The position numbers were made by a program, and so were the translations under genes. From the NCBI RefSeq assembly GCF_000172555.1, contig NZ_ABOX02000006.1, positions 156,518-220,517 of the forward strand: a stretch of DNA of 64,000 nt, read 5' to 3'. The notes below the pieces were generated by a model. The model ran no database searches. It saw only the letters and a program-made list of their open reading frames with translations, and was not told the DNA's origin. Below, in pieces: positions 1 through 64,000 of this stretch. The DNA comes from Pedosphaera parvula Ellin514. Lineage in GTDB: Bacteria > Verrucomicrobiota > Verrucomicrobiia > Limisphaerales > Pedosphaeraceae. Each line of letters begins with the position of its first letter. Position 1 is the stretch's first letter.

Positions 1-3000
1 GACAGGGCTGAGCCTAATTACTCTATCACGCCGTCGTTACGCAATACCATTCACTCCCTCCGTGGCGCGGCGGCCATGGTTGGAGCCCAACCACTCTCGT
101 CGATTCTCGAAGATTATGAGCGCCTGCTGGAAGTCGCGGACAGTTTCAAACTAACCGCCCGGGAAAAGGCTCAGCAGGCCTACTCTTTTTTGCGCAACAA
201 GCTTCAGCATCTCCGCACCGCCATTCAAGAAACACTGGCTGGCCATACGGAGAAAGCCAGATCTTGTTACGAAATCATGCACGGGGAAGTTCTCGCCACG
301 TGGGGTGAATATTTCTATCCTTCATCCAGAGAGGACAACGACAGTTCGCTTCGCGGGAAACACGAACGAAAGATTATCCAGAAAACTCCACGAAATACTC
401 CCAAGGCAACTTCCTCTGACAAGCAACCGGCGGAATCTGAAGATGTCGCACGCCAGTTTCTTAGCAGCCTTGGCGTCGCTGGACCCGCACCTAAGTCTGC
501 ACCTAAAGTTGCACCTGAACCCGCACCCGCACCTAAGGTCGCTGCACCTGAACCCGCACCCGCACCTAAGGTCGCTGCATCTGCGCCTGCACCTGCAGTC
601 GCACCGGTGAAGGCAGAACCCGTTGCCCCAGTGGAACAGGTGGATCCGGAAATGCTTTCGTATTTTGTTCTTGAGACTACTGAAAGCCTGACTGAAATGG
701 AGGCGCTTTTATTTGAGTGGGAAAAGACTCCTTCAGATCCCAGGATACATCAATCAGTATTCCGCCTTGCTCACACCATCAAAGGCGCTGCCAACAGTGT
801 GGGGCTTGTGCGCATCGGTCAGTTGTTCCACGATTTGGAGGATCTGCTCGACACCCGCGTGGCGGGACGAGCCTTCGCCCGCCTGGACGAACTAATTCAA
901 CTTATCTTTGACGTTTCGGACACGGTCAAAGGTCTGGTTCGGGAAGCTCAGACTGGCGTTGCTGATGCCGTGATAGCGACTCGTGTTGTCGAGCTCGGCA
1001 GGCGGTTTCATGAAATGGCAAACGCTCCAGCTGCATCTGCCAAAGTGGAGCCTGCCAATGTTGCTGTTGTCGCGACTCCTCAAACCACGCCCACCATCAC
1101 TATCTCAACTGCAGATCGGAAGGATGCTTCGCTGGCTGTTGGAGGTGTTGAAACGCTGCGGAAGGACGCAGGTTCCCGTCCGGAATTGTCGGCGCCCGTC
1201 GTGACCGAAGCTGTCAAGGAATCAGCCGAGACCAAAATCGAAGCTGCAGACAAAACCGAGAACCAGGAGAGTCAGACGATCCGCGTTGACTCCGACCGAT
1301 TGGACTTGTTGATGAATTTGATTGGCGAATTGGTCATCAGTCGCTCCCGTCTTGAAAGAAAGCTCGCAGATATTTCCCAGTTGAAAGAGGAAATGTTCCT
1401 TGGCAAGACCCGCTTGTTCCACGCCATTACCGACTTTCAAACCGGGTACGAGTACTCACAGCCTGGGGTCGAGCGCAGGTCCCTGGCGGCAGGTGCCGAC
1501 AATTCCAGCGCTGCTGGTTTTAATGAAAATTCTGGAAGTAATAAGGGCCGTGTGTCGAGTGGTCCCGCAGGTTTTTCGGAGTTGGAGTTCGACCAATACA
1601 ATGATTTCAACATTCTCGCCAGAACCTTGATGGAAATCGGCACAGATACCGGTGAAATCTTTAGCCAGCTAAACGGCTTCTTCGATGCATTCGGCGAGGA
1701 AACAGAGCAGTTCAGCAAGATTACTTCGCGGTTACAGGACGAAATCACACGTGTGAGGATGATGCCCTTGACCGTGCTTTTCCAACGGTTGAAGCGTTCA
1801 GCCCGCGATGCCGCACGAAAGGAAAGAAAGGAAATTGATTTCGTAAGCATTGATAACGATGCCCGCCTGGATAAACTCATTCTCGACCAACTCTACACGC
1901 CTTTGCTTCACATTGTGCGCAATGCAGTCTCTCATGGTTTGGAATCGAAAGAACGCCGTGAGAAGGCCGGTAAAAATGTTGAGGGACGGATTAGTCTGCA
2001 AGCTTCGTGCGTGGCCAACCAGGTGGTTATCGAAGTCAGTGATGATGGCCGGGGACTGGACCTGGCTGCCATCCGTACAGTTGCCATCCAGCGCGGACTG
2101 CTCCGCGCTGATTCTGAGGTGAATGATGAAATGCTCACTCAGTTTATTTTTGAATCGCGCTTTTCGACTGCGTCAAGTGTAACTGACGTTTCGGGCCGCG
2201 GAGTCGGATTGGATGTAGTGCGGCAGGAAATCTCCCGGCTGGGTGGGACAATTCATGTGCGTTCCGTGATCGGTGAGGGCTGCACCTTCGTTATTCATCT
2301 GCCACTCACCCTTGCCATCAATCAGGCGATGTTCATCACCGCTGGCACCGAAACTTGTGCCTTGCCTCTAAACTTTGTTGAGCGCGTTCTGGACGTGGGG
2401 ACACGGAGCGTAAGCATGTCCGGAACCCAGGAATTGGTGGAGACCCAGGATGGCTTGGTGCCATTGGTTCGATTACACCGGTTGTTAAAGGTCTCGAGGA
2501 ATAGCCACACCGATGGAGCGCTTGTGCTCGCACGGGTTGCTGATCGGCGGGTCGCCATAGCTGTGGATCGGGTATTGCGCAGGCAGGATATAGTTGTGAA
2601 ACCGCTTGGCCCTCTCTTGCAGGGGCACCCTCTGTTTTCAGGGGCGACCCTTGCTGGTGATGGACGGGTTGTAATGATTGTAGATTTGCCGAGATTGCTG
2701 CAAGCCCAACAAACATTTGCATCGCAGACCACCACTTCCATTGAAGAGAAACAGCCGGTGTTCGAGGCCAAGCCCTCAACCCGCCCGACAATTCTCGTCG
2801 TCGATGATTCACTGAGTGTTCGTAAGGTGATTGAGAAACATCTGAAAGCACTTCACTTCAACGTGGAGTTGGCCATCGACGGTCTCGATGCGCTCGAGAA
2901 GCTTCGTAACGTGCCCGTGTCACTGGTCCTTACGGATCTCGAAATGCCAAGAATGCATGGCTTCGAACTGATCGCGGAAATACGACGCCATGAGAGCTTC

Positions 3001-3156
3001 CACGCCGTACCGGTAATAGTTGTCACCTCCCGCGATGCCGAGAAGCATCGGTTGCACGCCGCTTCACTGGGTGCAAACGATTATATCATCAAGCCATTTT
3101 CCCGGGAGCAATTAGCTGAGCGCATTGATCACTATCTTTCTATTGAGCATAGCTAG
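1..3156 (+). CDS. CheA/ChpA-type hybrid chemosensory histidine kinase, 5' truncated by window edge
   Basis: Cytoplasmic kinase of a chemosensory (possibly pilus or surface-sensing) pathway. The reading frame is open from base 1, and residues before the first ATG (76) already belong to an Hpt domain (IHSLRGAAAMVG, phospho-acceptor His near base 52), so the gene begins upstream of the window. Then follow an Ala/Pro linker of tandem repeats, a second Hpt (AHTIKGAANSVG, about codon 255), a dimerisation helix region, an HATPase core with N box (HIVRNAVSHGLE), G boxes (DDGRGLD, GRGVGLDVV), a CheW-like domain, and a C-terminal receiver (VVDDSLSVRK, DLEMPRMHG, IIKPF). The stop is 11 bases before cheB, suggesting an operon. 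Multiple Hpt domains plus a fused receiver are typical of the ChpA/PixL class rather than of E. coli CheA. Confidence 0.95.
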   Translation, partial: DRAEPNYSITPSLRNTIHSLRGAAAMVGAQPLSSILEDYERLLEVADSFKLTAREKAQQAYSFLRNKLQHLRTAIQETLAGHTEKARSCYEIMHGEVLATWGEYFYPSSREDNDSSLRGKHERKIIQKTPRNTPKATSSDKQPAESEDVARQFLSSLGVAGPAPKSAPKVAPEPAPAPKVAAPEPAPAPKVAASAPAPAVAPVKAEPVAPVEQVDPEMLSYFVLETTESLTEMEALLFEWEKTPSDPRIHQSVFRLAHTIKGAANSVGLVRIGQLFHDLEDLLDTRVAGRAFARLDELIQLIFDVSDTVKGLVREAQTGVADAVIATRVVELGRRFHEMANAPAASAKVEPANVAVVATPQTTPTITISTADRKDASLAVGGVETLRKDAGSRPELSAPVVTEAVKESAETKIEAADKTENQESQTIRVDSDRLDLLMNLIGELVISRSRLERKLADISQLKEEMFLGKTRLFHAITDFQTGYEYSQPGVERRSLAAGADNSSAAGFNENSGSNKGRVSSGPAGFSELEFDQYNDFNILARTLMEIGTDTGEIFSQLNGFFDAFGEETEQFSKITSRLQDEITRVRMMPLTVLFQRLKRSARDAARKERKEIDFVSIDNDARLDKLILDQLYTPLLHIVRNAVSHGLESKERREKAGKNVEGRISLQASCVANQVVIEVSDDGRGLDLAAIRTVAIQRGLLRADSEVNDEMLTQFIFESRFSTASSVTDVSGRGVGLDVVRQEISRLGGTIHVRSVIGEGCTFVIHLPLTLAINQAMFITAGTETCALPLNFVERVLDVGTRSVSMSGTQELVETQDGLVPLVRLHRLLKVSRNSHTDGALVLARVADRRVAIAVDRVLRRQDIVVKPLGPLLQGHPLFSGATLAGDGRVVMIVDLPRLLQAQQTFASQTTTSIEEKQPVFEAKPSTRPTILVVDDSLSVRKVIEKHLKALHFNVELAIDGLDALEKLRNVPVSLVLTDLEMPRMHGFELIAEIRRHESFHAVPVIVVTSRDAEKHRLHAASLGANDYIIKPFSREQLAERIDHYLSIEHS
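506..600 (+). repeat. In-frame Ala/Pro/Lys linker rep repeat inside the kinase gene
   Basis: A unit of about 33 bases encoding APEPAPAPKVA is repeated with few changes, giving a flexible linker between the two Hpt domains. Such linkers vary in copy number by slippage; no function beyond spacing is implied. Confidence 0.8.
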
Positions 3157-3167
3157 ACACTAGATCT

Positions 3168-4388
3168 ATGGAATCGCCAGATTTGAGCCCCTCGTCCTCA
3201 TCAGCCGCACCGAACCCGGGCATGTCTGCGAATGGCCACCTGCCAACAGCAGACTCTCGCATCCGCGTGCTGGTGGTTGACGATTCCTATTTTATGCAAC
3301 GCCGGCTGGCTGAAATTCTGCACGGCGCACCGGATCTGAGAGTTGTTGGTTATGCGGATAACGGCGCTGAAGCCATTCGATTGGCCGAGAAGTTGTCTCC
3401 CGATGTGATTACCATGGACATAAACATGTCCCAAATGGATGGCCTGCAAGCGATTGATTATATCATGCGCTCCAATCCGCGCCCGATTGTCATCATCAGT
3501 GCCTATACCCAAAAAGGCAGCCGGGCTGCATTTTACGGCCTTGATATTGGGGTAATCGATATCATCGAAAAACCCTCTTCCTGCGGCTCTACTTCAGACT
3601 TGCTGCACTGTACGAGTGAAATCATCAACAAGGTGCGCATGGCTGCGGGTGTTCGCCTGGCATCCAGGTTGCACCGCCTGTCGGAAGAAGGAACAGTCCC
3701 CCCCCTGGATGCGTGCGCGTCTGAGCGGCAGAATCAGATGGAGTGCGCATTGCTTCAGAACCTGCCGGATGGTTTCCCTCAAGTGATCGCAATGGGTGCA
3801 TCCACCGGAGGACCCACGGTCCTTCAGAAATTGTTGGGGGCAGTGCCGCAGGAAGCTTTTCCGCCAGTTGTCATCGTACAGCATTTGCCCGAGAAGTTTA
3901 ATCGCGAACTGGCCGAGCACCTCAATGCAGTAAGTTCGCTTGAGGTCGTCGAGGCAAGGGAAGGGCAACATCTAACAAATGGTACCGTATATATCGCTCC
4001 GGGCAGCTCCTATCTCCAGATCAACGCCCATGGTTGCCTGACAATGAATGAGGGGCCGCGCGTGAATTATCGTAAACCCTCGATTGATGTCTTATTTAAT
4101 TCATTGGCCCGCCACCACGGATCTCAGGTGATGGCTTTCGTCCTGAGCGGCATGGGAGAGGACGGCGCTGTCGGCGCCTTGGCCATTAAGCGCGCTGGAG
4201 GAGCCGTCATCGCCCAGGATGAGGCGAGCAGTATTGTTTTCAGCATGCCGGAAGCCGCGATCAAGGCCGGTGGGGTGGACCAGGTCCTTTCAGTTGAACG
4301 CATGGAACGATTGCTTTTACAACTTGGCCGGAAAGCTGCTTCCTCTGCCTCGAGGCCTCCTGCCTATAACCGTTTGTTGCAAAATTGA
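3168..4388 (+). CDS. cheB: CheB protein-glutamate methylesterase/deamidase
   Basis: Response regulator that removes methyl groups from chemoreceptor glutamates once phosphorylated by the upstream CheA. N-terminal receiver from about residue 32 (VLVVDDSYFM, phospho-acceptor Asp in VITMDINMSQMDG, KP in IIEKPSS) followed by the methylesterase domain with the catalytic triad: Ser in GASTGGPT, His in VQHLPEKF and Asp in SGMGEDGAVG. Length 406 aa is slightly long because of an N-terminal Ser/Pro extension; the start at 3168 is the first ATG after the kinase. The stop overlaps the next start (TGATG), so it is translationally coupled to the small gene downstream. Confidence 0.97.
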   Translation: MESPDLSPSSSSAAPNPGMSANGHLPTADSRIRVLVVDDSYFMQRRLAEILHGAPDLRVVGYADNGAEAIRLAEKLSPDVITMDINMSQMDGLQAIDYIMRSNPRPIVIISAYTQKGSRAAFYGLDIGVIDIIEKPSSCGSTSDLLHCTSEIINKVRMAAGVRLASRLHRLSEEGTVPPLDACASERQNQMECALLQNLPDGFPQVIAMGASTGGPTVLQKLLGAVPQEAFPPVVIVQHLPEKFNRELAEHLNAVSSLEVVEAREGQHLTNGTVYIAPGSSYLQINAHGCLTMNEGPRVNYRKPSIDVLFNSLARHHGSQVMAFVLSGMGEDGAVGALAIKRAGGAVIAQDEASSIVFSMPEAAIKAGGVDQVLSVERMERLLLQLGRKAASSASRPPAYNRLLQN

Positions 4389-4837
4389 TGCATGCCATGA
4401 CCAACAATCCTTCTCTTTCTTCCCTGGTCCCCGGTCATGGCGCGGAGAAACCGGCAACGGCTTCCCGTCGGAGTCCGGCTCATCATGTTTTTGCTGCAGA
4501 ACAGCAAGCAGTTGCTTGCCCTGCCCACAACAGCGACGGTCCCTTAAGGTTTTCAACTCTGCTCAGCCAACCAGGCGAGCGTTCAAGGAAGGTCGGGCGT
4601 CTTGTAACAAAAACTGGCAACCTCACAGTCATTTCATTGCACGCTTTGTGGGGGCTGCCACCTCAACCATCACAATCACATTTATCGTCCGCACTGAGAG
4701 ATGGCAGCGGCCCTGCGTTGAGAGCTGTGACCTCTTGGGAGGAATTATTGCTCGCTATTTTGGATGCAGGGAGCTTTCCTCAAGTCGGAAATCAAATCGA
4801 CCACCTGTGTGATTCCATATCACCACAATGCCGATGA
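4388..4837 (+). CDS. Small unknown protein between cheB and the DUF4388 gene
   Basis: 149 aa, not recognised. The ATG overlaps the cheB stop (TGATG) and its own stop overlaps the next gene by 10 bases, which is the main evidence that it is translated. The N-terminal half is Ser/Pro/Ala rich and low in structure; the C-terminal part (VTSWEELLLAILDAGSFPQVGNQIDHLCD) could be a short helical domain. Its position suggests an accessory role in the chemosensory operon, for example as a linker or CheW-like partner, but no motif proves this. It could also be a leftover of a larger gene. Confidence 0.5.
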   Translation: MHAMTNNPSLSSLVPGHGAEKPATASRRSPAHHVFAAEQQAVACPAHNSDGPLRFSTLLSQPGERSRKVGRLVTKTGNLTVISLHALWGLPPQPSQSHLSSALRDGSGPALRAVTSWEELLLAILDAGSFPQVGNQIDHLCDSISPQCR

Positions 4838-5388
4838 AAAAGAAGAAATTTGTTCACCAGCCAGACAGCGAGCAGTTGCTTGAGTTGCGACGCCGCGAGG
4901 AAGAGATCGCTGCCAAGCCATCGGCCGAGTGTTATCTCAAGCTTGCAGACGACTACCAAAATCTTGGCCTCAACAAGGAATCAGATCGTCTTCTACAGTT
5001 GGCCGAATCACTCGAGGGCGGTGACCGGGCTCACGGCCATGACCATTCCAAAGGGCTGATGTCTGGTGCCGCCAACCCGGTCATGATCGCCGAGGTAATC
5101 CAGATTCTGAGTCGAACGACGCTCACCGGTGATCTTTCAATCGATGCGAAGACAGAGACCTTTCACCTCTACTTCGATAAAGGCCAGATAATCAATGCCT
5201 CGAGTGAACACTATCCTCCAGCTCTGAAATCATTCTGCATGGCGTTACGCGTGACCTCCGGCACATATCGTTTCGCGGAAAGGCCGGTGGACAAGATCGA
5301 ACGCTTGATTGAGGGCAATACGGAAGTTCTTCTACTCAATGCCATGTATGACAAAGATCAGGAGCTTAGCCAAAAATCCGGCACCTGA
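4828..5388 (+). CDS. DUF4388 (PATAN-type) domain protein
   Basis: 186 aa. Residues 1-65 are a charged, TPR-like helical segment (AECYLKLADDYQNLGLNKESDRLL); residues 85-175 match the DUF4388/PATAN fold (VIQILSRTTLTGDLSID, LYFDKGQIINASS, GTYRFAE). The family is widespread in deltaproteobacteria, cyanobacteria and Verrucomicrobia and is tied to chemosensory and two-component pathways, often as a phosphotransfer or output partner. It overlaps the preceding small gene by 10 bases and closes the chemosensory operon. The role as partner of the CheA/CheB pair is inferred from position. Confidence 0.8.
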   Translation: MPMKKKKFVHQPDSEQLLELRRREEEIAAKPSAECYLKLADDYQNLGLNKESDRLLQLAESLEGGDRAHGHDHSKGLMSGAANPVMIAEVIQILSRTTLTGDLSIDAKTETFHLYFDKGQIINASSEHYPPALKSFCMALRVTSGTYRFAERPVDKIERLIEGNTEVLLLNAMYDKDQELSQKSGT

Positions 5389-5772
5389 GTTCTCCTGCCA
5401 ATCCGCGCCGCGCCGTCTTTAGTTTCAACGGGGCGGTCAGCATTTCACTGTCAGGATGGAGTATTTGCAGGAAATGATGTCAGATCGAGCACTTCGTCCG
5501 TTGCCAGGAAGAGATCCAGTTCCAGGTGCTTTCCTGATTCGCCGCGGCAGTTCCTGCCGATGTTCGACCACCTAACTTGACCACCCAACGATTGCTGGTT
5601 TGGTCCCACACTTATTCGGAAGCATCAGCCATGATTCTCGTTCTGGTTGTTGAGGGAAATTCAGTGCAATTGCCCGCGATATTTGCTGTCGAGCAGATTG
5701 AATCCGGAAATCAATGATCGCTGATTTTGACGTGGCTTTTCCGGTTGCGCCCTTGAGATTCAGTGAGACAAT
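5389..5772. other. Gene-free stretch after the chemosensory operon
   Basis: No convincing ORF, RNA or strong hairpin seen. It probably contains the decayed 5' or 3' flank of the LuxR-type fragment that follows. Confidence 0.4.
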
Positions 5773-6072
5773 CTAATGTTGGAAAAACCAGCCTGAGTCC
5801 AACCAATTGGACCACTGTGCCCATTGATCTATAACCATCGGTTGCAGGCGTTGATCGACCTTCCTCCACTTGGTTTGGAGTCGATATCTTTGTCCGCCGG
5901 CCTTGTTGTTCTGCAGGTGCTTGACAACGGCCTCGGTGCGAGAACTGACATGGAGCTTACGGCAGGTGGCGCATACGTATTCACGAGCTGTCTGAATACT
6001 GATTCCCATGCGATCTGCGATCTCCTTGTAGCACCAAACTAACCCTGCAAGATTGCTGTTGGCAGCCTCCAT
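5773..6072 (-). pseudogene. LuxR-type HTH fragment (decayed response regulator)
   Basis: The first half (YKEIADRMGISIQTAREYVCATCRKLHVSSRTEAVVK, written here only as its key parts EIADRMGIS, TAREYV, LHVSSRTEAV) is a clear LuxR/NarL DNA-binding helix-turn-helix. No receiver or other upstream domain is found in any frame before it, and the helix is followed by 35 residues of unrelated sequence. It is therefore most likely the C-terminal remnant of a NarL-type regulator, not a working gene. A stand-alone HTH protein such as a GerE-like regulator is the alternative. Confidence 0.5.
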
Positions 6073-6663
6073 TACAATATTTCATGAAGGAATTGTTCAG
6101 GTAAAATGAATGGAAAAACTGTTTGCAAAGTTCAAGCTTGACCATTCCTTCGGCGAGGATGGTTTCATTCTGGTAAAGACTATAAACGGTTTGTCTTACC
6201 TTGGCTTTTAGCGGTGGGTGAACACAGGGATGAGTGTTCTACATTGTCTAAATGCTGTTTCGCACTGTCCAGCTTTAAGGCGTCAATGGCCGATCGTGGC
6301 CCGGCCAGGTTCAGCCCGTAAATCCACTCTTCGCCATTAGGGCAAGTAATCGTTTCCCTGCCAGCCACATTTCCGCTTATGCCCTAACAGGGCACTATTC
6401 TTGGCACAGGTTTTGCGGGTCTGAGGTTGGGCGACCTGCCTCCAAATTGTCAGGCTAAGTGGATTGATAATCCTGGAAGCCAGTCGATCGATTTGCAGGT
6501 TATAGAAGGTCCCCAAGGTCTTGGCATGGCTCAAGCGCATAAACAGTGAGAATCAAACAATATAATCGTTCAACAGCCTCAATTGAAAGGGCCGGTCAGT
6601 GTTTCGGGGACAGGGTCTCGAAACATCCCTGCAGCTCCTGCCTATTGAGATACCAATAGTTTT
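6073..6663. other. Gene-free stretch upstream of the coiled-coil protein
   Basis: About 590 bases with only short spurious ORFs. It may hold the missing part of the LuxR-type pseudogene and the promoter of the gene at 6664; no clear element could be assigned. Confidence 0.35.
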
Positions 6664-7611
6664 ATGAAAAAAGCTCCCATTCTTATATTTCTGTCTCTGC
6701 TAACCTGTTGCACAGAGGTTTGGGCGGATGATCCTGATGACCAGTACGTCGCGATTTATAAACTATTCGAACAGGCCGACTCGCTGAAGGAAAACGGGCA
6801 GCCTGCACTGGCATTGGCCAAATATCGGGAATCGCAATACGCTTTGAAGAATCTTCAATTTCGATACCCTGACTGGAATGTAAAAGTGTTTGTTTACCGC
6901 CAGCACTATCTGGCAAATAAGGTATCCGAACTTGCCGCCAAGGTTCCTCAGTCTGAACAAAACAGCAATTCAACGACAACTTTGGATGTCTCTGAATCGT
7001 CCAGAAATGGTTTGATGTCACCCGCGATTACCGGTGCTGGTGATGATTCCCCGGCTCTACCTGTTGATTCCGGAGAACAAATCAAAGCCTTGGAGAATCG
7101 TATGTACGAAAAAGAACTGGAGAGCAGGGCCTTGCAATTGAAGCTCAAGGAGACTCTGACAACCAAACGGGCTGTGGCAAGCCCGGAAGAGGTGACCAAG
7201 TCAACGGAAAGAATTAACGAGCTCAAAAAGGAAAACGAGCTGCTCAAGGCCACTTTAGACCAGGCAAAGAAGAAAGTCATTGTTACTGCTTCGGACGGTT
7301 TGAACCAGAGTCGCCAGTCCCAAGCCGAAACGAGTCAAAAACTGAGCGAGTTAGCCCGGACCAATGCAGGATTGACCCTCGAACAGGAAGTGTTGCAGGG
7401 GAAAATCAAGACTTTTGAACAGCAGATTGCCGATTTAAAGCGCAAGGCCGCTGCGGCAACGCAGAGTGAGGACCAATCCAGGCAGTTGAAAGAAGCTCGG
7501 ACCAGAATCGCCAGCCTCCAATCTCAACAAGAGGCTATGCAGCAGGAAAAAATAGACCTTCAAGAGAAGATGAGGAGACAGGAACGGACATTAGTAGTGC
7601 CTGCATACTAA
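6664..7611 (+). CDS. Secreted or periplasmic coiled-coil protein
   Basis: 315 aa with a Sec signal peptide (MKKAPILIFLSLLTCCTEVWA; a lipobox-like LLTCC is possible). Residues 25-90 resemble the TPR-like N-terminus (ADSLKENGQPALALAKYRESQYAL) common in Verrucomicrobia proteins that bundle reads along a coiled coil. From about residue 130 the chain is a heptad-rich coiled coil (IKALENRMYEKELESRAL onward to the end). It appears to stop abruptly after the coiled coil, where related proteins often continue into a further repeat domain, so it may be a shortened paralogue. Function unknown; a structural envelope role is likely. Confidence 0.75.
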   Translation: MKKAPILIFLSLLTCCTEVWADDPDDQYVAIYKLFEQADSLKENGQPALALAKYRESQYALKNLQFRYPDWNVKVFVYRQHYLANKVSELAAKVPQSEQNSNSTTTLDVSESSRNGLMSPAITGAGDDSPALPVDSGEQIKALENRMYEKELESRALQLKLKETLTTKRAVASPEEVTKSTERINELKKENELLKATLDQAKKKVIVTASDGLNQSRQSQAETSQKLSELARTNAGLTLEQEVLQGKIKTFEQQIADLKRKAAAATQSEDQSRQLKEARTRIASLQSQQEAMQQEKIDLQEKMRRQERTLVVPAY

Positions 7612-8013
7612 GACTGTTTCCAGCATTCATCCGGGCGTCGTCCATTTGAAAATGGCCGGCTCAAAATTGCCTCGCTTCCAGCAAGCGTAGCTACTTCCCA
7701 TTATTACGTAAGCAGCCTCCGAACTCCCACTTTGAAGTTGCAAAGAAAGGGTGTTCTTTCTGTATGGCTGGGCCATGAATGGTCATCAAGTGATCAAGTC
7801 CCGGTTATGCAACTCGATCTTCTCCTGAGACGGGTTTGAGTGCTAATACACACGAAGCCATCACCAGGTTACCAATTTCAGAACGAGATTCTTCAGGGCG
7901 AGAGACCACAAATATATACTGCCAACTCACATTCCGAGATTCATGATGTGACAGCAGCAGGACTGGGGAAGATATCGAAAATCTCTAAACCAGTATAAGA
8001 GTCTGACTATCAA
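7612..8013. other. Gene-free stretch before tRNA-Arg
   Basis: No ORF or RNA recognised. The bases just after 7611 show no strong terminator hairpin. Confidence 0.35.
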
Positions 8014-8090
8014 TGGTGCACCCGGTAGGATTTGAACCTACAACCTTCTGATCCGAAGTCAGAAGCTCTATCCAATTGAGCTACGGGTGC
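8014..8090 (-). tRNA. tRNA-Arg(UCG), canonical
   Basis: Complete class I cloverleaf with acceptor GCACCCG/CGGGTGC, discriminator A and encoded CCA. Anticodon loop CTTCGGA gives UCG. The D-loop has the normal AATTGGATA (G18G19) and the T-loop is TTCAAAT. It matters here as the in-window control for the aberrant array tRNAs at 31-46 kb, one of which carries the same anticodon. Confidence 0.97.
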
Positions 8091-8305
8091 AAAATTTACA
8101 GGTCGGAAAAGCCAGGCAAGCCAAATCCTCGACCACGATTCGATTGAGCCACACTCGACCGAATATTTCAATATGCATCTGCAATGAAGATGATTTCATG
8201 ACCGGCTTCGGGTTTCGCAAAGAACGGAAATGGGAAAACTGAATCGAATGGGCTCGCCTTAAGCACTTGGCAAAGATCTTAAGTCCCATTAAGTAATCCC
8301 CCTGA

Positions 8306-9082
8306 ATGAGCCAGTATGAAGAACGTTTCGGCGGCATAGGCCGTCTTTATTCTGCTGCGGGGTTGGAGCGTATCCGTTCCGCTCACGTCTGTGTGATTGG
8401 CATCGGTGGTGTGGGTTCATGGGCTGTCGAGGCCCTGGCCCGTTCTGGCACGGGTGAGTTGACGCTCATTGATCTCGATGAGGTCTGTGTCAGCAACGTG
8501 AACCGCCAGCTGCACGCTCTGGATGGCGAGATTGGAAAATCGAAAGTCGAGGTGATGGCCCGGCGAACTCAAGCCATCAATCCCGAGTGCAAAGTTCATG
8601 CCGTGAACGCTTTCTTTACGGAATCCAACGCGCAGGAAATCCTCGCTACCCGCTTTGACTATGTGCTTGATGCCATCGATAGCTCTTCTAAAAAATGCCT
8701 GATGATCGCGCTGTGCCGTGACAAAGGCATTCCCATTATCACGACCGGGGCTGCGGGCGGTCGTCGTAATCCCGCCGCCATTCAACTGGTTGACCTGACC
8801 CAATCCACAAATGACCGTCTCCTGCGGGAAACCCGAAGCAAACTGCGCACCCGCCATGGTTTTCCACGCGGCGAAAAAAAGTTCAACGTCGCCTGTGTCT
8901 GCTCAACGGAACTCCCGGTTTATCCCTCTCAGGATGGTTCGGTATGCCCTCAACCCGAACCAGGCACTGACCACCGGCTCAATTGCAGCAGTGGCTTTGG
9001 CAGCGCAACTTTCGTGACTGGCGCTTTTGCCTTTCTTGCGACTGCGCATATCGTTCACGAGATTGCGCAACGTGAAAAATAA
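8306..9082 (+). CDS. tcdA: tRNA threonylcarbamoyladenosine dehydratase TcdA (CsdL)
   Basis: 258 aa E1-like enzyme that cyclises t6A37 to ct6A37 in ANN-decoding tRNAs using ATP. ThiF/MoeB-type Rossmann fold: GIGGVGSWAVEALARSG nucleotide loop, DLDEVCVSNVNRQ, and DYVLDAIDSSSKK; the C-terminal membrane-associated stretch ends HIVHEIAQREK as in E. coli TcdA. Length is normal. It stands alone, convergent with the TatD/SufE pair. The SufE gene nearby is relevant because SufE/CsdE proteins partner with CsdA, which in E. coli supports TcdA. Confidence 0.93.
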   Translation: MSQYEERFGGIGRLYSAAGLERIRSAHVCVIGIGGVGSWAVEALARSGTGELTLIDLDEVCVSNVNRQLHALDGEIGKSKVEVMARRTQAINPECKVHAVNAFFTESNAQEILATRFDYVLDAIDSSSKKCLMIALCRDKGIPIITTGAAGGRRNPAAIQLVDLTQSTNDRLLRETRSKLRTRHGFPRGEKKFNVACVCSTELPVYPSQDGSVCPQPEPGTDHRLNCSSGFGSATFVTGAFAFLATAHIVHEIAQREK

Positions 9083-9096
9083 CTGTTGTCAAAGAA

Positions 9097-9909
9097 CTAA
9101 TCCAGCAGCCTGCCAAACAGTTTCCTAAAGTTCTCTTCAGTTCTCTGCCTCAGCACATCCGCCTGCTCATCCACCAGCTCTGCTACAAAACGATAGATGG
9201 CCCCAATGTTAGCCGGGTTGTTCACTGCTTTTCCTGAACTTTCACCAGTGATCGGAAAGTCGGTATATTTTTCCGGCGGCAACATGTCCGGTGCATCGGT
9301 CTCGATCAGCAATCGGTCACGCGGCACCTGCCGGAACACCTCCTGTTGCCTGCCTTTTCGTTCCTGGGCAAAATGTCCAGAGATTGAAAAGTAGGCGCCC
9401 AGTTTTGCGAGCGGCTGAATCATCTCCTGCGGTCCGCCATAGGAATGGAGCAAAAAACCACACTGCGGTCGAGGTTGTTCCTGTAGCAGTTCCAGCAGCC
9501 TTCCCCAGGCGCGCAAACAGTGAATGCTCACCGGCAGGTTTCTTTCAGCAGCCAGCCGTAATTGCCATACAAACACTTCCTCCTGCTGCGGCAGATCGTA
9601 ATCTTCGATCCATCGATCCAGTCCGATCTCTCCAATCCCTGCCGGAACCTGATTTAGACAAGTCGTCAATTTTTCCTGCCAATGAACAGAACGTTGAGAG
9701 ACGTACCATGGATGCAAACCAAATGTGGGAATGACCATGCGGTTGTTGCGAGCCAATTCCAACACTGCCGGCCAATCCTGCTCCTGGGTGCCATTGACAA
9801 CCATCTTTGCGACGTTCAATTCGTTCAATTGCCTCTGTATCGTGCCCAAATGAGGAGAAAGCTCGGTGGCCTGCAAATGGTTATGAGCGTCGTAAAGTGC
9901 CGCACTCAT
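9097..9909 (-). CDS. TatD-family metal-dependent hydrolase
   Basis: 270 aa TIM-barrel hydrolase. Metal ligands are visible: DAHNHL near the N-terminus, GEIGLD, SIHCLRAWG, LHSYGG and ETDAPDM. The family covers 3'-5' DNases and uncharacterised esterases acting on nucleic-acid ends. It is translationally coupled to sufE (ATGA overlap at 9906-9909). The first metal motif is HNH rather than the more common HxH (DxHxH), seen as D-A-H-N-H, which is normal. Confidence 0.92.
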   Translation of the reverse strand: MSAALYDAHNHLQATELSPHLGTIQRQLNELNVAKMVVNGTQEQDWPAVLELARNNRMVIPTFGLHPWYVSQRSVHWQEKLTTCLNQVPAGIGEIGLDRWIEDYDLPQQEEVFVWQLRLAAERNLPVSIHCLRAWGRLLELLQEQPRPQCGFLLHSYGGPQEMIQPLAKLGAYFSISGHFAQERKGRQQEVFRQVPRDRLLIETDAPDMLPPEKYTDFPITGESSGKAVNNPANIGAIYRFVAELVDEQADVLRQRTEENFRKLFGRLLD

Positions 9910-10349
9910 TCAAGTTTCCTTTTGGGTTCTGAAACTGAGGTCAATTGAGTCTGGGCATAATCGCGGATTTTTTCCCAGACTCGTGCCAAGCCATTCCGCC
10001 GATTGGGGGTTAAATGTTGTGTGATTCCTACTTCAGCCAAAAACGAGGGATCATGGCTCACAATTTCCAAAGGCGTCAGATCACTATAAAAATTGCAAAG
10101 CACCGTGGAAATACCCTTCATGATGGCGGATTCGGAATCCGTGTGAAAATAACATTTTCCCTCTTTAAACTCCGACACCAGCCACAGTTTTGCCAGACAA
10201 CCTTCCACGCGATAAGCATCGATCTTGAACGTTTCCTTCAGCGGCTCCTGTCTGCGGCCTTGTTCCACCACGTAGGCAAATCGTTGCTGCGCATCTTTGA
10301 AGTGCGCGAGCTCGGTTAGCAATGCCTGCTTCTTGTCTTTGGCTGTCAT
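9906..10349 (-). CDS. sufE: SufE-family cysteine desulfurase sulfur acceptor
   Basis: 147 aa. Accepts persulfide from SufS/CsdA on its conserved cysteine, here in VEGCLAKLWL at about residue 50, and passes it to Fe-S or tRNA-modification pathways. The Arg/Gly-rich end of the fold (LTPNRRNGLARVWEKI) is conserved. First gene of a two-gene operon with the TatD hydrolase. No sufS is in the window. Confidence 0.93.
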   Translation of the reverse strand: MTAKDKKQALLTELAHFKDAQQRFAYVVEQGRRQEPLKETFKIDAYRVEGCLAKLWLVSEFKEGKCYFHTDSESAIMKGISTVLCNFYSDLTPLEIVSHDPSFLAEVGITQHLTPNRRNGLARVWEKIRDYAQTQLTSVSEPKRKLE

Positions 10350-10478
10350 GGTTGTTAAAACGTCATTTGCCGAGGCAGACTAGCATCAGGCTCATTACAA
10401 CACCAGATTGGGGTAATTAGGTATCCAGAGTGATAAATCTACCGGTTGATTCTTCACGTTCCTCTGGCATTTTGTATT

Positions 10479-11048
10479 ATGAGTGCGAAGACATCCACAG
10501 TGTCGGTGCCTCGGGACCTCGAAAGGTGCATCAACCCACCGCGTGTACTTTCTTTTAATTTGAAGGATGACGGCAGCATACCCAACAACCCGAAACTACC
10601 TCTGTTAATTTATCATCAAGCTATTGATCTAGCTGAGCGCCGAGATCCCGCCTCCATTTTTGAGCGTTTGTTTGCCGCTCACGACTGGGAAGGTTCCTGG
10701 CGAAATGGAATTTATACGTTTCACCACTATCACAGCACCACCCACGAAGTCCTTGGTATCTACAATGGCTCGGCCACCGTCCGCTTCGGTGGTGAAAATG
10801 GTATCACGCAAAAATTGCGCTACGGCGATGTCGTTATCATTCCAGCTGGTGTGGCTCATAAAAATCTCGGTTCGAGTGCCAACCTTGGAGTTGTCGGCGC
10901 TTATCCTGGCGGCCAACCATGGGATATGAATTATGGCCGGAAAGGCGAGCGTCCGCAGGCTGACCATAATATCGCGCACGCTCCATTCCCTGAAGCTGAT
11001 CCCATCTACAGTCATGAGGGCCCAATCTTCCAATATTGGAACAGTTAA
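10479..11048 (+). CDS. Cupin-domain protein
   Basis: 189 aa. A single cupin barrel: HHYHSTTHEVLGIYNG supplies the metal ligands HxHxxxxE and GDVVIIPAGVAHKNLG the second motif. The end of the barrel region (GAYPGGQPWDMNYG) matches the bacterial YjlB-like cupin family. Start chosen at ATG 10479 because the upstream in-frame extension begins with TTG and is not conserved-looking. Substrate unknown. Confidence 0.85.
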   Translation: MSAKTSTVSVPRDLERCINPPRVLSFNLKDDGSIPNNPKLPLLIYHQAIDLAERRDPASIFERLFAAHDWEGSWRNGIYTFHHYHSTTHEVLGIYNGSATVRFGGENGITQKLRYGDVVIIPAGVAHKNLGSSANLGVVGAYPGGQPWDMNYGRKGERPQADHNIAHAPFPEADPIYSHEGPIFQYWNS

Positions 11049-11056
11049 CCTCCAGT

Positions 11057-12211
11057 CTACTTCGTCACGGCTACGTTTCGTGTCGCCGCCCATTGTCCAA
11101 TATCCTGTTTGGAAATCGCCGCCGCCATAAGCTCCGGAAACAAATCGGGGGTGCAGGCAAATGAAGGAATCTCCATGCCGGCAAATGCTGCGGCGTGTTG
11201 ATGATCAAACATCGGAGCCCCGTCATCATTTAACGCCAGCAAGGTCACCACCTGCGTCCCCGCAGCTACAATGGATCCCATGCGTTTCAACATTTCCTTG
11301 CTGTTGCCACCTTCATAAAGATCGCTGATCAATACAAGAATTGTGTCCTGCGGTTGGCGGATCAATCCCTGGCAATAGCTCAATGCCTTGTTGATATCCG
11401 TACCACCTCCCAGTTGCGTGCCAAACAACACATCCACCGGATCACTCAGCTTATCGCTTAAATCCACGACTGCCGTATCGAACACCACCATCCGCGTTTG
11501 CACTGCTGGCAGCGATGCGAGTACCGCGCTGAAAATTCCCGCGTAAACCACCGAAGTTGCCATCGACCCACTCTGATCCACGCACAAAATAATGTCGCGA
11601 AGCGATGAGCGCTTGCGTCCGTAACCAATCCGTGTTTCTGGGACAATCGTGCGATACTCCGGTTGATAATGTTTCAAGTTGGCCCGAATGGTGCGGTTCC
11701 AATCAATTTCATTGTGCCGCGGCCTGCGATTGCGTGTCGCGCGATTCAAGCTCCCCATCACCGCCTGTCGCATCGGATTCGCCAGTTTCCGTTCCAACTC
11801 TTCAACTACCTTCCGAACAACCATCCGTGCCGTTTCCCTAGTCTTGCTCGGCATGATGTTTTTCAAGGCCAACAGATTCGCCACCAGGTGCACATCCGGT
11901 TGGACTGCCTGCAACAATTCCGGCTCCAGCAACATCTGCTGCAGATTCAATCGTTCCAATGCATCCTTCTGCATCACCTGCACCACTGTTGAAGGGAAGT
12001 AAGTCCGAATATCTCCCAGCCAGCGCGAAACGTTGGGATTCGAACTGCCAAGTCCGCCCTTCCGCTCGGACTCATAAAGCGCACCCAATGCCTTGTCCAT
12101 TCCAGCGTCGGTTCCGGACAGCCCAAAGCCTGTCCCGTCTGCCTCATCTCCACCCAAAACCAACCGCCACCGTCTCAATCTTTCCTCTTTATTCTGTGTA
12201 GCTGTGGACAT
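11057..12211 (-). CDS. VWA-domain protein of the MoxR/SWIM cluster
   Basis: 384 aa. The C-terminal half is a von Willebrand A domain with an intact MIDAS (CVDQSGSMATS, then GTQLGGGTDINKA and ISDLYEG). The N-terminal part is an alpha-helical region as in CoxE-type partners. In known MoxR systems the VWA protein binds metal-dependently to target proteins while the MoxR AAA+ ATPase remodels them. It is the last gene of a five-gene minus-strand operon (SWIM, DUF5691, MoxR, DUF5682, VWA), 12 bases after DUF5682. Confidence 0.9.
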   Translation of the reverse strand: MSTATQNKEERLRRWRLVLGGDEADGTGFGLSGTDAGMDKALGALYESERKGGLGSSNPNVSRWLGDIRTYFPSTVVQVMQKDALERLNLQQMLLEPELLQAVQPDVHLVANLLALKNIMPSKTRETARMVVRKVVEELERKLANPMRQAVMGSLNRATRNRRPRHNEIDWNRTIRANLKHYQPEYRTIVPETRIGYGRKRSSLRDIILCVDQSGSMATSVVYAGIFSAVLASLPAVQTRMVVFDTAVVDLSDKLSDPVDVLFGTQLGGGTDINKALSYCQGLIRQPQDTILVLISDLYEGGNSKEMLKRMGSIVAAGTQVVTLLALNDDGAPMFDHQHAAAFAGMEIPSFACTPDLFPELMAAAISKQDIGQWAATRNVAVTK

Positions 12212-12223
12212 GGTAAATTCCCT

Positions 12224-14557
12224 TTAGTTTTCAATTCCCAACAACTTTGCAACCAACGGCAGAACCTTCGCTGCGCGTTCCTCGTCGAAATCCATCTTTT
12301 GCACCTGGCTTGCAAGCTTTGACGTTCCGCTCCGCACTCGTTCGCCCATCTGCCTTCTTTCGGGTGCGGAGAAGGTCGAAAAAGTTCTCCGCAGCAGAGG
12401 CAGTAATGCTGTAAAGGTTTCATCCTTCAACTCGCAAACCCACTCATCCAACACCTGCCACAACGATTCATCGTGCAGGAGCAACAATCCGCTTCCTTTG
12501 AGAAAACCTTCCACCCAGGCCGCCGCCTGAACAGGCTCATTCGCGGTGGATAATGCCAATCCCATCCGCCGCGCCGATTCCTCCCGGCTGAAAACTCCCG
12601 CATCCATCAGCAGGCGACAACACCGCCCCGCTAACAATCCGTGAATTCCTTGCTGCTGCGAGAGTTGTTTTAAAACTGTCTGCCACGCCTTGAGATACTC
12701 TTCCTTTTGCAACAGTGAGAGCGCACTTTGAACCGCCAGCAAACGTTCGAACATATCTGCTGCCGCCTCATCATCCAGCGAAGCACATGCTACCGGCAAC
12801 CCAATGCAAATTCTCGCCACCAATCCCGAAACAATCTGATCGATCAACGTCGAGTCTGTCTGACGCACGTTGCCATATCTTAAAATCTGCGCCAATGGCG
12901 GCAGCGCGGCCATCAACTGCGGCACATCACTCGCCACCGCTGCTTCGTTTTGCAGCCGGACCATGATATGCCGAATCGCATCAGGCAAATCAGCCAGCAA
13001 CGTTTGGTCCAACAACGCCGTCAATTCCGGCAACGCCGGCGCCTCCTCTGCCAATTTATACGCCCGACCCGACGCCGCACTCGCCACCGTGTTTCCCCAA
13101 ATGGCTGCCTCAATAATCGCGACCGCAAATTCCGGCTGCCATCGCACGCGCCACACTTCGTGAAAAGTCCCTTTCTTCCCGCTCGCCCGCTCTGCCTGGC
13201 CCCATGGAATGTTCAATAAATTCAGTCGATGCAACAATTGGCTCCGTCCAAGATCCGTATCTTTGCGTAAGTCCAGGTCCAGCATTTTCTCCAAAGCCTC
13301 CGGCGGCAAACGCAGTCGTTTCTGCTCGCGTTGCAAATCCTGTTGCAATGGCACCACCGGCGTTTCATCCGGCACTTTGCCCAGACGCTCGCTCACCACG
13401 AGCTTGTCATGGATCAACCGCAACGGCAGATGTTCGCCGTGACACAAAACCGTTTGCGTTGCTTCATTTAATTCGGGCAGGCCGGGCAGGGGACGACTCC
13501 TCACTGCCGCCAACGACTCCGCCAGCCGCACGGTTTCAATCACGCTAGCTGACGACGCATCCAAATCTTCTCCGCGCAGCAGATGCGCCACCCGCGTCAG
13601 CCACTTGATGATAATATCCTGCGTCTCCGCGTTCCTGCCTTTCTTGCCATCCCGGCAATCCCACAGGTGCTGATACCATCCCGGCGATTCAATCCCCGCG
13701 CCATAACCGCTCGCAAACGCCAGCCGCCCGTAAGTCCACGGCACCCACGTCGCCTGGACCTTCACTTTCAGCAATCCTTTCAGCAACTCCGCGTCCTCCT
13801 TCGCCGCTGGCATTTTCGTCAATGCCGGCGCATGCCAAGCTCCACACACAACCGCTATTCGCTGAAATCCTTCCTTCTCCGCCACGCGAATGGTCTGCCG
13901 CATGTGCGCTTCACGTCGTTGCTCGCGAAGCGGATTGAGTATCGCCAATGAAGATTCCAACGACGCCTCGCGTAATGCCGTCATTGCCTCCAGAATCGCT
14001 TCAAACAGTTCCGTGCTATTATGCCGATGCTCCACCATGTGTTCCCACCAACGCTCGCTGTCGCTATAACCCGCCGCTTCCGCCAGGTGGGCGAGGGGAT
14101 CACGTTGCAACAAGGCTTTCAAAGCAGGTAACAATGCTGGCTCTATCGGCTGTTCCTGAGTAATTTCGCATTCCTCACACTCTGCTTCCGCATCGGCTTC
14201 ATCACCTTTGACTGCGATCTCCTTTGCCTCCAAAGCTTCCTCCGCCAATTGATGTGTCAGCGGCAAATCCATGAAGCGCACCGGAACATTTTTGCCGAAG
14301 CCATATCGCAGGGCCTGCCATTCGGGCGAGAACACCGCAAACGGATAATAAACTGCCTGCTTGGGATTCTCCGGCACATAGACGAGCAACGCCACCGGCG
14401 GTTCCATCTGTTCATGCATCAGCAGCGGTAGCGCTGCTTCCGCATCGGGTGGACCTTCCACCAAAATCATGTCAGGCTTCAACGCTTCCAGCGCCTCGCG
14501 CAAACTCCGCGCTGAGCCGGGACCATGATGTCTTATACCAAAGATATGAACCGACAT
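12224..14557 (-). CDS. DUF5682 family protein
   Basis: 777 aa. Opens with the diagnostic IFGIRHHGPGSARSL and LVEGPPDAEAALPL, which places it in DUF5682; a GH...AWH motif (VCGAWHAPAL) about residue 240 resembles the catalytic shape of TraB/ChaN-like folds, suggesting a hydrolase or heme/metal-binding core. The long C-terminal half is alpha-helical. It lies between the MoxR ATPase and the VWA gene with gaps under 20 bases. No biochemical function is known to me; cluster membership implies it acts with the chaperone pair. Confidence 0.88.
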   Translation of the reverse strand: MSVHIFGIRHHGPGSARSLREALEALKPDMILVEGPPDAEAALPLLMHEQMEPPVALLVYVPENPKQAVYYPFAVFSPEWQALRYGFGKNVPVRFMDLPLTHQLAEEALEAKEIAVKGDEADAEAECEECEITQEQPIEPALLPALKALLQRDPLAHLAEAAGYSDSERWWEHMVEHRHNSTELFEAILEAMTALREASLESSLAILNPLREQRREAHMRQTIRVAEKEGFQRIAVVCGAWHAPALTKMPAAKEDAELLKGLLKVKVQATWVPWTYGRLAFASGYGAGIESPGWYQHLWDCRDGKKGRNAETQDIIIKWLTRVAHLLRGEDLDASSASVIETVRLAESLAAVRSRPLPGLPELNEATQTVLCHGEHLPLRLIHDKLVVSERLGKVPDETPVVPLQQDLQREQKRLRLPPEALEKMLDLDLRKDTDLGRSQLLHRLNLLNIPWGQAERASGKKGTFHEVWRVRWQPEFAVAIIEAAIWGNTVASAASGRAYKLAEEAPALPELTALLDQTLLADLPDAIRHIMVRLQNEAAVASDVPQLMAALPPLAQILRYGNVRQTDSTLIDQIVSGLVARICIGLPVACASLDDEAAADMFERLLAVQSALSLLQKEEYLKAWQTVLKQLSQQQGIHGLLAGRCCRLLMDAGVFSREESARRMGLALSTANEPVQAAAWVEGFLKGSGLLLLHDESLWQVLDEWVCELKDETFTALLPLLRRTFSTFSAPERRQMGERVRSGTSKLASQVQKMDFDEERAAKVLPLVAKLLGIEN

Positions 14558-14575
14558 GGTGATATCCTTCCTGGC

Positions 14576-15652
14576 TCAATCGTGATTTTTGCAAGCCCGG
14601 TACAAATCCTTCCAACCGTCCCGCTCCTTCACCACGGTTTCCAAATATTCCTGCCACACAACCCGGTCTTGAATCGGATCCTTCACCACCGCTCCGATCA
14701 AACCACTCGCCACATCGGCCGCCCGCATCGTTCCATCGCCAAAATGCGCCGCGAGTGAAAGCCCATTGTTCACCACTGAAATGGCTTCCGCTGTGCTGAG
14801 AGTTCCCGTGGGCGATTTCACCTTGGTTTTTCCATCCGCTGTCGCTCCGCTGCGTAACTCGCGAAATACCGTTACGATCCGCCGTATCTCCTCCAAGGCT
14901 GGTGGTTCGGCCGGCAATTCCAGCGCGCGCCCCAAACTCTCCACCCGCTGTTGCACGATGCTCACTTCTTCCTCGATCGAATCCGGCAGCGGCAGCACCA
15001 CGGTGTTAAAGCGCCGCTTCAACGCGCTCGAAAGTTCATTCACCCCGCGATCCCGATTGTTTGCGGTGGCAATCACATTGAATCCTTTCACCGCCTGCAC
15101 TTCTTCTCCCAGTTCAGGAATTGGCAGTGTCTTTTCCGACAAAATCGTGATCAACGAATCCTGCACGTCAGCGGGAATGCGTGTCAGTTCCTCGACCCGC
15201 GCAATCTTTCCCTCCTGCATCGCGCGCATCAATGGACTCGCCACCAGCGCCTTCCGCGATGGCCCCTCCGCCAGCAACCGCGCATAATTCCAACCATAGC
15301 GCACCGATTCCTCACTCGTTCCCGCCGTGCCCTGCACCAGCAACGTCGAGTCCCCCGCAATCGCCGCCGCCAGATGTTCGGCGACCCAGGTCTTCGCCGT
15401 GCCCGGCACTCCCAGCAAGAGCAGCGCCCGATCCGTCGCCAGCGTCGCAATCGCAATTTCAATCACCCGCCGGTTGCCGATATATTTTGGCGACACCACA
15501 AACCCGTCGTCCAGTTTTCCACCCAGCAGGTAAGTCGCCACTGCCCATGGCGATAATTGCCAGCGCGGCGGACGCGTCTTCGTATCCACCTTCGCCAGTT
15601 TTGATAATTCCTCCGCATACTGTTGTTCCGCATGTTCCCTTAATGCATTCAT
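14576..15652 (-). CDS. MoxR-type AAA+ ATPase
   Basis: 358 aa. Walker A GVPGTAKTW, Walker B region (ARVEELTRIPADVQDSL), sensor-1 (FNVIATANNRDRGV) and arginine-bearing SALKRRF. This is a MoxR/RavA-like chaperone ATPase that is expected to work with the VWA protein downstream. It starts the second half of the operon; about 210 bases separate it from DUF5691, a gap that carries repeated GTTAAC-type words and may include an internal promoter. Confidence 0.93.
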   Translation of the reverse strand: MNALREHAEQQYAEELSKLAKVDTKTRPPRWQLSPWAVATYLLGGKLDDGFVVSPKYIGNRRVIEIAIATLATDRALLLLGVPGTAKTWVAEHLAAAIAGDSTLLVQGTAGTSEESVRYGWNYARLLAEGPSRKALVASPLMRAMQEGKIARVEELTRIPADVQDSLITILSEKTLPIPELGEEVQAVKGFNVIATANNRDRGVNELSSALKRRFNTVVLPLPDSIEEEVSIVQQRVESLGRALELPAEPPALEEIRRIVTVFRELRSGATADGKTKVKSPTGTLSTAEAISVVNNGLSLAAHFGDGTMRAADVASGLIGAVVKDPIQDRVVWQEYLETVVKERDGWKDLYRACKNHD

Positions 15653-15866
15653 AATGTTTTATTTCAAATTAAGTCGAAGTTTTTCCCGTTTTAAATTGCG
15701 GCAAATGATTGGCGGACACGAGAGATGGCCTACGCGGAACACGAAACACGCAACATACAGTTTCGAACATTCCATGACGCTCGTTCCCATTTGAAATTGG
15801 AAATTTGTCATTCGAAATTAAAGTTGTGCCGTTAACTGCCGTTAGCTCCGGTTAACTCGTGTTAAC

Positions 15867-17390
15867 TCACGTTTCTTTCAACGCCACCACCATGTCATGC
15901 CGGAATTGTACCATCGCAATAAACTGATCCACCACTTCCGACCACAAATTCCAATGCTTCCCATCCACCGGCCAGCCCTCCGCCAGGTTGCCCGCGAGTC
16001 CCGGGTCCATCCACTTGCCCACCGCCACCAGATGACTGCGCGCCATCCAATCACCCGATTTTGCAAGTTCCTTCGCCTGCAGCGCCACGGCCTTCGAAAA
16101 CTCCTTGCTCCACGGCCCACCGGCCTTGGCCAGCATCGATTCGAACACCAGGTCCACACTCCAGCCGCTCTCAAAAGCTTTCAGTATGCACTTCTCCCGT
16201 TGCTCCGCTGGCAGCACCGAAAGCAACTCGCCCGTTTGCGGCAGCATCGTTTTCTTCTCGCCAGTTTCCATCAGCAACGCCTCCGCCCAAACCGCATCGC
16301 GCGATTTCACCGCCGCATTCGCCCATGCCTCCATCAACAACCCCCGCCATTCCTTTTCGGCGGCTGCCATGGCAATCAACTCCTCGACCGTCATTTGATA
16401 TTGCGCACTCCAAAAGCCAATCGGCACATTCTCAATAATCTGCTTCAGCCAAAATGCCTTCTCGCCCAGTCCGGAAAGTTTCCGCGTTTCAATCCCATCC
16501 CGCGCCATCGCCTTGTCGCAGTCAGAAGGCAATGTCACCTCAATCTTCGCTTTGCCGGCTTTGCCTTTCTTCCCTTTATCCGCCGCCTCGATTTTCACCA
16601 GCGGTTGCAACCGCTCCATCATCCTTTGCGCGAACCGCGACTCCGGCAACCGCGCCAGCAAGCCAGCGGCCGCCTGACGCACTTCCTTCCGCTTATCATC
16701 CAACGCACTCTCCAAAAAATTCTCATCAGCTACGCTCAACCCAAACTGCATCGCACCCACAAACGCCGCCCGATCCTCCGGTGACTCCTGAGCCCACGTC
16801 GATTGCAACAACTCCCGGCTTCGTGCCGCCTCACGCTTTCGTAGTCGTTGCAAGAAAGTCAATCGCGCCGCCCGGCTTCCCGTTTCCCAAATCGCCTCAT
16901 CCTCCACCGCGCCCGCCACCCAGCTCCAATCGGCATTCTGTCCCGCCAGCCATACTCCCCGCTGGCCAATCACTTTCAAAATCGCTTCCCGCCACTCAGC
17001 ATTTTTAGTCCCGACATCCAGCAACGCCGGCAAATCCTCCGCCTGCACGCGCTTCCCGCATTCTGCACTCGCCGCCAGCCATTCCGGCAACACCTCACCG
17101 AAACGTCCGCCCAGCATCTCCTTCAAAAACGCCGCTGCCCGCGCACTGCAACCTGGCAAAGTCTCTTCCGCCGCCGGTTCCACTGCTGTGATCTTCTCAA
17201 TCCCTGGCACCCGTCCGACTCTTTGATGCAGAAATAACAATCCCGCCGTTCCCAGCAGTTGCGCTTCTGCCGGTTGCTTTTCGAGCCTCGAAAGTATCGC
17301 CTGCAACGGTTGTTCCGCTTTCGGTAAATTCCCTTGCCGCTCCGTTCCGAGCAAAGCCACCTGCGCCAGTTGTTGCACCGTCTGGTTCAT
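15867..17390 (-). CDS. DUF5691 family protein
   Basis: 507 aa using the ATG at 17390, which overlaps the SWIM gene stop (ATGA). The longer upstream frame is dropped because it is arginine-rich shadow of the SWIM gene. The protein is alpha-helical throughout with HEAT-like repeats (KEVRQAAAGLLARLPESRFAQR). DUF5691 is regularly found beside SWIM-zinc-finger and MoxR genes, so it probably acts as a scaffold of this complex. Confidence 0.85.
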   Translation of the reverse strand: MNQTVQQLAQVALLGTERQGNLPKAEQPLQAILSRLEKQPAEAQLLGTAGLLFLHQRVGRVPGIEKITAVEPAAEETLPGCSARAAAFLKEMLGGRFGEVLPEWLAASAECGKRVQAEDLPALLDVGTKNAEWREAILKVIGQRGVWLAGQNADWSWVAGAVEDEAIWETGSRAARLTFLQRLRKREAARSRELLQSTWAQESPEDRAAFVGAMQFGLSVADENFLESALDDKRKEVRQAAAGLLARLPESRFAQRMMERLQPLVKIEAADKGKKGKAGKAKIEVTLPSDCDKAMARDGIETRKLSGLGEKAFWLKQIIENVPIGFWSAQYQMTVEELIAMAAAEKEWRGLLMEAWANAAVKSRDAVWAEALLMETGEKKTMLPQTGELLSVLPAEQREKCILKAFESGWSVDLVFESMLAKAGGPWSKEFSKAVALQAKELAKSGDWMARSHLVAVGKWMDPGLAGNLAEGWPVDGKHWNLWSEVVDQFIAMVQFRHDMVVALKET

Positions 17391-18730
17391 GCTTCCTCCC
17401 TCTGCTTTCGACTCCACAAATGGGCAAATCGTCCTTCCGCCGAAACGCTCACGGGTTGCAGGAAATCTCCATCCCACTCGCCAAAAACCGTTACCGCTCG
17501 GCCACCGCTCATCGCCAGTAATTCCCAACCCTTCGCAAAACTCGGTGTCAATGGCACGCACCGTCCTTCTCCATCGCGCAACTGCCACCGCTCATCCCTT
17601 CTCACCGGCACCACCGCACTCAGGCGCATCGGAAATTGCTCAATCCATGGATGCATCGCCAACGCCTCCGCATACGCCGCCATCAAATCCGCAATGCTGG
17701 CCTGTCCCGGTATTCCATCCAAATTCTTCGACACCCCACCGCGCTCCTTAATGATCGCCCGCATCGGGTAGGCCGACGGAAAATAAACCACTTCACCCTC
17801 GAAAGCCGTGCCCGGCACGAGACTCGTGTCCAATGGCTGCGTCAAATGCGCGAAATGCAGATGCATCGCGTTCCGTCCGCTCTGCTTCCCATGCAGCCAC
17901 GTCCGTTGCACCCGGATTTTGTCCTCCTCTTCCAACGTCCTTCCCAGCACCAGCCACTCATCCTTCACACCCGAATTGCCGAGCAATTCATCCTGGTTCT
18001 GCGTCCACCCGATCAATGTCCGAATGTCGTTTTGCAATTCCACCGACAATGTCTCAATGCGTTGAAATCCTTCACGCAACAAATGCAATCTACCCAGTTG
18101 CTCCAGCAATCGCTCCGGCCACCCTTCACCCGACGCCGGAATTCCCGACAACTCCCGCACGCGACGCGCAATCCCCGGCGCCTGCGCATCAATCATCCGC
18201 GCCGCTGTCGATTCCCAAAAACTGTTCGGCCGACCCTGCGCTCCCGCCAATCCCTGCCGCACCAGGTCGCTCATCCAAATCTCCAACTCCTTCAATCCCG
18301 CCGAAACCTTCGCCTCCCGTTCCGCCACCCGCTTCTTCTGCGCCTCAGGATCGCTGATCTTCTCCCCGGCCTGCGCCTTGGCCACCTTCTTCTCCGCCCG
18401 TTGCGTCCGGCCCGCGAGCCATTCGTTCACCCAGTCCGGTGGTGTTCCTTCCGCCACCGCACCCGGTTGACCTGCCAATATCAGGAATAATCCCAGCGAA
18501 TGCTTGCACGGAAACTTCCGGCTCGGGCAGGTGCATTTGAAGGCTGGCTCATTTAAATCAATGCTCGCCTGGTAAGGATTCTTCCCGCTCCCCTGGCACA
18601 AACCCCACGCCGACTGCCCGTCCCGCCCCATCGACACCCATTTCCGCGGCGATGCCAATTCCTTCCCCGACTTCGCCGAACTCGCATCCGGTGCCAGTGA
18701 TAAAACTTTCTCAGTAGTCCAAGTATCCAT
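17387..18730 (-). CDS. SWIM zinc-finger protein
   Basis: 447 aa. The SWIM motif is CTCPSRKFPCKHSLGL (CxCx5CxH) at about residue 63, a fold seen in proteins that bind DNA or other proteins. The rest is helical, ending in a beta-rich segment. First gene of the MoxR/VWA cluster and translationally coupled to DUF5691. It likely gives substrate specificity to the complex; this is inferred. Confidence 0.9.
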   Translation of the reverse strand: MDTWTTEKVLSLAPDASSAKSGKELASPRKWVSMGRDGQSAWGLCQGSGKNPYQASIDLNEPAFKCTCPSRKFPCKHSLGLFLILAGQPGAVAEGTPPDWVNEWLAGRTQRAEKKVAKAQAGEKISDPEAQKKRVAEREAKVSAGLKELEIWMSDLVRQGLAGAQGRPNSFWESTAARMIDAQAPGIARRVRELSGIPASGEGWPERLLEQLGRLHLLREGFQRIETLSVELQNDIRTLIGWTQNQDELLGNSGVKDEWLVLGRTLEEEDKIRVQRTWLHGKQSGRNAMHLHFAHLTQPLDTSLVPGTAFEGEVVYFPSAYPMRAIIKERGGVSKNLDGIPGQASIADLMAAYAEALAMHPWIEQFPMRLSAVVPVRRDERWQLRDGEGRCVPLTPSFAKGWELLAMSGGRAVTVFGEWDGDFLQPVSVSAEGRFAHLWSRKQREEA

Positions 18731-19094
18731 AAACCTTACGGTGAGAGTGACGCCCTATAATCGTGCATTCACTTTTAAAATCAAATCCAAACACCGCCCA
18801 CGATCACGCAATTCAAATCCCATTTCCATTCGTGTTGTTTCGTGGCCAACTGTTTCTCCGACTCCTCGTTCAATCCACGGTTCCCTATTCTCATACCCAC
18901 AACCTAACCAGGGGGGTGGGACATACGTTGTCCACCCCTTAAAATAATTTCAAAAATCTTTCTTTGATGGCCAGCTACTTACGAGAATGTTTAGAAAACT
19001 GACTATCCTTTACTGTTGAAAATGGCTCGACCACAATCGGGCCGGCATCATTATGGGTGTTAATTCCAAATAAATCCCGCTTCCGCCCCGTTTT

Positions 19095-19260
19095 CCCACG
19101 CTGAAAGCGTGGGTGTATGGAAGCCCAGGGTCCAGCCCCGCCTTTGGGGGCGCAACCCTGGGTAAAATGCAAAATGAAAAATCCCCGCTTCGGCCCACGA
19201 TTTTAATTGTCTCAACGCACGCGCCCGAAGCGGAACCCGCCCACCCAATCCAGCGCCATT
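19095..19260. repeat. Dispersed repeat, copy 1
   Basis: Within a 640-base gene-free stretch (18731-19368). Contains three hairpins: CCCACGC TGAAA GCGTGGG, CCCAGGGT...ACCCTGGG, and later CGCTTCGG...CCGAAGCG. A second copy with the same order lies at 21218-21370. The layout (stacked palindromes, no ORF) is that of a non-coding interspersed repeat, possibly transcribed. Confidence 0.8.
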
Positions 19261-19368
19261 CAGTTTAAGAAAAATTCGTGCCATCCTTTTAGCGTTAATT
19301 AGTAGTATCAAGCCGATGGATGAAAACAATCTTGCCGTCTCTCATGCATTTTGGTCAAACCACATTGC

Positions 19369-20139
19369 TTAATGTCTCCGAAATCCTTTTTCCTCTAGAA
19401 TCGAATTGATCTCCGGATGATCAAATTCTTCGGCTGCTTCCTGAGCATATCCGGGTAATTCTCCCTCTGGATTTTGCAACTCCTCAATGATTAGTCGTAC
19501 CACACGCTCATCCTTTCTCCGCGCCAAGCCGACCATCGCTTCGCCTTTTGCGTCTGGATACTTGTCGTTCAAACGATCAAACAATGCTTCTCTGATTTCG
19601 GGCGAATCAACATCGATCATTGAGCCCAATCCAAATGTTGCCCAGTCTCGAATGTCCTCGTCGGAATCCTTTGAAAGTTCAATTAAACCTTGGATGGCTG
19701 TTGGATCCGTTTGACACTGCAACCCATGTGTCACCGCATATCGAATGTCAGCATTTGCATGATTCTTTAAATTCAATAACAAATTGATGGCGCGCGCCTC
19801 CTTCAGATGCCCTAAAGCGAAGCAAATCGCTTTGATTACCTCGACCGACTTTTCCCTTTCAAGCGTTGACATCAACATGTCCCCTGACTCCTTGCGAAAT
19901 GGCAGTGCCGGTGCGCCCAATTGCCCGAGCACATTGGCCGCCAAGATTCGCTCTTTTTCCTTCTCGCTACGAATCAGGCTTCTCACTACTTCAAAAACCT
20001 CGTGACCCCCGCGGCGTCTTAACTCTCTAATTGCGTCCCAGGCCAGATTTTCATCCTCGGAATCTCGCGCAATGGCAATGAACTCCTGTACCACTTTGCC
20101 CTTTAGTTCATCTGGATTTTCCATCCCTGCATTTTGCAT
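19369..20139 (-). CDS. HEAT/PBS-lyase repeat protein
   Basis: 256 aa made of HEAT-like repeats (for example AINLLLNLKNHANADIRYAVTHGL and IRDWATFGLGSM). Such proteins are scaffolds for protein-protein contact. It follows the PP2C gene by 9 bases on the same strand, so the two are probably cotranscribed and may work together; the target is unknown. Confidence 0.85.
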   Translation of the reverse strand: MQNAGMENPDELKGKVVQEFIAIARDSEDENLAWDAIRELRRRGGHEVFEVVRSLIRSEKEKERILAANVLGQLGAPALPFRKESGDMLMSTLEREKSVEVIKAICFALGHLKEARAINLLLNLKNHANADIRYAVTHGLQCQTDPTAIQGLIELSKDSDEDIRDWATFGLGSMIDVDSPEIREALFDRLNDKYPDAKGEAMVGLARRKDERVVRLIIEELQNPEGELPGYAQEAAEEFDHPEINSILEEKGFRRH

Positions 20140-20148
20140 GGTTGCAAT

Positions 20149-20763
20149 CTATCCGTTTGCCAATATCACCGCCACATCATCCTGCAAATTCCCCGAAGGT
20201 AACCTTACCAACTCCACCAGTGCTCTGGCCGCACCTCTCGCATCAGATGCCCTGACCACCTCACAAATCCTCTCCGCCCCGGTATATTTGAACAACCCAT
20301 CCGTTCCCAGCAACAACGTGCCTTCTCTAAATTCTTTTCTGAACGACACCACATTCACACGGCCACTCCCAAGGAATGGCTTTCTAATCTGATTCTCCGT
20401 CAACCGCTCATAACTCCCCGCACCAATCAACCAAGCCTCCGAATCCCCCACACTCGCTCCGACAATCACATCTCCAGCCACGACCACAATCACCGCCGTC
20501 GTTTCACCTGCCACTGGATCAGCTGCAATCTCTCGATCGATTTCCTCCAAGAGTTGCGAGCAGGCGAGGGGATCCATCGTAATCAATCTGGCAACATTTC
20601 CTCGCACCATATCGATGACCTTTTGCGCCGCCTCTGCACCACCACTCCTGCCACCCGCACCATCCGCCACCACCAAAATCGTCGTGCCGAATTGCTCAAT
20701 GATCTCCCCCCGATCCTGCAACTCCACATTCCCCGCCTCAATCAACTTCGCTGTCTGAATCAT
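20149..20763 (-). CDS. PP2C-family serine/threonine phosphatase
   Basis: 204 aa. Metal-binding motifs VVADGAGG, SVGDSEAW, LGTDGLFKY and DDVAV match PPM/PP2C phosphatases. It is shorter than stand-alone PP2C enzymes (about 240 aa), lacking part of the N-terminal strand pair, but all metal aspartates are present. Upstream of the HEAT protein in a likely operon. Confidence 0.88.
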   Translation of the reverse strand: MIQTAKLIEAGNVELQDRGEIIEQFGTTILVVADGAGGRSGGAEAAQKVIDMVRGNVARLITMDPLACSQLLEEIDREIAADPVAGETTAVIVVVAGDVIVGASVGDSEAWLIGAGSYERLTENQIRKPFLGSGRVNVVSFRKEFREGTLLLGTDGLFKYTGAERICEVVRASDARGAARALVELVRLPSGNLQDDVAVILANG

Positions 20764-20791
20764 TCTACTCCTTCAATGTCAGAATCCGGGC

Positions 20792-21154
20792 TTACACAAC
20801 AACCCACCTATACTCCAAACTTGACCCGCCGAAATTGACAAGCAATGCGCGCTCCTTCTTTGTTGCCTGAAGGTGGTGTTTGACTTGCGCCTCCTCCTTC
20901 GACGTCAACGCCGTCGTCGCCCGTAAATCCACGATGATTTCTCCATGGCAAACAAGACTGGCTTTGTAGAACACGCCCAAGGGTTTCCCTTTGTAATAAA
21001 TCGGGAATTGAACATCCTGTTCAAAAGGAACTTTCTGCATTCCCAATTCCACCGCGAGGGCCTCCTGGTAAACCTCTTCCGGAAACCCGCCTCGCAATTC
21101 ACGATGCACCTCCGTGCAGGCCTTGATGATTTCATTTTGCGAATCCTTGTTCAT
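20792..21154 (-). CDS. GxxExxY family protein
   Basis: 120 aa. Carries the naming motif as GFPEEVYQEAL, plus the C-terminal KKERALLVNFGGSSLEYRW. This family has a PD-(D/E)XK-like fold and unknown function. Complete length. It lies just upstream of the PP2C gene, next to repeat copy 2. Confidence 0.9.
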   Translation of the reverse strand: MNKDSQNEIIKACTEVHRELRGGFPEEVYQEALAVELGMQKVPFEQDVQFPIYYKGKPLGVFYKASLVCHGEIIVDLRATTALTSKEEAQVKHHLQATKKERALLVNFGGSSLEYRWVVV

Positions 21155-21217
21155 AGTTACTCAACATTCCGAATTCGCCCCCGCTATGCCAGCAAAAAGT
21201 GTCACCTCGCAGGGCCG

Positions 21218-21370
21218 CCCCACGCTGAAAGCGTGGGAGTACGGGAGCCCAGGGTCCAGCCCGTCTTTCGGGCGCAACCCTGGGTTAAATTAAAAAGAAT
21301 CGCCGCTTCGGCCCACGATGCTAATCAACTCCACACACTCATCCGAAGCGGAACCCACCAGCGCAATACA
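21218..21370. repeat. Dispersed repeat, copy 2
   Basis: Same hairpin order as the copy at 19095-19260: CCCACGC TGAAA GCGTGGG, then CCCAGGGT...ACCCTGGG, then CGCTTCGG ... CCGAAGCG. It fills most of the gap 21155-21553. Confidence 0.8.
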
Positions 21371-21553
21371 GTGCATCCATCTCGGGCACTCAAGTCTCTA
21401 TCGAAACCGGTGGGGTATTCCTCAACCAGAGAGTAGGCCTTCACGCTACTACCCCATTCGCATCTCTCAATTAAACTCACGTAAGAAGGAGTTTTACCAT
21501 CAACCACAAAACCATCCAGGCCCAGGCTCTGGAACACAACCATTGAACAACTT

Positions 21554-22207
21554 ATGAAATTTACCGCTAAATATTCCGCCATCCTCGGCCTCATCATCCC
21601 CATGCTCGGAACCGCTTACGCTCAAACCTCCGCGCCACCAGCCCAGGTCACCTCGTCTTATGCACCCATCGTCTTTCCTGCCAAAAACCAAACCCCGGAG
21701 CAGATGGACAAGGATAAGGCCGATTGCTACGCCTGGGCCAGGCAACAAACCGGCTACGATCCGGTCGCTGCCTCCATGCAGGCCCAAAGCCAGCCTTCGC
21801 AGCAGGTAATCTCGCAACCGCCCGCAACCTATTCCCAGTCAGTCCCTCCACCACCTCCACAACAAGGCGGCGCAGTCCGTGGCGGAGCGAGAGGTGCAGC
21901 CGGTGGTGCGGCCATTGGAGCCATCGCTGGCGATGCCGGTAAGGGTGCGGCCATTGGTGCTGCGTCAGGTGGTGCCATCGGTGGCGTCCGACAACGCCGT
22001 GCCAATGAAGCCCAACAACAACAAGCCGCCGCGCAACAGCAGGCCATTGCCCAGCAACAGGCAGCCCAGCAACAAGCCGCACTCAATCAACAAGCTGCCC
22101 AGCAACAAGCGTCAGCCAACCAGCAGGCCGGCAACCAACAAAAACTCGACGCCTACAAACGCGCCTTCGAAGCCTGCATGGAAGGCAAGGGTTATACAGT
22201 GAAGTGA
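21554..22207 (+). CDS. Secreted glycine-zipper protein
   Basis: 217 aa with a signal peptide ending AYAQ. A central Gly/Ala zipper (GGAARGGA..., GAAIGAIAGDAGKGAAIGA) suggests membrane association like YMGG/Rick-17kDa proteins; the C-terminal part is a Gln/Ala-rich coil. One conserved Cys pair (DKADCYAWARQQTGYDP and FEACMEGKGY) matches the family. Envelope role inferred. Confidence 0.8.
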   Translation: MKFTAKYSAILGLIIPMLGTAYAQTSAPPAQVTSSYAPIVFPAKNQTPEQMDKDKADCYAWARQQTGYDPVAASMQAQSQPSQQVISQPPATYSQSVPPPPPQQGGAVRGGARGAAGGAAIGAIAGDAGKGAAIGAASGGAIGGVRQRRANEAQQQQAAAQQQAIAQQQAAQQQAALNQQAAQQQASANQQAGNQQKLDAYKRAFEACMEGKGYTVK

Positions 22208-22225
22208 GGCGACCATAGTTCCGAC

Positions 22226-23014
22226 TCATTTCGATCCCAACCTCAATCGTTTCAACAACGAATCCAGCGCTCCCTTGCCTGAAGGCACTTCGGGCAAGGA
22301 GCTTTGCTGATACGCATTCTCCAACTCCGCCCGCAGGCGCTCATATTCCTTCGTATAAAACTCCATGTCAGCGTCCGCGAGTGTGGACTTCTCCGGCCCA
22401 CCCAGTTTCCGCGCTACCAAGTCATGGATATACGAAAGCTTGAACTCCTCGTTTAAGGTCACCAGGTTCGCCTCAATCTGCCCCGTCCTCATCAAGTGAA
22501 TCCCCGTTAACAGCACGCGATACACATAAAGAAGCGGCTTCACGCGACGCGGCCGCTCCTTGTCGAACAATTTCCACTGCGTCTCCGCAAACCCAAAGTA
22601 ATGGTGACTGTGATGCTTGGTGATGCACAACTTCCCGATCTCCTTCAGCTCCTCATGCTCTGGCGTCGTTTGAATGATCAGTGGCGAATAAAGTTGCTCC
22701 AGCACATAACCATTCTTCTTCAGCATCAAGCCAAAGAACTTTTTCGCATCATGTGTCACCAGATCAAACTCCAACCCATCCTCAATCTTCGAAACCTCAA
22801 TCGTCTCACGCCCGGTGCTCAGCCCAATCACCTCATTCACCGGCAGCACATGCACCCCGCGCAAATCATAATCCGAATCCGGCGACGGAAATCCGTACAG
22901 ATGCGCCCCACTCACCGTCACAAAGAGCAGGGGATACAGCTGCTTCGCCGCTTCCGCTTCCAACCTTTTCCTGATTTTCTCTTGAATAACAAGCATCTCA
23001 AGTTCCTCCAGCAA
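22226..23014 (-). CDS. COG3541-type nucleotidyltransferase, paralogue 1
   Basis: 262 aa Pol-beta-like nucleotidyltransferase. Active-site motif SGAHLYGFPSPDSDYDLRG has the GS-like turn followed by the D-x-D metal ligands. Members of this family sit in bacterial RNA-repair operons and are predicted to add nucleotides to RNA ends. The first catalytic Gly-Ser is SG here, a mild variant. It is the distal gene of the minus-strand RNA-repair run (HNH, slipin, ART-like, RtcB, ligase, HD-kinase, two nucleotidyltransferases). Confidence 0.85.
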   Translation of the reverse strand: MLEELEMLVIQEKIRKRLEAEAAKQLYPLLFVTVSGAHLYGFPSPDSDYDLRGVHVLPVNEVIGLSTGRETIEVSKIEDGLEFDLVTHDAKKFFGLMLKKNGYVLEQLYSPLIIQTTPEHEELKEIGKLCITKHHSHHYFGFAETQWKLFDKERPRRVKPLLYVYRVLLTGIHLMRTGQIEANLVTLNEEFKLSYIHDLVARKLGGPEKSTLADADMEFYTKEYERLRAELENAYQQSSLPEVPSGKGALDSLLKRLRLGSK

Positions 23015-23032
23015 ATTATTCCAACTTTCATC

Positions 23033-23950
23033 TTATCTAACCATGGTGCCTCTTGCCCTGACCAGAAAAGTATTCACCTTCTCATAATCCGGCCGCTCCG
23101 GCAGTTTCGTCGCTGCATACGCCGCATCAAATTCCTTGTGCAAACTCAACCGCCAGGTGTTCACTTCTGCCCAAGGCAGCTCACCTCGTTTAATCGCCAG
23201 CAACTGTTCCCGATGCTCACCCACACGCACCGGCACCACTCCTTCTTTGAGCGCCGTCACACCGGATAGCAGCAACCGGATCAAATGCATCGCATGCTTC
23301 CATTTAATCTCGCCCCGTGCCCGCAAATCCTGTTCCAGCTTTTTAAACTGCGACATCACGTAACCATTGTAAGTCTGGTAAATCACCTTCGAGAGAAAGC
23401 TCTCCCGTATTGCCAACAACTCCTGCGCCAATGGCGTCGCCAATTCAACCAGCGGTGTATACAGGCATTCCAAAATGTTCGGATTCGCCTTCAACGCCAG
23501 CACCAGGAATTTCTGCAACTCCCAGTAAGCCTCTTCATTCTCCGGATTTTCCAATTGCTCCGGCACCCCATATAACGACCAATGCAATTCCGCAGGCGGT
23601 AAATAAATCCCGCGCCGATCCGTATCTGACTCCTCTCCCTCCAACCCATACGCCCGCGACCCAACGACACACCGATAAATCACAAACGAGTAATAATCTA
23701 TCTCCGCTGCATGCGGATTTTCCGCACCAATTCCTTCTCCCTTGAATTGCTTCAATAATGACAATTGCTGACGACTGAATGCCCCTTCGGTTCCATCAGC
23801 GAACCGAACGCGGTAAGAATGCGTCCCATCCAGCGGCGCTTCAACAATCACGCCCACCGACCCGGCAGCATGCAAAAGCTCTCCCGTCGCCGACCTCAAT
23901 TCCGTCCGCGTCACTACTTGAGTTCCCGTTGGTATGATTAAATGCATCAT
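23033..23950 (-). CDS. COG3541-type nucleotidyltransferase, paralogue 2
   Basis: 305 aa. Motif VVGSRAYGLEGEESDTDRRGIY is the classical GSxxYGxxxxxSDxD of the family. An N-terminal 80-residue extension (GTQVVTRTELRSATGE, YRVRFADGTEGAF) looks like a small beta-barrel, perhaps an RNA-binding module, absent in paralogue 1. Only 19 bases separate the two, and the start nearly abuts the HD-kinase stop, so they form one transcription unit. Confidence 0.87.
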   Translation of the reverse strand: MMHLIIPTGTQVVTRTELRSATGELLHAAGSVGVIVEAPLDGTHSYRVRFADGTEGAFSRQQLSLLKQFKGEGIGAENPHAAEIDYYSFVIYRCVVGSRAYGLEGEESDTDRRGIYLPPAELHWSLYGVPEQLENPENEEAYWELQKFLVLALKANPNILECLYTPLVELATPLAQELLAIRESFLSKVIYQTYNGYVMSQFKKLEQDLRARGEIKWKHAMHLIRLLLSGVTALKEGVVPVRVGEHREQLLAIKRGELPWAEVNTWRLSLHKEFDAAYAATKLPERPDYEKVNTFLVRARGTMVR

Positions 23951-23951
23951 G

Positions 23952-25070
23952 CTAAACTTCTCCCACCAATGTCAGACCATGACACTCCGTGATTTGCGGC
24001 GGCTCCAGTTTTTCAAGAAGATGATGAATTACCTTCTCAGGAACACGTTGCTCCCTCCGCCGATTCCGTTCCAGAATATTTGATATGGTTGGCTCGATGT
24101 AAACGATCTCAATGCGCGCTCCATAATCTGCAAACAAATCAATCCACCGCTTGCGCGTCTGTTGCATTGTGTTTGTCGCGTTAAATGCAAAATCCCTCCC
24201 GGCGCGCAAGTGTCCCCGAACTTCCTCCCGGGCAGCTTGAATTACCTTTCCCTGATTCTCTGTGGCATCAATGTCCAAATCCTCTCGAATCTGATCCAGG
24301 GCCACCACCGGAAGTCCCGGCTTGTGCTTCTGCAACCACGTATCCTTGCCCGAGCCAGGTAAACCAGACATCAAGGTCGCAGTGCATTTGTAATCCTCGC
24401 GCGGAATATAATGCAGGCTTGAAAGCTCCTTGCGATAAAACAGGAACCGCGCGTGATCATTTGCAAACGAATACGCGCGCTCAAAGCATTGATTTTCTTC
24501 CGCAATGATCTTCCAAAAGTGCAGCTTCTCCTCAGGCCGGCTCGTCTCCTCCGCTTTACGACCGCGGGTGTCTGCTATCGAGAATAGATAAAGCAACCGG
24601 TTGTTCAGCAACCAGGAAAGTGAAATCACTTCCTGAACCTCGTGTCCTTTCTCGAGCAGATAAGGCGGACGTCCATGGTACCGCACCAAATGCACAATCT
24701 CCTCCCGTGTGTTCAGGTCAACCTGCAAGTCGCGGAGAACCTTGCGCGCCAACGCCGCCCCAACAATCGAGTGCTTCGGCGACCGGGTGCGTCCTGAATC
24801 CGGATCAATCTCCGTCGTTGCCGGTTTGCCGCAATCATGGAGCAGGGCAGTGAACAGCAGCTTTAACTGAGAGAGTCGATCCAACGCCCGATACTCTGCC
24901 AGCTTCGCAACTTCGTCCCAAACCATCTTGGTATGCGTCCACACGTCACCCTCCGCATGCCATTTCGAATCCTGCCCGCAAGCTGCCATCGCAGCAGCCC
25001 ATGACTGCTTTTCAGCCCAGGTGATAATCTGCGCATTCGTCGCATTTATAATGTCCCGCCACGTTTTCAT
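23952..25070 (-). CDS. HD phosphohydrolase fused to polynucleotide-kinase-like P-loop domain
   Basis: 372 aa. N-terminal HD domain: [21 protein letters not shown] and [20 protein letters not shown]-terminal kinase: P-loop [10 protein letters not shown] followed by [10 protein letters not shown], as in T4 Pnkp and ParPnk kinases. Such fusions are predicted end-healing enzymes that phosphorylate 5'-OH and remove 2',3'-cyclic or 3'-phosphate, preparing ends for the ligase encoded just upstream. Start taken at ATG 25070, which overlaps the ligase stop (ATGA). The healing role is inferred from family and context. Confidence 0.9.
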
Positions 25071-25807
25071 TCCCAAATATTCACTCCCTCAATCAACAGG
25101 TTTTGCACCATGGCCTGATGCTGCCAATGTTCACTCCGTTTTACCTTTTCAACAAATTCCGGGCGCACCATTTTTGCCCTGCCTGTTACTCTTCCCTCAG
25201 TTTCGATTCTGAGATATAGCCCTTCCATCAATGTATCCGTCCCGCCGCTGATGGGATTTTCAAAGGCGCTGTCAAAAGCCGAATTACCAACCAAATCCAC
25301 CAATTCCTCCAAAGTCGACTTGCCTCTTTGAATCACCGGCACCGTCTGAATGCGGGTGCCTTCAAGCATCTTCAGCCGGGTCTCCAGATTAAGAAACTCG
25401 CCGGCATCCTTGTCGTAAATATCGAACTCAAAAAAATAATGGGGCAAACCGCGATAATGCACCGAGTGCTTCGCATACAACCATTCTCCATAGAGTATGA
25501 AGCGACTGCCTAACATCTCTTCGAAGGCATTTCGTTTCACCGCCGTCCATTGCTTGAACAAATCATATTGCGGATGCATGCCCTCAGTGATTTCGTGCCC
25601 TCGACACTGCAACACCATCCTGCCCGCGGTTGTAAAGTGAATGCCCACATTAGTCCCATCCAACTTCTCTTCCACGATCAAAGAAGGATCTTTGATACAC
25701 GCTTCGGACTCTTTATGTCCAAGGTGTTTATCATCATCCGTGCCCTGGGAGCCGAATAAATGCGGCGTCCGCGGATACTTAACAAAATCATCTCTGCTCG
25801 AACCCAT
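25067..25807 (-). CDS. RNA ligase (nucleotidyltransferase superfamily, KxDG type)
   Basis: 246 aa. Motif I is [10 protein letters not shown] with the adenylated lysine, motif III FEFDIYD, motif IV EGLYLR and motif [11 protein letters not shown]. This is an ATP-dependent 5'-PO4/3'-OH RNA ligase, chemically distinct from RtcB encoded next door, so the operon holds both ligation chemistries. Translationally coupled to the HD-kinase. No nearby OB-fold or DNA-ligase C-terminal domain is present, which favours RNA over DNA. Confidence 0.9.
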
Positions 25808-25855
25808 AAATCTCCTGACTCATTTCTCATTTGCGCAAATGAATTACTCTTTTTA

Positions 25856-25927
25856 AAGGAAACATTGGCCAACACGCGAACGCTCTCTTGCGTCCGCGGT
25901 TGGCCATGTTTGCGTTAACGTTTCCTT
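25856..25927 (-). terminator. Long hairpin between rtcB and the ligase gene
   Basis: Arms AAGGAAAC/GTTTCCTT and AACATTGGCCAAC/GTTGGCCATGTT enclose a 20-base loop region. On the minus strand it lies between the RtcB stop and the ligase start, and is followed by T-rich sequence. It could be an intra-operon terminator/attenuator, an RNA-processing site, or one of the structured RNAs of the island. Confidence 0.6.
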
Positions 25928-27437
25928 ATGCCGCCCCTCTCAACCCCAATTCGGCATCCTTGATCACAAACCGCGCTTTCAGTTTCGCCACTGGGCTTGC
26001 CAGCCCGGCTTCTTCAACGGAGCGCAACACCTCTCCGAAGTCCTTGTACGCCGCTGGCGCTTCGTCCTTCGGATAAACGCGGCAGTTGGTCAGGATGTCA
26101 TGCTTCGCCAGTCCGGCATCCACCTTCTCCTGGTCTAGTTCGCGAATCGCGGCCTTGCGCCCTTTGCAACGACCCGCGCCGTGGTTCACCGAGTAACAGC
26201 TCTTCTCTGCACCCGAATCCGCCACCATCACCACCGAACCATCCTGCGGATTTCCCGGCAGAAGGATCGGGTGACCAGTCTCGTAATACGGCGTATCAAT
26301 CAACGAATAGTGCCCGGCCGGAAACGCGCGCGTCGCACCCTTGCGATGCACCCACGCTTCCTCGCCATTCACCCGTTCGCGACGCGCAATATTGTGGCTG
26401 ATGAAGTAGACCAGTTGTCCCTTCACTCCCGGAATCACTTCCTGAAACGCCTCCAACACCAGCGCATTGATCAGGAGATGATTCACCGTTGCAAAGTTCG
26501 CACCCATCGCCATGTCATCCAGGTAATCGTTCGCCTCCGCCGTTCCCAGCGGTGCATAGACCAATTCCTTGTCCTGACCTGGTAGCGCGATACCCCAACG
26601 CTCGAACTTCTCCTGCAACGTGCGGAACTGCCCCGACGCCAACCTGTGACCCATCCCGCGCGAACCGCAGTGCGACAGGAACGCGACGCAATTGTCCTTC
26701 ATGCCAAACACCTCAGCCGCGCGACGCGCCCGCTGGTTATCCACCAACTCCACGACTTCGCACTCACCGAAATGATTGCCGCCGCCATACGAGCCAAGTT
26801 GAATCACCTTTTCCTCAAAGTTCGGGATCTTGCCTTCCGCGATCAAGTAAGCGAGACGATTGCCCAACGCATCCTTCGTATCATCATGCCCGACATGAAA
26901 CGCATCTTCACAACGACTCGCCCATTCTTGTGGAATACCCAAAGCCGCACACACTACCGGCGAAGCCCCTTCAATCAGGACCTTTTCGCCGTTGACTGTG
27001 CTGACCTTGCGCGCCTTCCGCGCCGAACGCTGACCGCGACCCGCTCCCGTCGGCGTGCGCTCCAGAATCGCATTGATCAACGCACGACGCACACCACGGT
27101 CCACGACCGCATCTGCCGGCAGATCCATCTGCAGGAGACTCATCGAGCACTTGATATCCACGCCCACAGGACCCGGGTAAATATGCGTTGGCGATACCAA
27201 CACACAACCAACCGGTGCGCCATAGCCGCAGTGTGCATCCGGGTTCAGGACCAAATCCGTCACCCCCGGCGCACCACGCGAGTTCATCGCCTGCTCAAGG
27301 CACTTCTCATCAAACGTCTGGCGAATCGCCTTCGTTCCAATCACCGTGATTGGCTTGCCCTTGTTCTCAGGCGCCGGAATAAAGCCCGTCGCTCCACCAG
27401 TCACCTGAATCATCTGTGGATTAAATTCTGCACTCAT
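25926..27437 (-). CDS. rtcB: RtcB-family RNA ligase, divergent paralogue
   Basis: 503 aa. RtcB joins 2',3'-cyclic or 3'-phosphate to 5'-OH RNA using GTP and Mn2+. The metal Cys/His frame is readable: NPDAHCGYGAPVG, then VGVDIKCSMSLL (canonical form VGVDIGCGM, here Gly to Lys and Gly to Ser beside the Cys), LGSYGGGNHFGE, LSHCGSRGMGH, and the guanylylated-His motif VNHGAGRCKGR. The changed motif around the Cys marks a distinct clade from the second RtcB at 43.2 kb. It lies in the middle of the RNA-repair run. Confidence 0.93.
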   Translation of the reverse strand: MSAEFNPQMIQVTGGATGFIPAPENKGKPITVIGTKAIRQTFDEKCLEQAMNSRGAPGVTDLVLNPDAHCGYGAPVGCVLVSPTHIYPGPVGVDIKCSMSLLQMDLPADAVVDRGVRRALINAILERTPTGAGRGQRSARKARKVSTVNGEKVLIEGASPVVCAALGIPQEWASRCEDAFHVGHDDTKDALGNRLAYLIAEGKIPNFEEKVIQLGSYGGGNHFGECEVVELVDNQRARRAAEVFGMKDNCVAFLSHCGSRGMGHRLASGQFRTLQEKFERWGIALPGQDKELVYAPLGTAEANDYLDDMAMGANFATVNHLLINALVLEAFQEVIPGVKGQLVYFISHNIARRERVNGEEAWVHRKGATRAFPAGHYSLIDTPYYETGHPILLPGNPQDGSVVMVADSGAEKSCYSVNHGAGRCKGRKAAIRELDQEKVDAGLAKHDILTNCRVYPKDEAPAAYKDFGEVLRSVEEAGLASPVAKLKARFVIKDAELGLRGAA

Positions 27438-27449
27438 AACAACTCACTT

Positions 27450-27800
27450 CTACTTGTGGAACTCGGCAATCACTTCGATCTCGCCAACAATGTTCCGATT
27501 AAACTCATTCAAATCTTCTGCCGGAATCCAATATTCATTATGCTTGGAGGCTCCAACATTCTTAACATCATACTTGCTCAAAAACTCTTTCCTCACCTGA
27601 AACCGGGTGACATACCCCGATCCCGAATCCGGCACGTTCCAGCGCTGTGCAATCTGCACTGCATACTCTTCGTTTGTGACCGGATAAAAGATCGGCTGCT
27701 CCGGCAACCTGGGCGGAAACCCCTTGAAGCCTCCTTCGCGTACCAATCCCAGTTCCTTCGGTCCGACCGGACGAAAGAGCGTTATTGTCTCGTTGTTCAT
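27450..27800 (-). CDS. ART-like small protein (ADP-ribosylation/crystallin-J1 annotation family)
   Basis: 116 aa. Opens ITLFRPVGPKELGLV and contains FPPRLPEQPIFYPVTNEEYAVQIA and EYWIPAEDLNEFN. I recognise this arrangement as a conserved small family usually labelled ADP-ribosylation/crystallin J1, which may have an ART-like beta fold; I am not certain of any activity. Being 12 bases upstream of rtcB, it is probably cotranscribed and may modify or sense RNA ends in the way Tpt1/KptA removes 2'-phosphates, but that is speculation. Confidence 0.6.
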   Translation of the reverse strand: MNNETITLFRPVGPKELGLVREGGFKGFPPRLPEQPIFYPVTNEEYAVQIAQRWNVPDSGSGYVTRFQVRKEFLSKYDVKNVGASKHNEYWIPAEDLNEFNRNIVGEIEVIAEFHK

Positions 27801-27830
27801 TAAATTACTTCCTTAATTACTGTATTCGTT

Positions 27831-27898
27831 CGTTGCTGGAAACGTAAGTTTGCGACCGCATTTATTTCTGCGCTCGAAACCTTACGAATCCAGCGACG
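27831..27898 (-). other. Hairpin between slipin and ART-like gene
   Basis: Outer arms CGTTGCTGG/CCAGCGACG and inner GTAAG.../...CTTAC. Similar in size and place to the hairpin after rtcB (25856-25927), so the operon may carry RNA elements between its genes. Confidence 0.55.
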
Positions 27899-27901
27899 TG
27901 C

Positions 27902-28702
27902 TTAGTTTTCTTCCGAACTCTTTTTGTGATCAGACTCAGCTTTGCCATTACCATTCTTCATCGGCACAAACCCACCCAGCATTCCCATCACCAGCGTATT
28001 GCCGGTGGTACCCGCGGCCCCGATCGACTGCATCAAGCGGAGGTTCATCAATGCCGGATTGCCTTCCATCAACCGCGCGGCATTCGCCAGGTTGCGCAAA
28101 GCCGCAGTTTCACAACGTGCCCGCTCCAATGCCGCCTGACCTTCCTTTTGCGCGCGCAATACTTCCGAGAACGCCTTCTTCAGCTCGCTCGGAAACATCA
28201 CATCCTTGACCTCTACGGCATGCACCTCGATGCCAAGCTTCTCCGCTTCCAGCTTAACCAACGCCAGCAATTCCTTGCCGATGTCCAGGCGCTTGTCCAG
28301 CAATGCCTCGATCGACTGGCCCGCAATCACCGAGCGCAACGCCAACTGTGTTGCGTTATACAGCGACGCCACATAATCTTGCACGGTATGCATCGCCGTT
28401 TCGCACTCAATGATCTGGTAAGTCAGCACCGCGCTGACCTTCAAGCCCACGTTCTCCGCACTCAACACCTCCTGGCCGGCAACGGTCAGGATCGTCTTGC
28501 GCATATCCACGAGCTGCACCGTGTAACCACTCTTCCAGAATCGGTGTTTGCCCGGACTGATGCGATGCCACGACTTGCCGTTGTAATACAACAGCCCGTA
28601 GAAGCCCTCCGACACCGTAAACACAGTCCATCGACTCGCAACTATCAACGGCACCACGATTGCCGCTGCAAGTGCAATAGTCCAAAAAATGTTCTCCATC
28701 AT
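27902..28702 (-). CDS. Slipin (SPFH/band-7 membrane protein)
   Basis: 266 aa. A single N-terminal membrane helix (IFWTIALAAAIVVPLIVA) precedes an SPFH domain (LVDMRKTILTVAGQEVLSAENVGLKVSAVLTYQI) and a coiled helix (AFSEVLRAQKEGQAALERARCETAALRNLANAARL) that drives oligomerisation. Slipins are recurring partners of RNA-repair genes in bacteria, where they are thought to anchor the system at the membrane. Its tail is charged and disordered. Confidence 0.92.
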   Translation of the reverse strand: MMENIFWTIALAAAIVVPLIVASRWTVFTVSEGFYGLLYYNGKSWHRISPGKHRFWKSGYTVQLVDMRKTILTVAGQEVLSAENVGLKVSAVLTYQIIECETAMHTVQDYVASLYNATQLALRSVIAGQSIEALLDKRLDIGKELLALVKLEAEKLGIEVHAVEVKDVMFPSELKKAFSEVLRAQKEGQAALERARCETAALRNLANAARLMEGNPALMNLRLMQSIGAAGTTGNTLVMGMLGGFVPMKNGNGKAESDHKKSSEEN

Positions 28703-28948
28703 AATTTTTCCTTCGACTGCCCATGGCGAGGAATCGCGGGTCCGCAGCGGGAGACTGCCGAAGCAATCTCGCTGAGCTGTCTTCCCGTTGCGCTCACGCG
28801 CCGATTCCCAGCCACAGGCTTTACCTTTTTGTCTGTTAATGGGGTTTCGAACCCCGCTTACCGGTTCTCACCAGTTTTCGCACCAGCCAACGCGCAGAAC
28901 TTGTCTGCAGATTCCACGCAGACAAGCTGCTGGCCTGATCGAAATTGC
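28703..28948 (-). ncRNA. Structured intergenic RNA candidate with T-arm-like hairpin
   Basis: Between HNH and slipin on the minus strand. It holds a perfect hairpin at 28900-28926 (CTTGTCTGC/GCAGACAAG) and a T-arm-like hairpin at 28841-28855 (GGGG TTCGAAA CCCC) with a canonical T-loop. A whole Y RNA or tRNA could not be closed by hand, so this is a candidate only. Confidence 0.4.
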
Positions 28949-29533
28949 CTACTCACTTAAGAACAACCTCCAGTCCGCAATGCCCTGGTGATTCCGAATC
29001 AACGCCGTCATCGGCAATTCCTTCGGAGCCTTCGGCATCGTGAGCAATTTCAGTCCCGCCTCATCCGGCAAACGATTGCCCTTGCGCGAATTGATCGCCT
29101 TGCAAGCCCAGACGCAATTGTCCCACGCGTCCTTGCCGCCGCGCGATACCGGCAGGATGTGATCAATGCTCCCTTCCTCCGGCTTCAGCACGCGACCGGT
29201 GTACTGGCAGCGATTCCCATCGCGCTCGCGAATCGCCTTCGCTCCAAACTTCGGGCGCTTCTTTGGCACCTTCGCGAAATTCGCCAGCACAATCACCGTC
29301 GGCATACGGATCGCGCCGCGCACCGTCCGGACCGCTTCATCCTGCTCACGAATCGGCAATGTCAACCACTCGGCCCAACTCACTGGGCGAATCTGGTCTT
29401 CGGCTTCGATTTCCAAACCTGTCGCTACCCCGGTCGCCATCTGACAAATGGCATCCTCCGGTGTACGGATGTTGATCGCCTGCCAATTCCGGTTCAGCAC
29501 CAGAACACTCGCCTTATTCAGTTTGTTGCTCAT
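28949..29533 (-). CDS. HNH endonuclease
   Basis: 194 aa. HNH core IDHILPVSRGG, WDNCVWACKAINSRKGN about residues 120-150, preceded by an RNase/restriction-like beta region. HNH nucleases of this length are often annotated as generic; here it is the promoter-proximal gene of the RNA-repair run. It could act on damaged or foreign DNA/RNA. The asparagine and final basic position of the motif are kept, so it is probably active. Confidence 0.88.
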   Translation of the reverse strand: MSNKLNKASVLVLNRNWQAINIRTPEDAICQMATGVATGLEIEAEDQIRPVSWAEWLTLPIREQDEAVRTVRGAIRMPTVIVLANFAKVPKKRPKFGAKAIRERDGNRCQYTGRVLKPEEGSIDHILPVSRGGKDAWDNCVWACKAINSRKGNRLPDEAGLKLLTMPKAPKELPMTALIRNHQGIADWRLFLSE

Positions 29534-29674
29534 AAATCTTCCAATCTTCTCAAGTGAAGACCGAAGTCTTCATTCTTCGTACGGTGTTTGTTCCTTGTTG
29601 TAGCCATGGTGGTAATCACTTATTGAAAACTCCTCCAGGATGTGATTTGCTTGCACCCAATCAGACGGTCATCT

Positions 29675-31300
29675 GTGAAACTTTCCAGAACTGCTTCTGC
29701 GGTTGGAGTTCTTATCCTGGCTTTTATTTTGAATTTGCCTTTGAACGCGCAGAATTTCGGTGGCGGCCCCCCGCAACCATTTACGGATAACTGCATTCCC
29801 GCTCATGAACGCCAGCAGATCGAGCTGAACATCTCAAGGAGCATGGCACGCCTGGGTCTTGCTGAATCGATTCTTTCCAATCCTCCTGCGTTGTATCCCT
29901 TCGTCCCGATTGCCGGTACCGTTTGGGATGATCGGTTCATCAACAATTTCGTCGATCTGAATACAAGCTCCGGCATCCAGGATTGGGATTGCACCGACTT
30001 CACCTACGACGGTCACCAAGGACATGACATTGACCTCCGCTCATTCGGCGAGCAGGACGTTGGCGTTCCCGTGTTCGCCGCTCTCGATGGCACGGTTGTA
30101 GACTGGCATGATGGCGAGTTTGATAAGAACACATCAATGGGTGGCCAGCCTGCCAATTATGTCGTGATCTTCCATGGGGGCACGCATTACACCTGGTACT
30201 ACCACCTGCGCAACGGCAGCATTGCCGTTACCAATGGACAGGTTCTCAAGGCCGGAACTCAAGTCGGACTCGCCGCCAGCAGCGGCAATAGCACGGGACC
30301 GCACCTGCATTTTGAATCCCGCTTTAACAACACTTTCTACGAACCCTCAGCAGGCACTTGTCGACCGGGCACGACCGGTTGGGTGCATCAAATTCCGATT
30401 CGTCGCGACATGTGGATCGAGGACTTTGCGATGCACAACACGAACAATTTTCCCGATACCGCCTTCTTTCCCTACAATCCTGTCCGCACCGGCACCTTCG
30501 TCAGAACGGGCAGTTTCCAACCAATCGGTGCCTGGTATATCATCCATAACCAGCCGGCAAACAGCACTTGGAGGCTGCGTTATCTACGACCCAATGGAAC
30601 CCTGTTTTTTGATTCCGGAACCAATCCTCACAACAACGCGACCGCTTACCGCTATGCAAGTTGGTGGGTGTATTATAACTTAACTCCGGACATCGCCGGT
30701 ACCTGGACTTTTGAACTCTCGATTAACGGACAGGTCATGGTGCAAGCACCGTTCTTTGTATTAAATGCGGGTGGGGTGCCTGTGAATCATGTTCCCAATC
30801 CCATCGGTGCCGCCTTTGATCCGGTTGCTCCCACCACCAATGATGTGGTTTTCTGTCGCCTCACCATTCCCTTGATCGCGGATCCTGATTTTGATCTGAT
30901 GCGCAATCGGTTTCAGTGGAGTATTAATGGTGCCCCATTCCGCGATGTCACCAATGCTGCACATGCCGATGCCATACCTCGCGGCGCCGCCAAACCCGGC
31001 GACCTGCTGCGCTGTACTGTTACCCCGTACGATGGCCTGGCATTTGGCACTCCGGTTACAGTCCAAGCACTTGTCCCGGGCGGAACGCCCATGCGACTTG
31101 GTATTCAGCGCCTCCCCGCCAATCCTAATCTCCAGATTTCCTGGCCAACCTCGGCCCTGCACTATGCTCTTCAGGCAAACAGCAACCTTTCCACGAGTAA
31201 TTGGTCCATCGTTACGAACGCGCCGGTCGTGAGCGGCACGAATAACGTGGTTACCAACAGCGTGCAAGGAAGCCGATTTTACCGATTGATTGCGCCGTAA
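29675..31300 (+). CDS. Secreted M23 peptidase with beta-sandwich tail
   Basis: 541 aa using the GTG at 29675, which gives a clean signal peptide (VKLSRTASAVGVLILAFILN, then LPLNAQ). LytM/M23 zinc peptidase core: HDIDLRSFGEQDVGVPVFAALDGTV and GPHLHFESR, with the Asp/His ligands intact. The C-terminal half is beta-rich with Ig-like pieces and ends in a PEP-like Verrucomicrobia tail. It cuts peptide bonds in cell walls or other secreted substrates. It is unrelated to the RNA island and stands between the operon and the tRNA array. Confidence 0.85.
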   Translation: MKLSRTASAVGVLILAFILNLPLNAQNFGGGPPQPFTDNCIPAHERQQIELNISRSMARLGLAESILSNPPALYPFVPIAGTVWDDRFINNFVDLNTSSGIQDWDCTDFTYDGHQGHDIDLRSFGEQDVGVPVFAALDGTVVDWHDGEFDKNTSMGGQPANYVVIFHGGTHYTWYYHLRNGSIAVTNGQVLKAGTQVGLAASSGNSTGPHLHFESRFNNTFYEPSAGTCRPGTTGWVHQIPIRRDMWIEDFAMHNTNNFPDTAFFPYNPVRTGTFVRTGSFQPIGAWYIIHNQPANSTWRLRYLRPNGTLFFDSGTNPHNNATAYRYASWWVYYNLTPDIAGTWTFELSINGQVMVQAPFFVLNAGGVPVNHVPNPIGAAFDPVAPTTNDVVFCRLTIPLIADPDFDLMRNRFQWSINGAPFRDVTNAAHADAIPRGAAKPGDLLRCTVTPYDGLAFGTPVTVQALVPGGTPMRLGIQRLPANPNLQISWPTSALHYALQANSNLSTSNWSIVTNAPVVSGTNNVVTNSVQGSRFYRLIAP

Positions 31301-31302
31301 AC

Positions 31303-31376
31303 TGGCTGCCGAACCTGGTAACGCTCCAGGACTCCCTGCGTCAAAGGCAGGTGTGCCACTTCCACACTCTTCGGCA
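31303..31376 (-). tRNA. Array tRNA-Gln(UUG), aberrant T-loop
   Basis: Acceptor TGCCGAA/TTCGGCA, encoded CCA, anticodon loop CTTTGAC, T-stem CCTGG/CCAGG. T-loop AGCGTTA has G55, and the D-loop GGAAGTG has A then G at 18-19 instead of GG. First member of the minus-strand array. Confidence 0.75.
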
Positions 31377-31379
31377 AAT

Positions 31380-31443
31380 TGGTAGCCCATGATGGTAACT
31401 CTCCACCTTGGGTAGTTTGTAAGACTACGGCTTTAAAATGGCT
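31380..31443 (-). tRNA. Array tRNA-Val(UAC)-like lacking the D-arm
   Basis: Anticodon arm GTAGT CTTACAA ACTAC, T-arm with loop AGAGTTA (G55), CCA encoded. The 5' side keeps only an imperfect acceptor strand (AGCCAT against ATGGGCT) plus a 9-base linker, so there is no D-arm. Its 5' end overlaps the CCA end of the next gene. Probably a decayed copy. Confidence 0.5.
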
Positions 31444-31513
31444 GCCTCGCCTGGCTTTGCTCCAGGACCAGCAGTGTCAGAGACCGCTGTGCTACTGATT
31501 ACACCACGAAGCA
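31439..31513 (-). tRNA. Array tRNA-Gln(CUG), aberrant loops
   Basis: Full cloverleaf; acceptor TGCTTCG/CGAGGCA, anticodon loop CTCTGAC, T-loop AGCAAAG (G55), D-loop AATCAGTA (A18 G19). CCA encoded. Confidence 0.78.
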
Positions 31514-31518
31514 ATGAA

Positions 31519-31592
31519 TGGTCGCCCGGGAAGGTTCTGCCCCTTCGACTGTTGTTTGTAAGACAACCATGATCCTATTTCACCACCGAGCG
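31519..31592 (-). tRNA. Array tRNA-Val(UAC), aberrant loops
   Basis: Acceptor CGCTCGG/CCGGGCG, anticodon loop CTTACAA, T-stem GAAGG/CCTTC with loop GGCAGAA (G55), D-loop AATAGGA (A18 G19). CCA encoded. Confidence 0.78.
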
Positions 31593-31644
31593 TCGTCGTT
31601 GTATTAAATGCGCCATTCGAAATGCGTCACTCGAAACTGAGATT

Positions 31645-31719
31645 TGGTTCCCCCGGCGAGATTTGCACTCGCATCTCACGACTTAAAAGGTCGTTGTTCT
31701 GCTATTGAACTACGGAGGA
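31645..31719 (-). tRNA. Array tRNA-Lys(UUU), aberrant loops
   Basis: Acceptor TCCTCCG/CGGGGGA, anticodon loop CTTTTAA, T-stem GCGAG/CTCGC with loop TGCAAAT: canonical apart from U55 to G. D-loop AATAGCA (A18 G19). CCA encoded. Confidence 0.85.
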
Positions 31720-31820
31720 GTTGAAATTTGCGAATTGCGATTTTGAATTTTGAATGCGGCGAAAACAGTCGCCTGCTTTTCAATCGGCATTCGCAAATCA
31801 AAAATTAAAAAACTTCTGCA

Positions 31821-31902
31821 AACTCCTGGTTGGTCTCTTCCACCAACTAAATGCACCCCGCTATGGTACGAGGCCGCTGGATCTACTTCGCGTTCAGGAG
31901 TT
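31821..31902 (-). tRNA. Degenerate tRNA-like RNA, CAU in an 8-base loop
   Basis: Outer helix AACTCCTG/CAGGAGTT, anticodon-like arm CCTCG TACCATAG CGGGG, T-arm-like GTTGGT GGAAGAG ACCAAC. Nine-base D-loop region and extra bases make it a poor tRNA; it may be a pseudogene or a separate structured RNA. Confidence 0.35.
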
Positions 31903-31914
31903 GCAAATTATTAT

Positions 31915-31989
31915 TGGTGCCCATGGCAGGACTTGCACCTGCACTTGCCAAGTTCTGAGCTTGGTGCCTCTGCATTGGGCTACATGGGC
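31915..31989 (-). tRNA. Array tRNA-Leu(CAG) with short variable region
   Basis: Acceptor GCCCATG/CATGGGC, anticodon loop CTCAGAA, T-loop TGCAAGT (G55), D-loop AATGCAGA (A18 G19). The variable region is only 5 bases, unlike the long arm normal for bacterial tRNA-Leu. CCA encoded. Confidence 0.82.
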
Positions 31990-31998
31990 AAAATTCTT

Positions 31999-32075
31999 TG
32001 GTGCTCCCGGTCAGATTTGCACTGACACTCTGCGGATTTTAAGTTCGTTGCCTCTGCTAATTGGGCTACAGGAGC
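31999..32075 (-). tRNA. Array tRNA-Leu(UAA) with short variable region
   Basis: Acceptor GCTCCTG/CGGGAGC, loop CTTAAAA, T-loop TGCAAAT (G55), D-loop AATTAGCAGA, which is the common AATTGGCAGA with only G18 changed to A. Anticodon stem has two A.C mismatches. CCA encoded. Confidence 0.75.
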
Positions 32076-32084
32076 TGGATAGAT

Positions 32085-32161
32085 TGGTGCCGCGTGAAAG
32101 ACTCGCACTCTCAACATCTCCGTTCTAAGCGGAGCGCCTCTGCTAATTGGGCTAACGCGGC
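32085..32161 (-). tRNA. Array tRNA-Leu(UAG) with short variable region
   Basis: Perfect acceptor GCCGCGT/ACGCGGC, anticodon arm CTCCG CTTAGAA CGGAG, T-loop TGCGAGT (G55), D-loop AATTAGCAGA (A18 G19), CCA encoded. One of the clearest members of the array. Confidence 0.88.
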
Positions 32162-32169
32162 AGCTTGGA

Positions 32170-32193
32170 AATGCCGGTTCTTAAACCGGCATT
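32170..32193. other. Perfect palindrome in an array spacer
   Basis: Arms AATGCCGGTT/AACCGGCATT around a 4-base loop, lying between two array tRNAs. No T-tract follows, so it may be a processing signal or a repeat end rather than a terminator. Confidence 0.55.
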
Positions 32194-32218
32194 CGTAGAT
32201 CAAAAATCCAAAATGAGT

Positions 32219-32294
32219 TGGCACTCCCGACAGGAATTTCGCCTGTAACCTCCGCGTTCGAAGCGCGGCGCTCTATACATTGAGCTACGGGAGC
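32219..32294 (-). tRNA. Array tRNA-Arg(UCG), aberrant loops
   Basis: Anticodon arm CCGCG CTTCGAA CGCGG, T-stem ACAGG/CCTGT with loop CGAAATT (G55, A56). D-loop AATGTATA can place A18 and T19; T19 would then pair with A56, a compensatory change for G19:C56. CCA encoded. It shares its anticodon with the normal tRNA at 8014-8090. Confidence 0.75.
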
Positions 32295-32317
32295 AATTGT
32301 GATTATTAATTTAAATC

Positions 32318-32403
32318 TGGAGCCGACGGAGAGACTCGCACTCTCGTGGGGCAGTGCCCGGCAGTTTACAAAACTGCTGCTGTCGCTGCTGAGCCACGTC
32401 GGC
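32318..32403 (-). tRNA. Array tRNA-Thr(UGU) with a long variable arm
   Basis: Acceptor GCCGACG/CGTCGGC, anticodon loop TTTGTAA, T-loop TGCGAGT (G55). The variable arm is a stable hairpin (GGGC ACT GCCC), a class II feature not expected on Thr. D-loop AGCAGCGA (A18 G19). CCA encoded. Confidence 0.7.
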
Positions 32404-32412
32404 AAATCAAAT

Positions 32413-32736
32413 TGGTGGGCCGTCACGGTAATACTCCGTGTTCTGGGGCATACCGAATGTCGAAAGAAATTTCCGAAAGGCAGGAGGGATTTTGGTTTGA
32501 GGCAAGGCGGAGGCCGCCGGCGCTATCTGAAAGATAACGACAAGGCCGACAACGCCGCCTCAAATCAAAAGCACCCTGCTTTCAACAATTTAATGTTCCT
32601 TCGTAACAGCTTGGTGATCCAAAGTTCCAATGAATCAACTCCTTCACTTCCCTTGTCTTTCCATTTTCCCCTTTCGGAAATTTATTTTGACATTCGGTAT
32701 GAGAGACCGCTGCATCACTGCTAATGCTTACGACCC
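32413..32736 (-). pseudogene. Array tRNA-Met(CAU) split by a mobile-type element
   Basis: 5' half: acceptor GGGTCGT, D-arm GCAT...ATGC, anticodon 5' strand GCGGT and loop start CTCAT. 3' half at 32413-32448: T-arm CACGG AGTATTA CCGTG (G55), acceptor ACGGCCC, CCA. The acceptor halves pair over 7 bases. A 253-base element sits in the anticodon loop. Confidence 0.6.
32449..32701. mobile_element. MITE-like element with about 33-bp terminal inverted repeats
   Basis: Left end CATACCGAATGTCGAAAG..., right end the near-perfect inverse (...GACATTCGGTATG), about 30 of 33 matching. No transposase ORF inside. No clear target duplication could be read. It interrupts a tRNA-Met anticodon loop. An intron is less likely because group I and group II signatures are absent. 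Confidence 0.6.
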
Positions 32737-32742
32737 GAAAGA

Positions 32743-32811
32743 TTCCGGGACGATGGAATCGAACCATCACAGTGAGGTGGGTGATACCCAACTGCGCACC
32801 AGCTTCCCGAA
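32743..32811 (-). ncRNA. tRNA-like RNA with canonical T-arm but collapsed anticodon arm
   Basis: T-stem GATGG/CCATC with normal loop TTCGATT, acceptor-like TTCGGGA/TCCCGGAA with a bulge, and in place of the anticodon arm a tight hairpin TGGGT ATC ACCCA. The GGGTATC word recalls the GGGTTATC of the Y RNAs, so it may be a Y-RNA relative. Confidence 0.45.
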
Positions 32812-32833
32812 AAAAACTCATTACAAAATTCCT

Positions 32834-32901
32834 CGCAGTCCCCGGTGTCGCTCCGGGCAAGCGGTGCATATGAGGCACTGCTGAACGCTGGTTCGACTGC
32901 G
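32834..32901 (-). tRNA. Array tRNA-Met(CAU), compact D-arm, no encoded CCA
   Basis: Acceptor CGCAGTC/GACTGCG, anticodon loop CTCATAT, T-stem CCCGG/CCGGG with loop AGCGACA (G55). The D-arm is only GAAC CAGC GTTC. Unlike its neighbours it lacks an encoded CCA. Confidence 0.65.
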
Positions 32902-32964
32902 ATAAAACCGTCTTAAAATTGTGAATAACTTTCCGTTGAAATTGTAATTCGGCTGAATGATAGT

Positions 32965-33100
32965 GCCGGTGGCAGAGCAACGAGCATCAAGTCCAAATAC
33001 CGGGTTTAAGATCTTCGTCCGGGGCGTGGACTGCCTTCGGGCCTAATCCTGCTTGCAGGAGCGCCTATCTTATTTATGCCGTGCTCTGCTTTTCTTTTTT
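32965..33100 (+). ncRNA. Structured leader RNA candidate upstream of GH44
   Basis: Long-range stem GCAGAGCA/TGCTCTGC (32972-32979 with 33082-33089) encloses CCTGC TT GCAGG and GC-rich hairpins, followed by a T-rich run (TTTTCTTTTTTC). On the plus strand this looks like a small RNA or a leader terminator before the GH44 gene 110 bases further on. No riboswitch class was recognised. Confidence 0.45.
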
Positions 33101-33207
33101 CATCAGACCTACATCCCCGGCGTTTTTGCATGTTCACAGGTGTTAGAGCGCCTTATTTTTAAATTTTACCCCTGAACTGGCCCATGCTATGCTGTTTTTA
33201 CACTTCA

Positions 33208-35472
33208 ATGGCTTGCAAATCCTTTAAAGTCTTTGGGTCCGTTCTCCTGCTGACTGCAATGTGCTTCTCAATAGCCTCGGCAGACCAGACGGTCTACGAC
33301 GATTCACGTCAAAATAACTGGCAGGACTGGAGTTGGTCGGCCAATAATTTCCAAAATACCAACCCGGTCCATTCCGGGACATACTCCATCAGCGTGGTCT
33401 GCGATGGCTGGGAGGCGCTCTCTTTCGAAAACCCAACTTTTGATGTCACTGCTTATACCAATATAACCTTCTGGATAAACGGTGGACCAACCGGGGGGCA
33501 GAATTTGATCGTCAAGGCAGCCTTGGGAGCCGCAGCAAATTCCTCCTCTTATACAATTCCCACTTTGCCGGCTAATACATGGCAACGGATCACCGTGCCG
33601 CTCTATGCACTGGGAGTCACCAATGTCGGCGACATGGATCGATTTTGGATCGCAAATAATACCGCCAGCACCATCCCGGTGTTTTATGTGGATGACATTG
33701 TTCTCATATCTGCTCCACCACCGCCGCCTCCATCGACCAATTTCATCACCATCGACGTTGCCGCGAATCGCCACGCCATCAGCCCCGAAATTTACGGCGT
33801 GGCTTACGGTACAACCGCCGACCTCAACGACCTCAATTCTCCTGTCAACCGTCTCGGTGGCAACAACACCAGCCGTTACAACTGGCAGGTGAATGGCGAT
33901 AACCGCGGCTCGGATTGGTTTTTCGAAAGCATCGGTGATACCAGTTCTGTCGCGGGCGAGCGAGGCGATACCTTCATCTCCAATTCCAAAGCCGCCGGTG
34001 CCCAGCCTTTGATCACGGTTCCCATGCTCGACTGGATCGCCAAGCTCGGTCCCAGCCGCGGAAAGCTGGCAAGTTTTTCCATCGCCAAATACGGGCTCCA
34101 AACAAATCACGATGTTTATATGACCGATGCCGGCAACGGCGTGAAGACAAATGGCCAATACGTTGTTGGCAACGATCCCAACGATGCGAACATCCCTTCA
34201 ACCTCCTCCTATCAACAAAATTGGGTGCAACACATTACCAACGTCTGGCACACCGCCACCAATGGCGGCTTGCGCTACTACATCCTCGATAACGAATACA
34301 GCCTTTGGCACGAAACCCATCGTGATGTCCATCCCACAGGCGCCACCATGGACGAAGTGCGGAATAAAATGATGGACTATGCCGCCAAGATCAAAGCTGT
34401 GGATCCCAATGCCATCGTTGTAGGGCCGGAAGAGTGGGGCTGGCTCGGATACCTCAACAGTGGTTATGATTTTCAGACGGGCGGTAGTACGGATCGGGCC
34501 AACCACGGAGGAAAGGATTATCTACCCTGGTTGCTGGACCAATTTCGCCAATCCAACAACGTCACTGGCAAACGCCTGCTCGACGTTTTTAGCGTTCATT
34601 ATTATCCACAGGGAAGCGGTGAGTTTGGCACAAATGTTTCGACTGCCACCCAGTTGTTGCGCAATAAATCCACGCGCTCGCTCTGGGACACCAATTATGT
34701 CGATGCCTCCTGGATTGCCCAAAAAATCTATCTAATCCCAAGAATCAAAAGCTGGGTTGCAACTTACTATCCCGGCTGCCGCACCGCTGTTACAGAGTAT
34801 AACTGGGGCGCTGAAGATCATATGAACGGGGCCACTGTCCAGGCTGACATCCTCGGGATCTTTGGCCGCGAAGGTCTTGACCTCGCCACTCGTTGGACCA
34901 CTCCGGCGAATACCACACCCACTTACAAGGCCATCAAGTTGTATCGCAATTACGATGGCAACAAATCCACTTTCGGCGATACCAGCATTCTCGCAGCCGC
35001 CACTAATATCGATAATGTCGCTGCGTTCGCCGCGCAACGCACCAATGACGGCGCACTCACCATCATGGTCATTAATAAATATCTTGCGAATACCGTTCCC
35101 GTTTCACTCGGCATTTCCAATTTCGGAAACGGCGGCAGCGCGCAGGTGTGGCAACTCAATACCAATGCCATCTCGCATCTTCCCAATCTCACCTATACCA
35201 ATGCCATCTTGAATGCCACGTTGCCCGCCCAAAGCGTCACCTTGTTCGTGCTGCCTGTGACGGCAACCGCCACCCTGAAGGCAAGCCCCGGCGGCAGCCA
35301 GGTGGATGTGGCGCTCAATGGCCAGATTGGTGCGACCTATATCTTGCAATCCTCATCCAATCTCACGAACTGGTCCAACAATAGCACAGGCACTCTGACC
35401 AGCGCCCAGTTGCACTGGATGCTTCCGGGAACCAATTCCAAGACGTTCTATCGTGCGGTGAAGTCTCCCTGA
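33208..35472 (+). CDS. Secreted glycoside hydrolase family 44 (endoglucanase/xyloglucanase)
   Basis: 754 aa from ATG 33208, the start giving a proper signal peptide (SVLLLTAMCFSIASA). N-terminal 150 residues form a carbohydrate-binding-like beta-sandwich (DSRQNNWQDWSW, VYDDS). GH44 catalytic domain: AISPEIYGVAYG, RLGGNNTSRYNWQ, acid/base Glu in LDNEYSLWHETHRDVHP and nucleophile Glu in AVTEYNWGAEDH. A C-terminal Verrucomicrobia-type domain (QSSSNLTNWSN) follows. It cleaves beta-1,4-glucan or xyloglucan outside the cell. It sits inside the tRNA island without functional link. Confidence 0.93.
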   Translation: MACKSFKVFGSVLLLTAMCFSIASADQTVYDDSRQNNWQDWSWSANNFQNTNPVHSGTYSISVVCDGWEALSFENPTFDVTAYTNITFWINGGPTGGQNLIVKAALGAAANSSSYTIPTLPANTWQRITVPLYALGVTNVGDMDRFWIANNTASTIPVFYVDDIVLISAPPPPPPSTNFITIDVAANRHAISPEIYGVAYGTTADLNDLNSPVNRLGGNNTSRYNWQVNGDNRGSDWFFESIGDTSSVAGERGDTFISNSKAAGAQPLITVPMLDWIAKLGPSRGKLASFSIAKYGLQTNHDVYMTDAGNGVKTNGQYVVGNDPNDANIPSTSSYQQNWVQHITNVWHTATNGGLRYYILDNEYSLWHETHRDVHPTGATMDEVRNKMMDYAAKIKAVDPNAIVVGPEEWGWLGYLNSGYDFQTGGSTDRANHGGKDYLPWLLDQFRQSNNVTGKRLLDVFSVHYYPQGSGEFGTNVSTATQLLRNKSTRSLWDTNYVDASWIAQKIYLIPRIKSWVATYYPGCRTAVTEYNWGAEDHMNGATVQADILGIFGREGLDLATRWTTPANTTPTYKAIKLYRNYDGNKSTFGDTSILAAATNIDNVAAFAAQRTNDGALTIMVINKYLANTVPVSLGISNFGNGGSAQVWQLNTNAISHLPNLTYTNAILNATLPAQSVTLFVLPVTATATLKASPGGSQVDVALNGQIGATYILQSSSNLTNWSNNSTGTLTSAQLHWMLPGTNSKTFYRAVKSP

Positions 35473-35549
35473 AGATCGCCTCACCGCTTCATCCAAATTG
35501 CTTAGCACAATGGAGTGGAATTTGTGACGACTCGTTGTAATCTCTAGTC

Positions 35550-36290
35550 ATGACTTCTCCCATTCCTTCCGAGCTTGTCGACACCCTGCGTTCCGCCAAC
35601 CGTGTCGTGGTGCTGACCGGTGCGGGCGTTTCTGCTGAGAGCGGTGTGCCCACTTTCCGCGATGCACAGACCGGCCTCTGGTCGCAATACTCACCAGAGG
35701 AACTCGCCACTCCGCGCGCGTTCCGCCAGAATCCGAAGCTGGTCTGGGAATGGTATCAATGGCGTCGCGAACTGGTTTCCAAGGCCAAACCAAATCCCGC
35801 ACACTACGCCCTGGTGGAAATGCAGGAACTTTTTCCGGAGTTTACGCTGATCACCCAAAACGTTGATGGTCTGCACCGGCTTCCCGGCAGCAACATCATC
35901 ATTGAACTTCATGGAAACATCCATCGAACCAAATGCTTTCAGGAAGGAACCATCGTTGAATCCTGGAAAGATACTGGGGATGTCCCTCCCAAATGCCCGG
36001 ATTGCGGCGGATGGCTCCGTCCCGACGTGGTCTGGTTCGAGGAGCCTCTCCCGGAAGCTGAACTTGAATCTGCCATGAAGGCCAGTCGTAAGGCGGATGT
36101 ATTCTTTTCCATCGGGACGTCGGGCCTGGTCTATCCTGCCGCTTCATTGCCGCACGAAGCTCTGAACCACAACGCAACCTTGGTGGAAATCAATCCTGCA
36201 CCAACACCGCTGACTCCGAAGGCGGATTTCATGCTTAAAGGCCCGGCAGGCGTGATCCTGCCCGAACTCGTCAAGGCACTGCGAAAATAG
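35550..36290 (+). CDS. Sirtuin-type NAD-dependent protein deacylase (CobB-like)
   Basis: 246 aa. NAD site GAGVSAESGVPTFRD, TQNVDGLH, catalytic His in ELHGNIH, GTSGLVYPAA. The Y-x-x-R pair of desuccinylase-type sirtuins is seen as WYQWRREL. Of the usual four zinc cysteines only three are visible (RTKC and KCPDC), so the zinc site may be incomplete. The gene ends two bases before the array tRNA-Gly 3' end, so the two are convergent. Confidence 0.93.
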   Translation: MTSPIPSELVDTLRSANRVVVLTGAGVSAESGVPTFRDAQTGLWSQYSPEELATPRAFRQNPKLVWEWYQWRRELVSKAKPNPAHYALVEMQELFPEFTLITQNVDGLHRLPGSNIIIELHGNIHRTKCFQEGTIVESWKDTGDVPPKCPDCGGWLRPDVVWFEEPLPEAELESAMKASRKADVFFSIGTSGLVYPAASLPHEALNHNATLVEINPAPTPLTPKADFMLKGPAGVILPELVKALRK

Positions 36291-36291
36291 A

Positions 36292-36369
36292 TGGTGCGGC
36301 AACCGGGAGTTGCACTCGGACGAGCTGCTTGGAAGGCAGCCATGCTCATCTATTAAACATCACTGCCGC
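36292..36369 (-). tRNA. Array tRNA-Gly(UCC), aberrant loops
   Basis: Acceptor GCGGCAG/TTGCCGC, anticodon arm GCTGC CTTCCAA GCAGC, T-stem CCGAG/CCCGG with one mismatch, T-loop TGCAACT (G55), D-loop TTAATAGATGA (A18 G19). CCA encoded. Confidence 0.8.
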
Positions 36370-36375
36370 AGAAAT

Positions 36376-36450
36376 TGGAGTCCGGTAAGAGAATTGCACT
36401 CCTGTAATGCAGCTTTGCAGGCTGCTGCCTAATTACTCGGCCAACCGGAC
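36376..36450 (-). tRNA. Array tRNA-Cys(GCA), aberrant loops
   Basis: Acceptor GTCCGGT/ACCGGAC, anticodon arm GCAGC CTGCAAA GCTGC, T-loop TGCAATT (G55). D-loop AGTAATTA has A18 A19, so unlike most members G19 is also lost. Discriminator T; CCA encoded. Confidence 0.8.
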
Positions 36451-36454
36451 TGAA

Positions 36455-37345
36455 AAAGTAAACCTGAGAATACAGTTTTGGTTCGGACTCTTTGATTGGA
36501 TTATACCCTCCATGCGGGAAGGCTTCCCAACGTTTCCACCAAACCAGGCCGAAGCCACAATCTGGTAAGTCCGATAGCTGCCGTTTTATACTGGTGGCAT
36601 TGCCAGTTCACCATTGGATCGCTCGGCTGTCCTCTTACTGTCTGCCTTGCGGGCAGTAAAGGGCTGCGAACCCACCATGCGATTTCAACCAACGTCCTCA
36701 GCTCTTGCGGAGCATCGGACGCCCTGATTATCCCGCAGGATTCAGGGATTAAGCTACTTTCCAATCCAACAGAAGACGCGACTTTGCGTTTAGCCTGATT
36801 TTCAGTCAGGTGCTACAGTTGCCTGCAGCAGCAATCCTACCAAGACGTGCGCGTCTTGCAGCTTCATGATCTTTTGGATCACGCTATACTGCACGCCTTC
36901 TGTGTTTCTCTTGCGGATATTCCACCGAATTTCAAGACTTACGATTTCAGGTTGCCCTGAACCGTTTGCCTCTCATTCTGTCACTCAGCCCTTGATTGCG
37001 GTCTCGGACCAAATGGCTACCCTTATTCCTTAACTGTCGATGTTTGGCGTAAGTGAAGTGCTCGGCGCTACCGTTAGTAAAGAGCTTACAGTGTTACCCT
37101 CAGCTCTCCGTTTTCACTCCATCTTCCAGCATAGCTCACCGCGAATTGCGATAAGCTTACAAGAATTGGGCTTGCATAAGTGGCCTGTCTCCAGGCGCGG
37201 CTCCGTAGGAGGAACTCCGCTTTGACCGGCTTTCACCGGCTTATCTGACGGGATCATGCTCCCGGATCGGTTTCGGAATGTTTCCATCCCGTCCTTATCA
37301 AAAATCAATTTTAAGCTGCAAACGAATGGATAACCACTCGTCTGC
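36455..37345 (-). ncRNA. Large structured non-coding RNA candidate beside rsr
   Basis: Nearly 900 bases with no credible ORF but dense hairpins: CTGCC TTGCG GGCAG (36642), GCTC TTGCG GAGC (36700), CCCTGA...TCAGGG (36722), CCTGA TTTTCAG TCAGG (36793), AAGACG TGCG CGTCTT (36842), TGATC...GATCA (36868), CCGGT GAAA GCCGG, GACGGGAT...ATCCCGTC (37247-37293). Repeated CGCAA and GNRA loops are seen on the minus strand. Size, tRNA-array setting and loop style recall the ornate phage-type RNAs GOLLD and ROOL; strand and identity unproven. Confidence 0.45.
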
Positions 37346-37350
37346 ATGTG

Positions 37351-39042
37351 TTAATCACTGCGGATAAAATCCGCGATTACCGCCGGAGCGGTTGTATCGA
37401 AACCGACGACGTCCAACATGCCGCGGTCCTTCGGGTCCGCGATCGTGAAGTCGTTCGAGGTCATACCCACCACCACTGCCTTGGCATCTGCCGCGAACTG
37501 GTCGCGGTAATTACGCAAAGCCTGTGAAGGATGAATATTGCCCGCCCAGGTTTCACTGTCGGTGTAGGTCACGAAGCCTGACACATTCACCTTCTGCCGA
37601 CGTGCCCATACCATTGGCAGGGCGCAATCTGTGCCGCCCATTGGAATCTTCTCGATTTCCTTCACGACCTCCGCAAGGCGCATCTTCGGAGAGATGTTGA
37701 CCGGCGTAATGCCCGGTTCACCACCACCCCACTGACCGCCATGCCCGTTCGCTGCCGCCGAGAACCCAACGATAACGTAATCAGGCTCCGTAGCCGCTGT
37801 AATCAAGGACATCGCTGCGCTCGCTTCACGTGCTGACAGGCAGGAGCCCGCAATCTTCGCCATCCCCATGGAACCGCTGACGTCAAGCGCGAGCAAGACT
37901 GGCTTGCCGCACGGTTCGACGTTGCTGAACGTCGCGTAAAACGCTTCGTCCAACGCATCGATGATTGGCTGCACTGGCGACCAACTCAAGCTGCCCTTGT
38001 CGCCGCGACCCTGAGCGTAGATTTTCTCCGCGATCAGGACGGCCATAGGGTGCACACGGGCGCGCTTCAACGCAGTCTGGTCAGACAGCTTTGCAACCAC
38101 CAGCTTGGCAGCTGCGCTCATTGGTTTGAGCAAGCCAACGCTCGTCATCTTGCCAAGGTTGCGGATCATTGCGGTCATCGGCATTTTCTGCAGCAAGGCA
38201 TCCCACACTTCAGCATCGTTCAACCATTCGGTTGGGACGGCTTCGCGTGGCAGGTTGCTTTCCGTGATGAGCTTCAGGATTTCTCCCTTGCCCTTCGCGG
38301 CTTTGGCCTGCTCAAACGCCTGGATTAAGGCTGGCAATTCGCCCACGGCCGCATAGGTCGCTGTGCGTTCCGCACAGTTGACCTTGCGCTTGACCGTGCG
38401 TTCACCCAGTTCATCCTGGCCGGACAACATCCAGCGGAAGATTGCCGCGTGTTCGCGTGAAACTTCTTTTGGATGTGCCAGGCGCAGCAAGTCACCGTGT
38501 GACCAGCCGTCGCGCTGCTGATACTTGATTGCCTGCAAGGCCAATTCGCGTGGTTCCTGGGCATTATACCAGTTGCCAACCGCATTGCGGAGACCGCGTC
38601 CCCAACCGCGCATCGCATTTACATACCCAGCGAAGTGGAAGAGGTGCGTGCCGATGCGGCAGACTTTTGACAGGTTCGCGAAGGCCTTGGTCTTGGCCGC
38701 AACGTCACCGTGAGTTGTCACAAGCGCGAGGGCAAAGATGGCCGGATCATTCTTCGGCGCACGACCAGAGTCGGAAATCTCGACGATGCGATCAACGACA
38801 CGCGCACCATTTTCCTTGATGCAACGGATGATGGCATCGTGATTCTGCTTCACGAGATCGCGTTCGCCGATGTAGTAGGTGCCACCTTCAGCGCCGAGGA
38901 TCAAAAAGCGATCCAAACGCTGCCAGTCGGTCACTTCCCACGAGTAACCACCCGCCGAGTTGCGAACCTGTCCCGAACCCGGGATGGCCTGCGACTGCGG
39001 TGTCGCGCGGCGATTAAAAAGTTTTGAGTAGTTGATTGCCAT
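37351..39042 (-). CDS. rsr: Ro60/Rsr TROVE-domain RNA-binding protein
   Basis: 563 aa. N-terminal TROVE domain of HEAT-like helices forming the RNA-binding ring (residues about 20-365; for example LVKQNHDAIIRCIKENGARVVDRIVEISDSGRAPKN in parts NHDAIIRCI, RIVEISDSGR) and C-terminal VWA-like domain with an intact MIDAS (ALDVSGSMGM, then GGTDCALPM, TYTDSETW). Bacterial Ro binds Y RNAs and 3' ends of misfolded RNA and works with exonucleases or RtcB ligases in RNA quality control. Five Y RNA genes lie directly upstream on the same strand, and the first (39093-39159) is within 51 bases of the start codon. Confidence 0.95.
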   Translation of the reverse strand: MAINYSKLFNRRATPQSQAIPGSGQVRNSAGGYSWEVTDWQRLDRFLILGAEGGTYYIGERDLVKQNHDAIIRCIKENGARVVDRIVEISDSGRAPKNDPAIFALALVTTHGDVAAKTKAFANLSKVCRIGTHLFHFAGYVNAMRGWGRGLRNAVGNWYNAQEPRELALQAIKYQQRDGWSHGDLLRLAHPKEVSREHAAIFRWMLSGQDELGERTVKRKVNCAERTATYAAVGELPALIQAFEQAKAAKGKGEILKLITESNLPREAVPTEWLNDAEVWDALLQKMPMTAMIRNLGKMTSVGLLKPMSAAAKLVVAKLSDQTALKRARVHPMAVLIAEKIYAQGRGDKGSLSWSPVQPIIDALDEAFYATFSNVEPCGKPVLLALDVSGSMGMAKIAGSCLSAREASAAMSLITAATEPDYVIVGFSAAANGHGGQWGGGEPGITPVNISPKMRLAEVVKEIEKIPMGGTDCALPMVWARRQKVNVSGFVTYTDSETWAGNIHPSQALRNYRDQFAADAKAVVVGMTSNDFTIADPKDRGMLDVVGFDTTAPAVIADFIRSD

Positions 39043-39092
39043 ATTTACCTCCTTTCACACCGCCAACCACGGAGTGGATGTTTAAGTGAAGA

Positions 39093-39159
39093 CGCGGACA
39101 AGTTGGATGAACGTGGGATGTTTCGTTTACAGCGATAACCCATGCTCGTTCGGCCCGCG
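39093..39159 (-). ncRNA. Y RNA, minimal form without a tRNA-like module
   Basis: Outer stem CGCGG/CCGCG with Ro-binding motif GCCGAACG on the 5' strand and CAACTTGT on the 3' strand, then the Y-typical word GGGTTATCGC and a short hairpin TGT AAACGAA ACA. No T-arm or acceptor stem. It lies just upstream of rsr and may be part of its leader. Confidence 0.65.
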
Positions 39160-39230
39160 AAAATAATCCGAAGTGGAACCGACGTAATGCTTCAAGTCCT
39201 CACTTCATTTTCTGACTTCTGAATTTAACT

Positions 39231-39338
39231 AATGGGCAAGGGGGACGCGGGATTGCTCTACCACTGAGCTACTCCCCGTTATGGTCGGGGAGATTGGAGT
39301 CGAACCAATGACGGATAACCCGATGTCTTCGGCCCATT
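39231..39338 (-). ncRNA. Y RNA with circularly permuted tRNA module
   Basis: Ro stem AATGGGC/GCCCATT carrying GGCCGAAG (matching the GNCGAANG Ro motif) and CCCTT. Inside: CGGGTTATCC, T-arm ATTGG TTCGACT CCAAT, acceptor 3' strand CTCCCCG then ACCA TAA, then acceptor 5' strand CGGGGAG, D-arm GCTC AGTGGTA GAGC, and the return strand AATCCCG. The 3' half of the tRNA thus precedes the 5' half, joined by a CCA-containing loop, as in YrlA-type RNAs. Confidence 0.85.
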
Positions 39339-39352
39339 AAAAACAAAAAGTA

Positions 39353-39489
39353 TTCACAGGATAAGTGATGAACTGGAGTTTTTTAAGCGTTCTACCACTG
39401 AACTACCCCGGCATCTGGAGCCGGAGGCGGGATTCGAACCCGCGACCACTTCGTTATGAGCGATAATCCAATTGCTTCGACCCTGTGAA
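39353..39489 (-). ncRNA. Y RNA with circularly permuted tRNA module
   Basis: Ro stem TTCACAGG/CCTGTGAA with GTCGAAG and CACTTAT. T-arm GCGGG TTCGAAT CCCGC, acceptor strands CTCCGGC and GCCGGGG linked by a TCCAGAT loop, D-arm GTTC AGTGGTA GAAC. Inner stem AATTGGA/TCCAGTT. The 3' part is covered by the frame of the unknown gene upstream. Confidence 0.85.
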
Positions 39490-40351
39490 AAATTTTAGAG
39501 TAATATTTGATTTTTGTAATCTCGATTGGAAATAGGATGAGACGGCTCACCGGCTTCAAGGCTCGACGGAGCAGCAAAGCAAAATGCCTTGCCGCTCCGT
39601 CGAGCCTTGAACCGCCTCCTTTGGTGAACTCACTGGTTTTCATTTGATTGGACAGTCCATAGCGTCGTAATTCCTTACGTGACAACTGACGCTTCGCGAC
39701 ACAATGCACATAATCACCATACATTTTGCAACTGATGCTGCCATAGACCTGCCTTCCCAGCGCAACATCGTAAGGCGTGGGATTTTGTGTTTCCCTGAAG
39801 AACTCCATCTGACACTCGAACCAGAGCCCATTCAGTTTGATCAATCTCACATTCCGTGATAGCTGACGTTGAGTTTCAGACCGCTGCTGCGCTTCCTTCT
39901 CGAAATAGGTTGCCCGTTTTCTCCACCAGACCTGTTCGCACAGAATGCCCGTTTCTGGATGAACATAGAATGGCTTGCATCTTCCGGCGATCTGGTTTAC
40001 CGGCCCACCGGCCATCCTCCAATTTGAATCGAAGCACCATATTTCTCCTTCATTCATGAAGGTATGGCGGATGACCATCTCCAGCAGATGAAATTTAATA
40101 TGATTGCGCACCACGCTGTCCGGCTTGATGACTTTGCAGGCTTCACTGTAAACCTCGTTCCATGGCCTTCCAACTTGGGAACGGAGCCACCGCCGTAAAG
40201 GTCCAAGATGCTCTCCAAACCATTTGCGTCGAACGTGTGCCCGCTTAATTCCCTGAAATCGCGGACGATCTTCAAAGGGAATGTTCGCCCTGCGATTTTG
40301 TTTGCCGCAACCGCCACCACCACGAGGGCGTTCGACGATGACTTTATGCAT
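39392..40351 (-). CDS. Conserved hypothetical protein with uncertain 3' end
   Basis: About 319 aa from ATG 40351 (an in-frame ATG 12 bases upstream is less likely). N-terminal VIVERPRGGGGCGKQNRR and the segment HVRRKWFGEHLGPLRRWLRSQVGRPWNEVY are the recognisable, basic, probably RNA-interacting part; no known domain. The last 70 codons run through a perfect 15-base palindrome (39559-39608) and into a Y RNA, ending in RVRIPPPAPDAGVVQW, which is tRNA-like sequence read as protein. The true product may therefore end near codon 250. It lies between Y RNAs, so a role with Rsr is possible. Confidence 0.65.
   Translation of the reverse strand: MHKVIVERPRGGGGCGKQNRRANIPFEDRPRFQGIKRAHVRRKWFGEHLGPLRRWLRSQVGRPWNEVYSEACKVIKPDSVVRNHIKFHLLEMVIRHTFMNEGEIWCFDSNWRMAGGPVNQIAGRCKPFYVHPETGILCEQVWWRKRATYFEKEAQQRSETQRQLSRNVRLIKLNGLWFECQMEFFRETQNPTPYDVALGRQVYGSISCKMYGDYVHCVAKRQLSRKELRRYGLSNQMKTSEFTKGGGSRLDGAARHFALLLRRALKPVSRLILFPIEITKIKYYSKIFHRVEAIGLSLITKWSRVRIPPPAPDAGVVQW
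39559..39608 (-). repeat. Perfect palindrome inside the unknown gene's 3' part
   Basis: Arms AAGGCTCGACGGAGC/GCTCCGTCGAGCCTT around a 20-base loop. It may be a terminator-like hairpin or an inserted palindromic element that removed the original stop codon. Confidence 0.75.
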
Positions 40352-40390
40352 ATCTGATCTCATGTTTTGATTTCTTTCCTTGATTTTAAA

Positions 40391-40517
40391 GGCGGATAAG
40401 TTGCGAATTGGACATAGGCGTTCTACTACTGAACTACCCCGGCATTTGGAGCCGGAGGACGGAATCGAACCGTCGACCTCCCGCGTGACAAGCGATAACC
40501 CAATTCATCGACCCGCC
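40391..40517 (-). ncRNA. Y RNA with circularly permuted tRNA module
   Basis: Ro stem GGCGG/CCGCC with GTCGATG and CAACTTAT, inner stem GAATTGG/CCAATTC, word GGGTTATCGC, T-arm GACGG TTCGATT CCGTC, acceptor CTCCGGC/GCCGGGG with loop TCCAAAT, D-arm GTTC AGTAGTA GAAC. Close paralogue of the Y RNA at 39353-39489; D-loop has one G less. Confidence 0.85.
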
Positions 40518-40525
40518 GAAATGTG

Positions 40526-40636
40526 AGACGGACAAAGGGTGAGCTGGGAACCCAGCCATATGGCGGCTGGGGCGGGATTCGAACCCGCTGGTGGATTTCT
40601 CCACGGTGCCGATAACCCAGGCTCTGCGGCCCGTCT
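40526..40636 (-). ncRNA. Y RNA variant lacking the D-arm, with extra variable hairpin
   Basis: Ro stem AGACGG/CCGTCT with GCCGCAGAG and CCCTTTGT. T-arm GCGGG TTCGAAT CCCGC, acceptor CCCAGCC/GGCTGGG with loop GCCATAT. An extra hairpin GTGGA GAAA TCCAC replaces the variable loop, and the acceptor returns straight to the inner stem CCCAGCT without a D-arm. Confidence 0.75.
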
Positions 40637-40680
40637 AAAAATCTCTCTTTAAACCAACATTCAGTCTTGGAGCATGCAAA

Positions 40681-41163
40681 TCATTTGGAAGCAACTAAAG
40701 CTCCGCCGAAACTGAACAACGCGCGAACAATTCCGAAGCCCATAAAGGTGAGCACGAACGCGAAATAAAGGTGGTTGAAAAAAGTCGCCTGGTTTTCCAT
40801 GAACCGTGCGACCCGCTCGCGAAACCCGCGTGTGCACAGACTCTGAGCCGCGATTAAAATAAATAATGCCAGAATAAACAGTCCCATCGGATGGTAGTGC
40901 AAACTTTCACTGAACATACCTCTGATCCCGCAGCTGAGGCTGCGCGTCATCCCGCATCCTGGACATGGCAATCCGGTGACAGACTTGAGCCAACACAATG
41001 TCACTCCGGAGCCATGCGGCGGCGATACCGCAGCGAGCAATAAGCCCAACCACGCGGCGATCACACAATGCTTCCCAAACCAGCGGTTGCTGGCCAGTTG
41101 TGGCTGATTCAGCCAGCAGCGGAACCGCTTCGCATAAATCACAGCTCGAGAATTAAGCTCCAT
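40681..41163 (-). CDS. DUF2752 membrane protein
   Basis: 160 aa. Family signature TGLPCPGCGMTRSLSC with three membrane helices (WLGLLLAAVSPPHGS, GLFILALFILIAAQSL, LYFAFVLTFMGFG). Start at ATG 41163, directly after the stop of the zinc-ribbon gene. These two genes are commonly paired; the function is unknown and there is no evident link to the RNA island. Confidence 0.88.
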   Translation of the reverse strand: MELNSRAVIYAKRFRCWLNQPQLASNRWFGKHCVIAAWLGLLLAAVSPPHGSGVTLCWLKSVTGLPCPGCGMTRSLSCGIRGMFSESLHYHPMGLFILALFILIAAQSLCTRGFRERVARFMENQATFFNHLYFAFVLTFMGFGIVRALFSFGGALVASK

Positions 41164-41164
41164 G

Positions 41165-41854
41165 TTAGTGGCCCAGATCCATAAAATTGATGCCAATGCC
41201 GATGAGGATCCCGAGTCCGTAAAGCAGCTTCAAAGTATCGTTGTCGGAGACCTTGAATACGAAGTAGGTGCAATAGATTGGAATGCAGAGTGCGAGGAAG
41301 CCCGTTCCCACACTTTCCTTGAAGGCGAACACAAGGGCGATAATTTGCACCGTCACCAAGTAAAGAAACGCCACTGCCGCAAAACCTAACATCATGGGGG
41401 GATTATTCCTTCCCAGGAGATATAAAATTCCCAACAACAGTACTACCCCACCCAGATAGGGATACGCAGTCTTATACCAAGGTACATCGTAATTCGGTGC
41501 AGTCGGCTTTCCCAAAGCTGCCGGTCGTCCTGCCACTGTACGCTGACCGGTCGCGAGATTGTAACCGCAGTTGGTGCAAAGCACGGCTCCTTTTCCCATC
41601 CCGGCACCGCACGAGGGACACCCGGACGCAGCCGGACTTGGCGCGGATGCTGGCGCGGATGCCTGGCGTCGCAAAGGCGCGGGCCCGGAAGCCACTGCCG
41701 ATGTGGGAATCGGGATTGGGGCTGGGGCTGCCGCAGCTCCCGGGACGACAAGACTGCCCTTGCAAGCAGGACAATCAATTTGCATCCCCCCATAACCGGT
41801 ATCGGCTGAAATATGCTGCTGGCAATGTGGGCACGAGAATTTAATGTCTGGCAT
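41165..41854 (-). CDS. Zinc-ribbon membrane protein
   Basis: 229 aa from ATG 41854 (upstream frame start at 41914 gives a non-conserved tail). Two zinc ribbons: FSCPHCQQHI with IDCPACKG, and CPSCGAGM with CTNCGYNL, then a Pro/Ala linker and four membrane helices resembling DUF4870-like domains. Regulatory or transport role unknown. Forms a pair with DUF2752. Confidence 0.8.
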   Translation of the reverse strand: MPDIKFSCPHCQQHISADTGYGGMQIDCPACKGSLVVPGAAAAPAPIPIPTSAVASGPAPLRRQASAPASAPSPAASGCPSCGAGMGKGAVLCTNCGYNLATGQRTVAGRPAALGKPTAPNYDVPWYKTAYPYLGGVVLLLGILYLLGRNNPPMMLGFAAVAFLYLVTVQIIALVFAFKESVGTGFLALCIPIYCTYFVFKVSDNDTLKLLYGLGILIGIGINFMDLGH

Positions 41855-42010
41855 AGTCTTCTGATTAGACGTGCTGCTTGGGGTTAATTTTCGTGACAAT
41901 GACAAAAGCTCCAAGCCCAGTCAAATCCCACTTTGTTCCGAACGTGACAATTTGGCCTTTTCATACGCATGCTTATTTGTTCGGGATGACACGCTGAACA
42001 CAAAGAGTTC

Positions 42011-42145
42011 AGACGGGCAAGGGTTGCCACAGGAAATGGGATTCCATACGGGAATCGAACCCGTCCCGGGCTTGGGCCCGAGCGCTCTCTCATGGCGAGC
42101 GTCCTCCCCTCCGTTGGTGGATAACCTGTAAACTTCGGCCCATCT
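42011..42145 (-). ncRNA. Distal Y RNA, rearranged tRNA module
   Basis: Ro stem AGATGGGC/GCCCGTCT with GGCCGAAG and CCCTT, inner ACAGG/CCTGT, word AGGTTATCC, T-arm ACGGG TTCGATT CCCGT. Acceptor reduced to ATGG AATC CCAT. Extra hairpins CGCTC...GAGCG and CGGGC CCAA GCCCG are present, and no D-arm. It lies 3 kb from rsr among array tRNAs. Confidence 0.75.
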
Positions 42146-42164
42146 GTTAAATAGCTACTTGAAA

Positions 42165-42240
42165 TGGTCAGGGCGACGGGAGTTGCACCCGCACAGTCCG
42201 CGTCACAGGCGGAGATGCTTACTGTTACATCACGACCCTG
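42165..42240 (-). tRNA. Array tRNA-His(GUG), aberrant loops
   Basis: Anticodon arm TCCGC CTGTGAC GCGGA, T-stem GCGGG/CCCGT with loop TGCAACT (G55), D-loop AACAGTAA (A18 G19). CCA encoded. Acceptor has a mismatch or bulge near its base. Confidence 0.8.
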
Positions 42241-42250
42241 GAAAATCCAC

Positions 42251-42289
42251 GAGAACCGGCTGGCGCACGATGGCGACGAACCGGTTCTC
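42251..42289. other. Hairpin in array spacer
   Basis: Arms GAGAACCGG/CCGGTTCTC around a 21-base loop between two array tRNAs. Similar in spirit to the spacer palindrome at 32170-32193. Confidence 0.5.
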
Positions 42290-42328
42290 CCTTGGCGTCA
42301 ATTTGCTTTTGGCAAACGAAAACGAAAT

Positions 42329-42405
42329 TGGTGCTCTCACATGGACTTGCACCATGAACCCTCTCCTTCGCACGGAGAGATGCAGAACTCTTACACCTTG
42401 AGAGC
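42329..42405 (-). tRNA. Array tRNA-Arg(GCG), aberrant loops
   Basis: Acceptor GCTCTCA/TGAGAGC, anticodon arm TCTCC GTGCGAA GGAGA, T-loop TGCAAGT (G55), D-loop AAGAGTTCT (A18 G19). GCG is an unusual arginine anticodon for bacteria, which normally use ACG. CCA encoded. Confidence 0.8.
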
Positions 42406-42501
42406 CTGGGAAATTGCGAATGACGAATTTCGAGTTTCGAATGTCAGAAATCTTGCCTTCTCACATTCGCCACTCGAAATTCGCTATTCGAAATTCAAAA
42501 G

Positions 42502-42579
42502 TGGTGTTCCTGGCCGGACTCGCACCGGCTAAACATCTCCTTGAAAGGGAAACCGCTCGGCTACTTGGCGCTCAGGAAC
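42502..42579 (-). tRNA. Array tRNA-Glu(UUC), aberrant loops
   Basis: Acceptor GTTCCTG/CAGGAAC, anticodon loop CTTTCAA, T-stem GCCGG/CCGGC with loop TGCGAGT (G55), D-loop AAGTAGCCGA (A18 G19). CCA encoded. Confidence 0.82.
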
Positions 42580-42676
42580 AAAAATGATGGCGGACGTGAT
42601 CGGATTCACATTAAATGCTATTTGGTGACGTGCAGCCTTGATTTGCGAATGCAGGTATTGCAGCCTGCTCTGGTAA

Positions 42677-43219
42677 ATGAAAAATGTCGCTGAACAACCG
42701 CCACCAAAAGGTGCCTGGTTTCGCCGAAGTGACACCGGATTTGAGCTGGGATTTTCCAGAGTTCAAATGGCAATGTGTTTCTTCCTGACACCCGCAATTA
42801 TCTTAAGCGGATTCTTCGTTTGGGTAGCCATCAAGATGTTGTTGCAGAAAAATAACTCAGCAATAGCACTTGGTATTCTCTTTGGTGTTATTGCCTGGTG
42901 TTATCCCTGGCTTGCCGTCGCCTACCAAAGAACCACTGTCACCGTAAAGAATGACCGAGGTAAAGTGTTCACAGGTCTGTGGCCAATCGGGTTTTCTCAG
43001 CAATTTGACTGGGATAAAGTTGCTTCCATCAGTTTACGTCGCACTTCTTTTGGTAATCGTTTGGGATTGTGCGTCGCCATCAAGGAATCCCGAGGCGAGC
43101 GTTACGTCCTATTCGCGTTTCGAGCAAACCTGGATAAACAGAAATTTATCGTCAGGCAATTACAGAAACTGCGAACGGAATATGTTGCCGGTCGGTCAGA
43201 TGCTCAAAAGCAGTCTTGA
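42677..43219 (+). CDS. Two-helix membrane protein of unknown function
   Basis: 180 aa. Two membrane helices at about 29-80 (MAMCFFLTPAIILSGFFVWVAI and ALGILFGVIAWCYPWLAV) then a PH-like beta domain (RTTVTVKNDRGKV, DWDKVASISLRR). I do not recognise the family beyond this DUF3592/PH-like shape. Its 3' end lies 14 bases from the 3' end of the second rtcB, so the two genes converge. Confidence 0.7.
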   Translation: MKNVAEQPPPKGAWFRRSDTGFELGFSRVQMAMCFFLTPAIILSGFFVWVAIKMLLQKNNSAIALGILFGVIAWCYPWLAVAYQRTTVTVKNDRGKVFTGLWPIGFSQQFDWDKVASISLRRTSFGNRLGLCVAIKESRGERYVLFAFRANLDKQKFIVRQLQKLRTEYVAGRSDAQKQS

Positions 43220-43233
43220 AGCTGAACAAGTAA

Positions 43234-44358
43234 TCATCTGGAGGACCGCGTTTTATAGGTGATCAGTGGGCGCAGACTGGCAATGACGCGGATTAAACCC
43301 TCATCGACCAATGTCTTAATCACCACTTCAATTTTCTTGTAAGCGTCCGGCGCTTCCTCGTAGAGCAAATCGCGATTCTCACAGATGACGCGACTGCCCA
43401 ACTCTGTTTGTGAAAGTTCATCGGGCCGATACCGATCACGAATGCGTGATTTGCTTTCACTACGAGTCCACTTTCGTCCCGCTCCGTGAGCCAGCGACCA
43501 GGCTGCAGCAGGCAGGTCTCCAGTCGGCAACACCAAATAGCTGACAGTTCCGCGCGAACCGGGTATGATCATCGGGCCGGTTTCCGCTGGCGCAGCACCT
43601 TTGCGATGCAGCCACACGGTTTCTCCCGCGAGTTCGTGACGCGTGATACTATTATGCGAACCATCCACTACATTCTCGCACGCTGCGTTCAGTACCGATG
43701 CAAATCGATGTGCAATCAGGCTGCGATTCGCCTTGGCCCAACGCACGGCTTCATCATGCTTTTGTAAATAATCCTTCGCATCCGTTGATTCCACGGCGAC
43801 TCCCGCGTCGCGATGCTGATCGACATAAGCGCGCAGTATCGATTCGCCCAAACCGCGCGAGCCGCTATGAACGAGCAACATCAGTTTCTCCTTCGAGAGG
43901 TTGAGTTTCGCAAATTCAGTTTCATCCTCCACCTTCTCGACCGCTTGCAATTCAGCAAAGTGATTGCCTCCGCCGATGGTGCCCAGAGAATGATCCGAAT
44001 GGGTGGTGGGCAATTCCGCCCGTTGCAACCATTCACCTACATCTCCCTCCCACGGATTCTCCAAATCTGACAGTCTTCCTGCCCAGCGATCCAGCTTCGC
44101 CTTTCTTCGCAACAGGTCGGTTTGCCAGAAACCCATGCCGCAGCCGATATCATTGCCAATCAGATAAGGATAAATCGTTCCGCTGCTGACGAAGGCGGCC
44201 CCGACTGGATGACCTTTGCCAGGGTGCAGGTCGGGAAACCCCACTGCCAACCGCATGCCGGGCAATTCTGCAGTTCGTTTCAACTGATCAACTGCCGCGC
44301 CCTCAATCCAATCCTTCCCGGAGGCAATGAGGCGTATATTTGGTTTCTCGCTATTCAT
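43234..44358 (-). CDS. RtcB-family RNA ligase, second paralogue
   Basis: 374 aa, shorter than the 503-aa RtcB at 25.9 kb. Catalytic frame: FPDLHPGKGHPVGAAFV, IGNDIGCGMGFW (canonical Cys motif), LGTIGGGNHFAELQAV, HSGSRGLGES, and guanylylated-His motif LAHGAGRKWTR; LHRKGAAPAETGPMIIPGSRG is conserved. This matches the RtcB2/PrfH-linked type found in bacterial repair operons. It sits between array tRNAs, the only protein gene in that block. Start ATG 44358 follows a TATAAT-like region near 44388. Confidence 0.93.
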   Translation of the reverse strand: MNSEKPNIRLIASGKDWIEGAAVDQLKRTAELPGMRLAVGFPDLHPGKGHPVGAAFVSSGTIYPYLIGNDIGCGMGFWQTDLLRRKAKLDRWAGRLSDLENPWEGDVGEWLQRAELPTTHSDHSLGTIGGGNHFAELQAVEKVEDETEFAKLNLSKEKLMLLVHSGSRGLGESILRAYVDQHRDAGVAVESTDAKDYLQKHDEAVRWAKANRSLIAHRFASVLNAACENVVDGSHNSITRHELAGETVWLHRKGAAPAETGPMIIPGSRGTVSYLVLPTGDLPAAAWSLAHGAGRKWTRSESKSRIRDRYRPDELSQTELGSRVICENRDLLYEEAPDAYKKIEVVIKTLVDEGLIRVIASLRPLITYKTRSSR

Positions 44359-44391
44359 TCAGTTCAAATCGATTGTTTCTATTATATAATA

Positions 44392-44466
44392 TGGCCCCCG
44401 AAGTTGGAATCGCGCCAACGTCTCAGCTTCTTCAGAGCCGCGCTAATCTCTCTCAGCTATTCGGGG
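44392..44466 (-). tRNA. Array tRNA-Phe(GAA), aberrant loops
   Basis: Acceptor CCCCGAA/TTCGGGG, anticodon arm CGGCT CTGAAGA AGCTG, T-stem GTTGG/CCAAC with loop CGCGATT (G55), D-loop AGAGAGATTA (A18 G19). CCA encoded. Confidence 0.8.
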
Positions 44467-44470
44467 AAGT

Positions 44471-44544
44471 TGGTCCTTTCGCGTGGTAACGCTCCACGTT
44501 CTCTCGCTTATCAGGCGAGTGCTCTGCTTTTGAGCTACAAAAGG
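44471..44544 (-). tRNA. Array tRNA-Ile(GAU), aberrant loops
   Basis: Acceptor CCTTTTG/CGAAAGG, anticodon arm CTCGC CTGATAA GCGAG, T-stem CGTGG/CCACG with loop AGCGTTA (G55), D-loop AAAAGCA (A18 G19). Its 5' end overlaps one copy of a 24-base inverted repeat. CCA encoded. Confidence 0.82.
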
Positions 44545-44557
44545 TGCTTGCGCACGG

Positions 44558-44785
44558 CCACCGCCAAGGAATGTTTTCCGACCTACCTCGGCGGTGGTTG
44601 CGGGGGAGTTGCATTTCAAGCCGTGTTCTTGAAAGGCAAAAGCCGGACGGGTTTGAAGACAAGTCCCTTGGCTCGCTTGGCCGGTGTAAATTTACGAACC
44701 GGCTTATAGGCTCTCCTGAACAAAAGTTGGCTCTGATATCGGATTACAGGTCTCACAGGATTTCCTTTCGTTAATGGTTAAGACA
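44558..44785. other. Structured array segment without a closable tRNA
   Basis: Hairpin CCACCGCC/GGCGGTGG (44558-44597), then TTTCAAG AACACGG CTTGAAA (44611-44635 region, minus strand) and GCCGG...CCGGC near 44690. It may hold decayed tRNAs; an Asp(GUC)-like anticodon region is suggested around 44655 but no cloverleaf could be closed. Confidence 0.4.
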
Positions 44786-44789
44786 AAAG

Positions 44790-44876
44790 TGGCGGTTGGG
44801 GCAGGACTTGCACCCGCATAGGTTTTACCCTCACTCGATTTTCAAGACCGGGACAATTCTATTCTGTCACCCAACC
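44790..44876 (-). tRNA. Array tRNA-Ser(UGA), class II, aberrant loops
   Basis: Acceptor GGTTGGG/CCCAACC, anticodon loop CTTGAAA, long variable arm as expected for Ser, T-stem GCGGG/CCTGC with loop TGCAAGT (G55), D-loop AATAGAA (A18 G19). CCA encoded. Confidence 0.8.
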
Positions 44877-44880
44877 GAGA

Positions 44881-44956
44881 TGGTGCTTCCGGCGGGACTC
44901 TCACCTGCATCGATGGACTTAGAAGATCCACGCTCTGGTAATTGAGCTACGGAAGC
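44881..44956 (-). tRNA. Array tRNA-Arg(UCU), aberrant loops
   Basis: Acceptor GCTTCCG/CGGAAGC, anticodon loop CTTCTAA, T-loop TGAGAGT (G55 and A56), D-loop AATTACCA (A18 C19). Both 18:55 and 19:56 are altered. CCA encoded. Confidence 0.8.
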
Positions 44957-44965
44957 ATGACTAAA

Positions 44966-45039
44966 TGGCTGCCGGACCTGGACTCGCACCAGGACAGGAT
45001 GCTTAACAGGCATCTGTGCTACTTTGACACCACCCGGCA
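44966..45039 (-). tRNA. Array tRNA-Asn(GUU), aberrant loops
   Basis: Acceptor TGCCGGG/TCCGGCA, anticodon arm GATGC CTGTTAA GCATC, T-stem CCTGG/CCAGG with loop TGCGAGT (G55), D-loop CAAAGTA (A18 G19). CCA encoded. Confidence 0.85.
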
Positions 45040-45045
45040 GTAAAT

Positions 45046-45120
45046 TGGTCAGCGCGGCAGGACTTGCACCTGCGGTCACTCCGTCCCAAGCGGAGCATGT
45101 TGCTCCCACACTACGCGCTG
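45046..45120 (-). tRNA. Array tRNA-Pro(UGG), aberrant loops
   Basis: Acceptor CAGCGCG/CGCGCTG, anticodon arm CTCCG CTTGGGA CGGAG, T-stem GCAGG/CCTGC with loop TGCAAGT (G55), D-loop GGGAGCA (A18 G19). CCA encoded. Confidence 0.85.
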
Positions 45121-45166
45121 TTTGCCCCGGCTGATTTGGCAGGATACGGGGACTTTGGTTTTGTAG

Positions 45167-45206
45167 AGATGGAGTTGTTTTCGATTCCTTGGTATCGATC
45201 TCCATC
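45167..45206. other. Hairpin in array spacer
   Basis: Arms GATGGAG/CTCCATC with an inner TCGAT...ATCGA pairing. Between tRNA-Pro and the degenerate tRNA; possibly a processing site or small RNA. Confidence 0.45.
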
Positions 45207-45217
45207 GAAGATTCTGA

Positions 45218-45283
45218 CGCCTCCGGAGGGACTTGCACCCTGGTGGCCGTGCGCAAGCACCTTTTCTATTCAGCTACGAAGGC
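45218..45283 (-). pseudogene. Degenerate array tRNA, chimeric anticodon region
   Basis: Acceptor GCCTTCG/CGGAGGC and T-loop TGCAAGT (G55) are intact, but the anticodon stem is broken (GTGC TTGC GCAC) and no CCA is encoded (TCA instead). The broken part is the 24-base inverted repeat shared with 44539-44562, so the gene looks rearranged. UGC (Ala) might be read in the loop. Confidence 0.5.
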
Positions 45284-45289
45284 AAAAAA

Positions 45290-45379
45290 TGGTGGACAGT
45301 GTTGGTAATGCTCCAATTCGTCGCTTCCGACTTTATTTTATGACACCCGATTTACAGTCAGGTAACCGGATCACTGTCC
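45290..45379 (-). tRNA. Array tRNA-Tyr(GUA), class II, lacking the D-arm
   Basis: Acceptor GGACAGT/ACTGTCC, anticodon arm CCTGA CTGTAAA TCGGG, variable arm with hairpin GTCG GAAG CGAC as expected for bacterial Tyr, T-loop AGCATTA (G55). Only ten bases (GATCCGGTTA) join acceptor and anticodon stem, so there is no D-arm. CCA encoded. Confidence 0.72.
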
Positions 45380-45388
45380 TTTTGAAAT

Positions 45389-45466
45389 TGGTAGCGGGGA
45401 TGGGAATCGCACCCATCTAAATGAGTTTATGAGGCTCATCTCTGTACTTTAGTCGAGTTCCCCGCA
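45389..45466 (-). tRNA. Array tRNA-Met(CAU), aberrant loops
   Basis: Acceptor TGCGGGG/CCCCGCT (first pair mismatched), anticodon loop CTCATAA, T-stem ATGGG/CCCAT with loop TGCGATT (G55), D-loop ends AAAGTACA with A18 G19. CCA encoded. Confidence 0.75.
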
Positions 45467-45475
45467 GTAAATAAA

Positions 45476-45551
45476 TGGTGGAGGCTGACGGGTAACGCTC
45501 CCGTTTAAACCTGCTTGCAAAGCAGGTGCATCACTTTTCTGCCACGCCCCC
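45476..45551 (-). tRNA. Array tRNA-Ala(UGC), aberrant loops
   Basis: Anticodon arm CCTGC TTTGCAA GCAGG, T-stem ACGGG/CCCGT with loop AGCGTTA (G55), D-loop AAAAGTGA (A18 G19). One extra base between T-stem and acceptor. CCA encoded. Confidence 0.75.
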
Positions 45552-45554
45552 CAA

Positions 45555-45660
45555 ATGCGATTTACAAATCGCTCGAGTAAAATTGGCAAGCCGCCTCCGT
45601 GCTGCCCGGAGCAAGGTGAATTTTGGAGATTCTCCTGCACGGCTGGTGCGCGGCTTGGAA
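45555..45660. ncRNA. Structured RNA candidate in the array
   Basis: GCGATTT/AAATCGC hairpin followed by nested stems AAGCCGC/GCGGCTT and CCGTGC/GCACGG enclosing GGAG/CTCC. No T-arm, no ORF, so it is neither tRNA nor Y RNA of the usual shape. Confidence 0.45.
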
Positions 45661-45669
45661 TTATAATAA

Positions 45670-45743
45670 TGGAGCGGCTGCCGGGAATCGTACCCGGACG
45701 TTCTCCCTGGCGAGAAGACATTCTGCTGTTAAATCACAGCCGC
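45670..45743 (-). tRNA. Array tRNA, probable Trp(CCA), with A55
   Basis: Acceptor GCGGCTG/CAGCCGC, T-stem CCGGG/CCCGG with loop TACGATT, so position 55 is A, not G. D-loop AACAGCAGA keeps A18 G19. The anticodon loop (CGCCAGG or six-base GCCAGG) lacks U33, so CCA (Trp) or GCC (Gly) are both possible. CCA end encoded. First gene of the array in the direction of transcription. Confidence 0.6.
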
Positions 45744-45752
45744 GAAAATGAA

Positions 45753-45801
45753 ACGCTTTGGAAGGAGCATATCAATGAGAGAGCGGTTCGATCCAAAGCG
45801 T
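45753..45801 (-). other. Ten-base-pair hairpin ahead of the array
   Basis: Arms ACGCTTTGGA/TCCAAAGCGT with GATCGAACCG beside the 5' arm, which resembles the Ro motif. It could be a tiny Y-like RNA or a leader processing site; not decided. Confidence 0.4.
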
Positions 45802-45803
45802 GG

Positions 45804-45836
45804 AAATTAAAAGGCCCGAGGTGGCTGCCTCGGGCC
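45804..45836 (-). terminator. Rho-independent terminator before the array
   Basis: Perfect stem GGCCCGAGG/CCTCGGGCC with six-base loop followed on the minus strand by TTTTAATTT. It would end transcription of the small ORF just upstream, separating it from the tRNA array. Confidence 0.85.
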
Positions 45837-45866
45837 CATGTATACTACAACAAAGAACAAACACCG

Positions 45867-46016
45867 TTACAGGTCGTTATCGCTGTAGCCACAGGTATTT
45901 CGCGGTGGACGTTTCGGTGTTTGGGGCACACCTCCTCCGAAGCCCTTAGAATGTAAATCTAGAGAAAATCTGTTTGGCGCCGTCGCCACTTTATGCTGAC
46001 TGTGAATCTGCGCCAT
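45867..46016 (-). CDS. 49-residue peptide bounded by two terminators
   Basis: ATG at 46016, stop at 45867. The peptide has a charged N-terminal half and a distinct C-terminal segment after a glycine run: GFGGG then VPQTPKRPPRNTCGYSDNDL, rich in Pro, Arg and Asn with a single Cys. It lies alone between terminators at 45804-45836 and 46078-46118, so it is an independent unit. The layout (leader, GGG, short core) suggests a peptide precursor or toxin-like small protein, but no maturation enzyme is adjacent. It could also be non-coding. Confidence 0.45.
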   Translation of the reverse strand: MAQIHSQHKVATAPNRFSLDLHSKGFGGGVPQTPKRPPRNTCGYSDNDL

Positions 46017-46077
46017 ATAGACGCACTTACTAAGTTTCACCCGTTATTAAACTGCCGTTATGTTACTAGTTGCTAAA

Positions 46078-46118
46078 ACAAAAAACCCTGCTTACTCGTC
46101 GTAAGCAGGGTTTAAAAA
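46078..46118. terminator. Bidirectional rho-independent terminator
   Basis: Perfect stem AAACCCTGCTTAC/GTAAGCAGGGTTT with a 5-base loop, flanked by A and T runs on both sides. It marks the outer border of the RNA island. Confidence 0.92.
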
Positions 46119-46471
46119 GTGTCTTTCGATAGTTCTTTTACCTGCTTACCTTTGTCCCATATTGATTGCTCCAGAGTCCTTCCGAAGCGCTCAGGTCGGC
46201 AAACTCACAACCAGAGGGGGGAATCTTTACGATGAATCAGCGTATTTGCTGACATCATCGCCCAGACTGGCGCGGTTAATATGTTGTTGCAGGTAGTCAT
46301 TGAATGTTTAACTCCGCGAAGAACTTACTAATAAGTGTTACTCCGAGTCAAATAGTTTTTAAAAATATTTCTGCTTTTATTCTGATGACGCAATTTGATC
46401 CAGGAGTTAAGCAAGTTATGTGTGGTGCTCACTCTTGAATCGGTGGCTTCACTCGCAAAGCATTAAACGAA
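46119..46471. other. Intergenic stretch at the island border
   Basis: About 350 bases without gene. It holds a weak hairpin (GATGAATCAGC...GCTGACATCATC) and probably promoters for the flanking genes; nothing firm could be assigned. Confidence 0.4.
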
Positions 46472-46948
46472 TCATTGAGCCCGAATTTCAGAGGCAGCAC
46501 GCTTGCGTGATTGGATCAGCACACGTGTCATATAAAACACAATTCCCAGATTGACGATGACAATGACAACTTTGGACCAGTGGACACGCCGGACCAGTTC
46601 GTAAAATTCCACAGGCAGATAAACTGCGCCGCTGATCACAGCGACCCATTCAGCCCAGCGTCGTTGGCGCCAGAGCCCATAAGCTTCAATGAATCGTCCG
46701 GTGGAATAAGCCAGCGCTCCTGCAGCCAAAAGCAGCAGGTTTGAATCGTGGACTTGGCCTGCAGCTTCGAGGAAAATGTGCGGCAAGTGTCTGGCTGGAT
46801 TTAAATGCAGTCGTCGCACCAAATGTTCCGCGGCTATTTCCACATTTCGGTGCACCAAGCCGAGCAGTCCAAATCCCACCAACACTACCAGCAGGCCTTT
46901 CGCACCCTCAAATATTGCCACTGTTCGCACGCCTTTGGTTGACCGCAT
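46472..46948 (-). CDS. DUF2127 membrane protein
   Basis: 158 aa from ATG 46948; the frame extends to 46996 but the added residues do not fit the family, whose start resembles RSTKGVRTVAIFEGAKGLLVVL. Four membrane helices, charged loops (LWRQRRWAEW). Found in many soil bacteria, function unknown. Located just outside the RNA island. Confidence 0.85.
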   Translation of the reverse strand: MRSTKGVRTVAIFEGAKGLLVVLVGFGLLGLVHRNVEIAAEHLVRRLHLNPARHLPHIFLEAAGQVHDSNLLLLAAGALAYSTGRFIEAYGLWRQRRWAEWVAVISGAVYLPVEFYELVRRVHWSKVVIVIVNLGIVFYMTRVLIQSRKRAASEIRAQ

Positions 46949-47114
46949 AAAAGTAAATTCCACATTAAAGATGGTGATGGCAAGTTCGACCACCAAAATT
47001 TCGGCACGCTTGCATGAAGAAGCAGGGTGCGTTCCGGGTCAGAATGGCCAAATAAGACACGCTTTTTAGCGCTCTTTCGAAATTGAGAAACTGCGTTATT
47101 TTAAACGCAAGGTT

Positions 47115-47516
47115 ATGCGTTATCTGGTTAAAGCACGAGTGAAGTCCGGGCACGAGCGGGCGCTGTTGCAAGCCATCAAGGATGGCTCACTGGGCCGCGG
47201 TTCAGTTGCTGGAGATGAGTATCAATACGACATGGAGCAGGCGCGAGTGGATCACGACGGAACGGCCCAGTGGGTTGAGACTTGTTTTTGTGCGACACCT
47301 TTGGAAGAGGAGCGGCCTTATTGGGAAAAGTATTTCGATTTGATCAGTATCAAGGATGCTCATTCACGCAGGAACTGCCGCCATGAAAACGGAACAGAAC
47401 CATGGGCTTGTTGTGATTGCGATTGCACGAAGAAGCTCGAAAGCAAATTGAAACAATGGGGTGAGTCGTTTCTTGCCACCTTGCAGGAGCAAAAGGAAAA
47501 AAGTGGAGAGAAATAA
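47115..47516 (+). CDS. Conserved hypothetical protein with Cys cluster
   Basis: 133 aa. MRYLVKARVKSGHERALLQAI suggests a ferredoxin-like alpha/beta start; a Cys/His-rich patch follows (NCRHENGTEPWACCDCDCTKKLE) that could bind metal. No recognised function. It precedes the exonuclease gene by 47 bases on the same strand. Confidence 0.75.
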   Translation: MRYLVKARVKSGHERALLQAIKDGSLGRGSVAGDEYQYDMEQARVDHDGTAQWVETCFCATPLEEERPYWEKYFDLISIKDAHSRRNCRHENGTEPWACCDCDCTKKLESKLKQWGESFLATLQEQKEKSGEK

Positions 47517-47563
47517 TTTTAGTTTCTCGCCTGGCGAAAGCATATCCTGTAACTTCTCTCACT

Positions 47564-48316
47564 GTGAAACTGATTTCATGGAATGTGAATGGCCTGCGGG
47601 CGGTATTGAAGAAAAACTTTCTCGATTTTCTCGCGAAGGAAGATCCGGATATTCTTTGCCTGCAAGAAACCAAGTGCACACCAGATGATGTAGAGCAGCT
47701 CTGGCCTGCGACTTTCACCACATACTGGAACACAGCGCAGAAGAAGGGCTATTCGGGAACGGCCATTTTTACGAAGGCCAAACCGATCTCGGTTTCCCTG
47801 GGAATCAATTGTCCGGAACACGATATGGAAGGGCGGGTTTTGACCTCCGAATATCCCGAGTTCTTCCTGGTGAACGTTTACGTGCCAAATTCCAAGCGTG
47901 AACTTACCCGCCTGGCTTATCGGCAGCAATGGGACTGTGATTTTCTCAGCTATTTAAAAAAACTGGAAAAGAAGAAGCCGGTCATCTTCTGCGGTGATCT
48001 CAACGTCGCGCACACTGAAATCGACCTGGCCAATCCGAAGGCGAACGTGAAAAACCATGGATTCACTCCCGAGGAGCGGGCGGGATTCAGCACGGTCATC
48101 AAGGCCGGGTTCATTGACACCTTCCGCGAATTCGAGAAAGGTGGCGGTCATTATAGTTGGTGGAGCCCGATGGGTGGTGCACGGTCGCGGAACGTTGGCT
48201 GGCGCATTGATTATTTTCTCATCTCGTCGGCATTGCGACCACGGTTAAAGAGGGCATTCATCCAACCTAACATTCCGGGGTCGGATCATTGTCCGGTTGG
48301 TATTGAGTTATCTTGA
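47564..48316 (+). CDS. xth: Exodeoxyribonuclease III (AP endonuclease)
   Basis: 250 aa. Cuts DNA 5' of abasic sites and trims 3' ends. Metal and catalytic residues: ISWNVNGLRA, LQETKC, GTAIFTK, GDLNVAH, RIDYFLIS, and GSDHCPVG at the end. Normal length. Its last bases overlap the 3' end of the convergent DUF5722 gene. Confidence 0.96.
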   Translation: MKLISWNVNGLRAVLKKNFLDFLAKEDPDILCLQETKCTPDDVEQLWPATFTTYWNTAQKKGYSGTAIFTKAKPISVSLGINCPEHDMEGRVLTSEYPEFFLVNVYVPNSKRELTRLAYRQQWDCDFLSYLKKLEKKKPVIFCGDLNVAHTEIDLANPKANVKNHGFTPEERAGFSTVIKAGFIDTFREFEKGGGHYSWWSPMGGARSRNVGWRIDYFLISSALRPRLKRAFIQPNIPGSDHCPVGIELS

Positions 48317-50356
48317 TTTGTTGACGGATCGAACACCGTTGGTTCCTAATGACTGATAGGTAAACCAAATGGGTTTGCGTCCCAGCGGGTCATTCTTGTC
48401 ATCATCGAATTTACGCAATCCGATATGCAGGCCGCCTTCATGGCGGTTATCGACCCAGTTATGATAATCAAAAGCTTCGATGCTTTTAAGCGCTTCCACT
48501 TTTTTCCAGGTGTACGCCATGGCGGCGGCCTGATCGGCGAGAGATTTTGCCGAATAATCACGCGAGTTGAAACCTTGCTCAGTCAATTGAATTGATCGCG
48601 GGTGCTTGCCGAGATAAAACGTCTGCCGCTGTTGGACCCAGTGGTCGAGCACTTCAAGGTTGCGCGGCGTGATTTTGGGCGAGTCGAAGCCATCGGTCGT
48701 GTCCTTGTCTTCCCAGGTGCGCGGGTTGAAAAGGTCGGAGGGATAGGGATGAAACGCAATGCCCCAGTTGAAATCCCCTTCGGCATGGGAGAATTGCAGC
48801 AGATCTTCAAGGAGCTCCTTTCCGGCGTAATAATGTTTTCCGGGGGCTGAAGCCCAGAATTGCGCCAATGAGATGAAGACCTTGGCGTGAGGGTCGTATT
48901 GATGTGCAATCAAATCCGCAGTGCGCATGGATTTGTAATAAAGTTCCATGTATTGCAACGCGGTCTTTTCGCCCGCATTCGTCCAATCCCACGCGGCGTT
49001 GATTTCGTTGTGCATGATCCAGTGATGAATCCGGCCGTGATTGCCGGTTGGATCGCTGTAACGATGGGCCAGGAAATTCAAAGCCGCGGCATAGGCCTGC
49101 AAGCCTTCCTCACTCGAGACATTCGGCATGGCGTAAATGCCAGCGGGATCAGCATCCGGATGGGCAGCCAACTTACCCCAGCCGCTCGGAGATGAATTAA
49201 GAAGTATGATTGCGGAAACGACGATGTGACGTTTGGCGGCCTCCAAAAGCGTGCGGTCCAAATGCTCAAGATAATGAGTGTCCGCATACCAGGTGCGGCC
49301 ACTGAAATCGAAGGCGAGGCATTCTGCTCCATTGGAAGTTCGCATGAAACCATTCAGACTGATGTTGACCGTGGCAGAGGAGATATTGAGATCATCCAGG
49401 TCACTGATGGGGCGATTCCACCAAAGTCCGCCGATTCCCTTTTTGTTGCGGGGCTTTTCCTCTTTTGGATGCCATTGAGATGTTACCTCGTCAGCGCAAC
49501 GGGCGGGGGAACGCAACTCAAAGTTCCCGCCCACCTTTTGCACCACCGCCCAACGTGAGAGCAGTCGATCCCACGTTCGGCCCTCGTGTTGATAAAACCG
49601 GTCGAGGCTCAACGAAAATTGTCGTTTTCCATTTAGCGGAATCGGTTGGCTGAAGGAAAAATCCTTCAATTCAGAGACCTGCGCTGAGAGCGGGATTTCC
49701 ACTAGGAACAGGTCTTTGGCATGTCTCTCCAGCGTGCCTTCAAGGATGGTCTGTCGTTCGGTAATCTTTACACGGTTGATTTGGCAGGGGAAGGTGCGGG
49801 TGAGATAATTGCGAAGACGATTCTCCACTTGCTGCTGCTGTTCACGGTGCAATTGCTGCTGCTTTTTTGCCGCCAGTTCAGCTTCATTGGGCATTCGCAA
49901 TTGGAGCGATCGGATTTGAATCACACGTCCGGGCTGGTTGCCGAAGTCGAGCCGCAAGGAAGTAACATCCTGAGTAGCTTCCTGCAAAATGTCCTGCAAA
50001 TCCAGGGAACGAGAAGTCCATGTTTGGGTTGCCTGCAAACCTGTCGCTTGAAGACTGTGCTTTTCATCGCAGGGAGGCACCAAAAAAAGTTGCAGGCCAT
50101 CGATGGCCGCGGGAGTGATGTACTCGAAGGATAAGATCAGTTCATTTTTCGACGTGAGCGGTTGCGGAAGCGGAGCGGTGTGCACGAACGGGTCAGAGTC
50201 GGTTGTGGTGATTTCGTAACCATCCGGGGCGGTTTGTTTGAGCGCCACATCATTCGCGCCGTTTGTCGAAATTTGCAGCGGAATTGTTTCCGCCCCAGAC
50301 AACAGTGCCAGACAAACAACGAAAAAGAAAATGATCAGAACCTTTATACAGCCCAT
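48308..50356 (-). CDS. Secreted DUF5722 protein (predicted glycoside hydrolase)
   Basis: 682 aa from ATG 50356, which starts a clear signal peptide (MGCIKVLIIFFFVVCLALLSG). Residues 90-330 are beta-rich, then a TIM-barrel-like region with NVSLNGFMRT, FDFSGRTWYAD, HHWIMHNEINAAWDWTNAG and LTEQGFNSRD, carrying two glutamates placed as in GH-A clan hydrolases. DUF5722 is common in Verrucomicrobia and Bacteroidetes. Substrate unknown, probably plant or algal polysaccharide. Confidence 0.85.
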   Translation of the reverse strand: MGCIKVLIIFFFVVCLALLSGAETIPLQISTNGANDVALKQTAPDGYEITTTDSDPFVHTAPLPQPLTSKNELILSFEYITPAAIDGLQLFLVPPCDEKHSLQATGLQATQTWTSRSLDLQDILQEATQDVTSLRLDFGNQPGRVIQIRSLQLRMPNEAELAAKKQQQLHREQQQQVENRLRNYLTRTFPCQINRVKITERQTILEGTLERHAKDLFLVEIPLSAQVSELKDFSFSQPIPLNGKRQFSLSLDRFYQHEGRTWDRLLSRWAVVQKVGGNFELRSPARCADEVTSQWHPKEEKPRNKKGIGGLWWNRPISDLDDLNISSATVNISLNGFMRTSNGAECLAFDFSGRTWYADTHYLEHLDRTLLEAAKRHIVVSAIILLNSSPSGWGKLAAHPDADPAGIYAMPNVSSEEGLQAYAAALNFLAHRYSDPTGNHGRIHHWIMHNEINAAWDWTNAGEKTALQYMELYYKSMRTADLIAHQYDPHAKVFISLAQFWASAPGKHYYAGKELLEDLLQFSHAEGDFNWGIAFHPYPSDLFNPRTWEDKDTTDGFDSPKITPRNLEVLDHWVQQRQTFYLGKHPRSIQLTEQGFNSRDYSAKSLADQAAAMAYTWKKVEALKSIEAFDYHNWVDNRHEGGLHIGLRKFDDDKNDPLGRKPIWFTYQSLGTNGVRSVNKSR

Positions 50357-50646
50357 CAATTCCAAGCCACGACCATTCACGCGAAAGAGTTCCTTCAGTG
50401 TGCCGTTTTCATTTTGCGTGTGGCAATCAATATTGCTGGTGTAATGGTCCATCATTCAGTGACCACATTCGACGCGACAGCCTTAAAATTATTCGGAAGC
50501 TGCTGGTGCAGGCGTCAAAAGCGGCAGGACGGTATAGGTTAAATGCCCCGTCCTTGCCCAGGGAAATAGTTCAGCTCCCACTTGCACACGACGCCAACGT
50601 AGTGCAACACTTTAATAGGACGTTTGAAAATAAGGAGATTAATATC

Positions 50647-50901
50647 ATGGCTACTGAAACGGAAACTCAATCTCGCCAGCATTTGTATCGCGAAGGCAAG
50701 GTTGCGAAAACGATTGAACAGCAAACTGCGAAGCTGCCATCAGATTTGTTTCTATGGGCTGCGGGAGGTTCCATTATTGCCTCGCTGGTTCTCAAATCAC
50801 AAAAGAGAGATACAGATGCCTTGTTCATAGGGCAATGGGCGCCAACTTTCCTATTGCTTGGAATTTATAACAAGCTGGTAAAACTTCATGGTTCAGACTG
50901 A
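50647..50901 (+). CDS. Small membrane-anchored protein
   Basis: 84 aa from ATG 50647, preceded by AGGAG at a good distance. One membrane helix pair (LFLWAAGGSIIASLVL, GQWAPTFLLLGIYNKLV). Similar small proteins occur in many soil bacteria; function unknown. The longer upstream frame is discarded because it lacks a ribosome site. Confidence 0.75.
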   Translation: MATETETQSRQHLYREGKVAKTIEQQTAKLPSDLFLWAAGGSIIASLVLKSQKRDTDALFIGQWAPTFLLLGIYNKLVKLHGSD

Positions 50902-50968
50902 ACGCGAAGCGCACCTTGGGCGCTCGTGAAGGAGGCGTGAGCCGTTTCCGAGCGCTCCTGCCAATGAA

Positions 50969-52657
50969 TCAAGCCGCAGGGGGAAGACGCTGGCGGACGT
51001 CCCATTTTTTAAAACGAGGGTCATTTGGTTCAGGAACTGGTTCCTGGGCAATTGATCTCATTTCGCGCACAAGAAATTCGTGCTGAGCGGAGGGGCTTAG
51101 CTGAATGGCCGCGATGGAAATAAAGATTATCACCGTTCCAAAACAAACCACGACAAGTTCCGTAACGGAGCCCGTGGGGAATTGATAGCCAAGGCTGGTA
51201 AAAGCGCGACTCATGCTTCGGCCGTTCACGATCAACGCCACCCAGCCCCACAAATTGGTTCGTAATCGAAAAAAAGCGAACGTGGGCCTTCCGCTGTTCA
51301 GTGCGATCCACATGGCTGTCGGCACGGATCGTTGCGAACCGTGAAGGCACCAGGCGATGAACAAGCCCCAGATCAAAAGATAGGAGATGATGGCGTTGGA
51401 GGTCCATGAGCGGGTAAGAAAGCCGCCTATCATCATGAGGATGCAGAGGCCAAGGGTCGTGAATCTGACGGGTTTAAATTGCGCCTTGATGGCAGCAATC
51501 TGGCCATCCACGATCTGGCCTTCCCTCAATGGCGTGGTGAGCAGGAGCTCCAAGGCGCCATCGTGGCGATCGTTGCCCAGGCGGCGTGCCGCAGCGTAGA
51601 CGCTGATCGTATTCACACTTAGAATCATCACGAAGGCAGTCAGATAAAAATTCATGGTGGAGGGCCAAAGATGCGGCCATGCCCACCAACCCAGAAGCCA
51701 GATGAGGCTCAGGCCAACCAGGAGACCCCAGGCGGCCATGACCGGGCGACGATCCCGTTGGGCGAGCCAGTGGAATGGGTTCGCATCCATAAGATCGGCA
51801 CGCAGTTCCCGCCGCCAGGAAGCGGAACCGTTCACAAAACCCTCCCAAAGTCCGCGCCAGCCTCTGTCGCCGGACTTTTCCAATTCCTGTTTCCAATTGC
51901 GTTTGAGCAGCCAGGCGGCGAGGCCGAGAAAGAGCAGCGACCATCCCCAGGTTGCGATTGCCGCTTTCCAAAACATGGCTGGTGTGGCGTTCGCAAAGTT
52001 GGTGGCGACCAGGTAAGGAACGGAGGCAGGGCTGAGGCAGAGCCAGGTCGTGGAAAAGGGTGGAGAGCCGGCAAGAATTTTTCCGAGCCAAAATGGCAGG
52101 ACTGGTGCCAGGGCAACGCAGGCCACCAGCAAAACGGCACCGAAGAGGGCCGAACCATCATCCGTGCACAAAACGGAGGCCAGCAAGCCAGCAGTCACGA
52201 TAAAAATCAGGAGCGTTGGGAAGCAAGCGAGGGTGGCCAGGTATAAGTCGAGGGAGACGCCTCCGGTCAGGAACGGAATGGTGAGGAAAGGACATATGGC
52301 CAGCAGATCGCTGGAGGCGTTGAGGATGCCGCTCAGGAGTTTGCCAACAAAAAGTTCGCCGGAACTTATGCCACTGAGGTAAAGAAGTTCGAGAGTTTGG
52401 TTGCGACGTTCCTCCGAGAATAAAGCGACACTAATGGTGATCGGCGGGATGAGCGCAAGATAAAGCCCGGCGTAGAAAAGGAAGATGTGGAGATCTCTGC
52501 CGACGCTTTTGGGGCCATTGAACAAGCTCAGAATAAAAAAGAAGGAAACCAAAAGGGTTGCCCCAAGGGCAATCAACGAACGGGACTTCACAGCCTGGCG
52601 TTTGCGTAAGGCTATCCTTAACTCTCGCTCGATGATTGGTGGAAGCAGTATATGCAC
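50969..52657 (-). CDS. ABC-2 type transporter permease
   Basis: About 562 aa from GTG 52657; the frame extends further upstream but that part is the complement of the MOSC gene leader and reads as low-complexity. Around 12 membrane helices with the ABC-2 pattern (ELRIALRKRQAVKSRSLIAL, LELLYLSGISSGELFVGKLLSG, GALELLLTTPLREGQIV repeated in both halves). No ATPase subunit is adjacent, so it is either an orphan or paired elsewhere. Confidence 0.82.
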   Translation of the reverse strand: MHILLPPIIERELRIALRKRQAVKSRSLIALGATLLVSFFFILSLFNGPKSVGRDLHIFLFYAGLYLALIPPITISVALFSEERRNQTLELLYLSGISSGELFVGKLLSGILNASSDLLAICPFLTIPFLTGGVSLDLYLATLACFPTLLIFIVTAGLLASVLCTDDGSALFGAVLLVACVALAPVLPFWLGKILAGSPPFSTTWLCLSPASVPYLVATNFANATPAMFWKAAIATWGWSLLFLGLAAWLLKRNWKQELEKSGDRGWRGLWEGFVNGSASWRRELRADLMDANPFHWLAQRDRRPVMAAWGLLVGLSLIWLLGWWAWPHLWPSTMNFYLTAFVMILSVNTISVYAAARRLGNDRHDGALELLLTTPLREGQIVDGQIAAIKAQFKPVRFTTLGLCILMMIGGFLTRSWTSNAIISYLLIWGLFIAWCLHGSQRSVPTAMWIALNSGRPTFAFFRLRTNLWGWVALIVNGRSMSRAFTSLGYQFPTGSVTELVVVCFGTVIIFISIAAIQLSPSAQHEFLVREMRSIAQEPVPEPNDPRFKKWDVRQRLPPAA

Positions 52658-52835
52658 CTTGAACGTTGTGCAGAGTAACAGATTAAACCTGCCAAACAAT
52701 TGGAAAGTATCTCTCCTGCGCCATCGATGGTGGCAACAGTTGAGAATCGATTTTAAGCCGGGTTGTGTTGAGACTGGCACTAATGCGCTGGTCACGCTAG
52801 GGTGGTACTTGAGATTCGAACAAGATTCAAAAGTC

Positions 52836-53495
52836 ATGAAAGTACTTTCGATAAACGTTTCCCTCCCGCGAGAGGTCACAGGGCAGGGAAAAACATTTTC
52901 AACAGGAATCTTTAAAATACCGGTCGAGGGAAGAATCAAAGTTCATTCCCTGGGATTGGAGGGAGATGGGCAGGCCGACCTGGAAAACCATGGAGGCATC
53001 CACAAGGCAGTCTATAGTTATCCGTTTGAACATTACGAGTATTGGGCCGGGGAGCTTGGAAGAAACGATTTTTCCTTTGGGCAATTTGGCGAGAATCTCA
53101 CCATCTCAGGCTGGCTCGAGGACGGTGTACATATAGGTGACATGTTCCGCATCGGAGAAGTCCTGCTCGAAATCAGCCAACCCCGGGTGCCCTGCTACAA
53201 GCTTGCCGTTAAGATGAACCTGCCTGAGTTTCCAAAACACTTCGCGGCCAGCGGAAGAATTGGATTCTATTTGCGCGTGCTGGCACCCGGCGAAATTGGC
53301 GCTGGAGATGCGATGGAGCGCGTAAAGATTGACTCGCGCGGGGTCACTGTTCGTGAAATGATGGACGTGATGTATTTCAAAAGACATAATGAGGAAATCA
53401 TGCGCAAAGCAATTACGATTCCTGCATTGACGCCCAGTTGGCGTGATGAATTGAAACAGCGTCTGGGCATGGAGGCTGTGACCAACCAATCCTAG
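52836..53495 (+). CDS. yiiM: MOSC-domain protein (YiiM-like)
   Basis: 219 aa from ATG 52836; the 117 upstream codons in frame are not part of the family. MOSC core: LGLEGDGQADLENHGGIHKAVYSYPFEHYEYW and FGENLTISG, with the conserved Cys in QPRVPCYKLAV that binds sulfur/molybdenum cofactor. Enzymes of this type reduce or activate N-hydroxylated bases. Partly overlaps, in the opposite direction, the permease gene upstream region. Confidence 0.85.
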   Translation: MKVLSINVSLPREVTGQGKTFSTGIFKIPVEGRIKVHSLGLEGDGQADLENHGGIHKAVYSYPFEHYEYWAGELGRNDFSFGQFGENLTISGWLEDGVHIGDMFRIGEVLLEISQPRVPCYKLAVKMNLPEFPKHFAASGRIGFYLRVLAPGEIGAGDAMERVKIDSRGVTVREMMDVMYFKRHNEEIMRKAITIPALTPSWRDELKQRLGMEAVTNQS

Positions 53496-53500
53496 CAAGC

Positions 53501-56218
53501 ATGGGAACAAGCAACGGAAAGCCGAAGGAGGGGCTGGTGCCAAAGGGAGCCGAAAGGATACGGCTGGACGAAGATGAGGCCCGGACCAAAAATTGGAAGC
53601 GCTGGGGACCTTACTTGTCCGAGCGCCAGTGGGGGACCGTGAGGGAGGATTATTCCGCGGATGGCAATTGCTGGGACTATTTTCCTCACGACCACGCCCG
53701 CAGCCGCGCTTATCGCTGGGGAGAAGATGGGATTTTGGGCATTACCGATCGCGAGTGCCGCATCTGCTTTGCCCTGGCAATGTGGAACGGACGAGATCCG
53801 ATTCTGAAGGAACGCCTGTTCGGGCTTACCAATGCACAGGGTAATCATGGAGAGGATGTGAAAGAGGAATATTTTTATTTGGATTCCTCCCCGACGCATA
53901 CCTACATGAAAGGGCTTTATAAGTATCCTCAGGCCGAATTTCCCTACGCCCAATTGCTGGAGGAGAACCGGCGTCGCACGCGGGATGAGCCGGAGTACGA
54001 GTTGGTCGATACAGGCGTGTTCCAGGAGAACCGATATTTTGATGTGTTGGTGGAATACGCTAAGAACACGCCCAATGACATGCTGATTCGTGTGACGGTC
54101 ATTAATCGCGGACCAGATAAAGCAACCCTCCACCTTCTGCCGACATTATGGTTTCGGAATACGTGGGTATGGGGGTGCACGCACGAGGGATGCTCCCTGA
54201 AGCCGCGCATCGGCCTGGAGCGCGAAAATCTGCTCATGCTCAACCATGAGACACTGCGCGATTACTTTTTTGAGATCGGCCCACATCCAAAAGGCGGAAC
54301 TCCACCCATTCTTTTTACCGACAACGAAACCAATCTGCAGAAGCTCTATGGTGTGGAAAACCTGGGGAGTTACGTAAAAGATGCCTTTCACGAATATGTG
54401 ATCGAGGGGAGAAAAGAGGCCATCAATCCAAAACATTATGGCACCAAGGCCGCGCCGCATTACGTGCTGGAGCTCGGACCGGGAGAATCGCAAACGATCA
54501 AACTGCGCTTGTACGCCGAGGAAGAGACACCCTCGCCGGAAGCCAGGGAGAGCTTCGATGAAATTTTCACTACGCGGATTCGCGAGACGGAGGAGTTTTA
54601 CAATTCCATCGTTCAACCGAAGCTCACCCCTTCCGAGCGCAATGTGGTGAGACAGGGTTATGCCGGGTTGCTGTGGACGAAACAGTTTTATCAGTACATT
54701 GTGGAAGATTGGCTCAATGGAGACCCGCACTTCCCGTCACCGCCCGAGAGTAGAAAGAATGGACGCAACTCAACATGGGCGCATGTGTATAGCCGCGATG
54801 TGCTTTCGATGCCGGACAACTGGGAGTATCCCTGGTTTGCGGCGTGGGACCTGGCGTTCCACATGGTTCCGTTTGCGAAACTGGATGGGCGGTTTGCCAA
54901 GGATCAGTTGGTCCTGCTCTTGCGTGAATGGTACATGCATCCGAACGGCCAGATTCCGGCCTACGAATTTGCCTTCTCAGATGTGAATCCACCGGTGCAT
55001 GCCTGGGCGGCCTGGCGTGTCTACAAAATCACGGGCCGGAAGGGTCAGCGAGACAGGGATTTTCTGGAAAGCATGTTTCAAAAGCTCCTGTTGAATTTTA
55101 CCTGGTGGGTAAATCGCAAGGACCCCGATGGAAAGAACCTGTTTGCCGGCGGCTTTCTGGGGCTCGACAACATTGGCGTTTTTGATCGCTCCCAACCACT
55201 TCCCGAAGGGGGCAGTTTGCGGCAGGCAGACGGGACGGCTTGGATGGCTTTTTATTGCCTGACCATGCTGGCGATTGCCCTGGAGCTGGCACGGGATGGT
55301 GAAAGGATTTATACGGCTTACGAAGACATGGCGTCGAAGTTCCTCGAGCATTTTGTCCAAATTGCGGATGCGATGAACTCGCTCGGCGGTTCTGGTTTGT
55401 GGGATGAGGAGGATGGGTTTTACTACGATCAGATCAAAATCAACGGTGAGATCATTCCACTGCGAAGCCGGTCCCTGGTGGGGGTTCTGCCGCTGATTGC
55501 GGTGGAAGTGTTGGAGGAAAAAGCCGTTAAAAGTTTGCCCGGATTTTACAAACGCTTTCAATGGTTCCAGAACTATCGCAAAGACCTTGGCCGCCAGATC
55601 TCGCATTGCGAAATCAACCTGACGAATTCGCATCATCATTATCTTTTGGCCATTCCTTCCCGGGAACGGTTGATACGAACGTTGCGTTATGTGCTGGATG
55701 AATCTGAATTTCTTTCTCCGCACGGTGTTCGTTCGGTTTCCAAATTTCATTGCGATCACCCATATGTTTTCGAAGCTGGCGGCCTGAGACACGTCGTGGA
55801 TTATGTGCCGGGAGATTCGAATACCTGCCTGTTTGGGGGCAACTCCAATTGGCGCGGTCCGGTATGGTTTCCAATCAACTATCTACTGATTGAAGCGCTG
55901 GAAAGATACCACCATTTTTATGGCAACAATTTCAGAGTGGAATATCCGACCGGTTCCGGGGTGCTGCTCAATCTGAAGGAGATTGCGCAGGAATTGGCAG
56001 CCAGAATGGCAAAGATTTTCATACCCGACGAGCACGGGCACCGGGCCTGGTACGGTAACGATCTTCGATTTCAGGAAGATCCCCACTGGCGTGACCTGGT
56101 GCTCTTTCATGAATATTTTCATGGCGATACCGGCAAAGGCCTGGGGGCCAACCACCAAACCGGCTGGACGGCGCTGTCTGTGCGAATGGTCGAGGAACTC
56201 GCCCGTCGGAGAGGGTAA
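53501..56218 (+). CDS. Glucosidase of the MGH1/GH63-like (alpha,alpha)6 family
   Basis: 905 aa, 6 bases after the MOSC stop so probably cotranscribed. N-terminal beta-sandwich (residues 1-330) then an (alpha,alpha)6 barrel with HDHARSRAYRWGEDGI, WDLAFHMVPFAKLD, GGSLRQADGTAWMAFYCLTMLA and WRGPVWFPINYLLIEALERYHHFYG. The acid/base and general-acid positions of MGH1-type glycosidases are present. Acts on glucosylglycerate-like or oligosaccharide substrates; exact substrate unknown. Confidence 0.9.
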   Translation: MGTSNGKPKEGLVPKGAERIRLDEDEARTKNWKRWGPYLSERQWGTVREDYSADGNCWDYFPHDHARSRAYRWGEDGILGITDRECRICFALAMWNGRDPILKERLFGLTNAQGNHGEDVKEEYFYLDSSPTHTYMKGLYKYPQAEFPYAQLLEENRRRTRDEPEYELVDTGVFQENRYFDVLVEYAKNTPNDMLIRVTVINRGPDKATLHLLPTLWFRNTWVWGCTHEGCSLKPRIGLERENLLMLNHETLRDYFFEIGPHPKGGTPPILFTDNETNLQKLYGVENLGSYVKDAFHEYVIEGRKEAINPKHYGTKAAPHYVLELGPGESQTIKLRLYAEEETPSPEARESFDEIFTTRIRETEEFYNSIVQPKLTPSERNVVRQGYAGLLWTKQFYQYIVEDWLNGDPHFPSPPESRKNGRNSTWAHVYSRDVLSMPDNWEYPWFAAWDLAFHMVPFAKLDGRFAKDQLVLLLREWYMHPNGQIPAYEFAFSDVNPPVHAWAAWRVYKITGRKGQRDRDFLESMFQKLLLNFTWWVNRKDPDGKNLFAGGFLGLDNIGVFDRSQPLPEGGSLRQADGTAWMAFYCLTMLAIALELARDGERIYTAYEDMASKFLEHFVQIADAMNSLGGSGLWDEEDGFYYDQIKINGEIIPLRSRSLVGVLPLIAVEVLEEKAVKSLPGFYKRFQWFQNYRKDLGRQISHCEINLTNSHHHYLLAIPSRERLIRTLRYVLDESEFLSPHGVRSVSKFHCDHPYVFEAGGLRHVVDYVPGDSNTCLFGGNSNWRGPVWFPINYLLIEALERYHHFYGNNFRVEYPTGSGVLLNLKEIAQELAARMAKIFIPDEHGHRAWYGNDLRFQEDPHWRDLVLFHEYFHGDTGKGLGANHQTGWTALSVRMVEELARRRG

Positions 56219-56396
56219 TGATGCTGGCGATTATGGGCATCTTAAATAGGTGAGTGAAAGGGCTTTCCCTCGATTTAATCTCACGTTTTCAACCGTGGGC
56301 CTCGTGAGAGGCCTTAGTTGACAAAATTCCTTTTGAACATTAGGTCTGCCTTAGAGTGAAATGGCAGGATAACGTAGTTCAAAAAAGGAGTTTATT

Positions 56397-56984
56397 ATGG
56401 CAATAACAACTGCAAGTACTTCCCTGTTTGCCGCGGATATGGAGGAGGCTCGCCACAAATGGGGTTGGCTTTTGGCTCTTGGAATTGGTCTTATCGTGCT
56501 GGGGATAATCGCTACTTATGCCGCCGTGGCGACGACCGTTGCAACCGTTTTGTTCTTTGGCGCCATATTGCTGGTGGAGGGCATTTTTGAAATCGTGGGC
56601 GGAATCCGGAATCATCGGTATGGAGGGTTCTGGTTGCATCTGGCAAGCGGCATCCTCGGTATCGTTTGCGGGATATTGATTCTGTTGGCGCCAGTGGCAA
56701 GTGCACTCGCTCTTACGGTGGTATTCGCTGCATTCTTTTTGGTTGGGGGATTTTACAAGATTTTTGCCTCTGCTTCCATCCGACTCCCGGGATGGGGATG
56801 GTCCCTGTTTAGCGGTGCTTTGGATGTGGTGCTTGGCCTGATGCTGTTAACGAGATGGCCCTTTTCCGGGCTGTGGTTTATTGGCCTGGCGGTCGGGATC
56901 ACGCTCATATTTCAGGGGTGGGCCTGGGTGATGCTGGCGACATTGCTGCATCGGACAGAAACGCCGGTCGCAACGCCTGCGTAG
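56397..56984 (+). CDS. hdeD: HdeD-type acid-resistance membrane protein (DUF308)
   Basis: 195 aa, six membrane helices in three repeats of the DUF308 pattern (GIGLIVLGIIATYAAVAT, LASGILGIVCGILILLAP, SGALDVVLGLMLLTRWP). Matches the HdeD family. Ribosome site AAAAAGGAGT upstream. Confidence 0.92.
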   Translation: MAITTASTSLFAADMEEARHKWGWLLALGIGLIVLGIIATYAAVATTVATVLFFGAILLVEGIFEIVGGIRNHRYGGFWLHLASGILGIVCGILILLAPVASALALTVVFAAFFLVGGFYKIFASASIRLPGWGWSLFSGALDVVLGLMLLTRWPFSGLWFIGLAVGITLIFQGWAWVMLATLLHRTETPVATPA

Positions 56985-57073
56985 CAGGAAGCAGCAAAAT
57001 ATTGGAAACTTTTTCAGTTCCGACAAGCCAGTTGATTGCTGAGGCTTGATTTGGAGACGAATTCTGCGCATGA

Positions 57074-57538
57074 TTGAAATATGTCGATTATTTTTCTGAA
57101 AGGCATTCTTGGATTGGGTTTTGGACTTATCATCCTGGCCTTATTGTGAAGCGGTTCAATTACCTCCTTGATCCACTGTTCCTCATTTGCTGCGGGTTGT
57201 ATGTTGTAAACCGCTGGGTGATAAAGCCGCATGTGCATGCCGCTTTTTTTCACAACTGGTTTAATGACGGGCTTCTGATTCCATGCGCCCTGCCACCGTT
57301 GCTTCTGCTCCATAAGTTGTGTGGCCTGCGCAATCACGACGCCTTTCCTACGACCGGGGAGATTGCCGCGCATCTGGTTGGCTGGTCGGTTCTCTTTGAA
57401 TGGATCGGACCACGCATCATGCGCACCACTGGTGATCCGTGGGATGTTGTGGCCTATGCGGTGGGAGCGGTTCTGGCGTTCGTATGGTGGCGGTTTGACC
57501 GAATAACTCCGCTGCGGAAAACAGCAGATGAGCTTTGA
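57074..57538 (+). CDS. VanZ-like/phosphatidic-acid-phosphatase-type small membrane protein
   Basis: 154 aa starting at TTG 57074 (no ATG in frame before an upstream stop). Four membrane helices with HVHAAFFHNWFNDGLLIPCALPPLLLLH and TTGDPWDVVAYAVGAVLAFVWW, the VanZ/PAP2-like pattern. Overlaps the next gene by 11 bases, suggesting coupling. Confidence 0.72.
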   Translation: MKYVDYFSERHSWIGFWTYHPGLIVKRFNYLLDPLFLICCGLYVVNRWVIKPHVHAAFFHNWFNDGLLIPCALPPLLLLHKLCGLRNHDAFPTTGEIAAHLVGWSVLFEWIGPRIMRTTGDPWDVVAYAVGAVLAFVWWRFDRITPLRKTADEL

Positions 57539-58175
57539 TCTCCTGGCGCCACATTACCGCTGGATGGAATTCATTTTGGCCGGGGGCAAGCTGCAACGTA
57601 GCCGGACGGCACATCTTAAATCCATTCGCGAGCCAAAACGGGCTTTGTTATTGGGTGAGGGAAATGGCCGGTTTTTAGTCGAGTTGCTGAGCATGCATTC
57701 CCAGGCGCGTGTAACCTGTTTGGATGCGAGCCAGCGCATGCTTGATTGTGCCCGCAGTCGGATTGTCAAACATGGGATGGATGGCGGCTCAGTCGAATTC
57801 ATTCATGCCGATATCCTTGAATGGTTGCCGGGGAGCCAAAAGTTTGACCTTATCGTAACGAACTTCTTTCTCGACTGCTTTACTCCACAGCAGATTGAAA
57901 TGGTAGTGGAAAAACTGGCTGGAGCTGCAACTCCTGAAGCTCAATGGTTGCTCGCTGATTTTCGGGAACCACCCGCTGGCATGCGTAAGTTGCGAGCCAA
58001 ACTGATTCTGCAATCGATGTATCTCTTCTTCAGAGCCGTTACGCGATTGCCTGCGTCCCGACTGACACCTCCCGACTCCTACTTGCGAAGGCACAGGTTT
58101 GAGTTGGTTCAACGCTCGCAAGCCGATTGGGGACTACTGCACAGTGATTTGTGGAACAGATCCGGGTTGTGTTAA
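57528..58175 (+). CDS. Class I SAM-dependent methyltransferase
   Basis: 215 aa. Rossmann methyltransferase with motif I ALLLGEGNGRFL, LDASQRMLDCARS, and ADILEWLP. Methylates an unknown substrate. Coupled to the small membrane protein upstream; its 3' end is convergent with the phosphoesterase gene. Confidence 0.9.
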   Translation: MSFDLLAPHYRWMEFILAGGKLQRSRTAHLKSIREPKRALLLGEGNGRFLVELLSMHSQARVTCLDASQRMLDCARSRIVKHGMDGGSVEFIHADILEWLPGSQKFDLIVTNFFLDCFTPQQIEMVVEKLAGAATPEAQWLLADFREPPAGMRKLRAKLILQSMYLFFRAVTRLPASRLTPPDSYLRRHRFELVQRSQADWGLLHSDLWNRSGLC

Positions 58176-60856
58176 TCGTTATCCTGGTCCTGGGTTACTG
58201 TTATGGCCCAGGCGGGGTAAGGAGCAACAAATCCTTTTTGAGCATGCCAGATGATTTTATTCAACACATCTTCGGGACAGCGGTCGGGTTGATCCAAGGG
58301 CAACCGAGCTGAAACGAGAGCGTCACGACGTTGACGGCGATCCTTGATGGCATGCGTGTCAGGATTCATCTGATCCAGCGGCACATTGTTGGGAACTGCG
58401 TCGAAGGGAGTGAGGTCAGGTTTTTCCTGGAAACAGTCGAACATCGGCGTCGCGCCGGCATCCATTTGATTCATTGGAGGCAGGCCAAGGATGAGCTCGA
58501 TGGTGCGTAGCATGCCGGGCTGATTGTAATTCATGCCCACCACCGCATGGCGTTTGGTATAGGGACTGATAACGTAGGCAGTCGTGCGGTAACCGCTGAC
58601 ATGGTCGAATCCATTTTGAGGATCATCTTCGATGGCAAAAATGCAGGTTTCCTTCCAAAACTTACTGTGACTGATCGCTTCCACTATTTGTCCAAATGCA
58701 AGGTCATTGTCGGCAACATGGGCCGCTGGGGTGGGGAACCCATGTTTCGTGCCCGAGGTATGATCATTCGGCAGGCAGATGATGATGAAGTCGGGCATCT
58801 TGTCCCTTTTCTCAAATTCTTTCAGTTCCTTGATGAATTGCGCGGCGCGGAAGACATCCGGCACGGTGAGGTCCCAACCTATCGTGTTGGTCATGATATA
58901 CGGCGCAAGCGATTGAATGGCTGGAGTACAGGAAATGCTGAACTGATTGGAGTGATTGATGAAATCCCGGTAGATATCGAGAAACTGCGGCTCCCTTTTG
59001 CCGGATGGCGCCTTCCATTTTACTTCGCCAAAAGTGAATTCGCCATAATCGCGCAAGGTTTTTCCATGGGCCAGGGCGTTGTCCCAGATGAACCCGCTAG
59101 GTGCGTAGGCGACAGCATCCACGTCATCCAGTTCCATGCCGTCGGGATAACTGCGGGGGAAACCGGCGAAGGATTTCTCCATGTAATCCGTGGCAAAGGC
59201 TGTGTCCGCCCACTGATGGCCATCCGCGCTTAAAATGCCTGAGCAGTAGGTGTTATCAAGCAGAGCAAACTCGCGAACCAGCTTGTGCTGGTTGGGTGTT
59301 TCCTTCTCGCCAAAAACACATAGCGCGGGATCGCCATTGCCTTCCTTGACGTCCCCAAAAATTTGATCGTAAGAGCGGTTTTCCTTGATGATATAGACCA
59401 CATGTTTGAACACTGAAGGTTCACCAACCCGTTCCGGAACAGGCTGCGGCGCATGGCCGGGGCGCGCCGGCTGGCGGGATTCCTCAATTACGGCCCGACG
59501 ATAATTGCGAAGCACCACCTGGGTGAGTTGGTTCAGTTCCTCGATCTTTCTGGGAATTTGAATCAGCGAAAGAGAACCGCGAAACTGGTGGCTGGTGTAT
59601 CTTGGTTTCTCGCCATAGGCGAAGTCCTTGCCTGGAAGCGTGCCCTTGATGTTGGCAACGTAGAGGCTGGATCGGCGTGCGTCGTAAGCGATGGCGCCGG
59701 GAAACCAACCGGTGGGAATCAGGCCGGCGAGCTGGCAGCTTCCCGGTTTGAAAGAAACAACGGCAATTGCGTTTTGAGTGCCATTGCAGATAAACAAGAA
59801 TTTTCCTTTGCGATCAAACGCCAAGGCGTTGGGACTGGCGCCGTAGAAATCGTTGGGATGCCAGCGCAATGAAAAGGTCTCCACCACGGAGTCCTTACGC
59901 GTATCGATGACACTAACATTGTCGCTCCCGGCATTTGCCACACAAAGATGGCGTTCGTTCGGGCTCGAGGCCATGCCTGACGAATGGAGGCCGACTAATA
60001 TCTCCTTTACCGCTTTTCCGCTCTTCAGGTCGATCACAGTTAAGGAACCTTCGTTGGCAATGAAGCGAACTGGATCCACACGCACCTTTGTGCCTCTACC
60101 CGCAGGTCCAGTGAGGCTGTTTGCATCAGGACGACGCCCGCCCCAATTGCTGACGTAAGCCTTGTCGCCGACCAGCACCACTTCGTAAGGCAACGCACCG
60201 ACATCGAAGAAGCGCAGAGGCTTGCCGGAGGCGACATCCATTTCCAGAAGACGGTTTGAGAGATTCAGGGCGACGTAAAGCTTTGTTCCATCCCTTGAGA
60301 TGGCAAGACCGGCAGGGATGTCATTAGTTCGTCGGGGGGCATTTGCGGGAGGAAGTTCAATGGAGCGCCTGGCAGTGATTTTATGCTGTTTATCCACCCC
60401 GAACACTTTAATCGACCCATTCACGTCGGAGAGAAAGATTTGCGAGCCGTCTTTGGAAAAAATGAGTCCGGTATAACTGACCTGCGCCTCGGGATCGGGC
60501 TTCAGAATATGTGTCGAAACGGTTTCGCCCTTTTCAGATTCGGTCTCAGCGGGTAACGGGACCCGCTGTAGAACAGCTGCTGTGGTTGGATGGATGGCAA
60601 CGAGTTCATGCGTTTTTCCGGCAGTGACAATGAGCTCACCATCGGGGCTGAGGGCAATCACCTGCGGACGCATTTCCGGCAGATCCACCTGAGTTCCGGC
60701 AGGAGTCAGCAGCTGACTGGTCGGGGTGAAGACCTCATCTTTCGAAATTCTTCCGACTTTGCGAAAATCATCCGGCGCTGCCACCTGGGCCAGAGCTGTG
60801 AGAGCCGAGCCAAGATAAATCAAGCCAGCGCGGATTAATCGTTTTCTGCTATTCAT
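58172..60856 (-). CDS. Bifunctional YncE-type beta-propeller and phosphoesterase protein
   Basis: 894 aa with a signal peptide (GLIYLGSALTALAQ). Residues 60-450 are a seven-bladed propeller of LTVIDLKSGKAV-type repeats; the C-terminal half is an alkaline-phosphatase-superfamily phosphoesterase with KHVVYIIKENRSYDQIFG, ADGHQWADTAFATDYM and IIICLPNDHTSG, DPQNGFDHVSG metal motifs. Common in Verrucomicrobia and Planctomycetes; substrate unknown. Confidence 0.9.
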   Translation of the reverse strand: MNSRKRLIRAGLIYLGSALTALAQVAAPDDFRKVGRISKDEVFTPTSQLLTPAGTQVDLPEMRPQVIALSPDGELIVTAGKTHELVAIHPTTAAVLQRVPLPAETESEKGETVSTHILKPDPEAQVSYTGLIFSKDGSQIFLSDVNGSIKVFGVDKQHKITARRSIELPPANAPRRTNDIPAGLAISRDGTKLYVALNLSNRLLEMDVASGKPLRFFDVGALPYEVVLVGDKAYVSNWGGRRPDANSLTGPAGRGTKVRVDPVRFIANEGSLTVIDLKSGKAVKEILVGLHSSGMASSPNERHLCVANAGSDNVSVIDTRKDSVVETFSLRWHPNDFYGASPNALAFDRKGKFLFICNGTQNAIAVVSFKPGSCQLAGLIPTGWFPGAIAYDARRSSLYVANIKGTLPGKDFAYGEKPRYTSHQFRGSLSLIQIPRKIEELNQLTQVVLRNYRRAVIEESRQPARPGHAPQPVPERVGEPSVFKHVVYIIKENRSYDQIFGDVKEGNGDPALCVFGEKETPNQHKLVREFALLDNTYCSGILSADGHQWADTAFATDYMEKSFAGFPRSYPDGMELDDVDAVAYAPSGFIWDNALAHGKTLRDYGEFTFGEVKWKAPSGKREPQFLDIYRDFINHSNQFSISCTPAIQSLAPYIMTNTIGWDLTVPDVFRAAQFIKELKEFEKRDKMPDFIIICLPNDHTSGTKHGFPTPAAHVADNDLAFGQIVEAISHSKFWKETCIFAIEDDPQNGFDHVSGYRTTAYVISPYTKRHAVVGMNYNQPGMLRTIELILGLPPMNQMDAGATPMFDCFQEKPDLTPFDAVPNNVPLDQMNPDTHAIKDRRQRRDALVSARLPLDQPDRCPEDVLNKIIWHAQKGFVAPYPAWAITVTQDQDND

Positions 60857-61005
60857 GCGACGGATGATTTGTAACCGAGTCGGGTGGACAACGGCAATAC
60901 TCCCGTCGCGCTGCCTCCGCGGTTCTCATTCTCAGCAGAGACGGAGCTTCTTTTCACTTATTTATCAAAACCTAATTAAGACAGCGGTGTTCTTATGCAT
61001 CAGAT

Positions 61006-61449
61006 ATGAGACGATATGTTCTAGTGCCGAGTGTGATACTCCTGTTGGCGTTTATCATCATCTCTTGCAAACGAAACAAACCGCAAAGTTCTTCAAAACC
61101 ACCCGTGATAACGGCCAATCTTGCTTCGGATGTGAAAACCAAGACTGGTGTGGAGTTGCCAAAATCGTGCAGGTTTATTATGAGTACCAACTATGCCAGA
61201 TTGGACACCGATGTTTGGTTGTTTGAAATCGAAAGTGGCAACCCAGCGCAGTTTCCCAAGCAATTGAATCTTCTGCCCGGAGGTGATGCTCCAAACAATG
61301 CAAAATTAATGGAGCGTATGGGTGGTATCTCGATTGGTATTCCGAAAGAATTGTATTTTGGCGTATGGGAAGTATCGAACGCCCAGTGTCACGCAACTCT
61401 GATCACGACGACTAATAGTGATTACTTGATGTTGGAACGACTTAACTAA
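61006..61449 (+). CDS. Lipoprotein of unknown function
   Basis: 147 aa with a lipoprotein signal (LVPSVILLLAFIIISC, cysteine at the cleavage site). The rest has no recognised motif. Divergently placed from the phosphoesterase. Confidence 0.75.
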   Translation: MRRYVLVPSVILLLAFIIISCKRNKPQSSSKPPVITANLASDVKTKTGVELPKSCRFIMSTNYARLDTDVWLFEIESGNPAQFPKQLNLLPGGDAPNNAKLMERMGGISIGIPKELYFGVWEVSNAQCHATLITTTNSDYLMLERLN

Positions 61450-61913
61450 GTCGTAAAGGGGGGCACCCATTAGTCCCTCAAGCGGGGCACCGACGGGAAG
61501 GCGGAAGTAACTTGGCTGGAAGCGTCCATTGGGCGCAAGAAAAGGAGTCTGCGTTTCGGCGGAAGTCAAGACCGGTTGTAAGCGTCACGCCGGTTTGTTT
61601 GTTACCTATCACTCCGGTTCATACCGTCCAAATTAGGTTCCTGAACTCATCGGGCAAACGCAGTTTTACTGCATATTTAAAGGGATATTGAACGGCCAAC
61701 ATCTAGTTCAAAGGACGGCCAACCTGTTTTTGAATGCGGCTCAGCGCACGTCAGATCCTGAGCAAAAGCACAGCTTTCACCATTCCGGATCGTCTAATTT
61801 GGACAGCAGTGACTTTACGTCGTGGATGGAGTGTCTGAGTCTAGGTAAATGAAGAAACAGAGTATTTGGAGCCGTGATGAAGCGCGCAAGAGTAGAGGGT
61901 GTTGTTGTTCCTG
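61450..61913. other. Gene-free stretch before the SUMF1-like gene
   Basis: No ORF. It contains a weak inverted pair (CCGTCCAAATTA near 61626 and TCTAATTTGGAC near 61793), possibly the ends of a decayed element. Confidence 0.4.
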
Positions 61914-62954
61914 TTACTGACCCGGGGCCAGGACAACCCGGAAACCGAAGTCGAGGATAAAGAAGATCGGGGGGCTGCCGCCGGTGCGGTGCGCCGACCG
62001 GCAGTCCCCGGCGAGGCTGCCCCAGTCGCCGCCGCGGACCACGTGGGCCGTGCCCGAAACAGCCCCCTGAGGGTCAACGGCAATCCCCCCAGGATAGATG
62101 CCGTACCAGTCCTGGCACCACTCCCACACATTCCCATGCATGTCATACAACCCCCACGGGTTCGGTAACTTCTGCCCCACCGGATGCGTCATCATACCAC
62201 TGTTGTCCTTATACCACGCGTAGTCCGTCAGGTTGGTGTAGCCCGGATCATCCCCGTAACTGAATCGCGTCGAGGTCCACGCCCGACACGCATACTCCCA
62301 TTCCGCCTCTGTCGGCAGCCGATATACGCAGTTGGTTCCGATCCGGCCCGCCACCCGCTCCCGCTGCGTCAGTTGAGCACAGTAAGCCGTGGCGTCGGAC
62401 CAAAACACCCTGTCCACCGGACGAGTCAGGTCATCGGAATACCCGTTGTTTGTGGTGAAGGTGCTCGGATTGTTGCCCGTCAGGGCCAGATAGTCCCCTT
62501 GCGTCACCAAATACTTCCCCATCCAATACCCCCGGCTGATCGTCACCGCCGTCTGCGGTCCCTCCCAGACCTGCCGATCCACTTCGTTGGTCGGGCTCCC
62601 CCACCGAAACGTCCCCGGCGGGATGAATACCATGTTCGTGGGAGGTGCAAACGCCACCGCCCGGTAAAACCGCTGGCCGGTCGCCGGGGCGGACTTGTCG
62701 ACCCACAGATAGGGACTGGCGGGTAGTTGCAGATACTCCAGACAGCGCCACGCGCTCGCGTTGTTCGTCTGGGCCAGGTCCGTGACGTACTCGACCGAGT
62801 AAACCGTGCCCACCGCACCCGTGATGCTCAGCCCCCCATACAGTTGGAGGTTGAGTGCCGCAGGCGTCTGAGCCGAGCACCGCAGCCCCATCGCCAGAAC
62901 GGTTAGGAACAGGATGGAGAGGATTCGGACATCTTTCGAGATTCGTGGCTTCAT
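61914..62954 (-). CDS. SUMF1/formylglycine-generating-type lectin-like protein
   Basis: About 346 aa from ATG 62954 with a signal peptide ending CSAQ. FGE-sulfatase domain: MVFIPPGTFRWGSPTNEVDR, GYWMGKYLVTQGDY, LPTEAEWEYACRAW, MHGNVWEWCQDW, and HVVRGGDWGS. The two active-site cysteines of true FGE are not both evident (only GDCRSAHR), so it is more likely a carbohydrate- or peptide-binding relative than a sulfatase-activating enzyme. Confidence 0.85.
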   Translation of the reverse strand: MKPRISKDVRILSILFLTVLAMGLRCSAQTPAALNLQLYGGLSITGAVGTVYSVEYVTDLAQTNNASAWRCLEYLQLPASPYLWVDKSAPATGQRFYRAVAFAPPTNMVFIPPGTFRWGSPTNEVDRQVWEGPQTAVTISRGYWMGKYLVTQGDYLALTGNNPSTFTTNNGYSDDLTRPVDRVFWSDATAYCAQLTQRERVAGRIGTNCVYRLPTEAEWEYACRAWTSTRFSYGDDPGYTNLTDYAWYKDNSGMMTHPVGQKLPNPWGLYDMHGNVWEWCQDWYGIYPGGIAVDPQGAVSGTAHVVRGGDWGSLAGDCRSAHRTGGSPPIFFILDFGFRVVLAPGQ

Positions 62955-63186
62955 CGCAATTCCCACGCTTTAACAGTTTTTGTCAGTCAGGCCCAAGCCT
63001 CAATCCAGGCACGCAGGGCGTTGAATTATTGAAACTCGGGGTAGACGAATACACTTTTAATCTGACTGGCCCAATTGACAAGGGGAAAATGACAGTCGAG
63101 TTGGTCAACTGACTGCCGCTCACGCCGTGACCTGGCCCGGGCCCACAAGGGCGGCGGGTATTAGCATACGGCCACCAAGTTGATTA

Positions 63187-63430
63187 CGGCTTGATGTAGG
63201 CGTTCAGTCCGACAATGACGGACTTGCCATTCACCTGGACTTCGGTCGGTTTGTTCCCGCTGGTGGTTGCGACCACCAGTGTCTTGCCACTGGCGCTTGG
63301 GATCGGGTTCTGCATGGGGATGGTGAGGACGAGGTTGCCTTTTTCGATTTTAGCGTGGTCAATGTTCAGAAAGATGCTCGCTTGGGCTCGCGCCTTCGGC
63401 AGAGTGTGGTGTTTGTGAGGGGATGATTAC
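63187..63430 (-). pseudogene. C-terminal gene fragment of unknown family
   Basis: An 80-codon open stretch without a start codon reads NIDHAKIEKGNLVLTIPMQNPIPSASGKTLVVATTSG and ends KSVIVGLNAYIKP. It follows a TAA in frame, so it is probably the remnant of a longer gene whose front part is missing. Confidence 0.5.
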
Positions 63431-63611
63431 CTGAGGCGGCACGCGCTTTGCGCGTTTGCCCCAGGCTGATTTCTTTCGGTCTTACAGACCTCTCGATAGC
63501 GCCTCTTTGAGGCGGAGGAGGTTTGGATACAATAGGTGATGGCGAGCCTGAGTGAGAATTAGGACGGGTTGAGGAAGTGCTGGCGGGAGGCGGAGAACAA
63601 GGTGGTCTAAT

Positions 63612-63774
63612 CCGGAACGATTCAGTTGGAGTGGTCGCGTTTGCTTGATCTTTTTGCACAAAAGCTTCGTTGTTCGTCGCTTACGTATCCAATTTGGATA
63701 TGCTCGCGACTCACGCCTCGCTTTGTGCAAAAATCTGCTGCGCAACCGCTTCCCATCCAACTGAATCGTCCCGG
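63612..63774. repeat. Large imperfect palindrome, MITE-like
   Basis: Outer arms CCGGAACGATTCAGTTGGA and its near-inverse TCCAACTGAATCGTCCCGG, continued by TTTTTGCACAAA-type pairing, give arms of about 55 bases with roughly 85 percent match. No ORF. It resembles a miniature inverted-repeat element or a strong cruciform. Confidence 0.65.
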
Positions 63775-63860
63775 CTTATACCTTCACGCGTATGGTATTA
63801 TTTTGTTGACGTATGCCGCTCGTTAGCCATACATTTGATGCGCTATGTAGAGGAGCTATT

Positions 63861-64000
63861 ATGAACATCAAACAGCGGCTGAAAATTGATTGCCTTCCAG
63901 TTCCTGGCCTGGCGGTTGGTCATTGGACGGGGCTGAACCGGGTTAAACCGATCAATAGTATGGAACGTGAAACTACCCAAATACGTGACGAAGTGCGATT
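63861..64000 (+). CDS. Partial CDS at window edge
   Basis: Starts ATG 63861 after a good site AGGAGCTATT and runs to the window end without a stop (MNIKQRLKIDCLPVPGLAVG onward). 46 residues are visible; no family recognised. Confidence 0.6.
   Translation, partial: MNIKQRLKIDCLPVPGLAVGHWTGLNRVKPINSMERETTQIRDEVR

What the first reader, a model, noticed from the sequence alone, without database searches (positions are those of the whole stretch)
31303..45743. A minus-strand tRNA array in which U55 is G and G18 is A
About 27 tRNA-like genes have good cloverleaves, mostly encoded CCA and intact U33, but their T-loops read TGCAAGT, TGCGAGT, TGCAAAT, AGCGTTA and similar, so T54/C56 are mostly kept while U55 becomes G. 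Around 19 of them also read A-G instead of G-G at D-loop positions 18-19 (for example AATTAGCAGA for the usual AATTGGCAGA). Positions 18 and 55 contact each other in tRNA, so this looks like a coordinated replacement of the G18:psi55 pair by A18:G55. Such tRNAs could not carry psi55 or be TruB substrates and may be poor in normal translation. The ordinary tRNA-Arg(UCG) at 8014 is canonical. I know no described set with this swap, but I could not search for one.
Basis: partly seen in the sequence, partly recalled or inferred. Interest (0 to 1): 0.95.

Follow-up and report, generated by a model that had tools for sequence, protein, structure and literature searches.

The report
Phage-linked tRNAs with swapped elbow pair
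A bacterial DNA stretch, like related phage DNA, carries a large second set of tRNA genes in which two letters that lock the bend of nearly all tRNAs (G18 and U55) are replaced together by another pair (A18 and G55), likely so that these spare tRNAs keep working when the cell's ordinary tRNAs are attacked.

Summary
In the window 19 of 20 cleanly called array tRNAs have G55, one A55; outside the array 40 of 41 tRNAs of the genome have U55 with G18-G19. In 12 loci found through a neighbouring protein, blind to the loops, 115 of 116 array tRNAs have G55. Over 224 distinct tRNAs with unambiguous D-loops there are two states: A18:G55 (111) and G18:U55 (106), 7 others; both occur coupled inside single arrays too. 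Stems covary, discriminator bases mostly fit the anticodon, and TruB is present in 13 of 13 genomes tested. A single-contig genome has 32 of 32 G55 tRNAs for all 20 amino acids. The arrays sit with an HNH endonuclease and often RtcB; the window adds RlaP, an RNA ligase, Ro60, Y-like RNAs and GOLLD. Phage contigs carry such arrays, one beside a portal gene. Best reading: a phage-spread back-up tRNA set in an RNA-repair island, its elbow recoded so that something that reads the normal elbow misses it. The swap is shown by sequence; charging, expression and the attacker are not. Main rival: compensated drift.

The parts
31303..31376 (-). tRNA-Gln(TTG), A18, T-loop AGCGTTA (G55)
31380..31432 (-). 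3' part of a tRNA (anticodon TAC), T-loop AGAGTTA (G55); no 5' half seen beside it
31439..31513 (-). tRNA-Gln(CTG), A18/G55
31519..31592 (-). tRNA-Val(TAC), A18/G55
31645..31719 (-). tRNA-Lys(TTT), A18/G55; numbering confirmed by the Rfam alignment
31915..31989 (-). tRNA-Leu(CAG), G55, short variable loop
31999..32075 (-). tRNA-Leu(TAA), G55
32085..32161 (-). tRNA-Leu(TAG), A18/G55, short variable loop
32219..32294 (-). tRNA-Arg(TCG), G55 with A56
32318..32403 (-). tRNA with anticodon TGT and a long variable arm, A18/G55
32413..32736 (-). tRNA whose halves are separated by a long hairpin insert near the anticodon loop; T-loop AGTATTA (G55)
   Evidence: sequence; the insert folds as one hairpin
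36292..36369 (-). tRNA-Gly(TCC), A18/G55
36376..36450 (-). tRNA-Cys(GCA), G55
36461..36899 (-). GOLLD RNA
   Evidence: RF02032, 203.7 bits, cut-off 150
37351..39042 (-). Ro60 protein (TROVE + Ro60 vWA)
39085..42150 (-). six Y-RNA-like genes (near 39085-39165, 39225-39345, 39360-39490, 40385-40525, 40515-40640, 42000-42150); five carry a T-arm with the ordinary U55
   Evidence: (YrlA and Deinococcus Y models, below curated cut-offs, for four of them) and reading of the sequences
42165..42240 (-). tRNA-His(GTG), A18/G55
42329..42405 (-). tRNA-Arg(GCG), A18/G55
42502..42579 (-). tRNA-Glu(TTC), A18/G55
43234..44358 (-). RtcB RNA ligase of the 'release_rtcB' type (TIGR03073)
44392..44466 (-). tRNA-Phe(GAA), A18/G55
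44471..44544 (-). tRNA-Ile(GAT), A18/G55
44790..44876 (-). tRNA-Ser(TGA), A18/G55
44881..44956 (-). tRNA-Arg(TCT), G55 with A56
44966..45039 (-). tRNA-Asn(GTT), A18/G55
45046..45120 (-). tRNA-Pro(TGG), A18/G55
45218..45283 (-). tRNA-like gene, T-loop TGCAAGT (G55)
45297..45379 (-). Tyr-like tRNA (GTA), T-loop AGCATTA (G55)
45389..45466 (-). tRNA-Met(CAT), A18/G55
45479..45551 (-). tRNA-Ala(TGC), T-loop AGCGTTA (G55)
45670..45743 (-). tRNA-Gly(GCC), A18 with A55 (the one exception)
28949..29533 (-). HNH endonuclease, the steadiest protein companion of these arrays
27902..28702 (-). SPFH/Band_7 protein
25926..27437 (-). second RtcB RNA ligase
25067..25807 (-). RNA ligase (PF09414)
23952..25076 (-). 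HD + AAA_33 protein, kinase/phosphatase-like
23033..23950 (-). RlaP, RNA-repair nucleotidyltransferase family
22226..23014 (-). second RlaP

Best explanation
This is an array of about 27 tRNA genes in nearly all of which U55 is G, paired with A18 in place of G18; the array was likely spread by phages and likely serves as a back-up tRNA set that an elbow-reading attacker (a nuclease or toxin) would miss, next to genes predicted to mend cut tRNAs. Shown by sequence: the paired swap, its recurrence in other genomes and in phage contigs, covarying cloverleaf stems, mostly fitting discriminator bases, and neighbouring RNA-repair genes. Inferred: the array is expressed and charged; A18:G55 holds the elbow as G18:psi55 does (G55-C56-R57-A58 reads as GNRA, which can make the same kind of turn); without U55 and G18 the tRNAs lie outside TruB and Gm18 modification and outside the reach of a factor that needs those letters. 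When ordinary tRNAs are cut or blocked in a phage, toxin or stress conflict, RtcB, the RNA ligase and RlaP would mend some of them and the recoded set would keep translation going.
For: Loop-blind sampling: 12 loci found through Ro60 (the window, 10 labelled Verrucomicrobia, 1 labelled Proteobacteria) have G55 in 115 of 116 array tRNAs, and A18 in 35 of 35 with 7-nt D-loops. Two states: A18:G55 111, G18:U55 106, other 7, of 224; in virus loci found through the HNH protein 22 A18:G55 and 30 G18:U55, no crossed case, of 52. In five loci of G389's phylum, which mix both states, 16 of 16 G55 tRNAs with 7-nt D-loops are A18 and 8 of 8 U55 tRNAs are G18. Folding kept: 18 Ile(GAT) genes pair in 97.9% of cells, 19 of 21 pairs with double changes, 0 of 500 shuffles as high. 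Discriminator base fits in 218 of 274, shuffled mean 113.6, maximum 137 (reference = this genome's ordinary tRNAs). A single-contig genome has 32 of 32 G55 tRNAs covering all 20 amino acids, followed by HNH, a sigma factor, RtcB, Band_7 and RlaP. RtcB lies within 20 kb of the array in 9 of 18 array genomes, RlaP in 5 of 18; the window has two RtcB, an RNA ligase, a kinase-like protein and two RlaP. HNH is at 14 of 16 arrays found by the RNA model. Phage link: L166 has 31 of 33 G55 tRNAs, RtcB and HNH beside a portal gene; L158 24 of 24 on a contig with phage nucleotide-metabolism genes. Not TruB loss: TruB in 13 of 13. Precedent for escape: phage tRNAs with anticodon-loop changes (PMC10264068; abstract start and passages).
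Against: No attacker that reads 18:55 is identified; the escape described for phage tRNAs concerns the anticodon loop (PMC10264068). The anticodon loops here are not untouched: 153 of 235 G55 tRNAs differ in the loop from this genome's ordinary isoacceptor, mostly at 32, 37 or 38, and 37 of 296 have C33 (many come from other genomes, so part of this is species difference). So the elbow need not be the feature under selection. Nothing shows expression or charging. RtcB is not near the array in 9 of 18 genomes and RlaP not in 13 of 18. Ro60 is in 0 of 12 model-found arrays of the window's phylum, though clearly in 2 of 4 of the other phylum, and GOLLD in 2 of 387 genomes, one above the cut-off, so these look like accessories. 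Many phage and plasmid arrays keep the normal elbow (194 of 198 U55). Other core letters drift (U8 in 214 of 296; 48, 54 and 58 also vary), which fits relaxed constraint as well. Discriminators fail in 56 of 274, notably Gly (18 of 21).
Confidence: 0.45

Rival explanations
1. Compensated drift: redundant tRNAs on mobile arrays are freed from letter-specific constraints, and A18:G55 is simply the second stable solution for the elbow, kept by RNA folding and by common descent.
For: 8:14, 15:48 and 54:58 also change in the G55 tRNAs, with pairing kept above shuffles, and anticodon loops vary too. The nearest isoacceptor from another locus has the same state in 663 of 837. Mixed arrays exist.
Against: Drift alone would not keep arrays uniform: 32 of 32, 27 of 27 and 24 of 24, 115 of 116, while 54:58 takes more than six states. 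Pairs of opposite state with 75% or more stem identity exist (123 comparisons, some with ordinary tRNAs), so switching happens.
Confidence: 0.3
2. Modification-independent elbow: phages use a pair that folds without psi55 or Gm18, so that tRNAs made in a burst need no TruB or TrmH.
For: G55 cannot become pseudouridine; GNRA-like turns form without modification (recalled, no call). Arrays are phage-linked.
Against: Chromosomal arrays lie in genomes that have TruB (13 of 13); phage arrays examined here often keep U55 (129 of 217 distinct tRNAs in the HNH virus loci).
Confidence: 0.12
3. Non-translational tRNAs: aminoacyl donors, decoys for nucleases, or cargo of GOLLD or Ro60 particles.
For: Odd isoacceptor shapes (short-armed Leu, long-armed TGT tRNA); GOLLD and Ro60 in this locus.
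Against: Broad anticodon sets (31 different in one genome) and fitting discriminators point to decoding; Ro60 is in 0 of 12 model-found arrays of this phylum and GOLLD in 2 of 387 genomes.
Confidence: 0.1
4. Pseudogenes or a misaligned T-loop.
For: One 5'-less fragment and one interrupted gene in the window; array genes mostly score lower with Rfam's model than ordinary ones.
Against: Stem covariation, Rfam alignment in register, encoded CCA in 269 of 296.
Confidence: 0.03

Closest known systems
tRNA array units of mycobacteria, their plasmids and phages (PMC5966550, PMC6582537; passages read)
   Same: Dense arrays of many isoacceptors, with an HNH endonuclease and sometimes GOLLD, thought to be horizontally acquired; one such cluster also has a tRNA-Leu with a short variable loop (PMC6582537).
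   Different: The word T-loop does not occur in either main text; a mycobacterial plasmid array fetched here keeps U55 throughout (L108). In the passages I saw, RtcB, RlaP and Ro60 were not named as partners.
Phage tRNAs with anticodon-loop changes that evade anticodon nucleases (PMC10264068, passages read)
   Same: Mobile tRNAs proposed to replace attacked host tRNAs, with protective changes.
   Different: There the changes lie in the anticodon loop; here a tertiary pair of the elbow is exchanged across most isoacceptors (anticodon loops vary as well).
RNA-repair systems with RtcB and RlaP in bacteria and jumbo phages (PMC7824862, PMC6514570; passages read)
   Same: RtcB, ATP-grasp RNA ligase and RlaP, in phages together with tRNA genes.
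   Different: No recoded tRNA elbow is mentioned in the passages read.
tRNA-Pyl and mitochondrial tRNAs without G18/psi55 (PMC7609411, passages read)
   Same: Elbow letters G18, G19 or T-psi-C missing.
   Different: There the elbow is remodelled or absent; here the ordinary cloverleaf keeps a one-for-one alternative pair over many isoacceptors.
YrlA-type Y RNAs with a tRNA-like module (RF02553)
   Same: Y-like genes in the same locus carry a tRNA-like part.
   Different: Their T-arms keep U55, 5 of 5 on reading, unlike the neighbouring tRNAs; Rfam scores are below the cut-off.

Membership tests
Ordinary bacterial tRNA | cloverleaf with conserved stems | tested here: met
Ordinary bacterial tRNA | G18-G19 and U55-C56 elbow letters | tested here: not met
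   19 of 20 G55 in the window; 269 of 292 in 27 related loci, the window included
Ordinary bacterial tRNA | aminoacylated and used by the ribosome | not testable with these tools
   indirect only: discriminator fit 218 of 274
tRNA array unit | dense run of many tRNA genes with HNH endonuclease | tested here: met
   about 27 genes in 14.4 kb; HNH 28949-29533; HNH at 14 of 16 arrays found by the RNA model
RNA-repair gene cluster | RtcB with RlaP and an RNA ligase | tested here: met
   for the window; not near every relative
GOLLD RNA (RF02032) | score above the curated cut-off | tested here: met
   203.7 bits against 150
Bacterial Ro60 (Rsr) | TROVE and Ro60 vWA domains | tested here: met
   but NCBIfam NF041674 gives 526.8 bits against a cut-off of 900
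YrlA Y RNA (RF02553) | score above the curated cut-off | tested here: not met
   41.5, 36.3 and 33.3 bits against 69; they resemble Y RNAs only
Phage-borne element | phage structural genes beside the array | tested here: inconclusive
   portal gene beside a G55 array in L166; none among the 23 window proteins scanned with Pfam

The most novel reading that the evidence does not exclude
A18:G55 is a second, orthogonal tRNA elbow code: phages, and bacteria that took over their arrays, run a parallel full tRNA set with it, because an undiscovered and widespread weapon reads or cuts the normal G18:psi55 elbow.
Probability: 0.3. Interest if true: 0.97.

Novelty: new variant of a known kind. Interest (0 to 1): 0.88.

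Why it matters
Psi55 is called universally conserved in a review of the tRNA elbow (PMC4810234, passages read). Here whole sets of tRNAs, not single oddities, use a different coupled pair, in several genera and in phage contigs. This gives a ready two-state system to ask why nearly all life keeps G18:psi55, whether ribosomes, RNase P and synthetases accept another elbow, and why phages carry so many tRNAs. If the evasion reading holds, it points to an unknown defence or toxin aimed at the tRNA elbow, and to a natural tRNA set for orthogonal translation.

Tried and rejected
TruB loss as the cause: rejected, TruB in 13 of 13 array genomes tested. Local mutation bias: unlikely, since five Y-like T-arms in the same locus keep U55. 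Ro60 or GOLLD as the reason for the swap: unlikely in general, since Ro60 is in 0 of 12 model-found arrays of this phylum (but clearly in 2 of 4 of G389's phylum, L160 and L162), and GOLLD in 2 of 387 genomes and in 0 of 15 further loci at Rfam's cut-off. Presence in other phyla: in the phyla of G388 and G390 the hits (2 of 376 and 1 of 380 genomes) were ordinary U55 tRNAs; the E-value was strict, so weaker cases could be missed. A protein search with RtcB 43234-44358 in viral contigs gave 10 pattern matches and no relative. An RNA-repair survey (PMC5062991), the GOLLD array paper (PMC7549688) and the ICE tRNA paper (PMC6103686) were not held.

Sampling limits: the model R1 was trained on 35 G55 tRNAs and one A55 tRNA, so arrays found with it lean towards G55; the loop-blind samples are the Ro60 loci and the HNH virus loci. 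Of 80 genomes hit at 1e-16 the best locus was fetched for 30: 13, the window's own included, have G55 tRNAs and 17 have U55 only; the other 50, lower-scoring, were not examined. Some loci are from metagenome bins, and L004 is labelled Proteobacteria; L007 and L031 come from one bin; a further Ro60 locus, L020, had no called tRNA. L018/L094 and L031/L095 overlap; pooled counts were deduplicated by sequence, the count was not. The GG-in-D-loop count is approximate; the 7-nt D-loop counts are the clean ones. Proximity counts for RtcB and RlaP were read by me from coordinates on one contig; draft genomes may hide links.

Full report
What was checked. A finder that scores stems, spacing, U8, U33 and CCA, and no D- or T-loop letters, was run on the window (first version). 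At score 19.5 it tRNAs between 31303 and 45743, all on the minus strand; 19 have G at T-loop position 55 and one has A. Seven further tRNA-like genes, incomplete or missed at that score, also have G there on reading. In the 8 called genes with a 7-nt D-loop, where positions 18 and 19 cannot be confused, it is A18-G19 in 8 of 8. Rfam's own alignment gives the same register.

Control in the same genome. Rfam tRNA hits in the genome number 59: 16 in the array, 43 elsewhere. The 43 were fetched; in two low-scoring ones my finder saw no cloverleaf. Of the other 41, 40 have U55 and G18-G19. The exception, G000:C62:3156-3230, has A18 and G55 and lies about 0.5 kb from an HNH gene of the array's family.

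Conservation, sampled without looking at loops. Loci of Ro60 relatives were fetched. Twelve loci with such arrays (the window, ten labelled Verrucomicrobia, and L004, labelled Proteobacteria) hold 116 called array tRNAs: 115 G55, 1 A55; of 35 with 7-nt D-loops 35 have A18, and 19:56 is G:C in 32 and U:A in 3. One more Verrucomicrobia locus, L020, had no called tRNA. Ro60 loci of Armatimonadota (L011) and Ardenticatenaceae (L014) have U55 in 6 of 6 and 13 of 13 at score 19.5. A locus labelled Deltaproteobacteria (L018) is mixed.

Conservation, sampled with a model. A covariance model R1 built from 36 array tRNAs was run on 387 genomes of the phylum: 80 had a hit at 1e-16. Of 30 whose best locus was fetched, 13 (the window's own included) have G55 tRNAs and 17 only U55. 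Larger stretches show 27 of 27, 32 of 32 (a single-contig genome), 17 of 17, 13 of 13 and 12 of 12 G55, and mixed arrays such as 5 G55 with 3 U55 or 8 with 2. In G389's phylum 4 of 377 genomes had hits at 1e-18, and all four fetched loci are mixed arrays with G55 members. In two other phyla the 3 hits from 756 genomes were ordinary tRNAs.

Two coupled states. Over 905 distinct called tRNAs, 224 have unambiguous 7-nt D-loops: A18:G55 111, G18:U55 106, others 7. In five loci of G389's phylum 16 of 16 G55 are A18 and 8 of 8 U55 are G18. In 77 new virus loci found through the HNH protein, 30 have called tRNAs and 9 have two or more G55; their 52 unambiguous cases are 22 A18:G55 and 30 G18:U55, none crossed. 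In 27 loci pooled (292 distinct tRNAs; 269 G55, 21 U55, 2 A55) the looser count of GG in the D-loop gives 261 without and 8 with GG for G55, 2 and 19 for U55 (Fisher p 1.6e-21; related sequences are not independent). 19:56 mostly stays Watson-Crick when it changes (214 G:C, 6 U:A, 2 C:G, 2 mismatched of 224), and 54:58 moves between U:A, A:U, C:A, G:G and rarer pairs.

Are they working tRNAs? Eighteen Ile(GAT) genes pair in 97.9% of cells, with double changes at 19 of 21 pairs, and no shuffle of 500 reaches that. The discriminator base is one used by this genome's ordinary tRNAs for that amino acid in 218 of 274, against a shuffled mean of 113.6 and maximum of 137. Against: Gly, Glu, His, Phe, Arg and Met deviate often, U33 is kept in 259 of 296, and 153 of 235 anticodon loops differ from this genome's ordinary isoacceptor. 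The single-contig genome's array has 31 anticodons for all 20 amino acids; the window's 20 called genes cover 15 amino acids. TruB is present in 13 of 13 array genomes, so the swap does not come from losing the psi55 synthase.

Surroundings. The minus strand of the window carries tRNAs, RtcB, Y-like RNAs, Ro60, GOLLD and more tRNAs, then HNH, Band_7, a second RtcB, an RNA ligase, an HD+AAA_33 protein and two RlaP. An HNH relative is at 10 of 12 model-found arrays of this phylum and at 4 of 4 of G389's phylum; Ro60 at 0 of those 12 and, clearly, 2 of those 4 (a third match is weak). RtcB lies within 20 kb in 9 of 18 array genomes and RlaP in 5 of 18 (my reading of coordinates). In the single-contig genome the array is followed by HNH, a sigma factor, RtcB, Band_7, DUF4145 and RlaP. 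RlaP is predicted to restore lost nucleotides before ligation (PMC7824862, passages).

Phage link. L166, from a 27.5 kb IMG/VR contig, has 33 called tRNAs (31 G55), then an ATPase, a TIR protein, RtcB and HNH, and about 6 kb further a portal and an S49 protease gene. L103 and L158 (136.8 kb contig) have 28 of 28 G55, with thymidylate synthase and nucleotidyltransferases of phage families; no terminase of PF03237 was found in that record. L172 (211 kb record, with terminase and ribonucleotide reductase) has a mixed array. Another virus array, L088, keeps U55 in 25 of 26 but holds U19:A56 and, on reading, C19:G56 cases. That the bacterial arrays came from phages is inference.

Interpretation. 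Two facts need explaining: why almost only two coupled states, and why many arrays are uniform. The first fits structure: G55-C56-R57-A58 reads GNRA, which can make the same turn as UNR, and A18 would have to accompany G55; this is reasoning from recalled structures, not a measurement. The second fits selection on the whole set by something that reads the elbow. The neighbouring repair genes make tRNA damage the most likely setting. Known phage tRNAs are proposed to escape anticodon nucleases by anticodon-loop changes (PMC10264068); anticodon loops vary here too, so both parts may be shaped by attack, but only the elbow pair is exchanged in one coordinated way. No elbow-reading attacker is shown. 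The main rival is compensated drift plus descent.

What is in print. Ten searches of the held library were made. One for papers holding tRNA, A18, G55, D-loop and T-loop gave none, and one for phage, tRNA genes, G18, U55 and T-loop gave only a mitochondrial review, seen as a listing. Papers outside the library may exist. The review PMC4810234 calls psi55 universally conserved.

Noticed in passing
window 39085-42150: Six Y-RNA-like genes next to Ro60; several have the 3' half of a tRNA-like module before its 5' half, closed by a short loop, and keep the ordinary U55 T-arm (one has A18 with U55).
   Followed up: partly
window 32413-32736: A tRNA gene split by a long hairpin near the anticodon loop; a mobile repeat or an intron-like insert, in a locus with RtcB ligases.
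   Followed up: no
window 36760-36845: A tRNA-like stretch (anticodon-like arm with GAA) inside the GOLLD RNA.
   Followed up: no
L088 (IMG/VR contig): A virus tRNA array that keeps U55 in 25 of 26 but has some 19:56 pairs as U:A or C:G and some other 54:58 pairs: a different way of changing the elbow.
   Followed up: partly
mixed arrays (21 loci, some overlapping): Cys is G55 in 11 of 11, while Ser (0 of 8), Tyr (0 of 4) and Leu (3 of 20), the long-armed classes, mostly stay U55.
   Followed up: partly
window 31915-32161 and 32318-32403: Array tRNA-Leu genes have short variable loops, while a tRNA with the Thr anticodon TGT has a long variable arm, the reverse of ordinary bacterial tRNAs (recalled rule).
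   Followed up: no
G55 tRNAs of the related arrays: The 8:14 pair also changes (U:A to A:U or G:G more than in shuffles), though A:A is the commonest departure.
   Followed up: partly
window 39392-40363: A 323-aa open frame with no Pfam match that overlaps a Y-like RNA; 31-aa fragments recur in L005 and L009.
   Followed up: no
L166 6738-8437: A histidine-kinase-like ATPase and a TIR-domain protein between a G55 tRNA array and RtcB on a phage contig.
   Followed up: no
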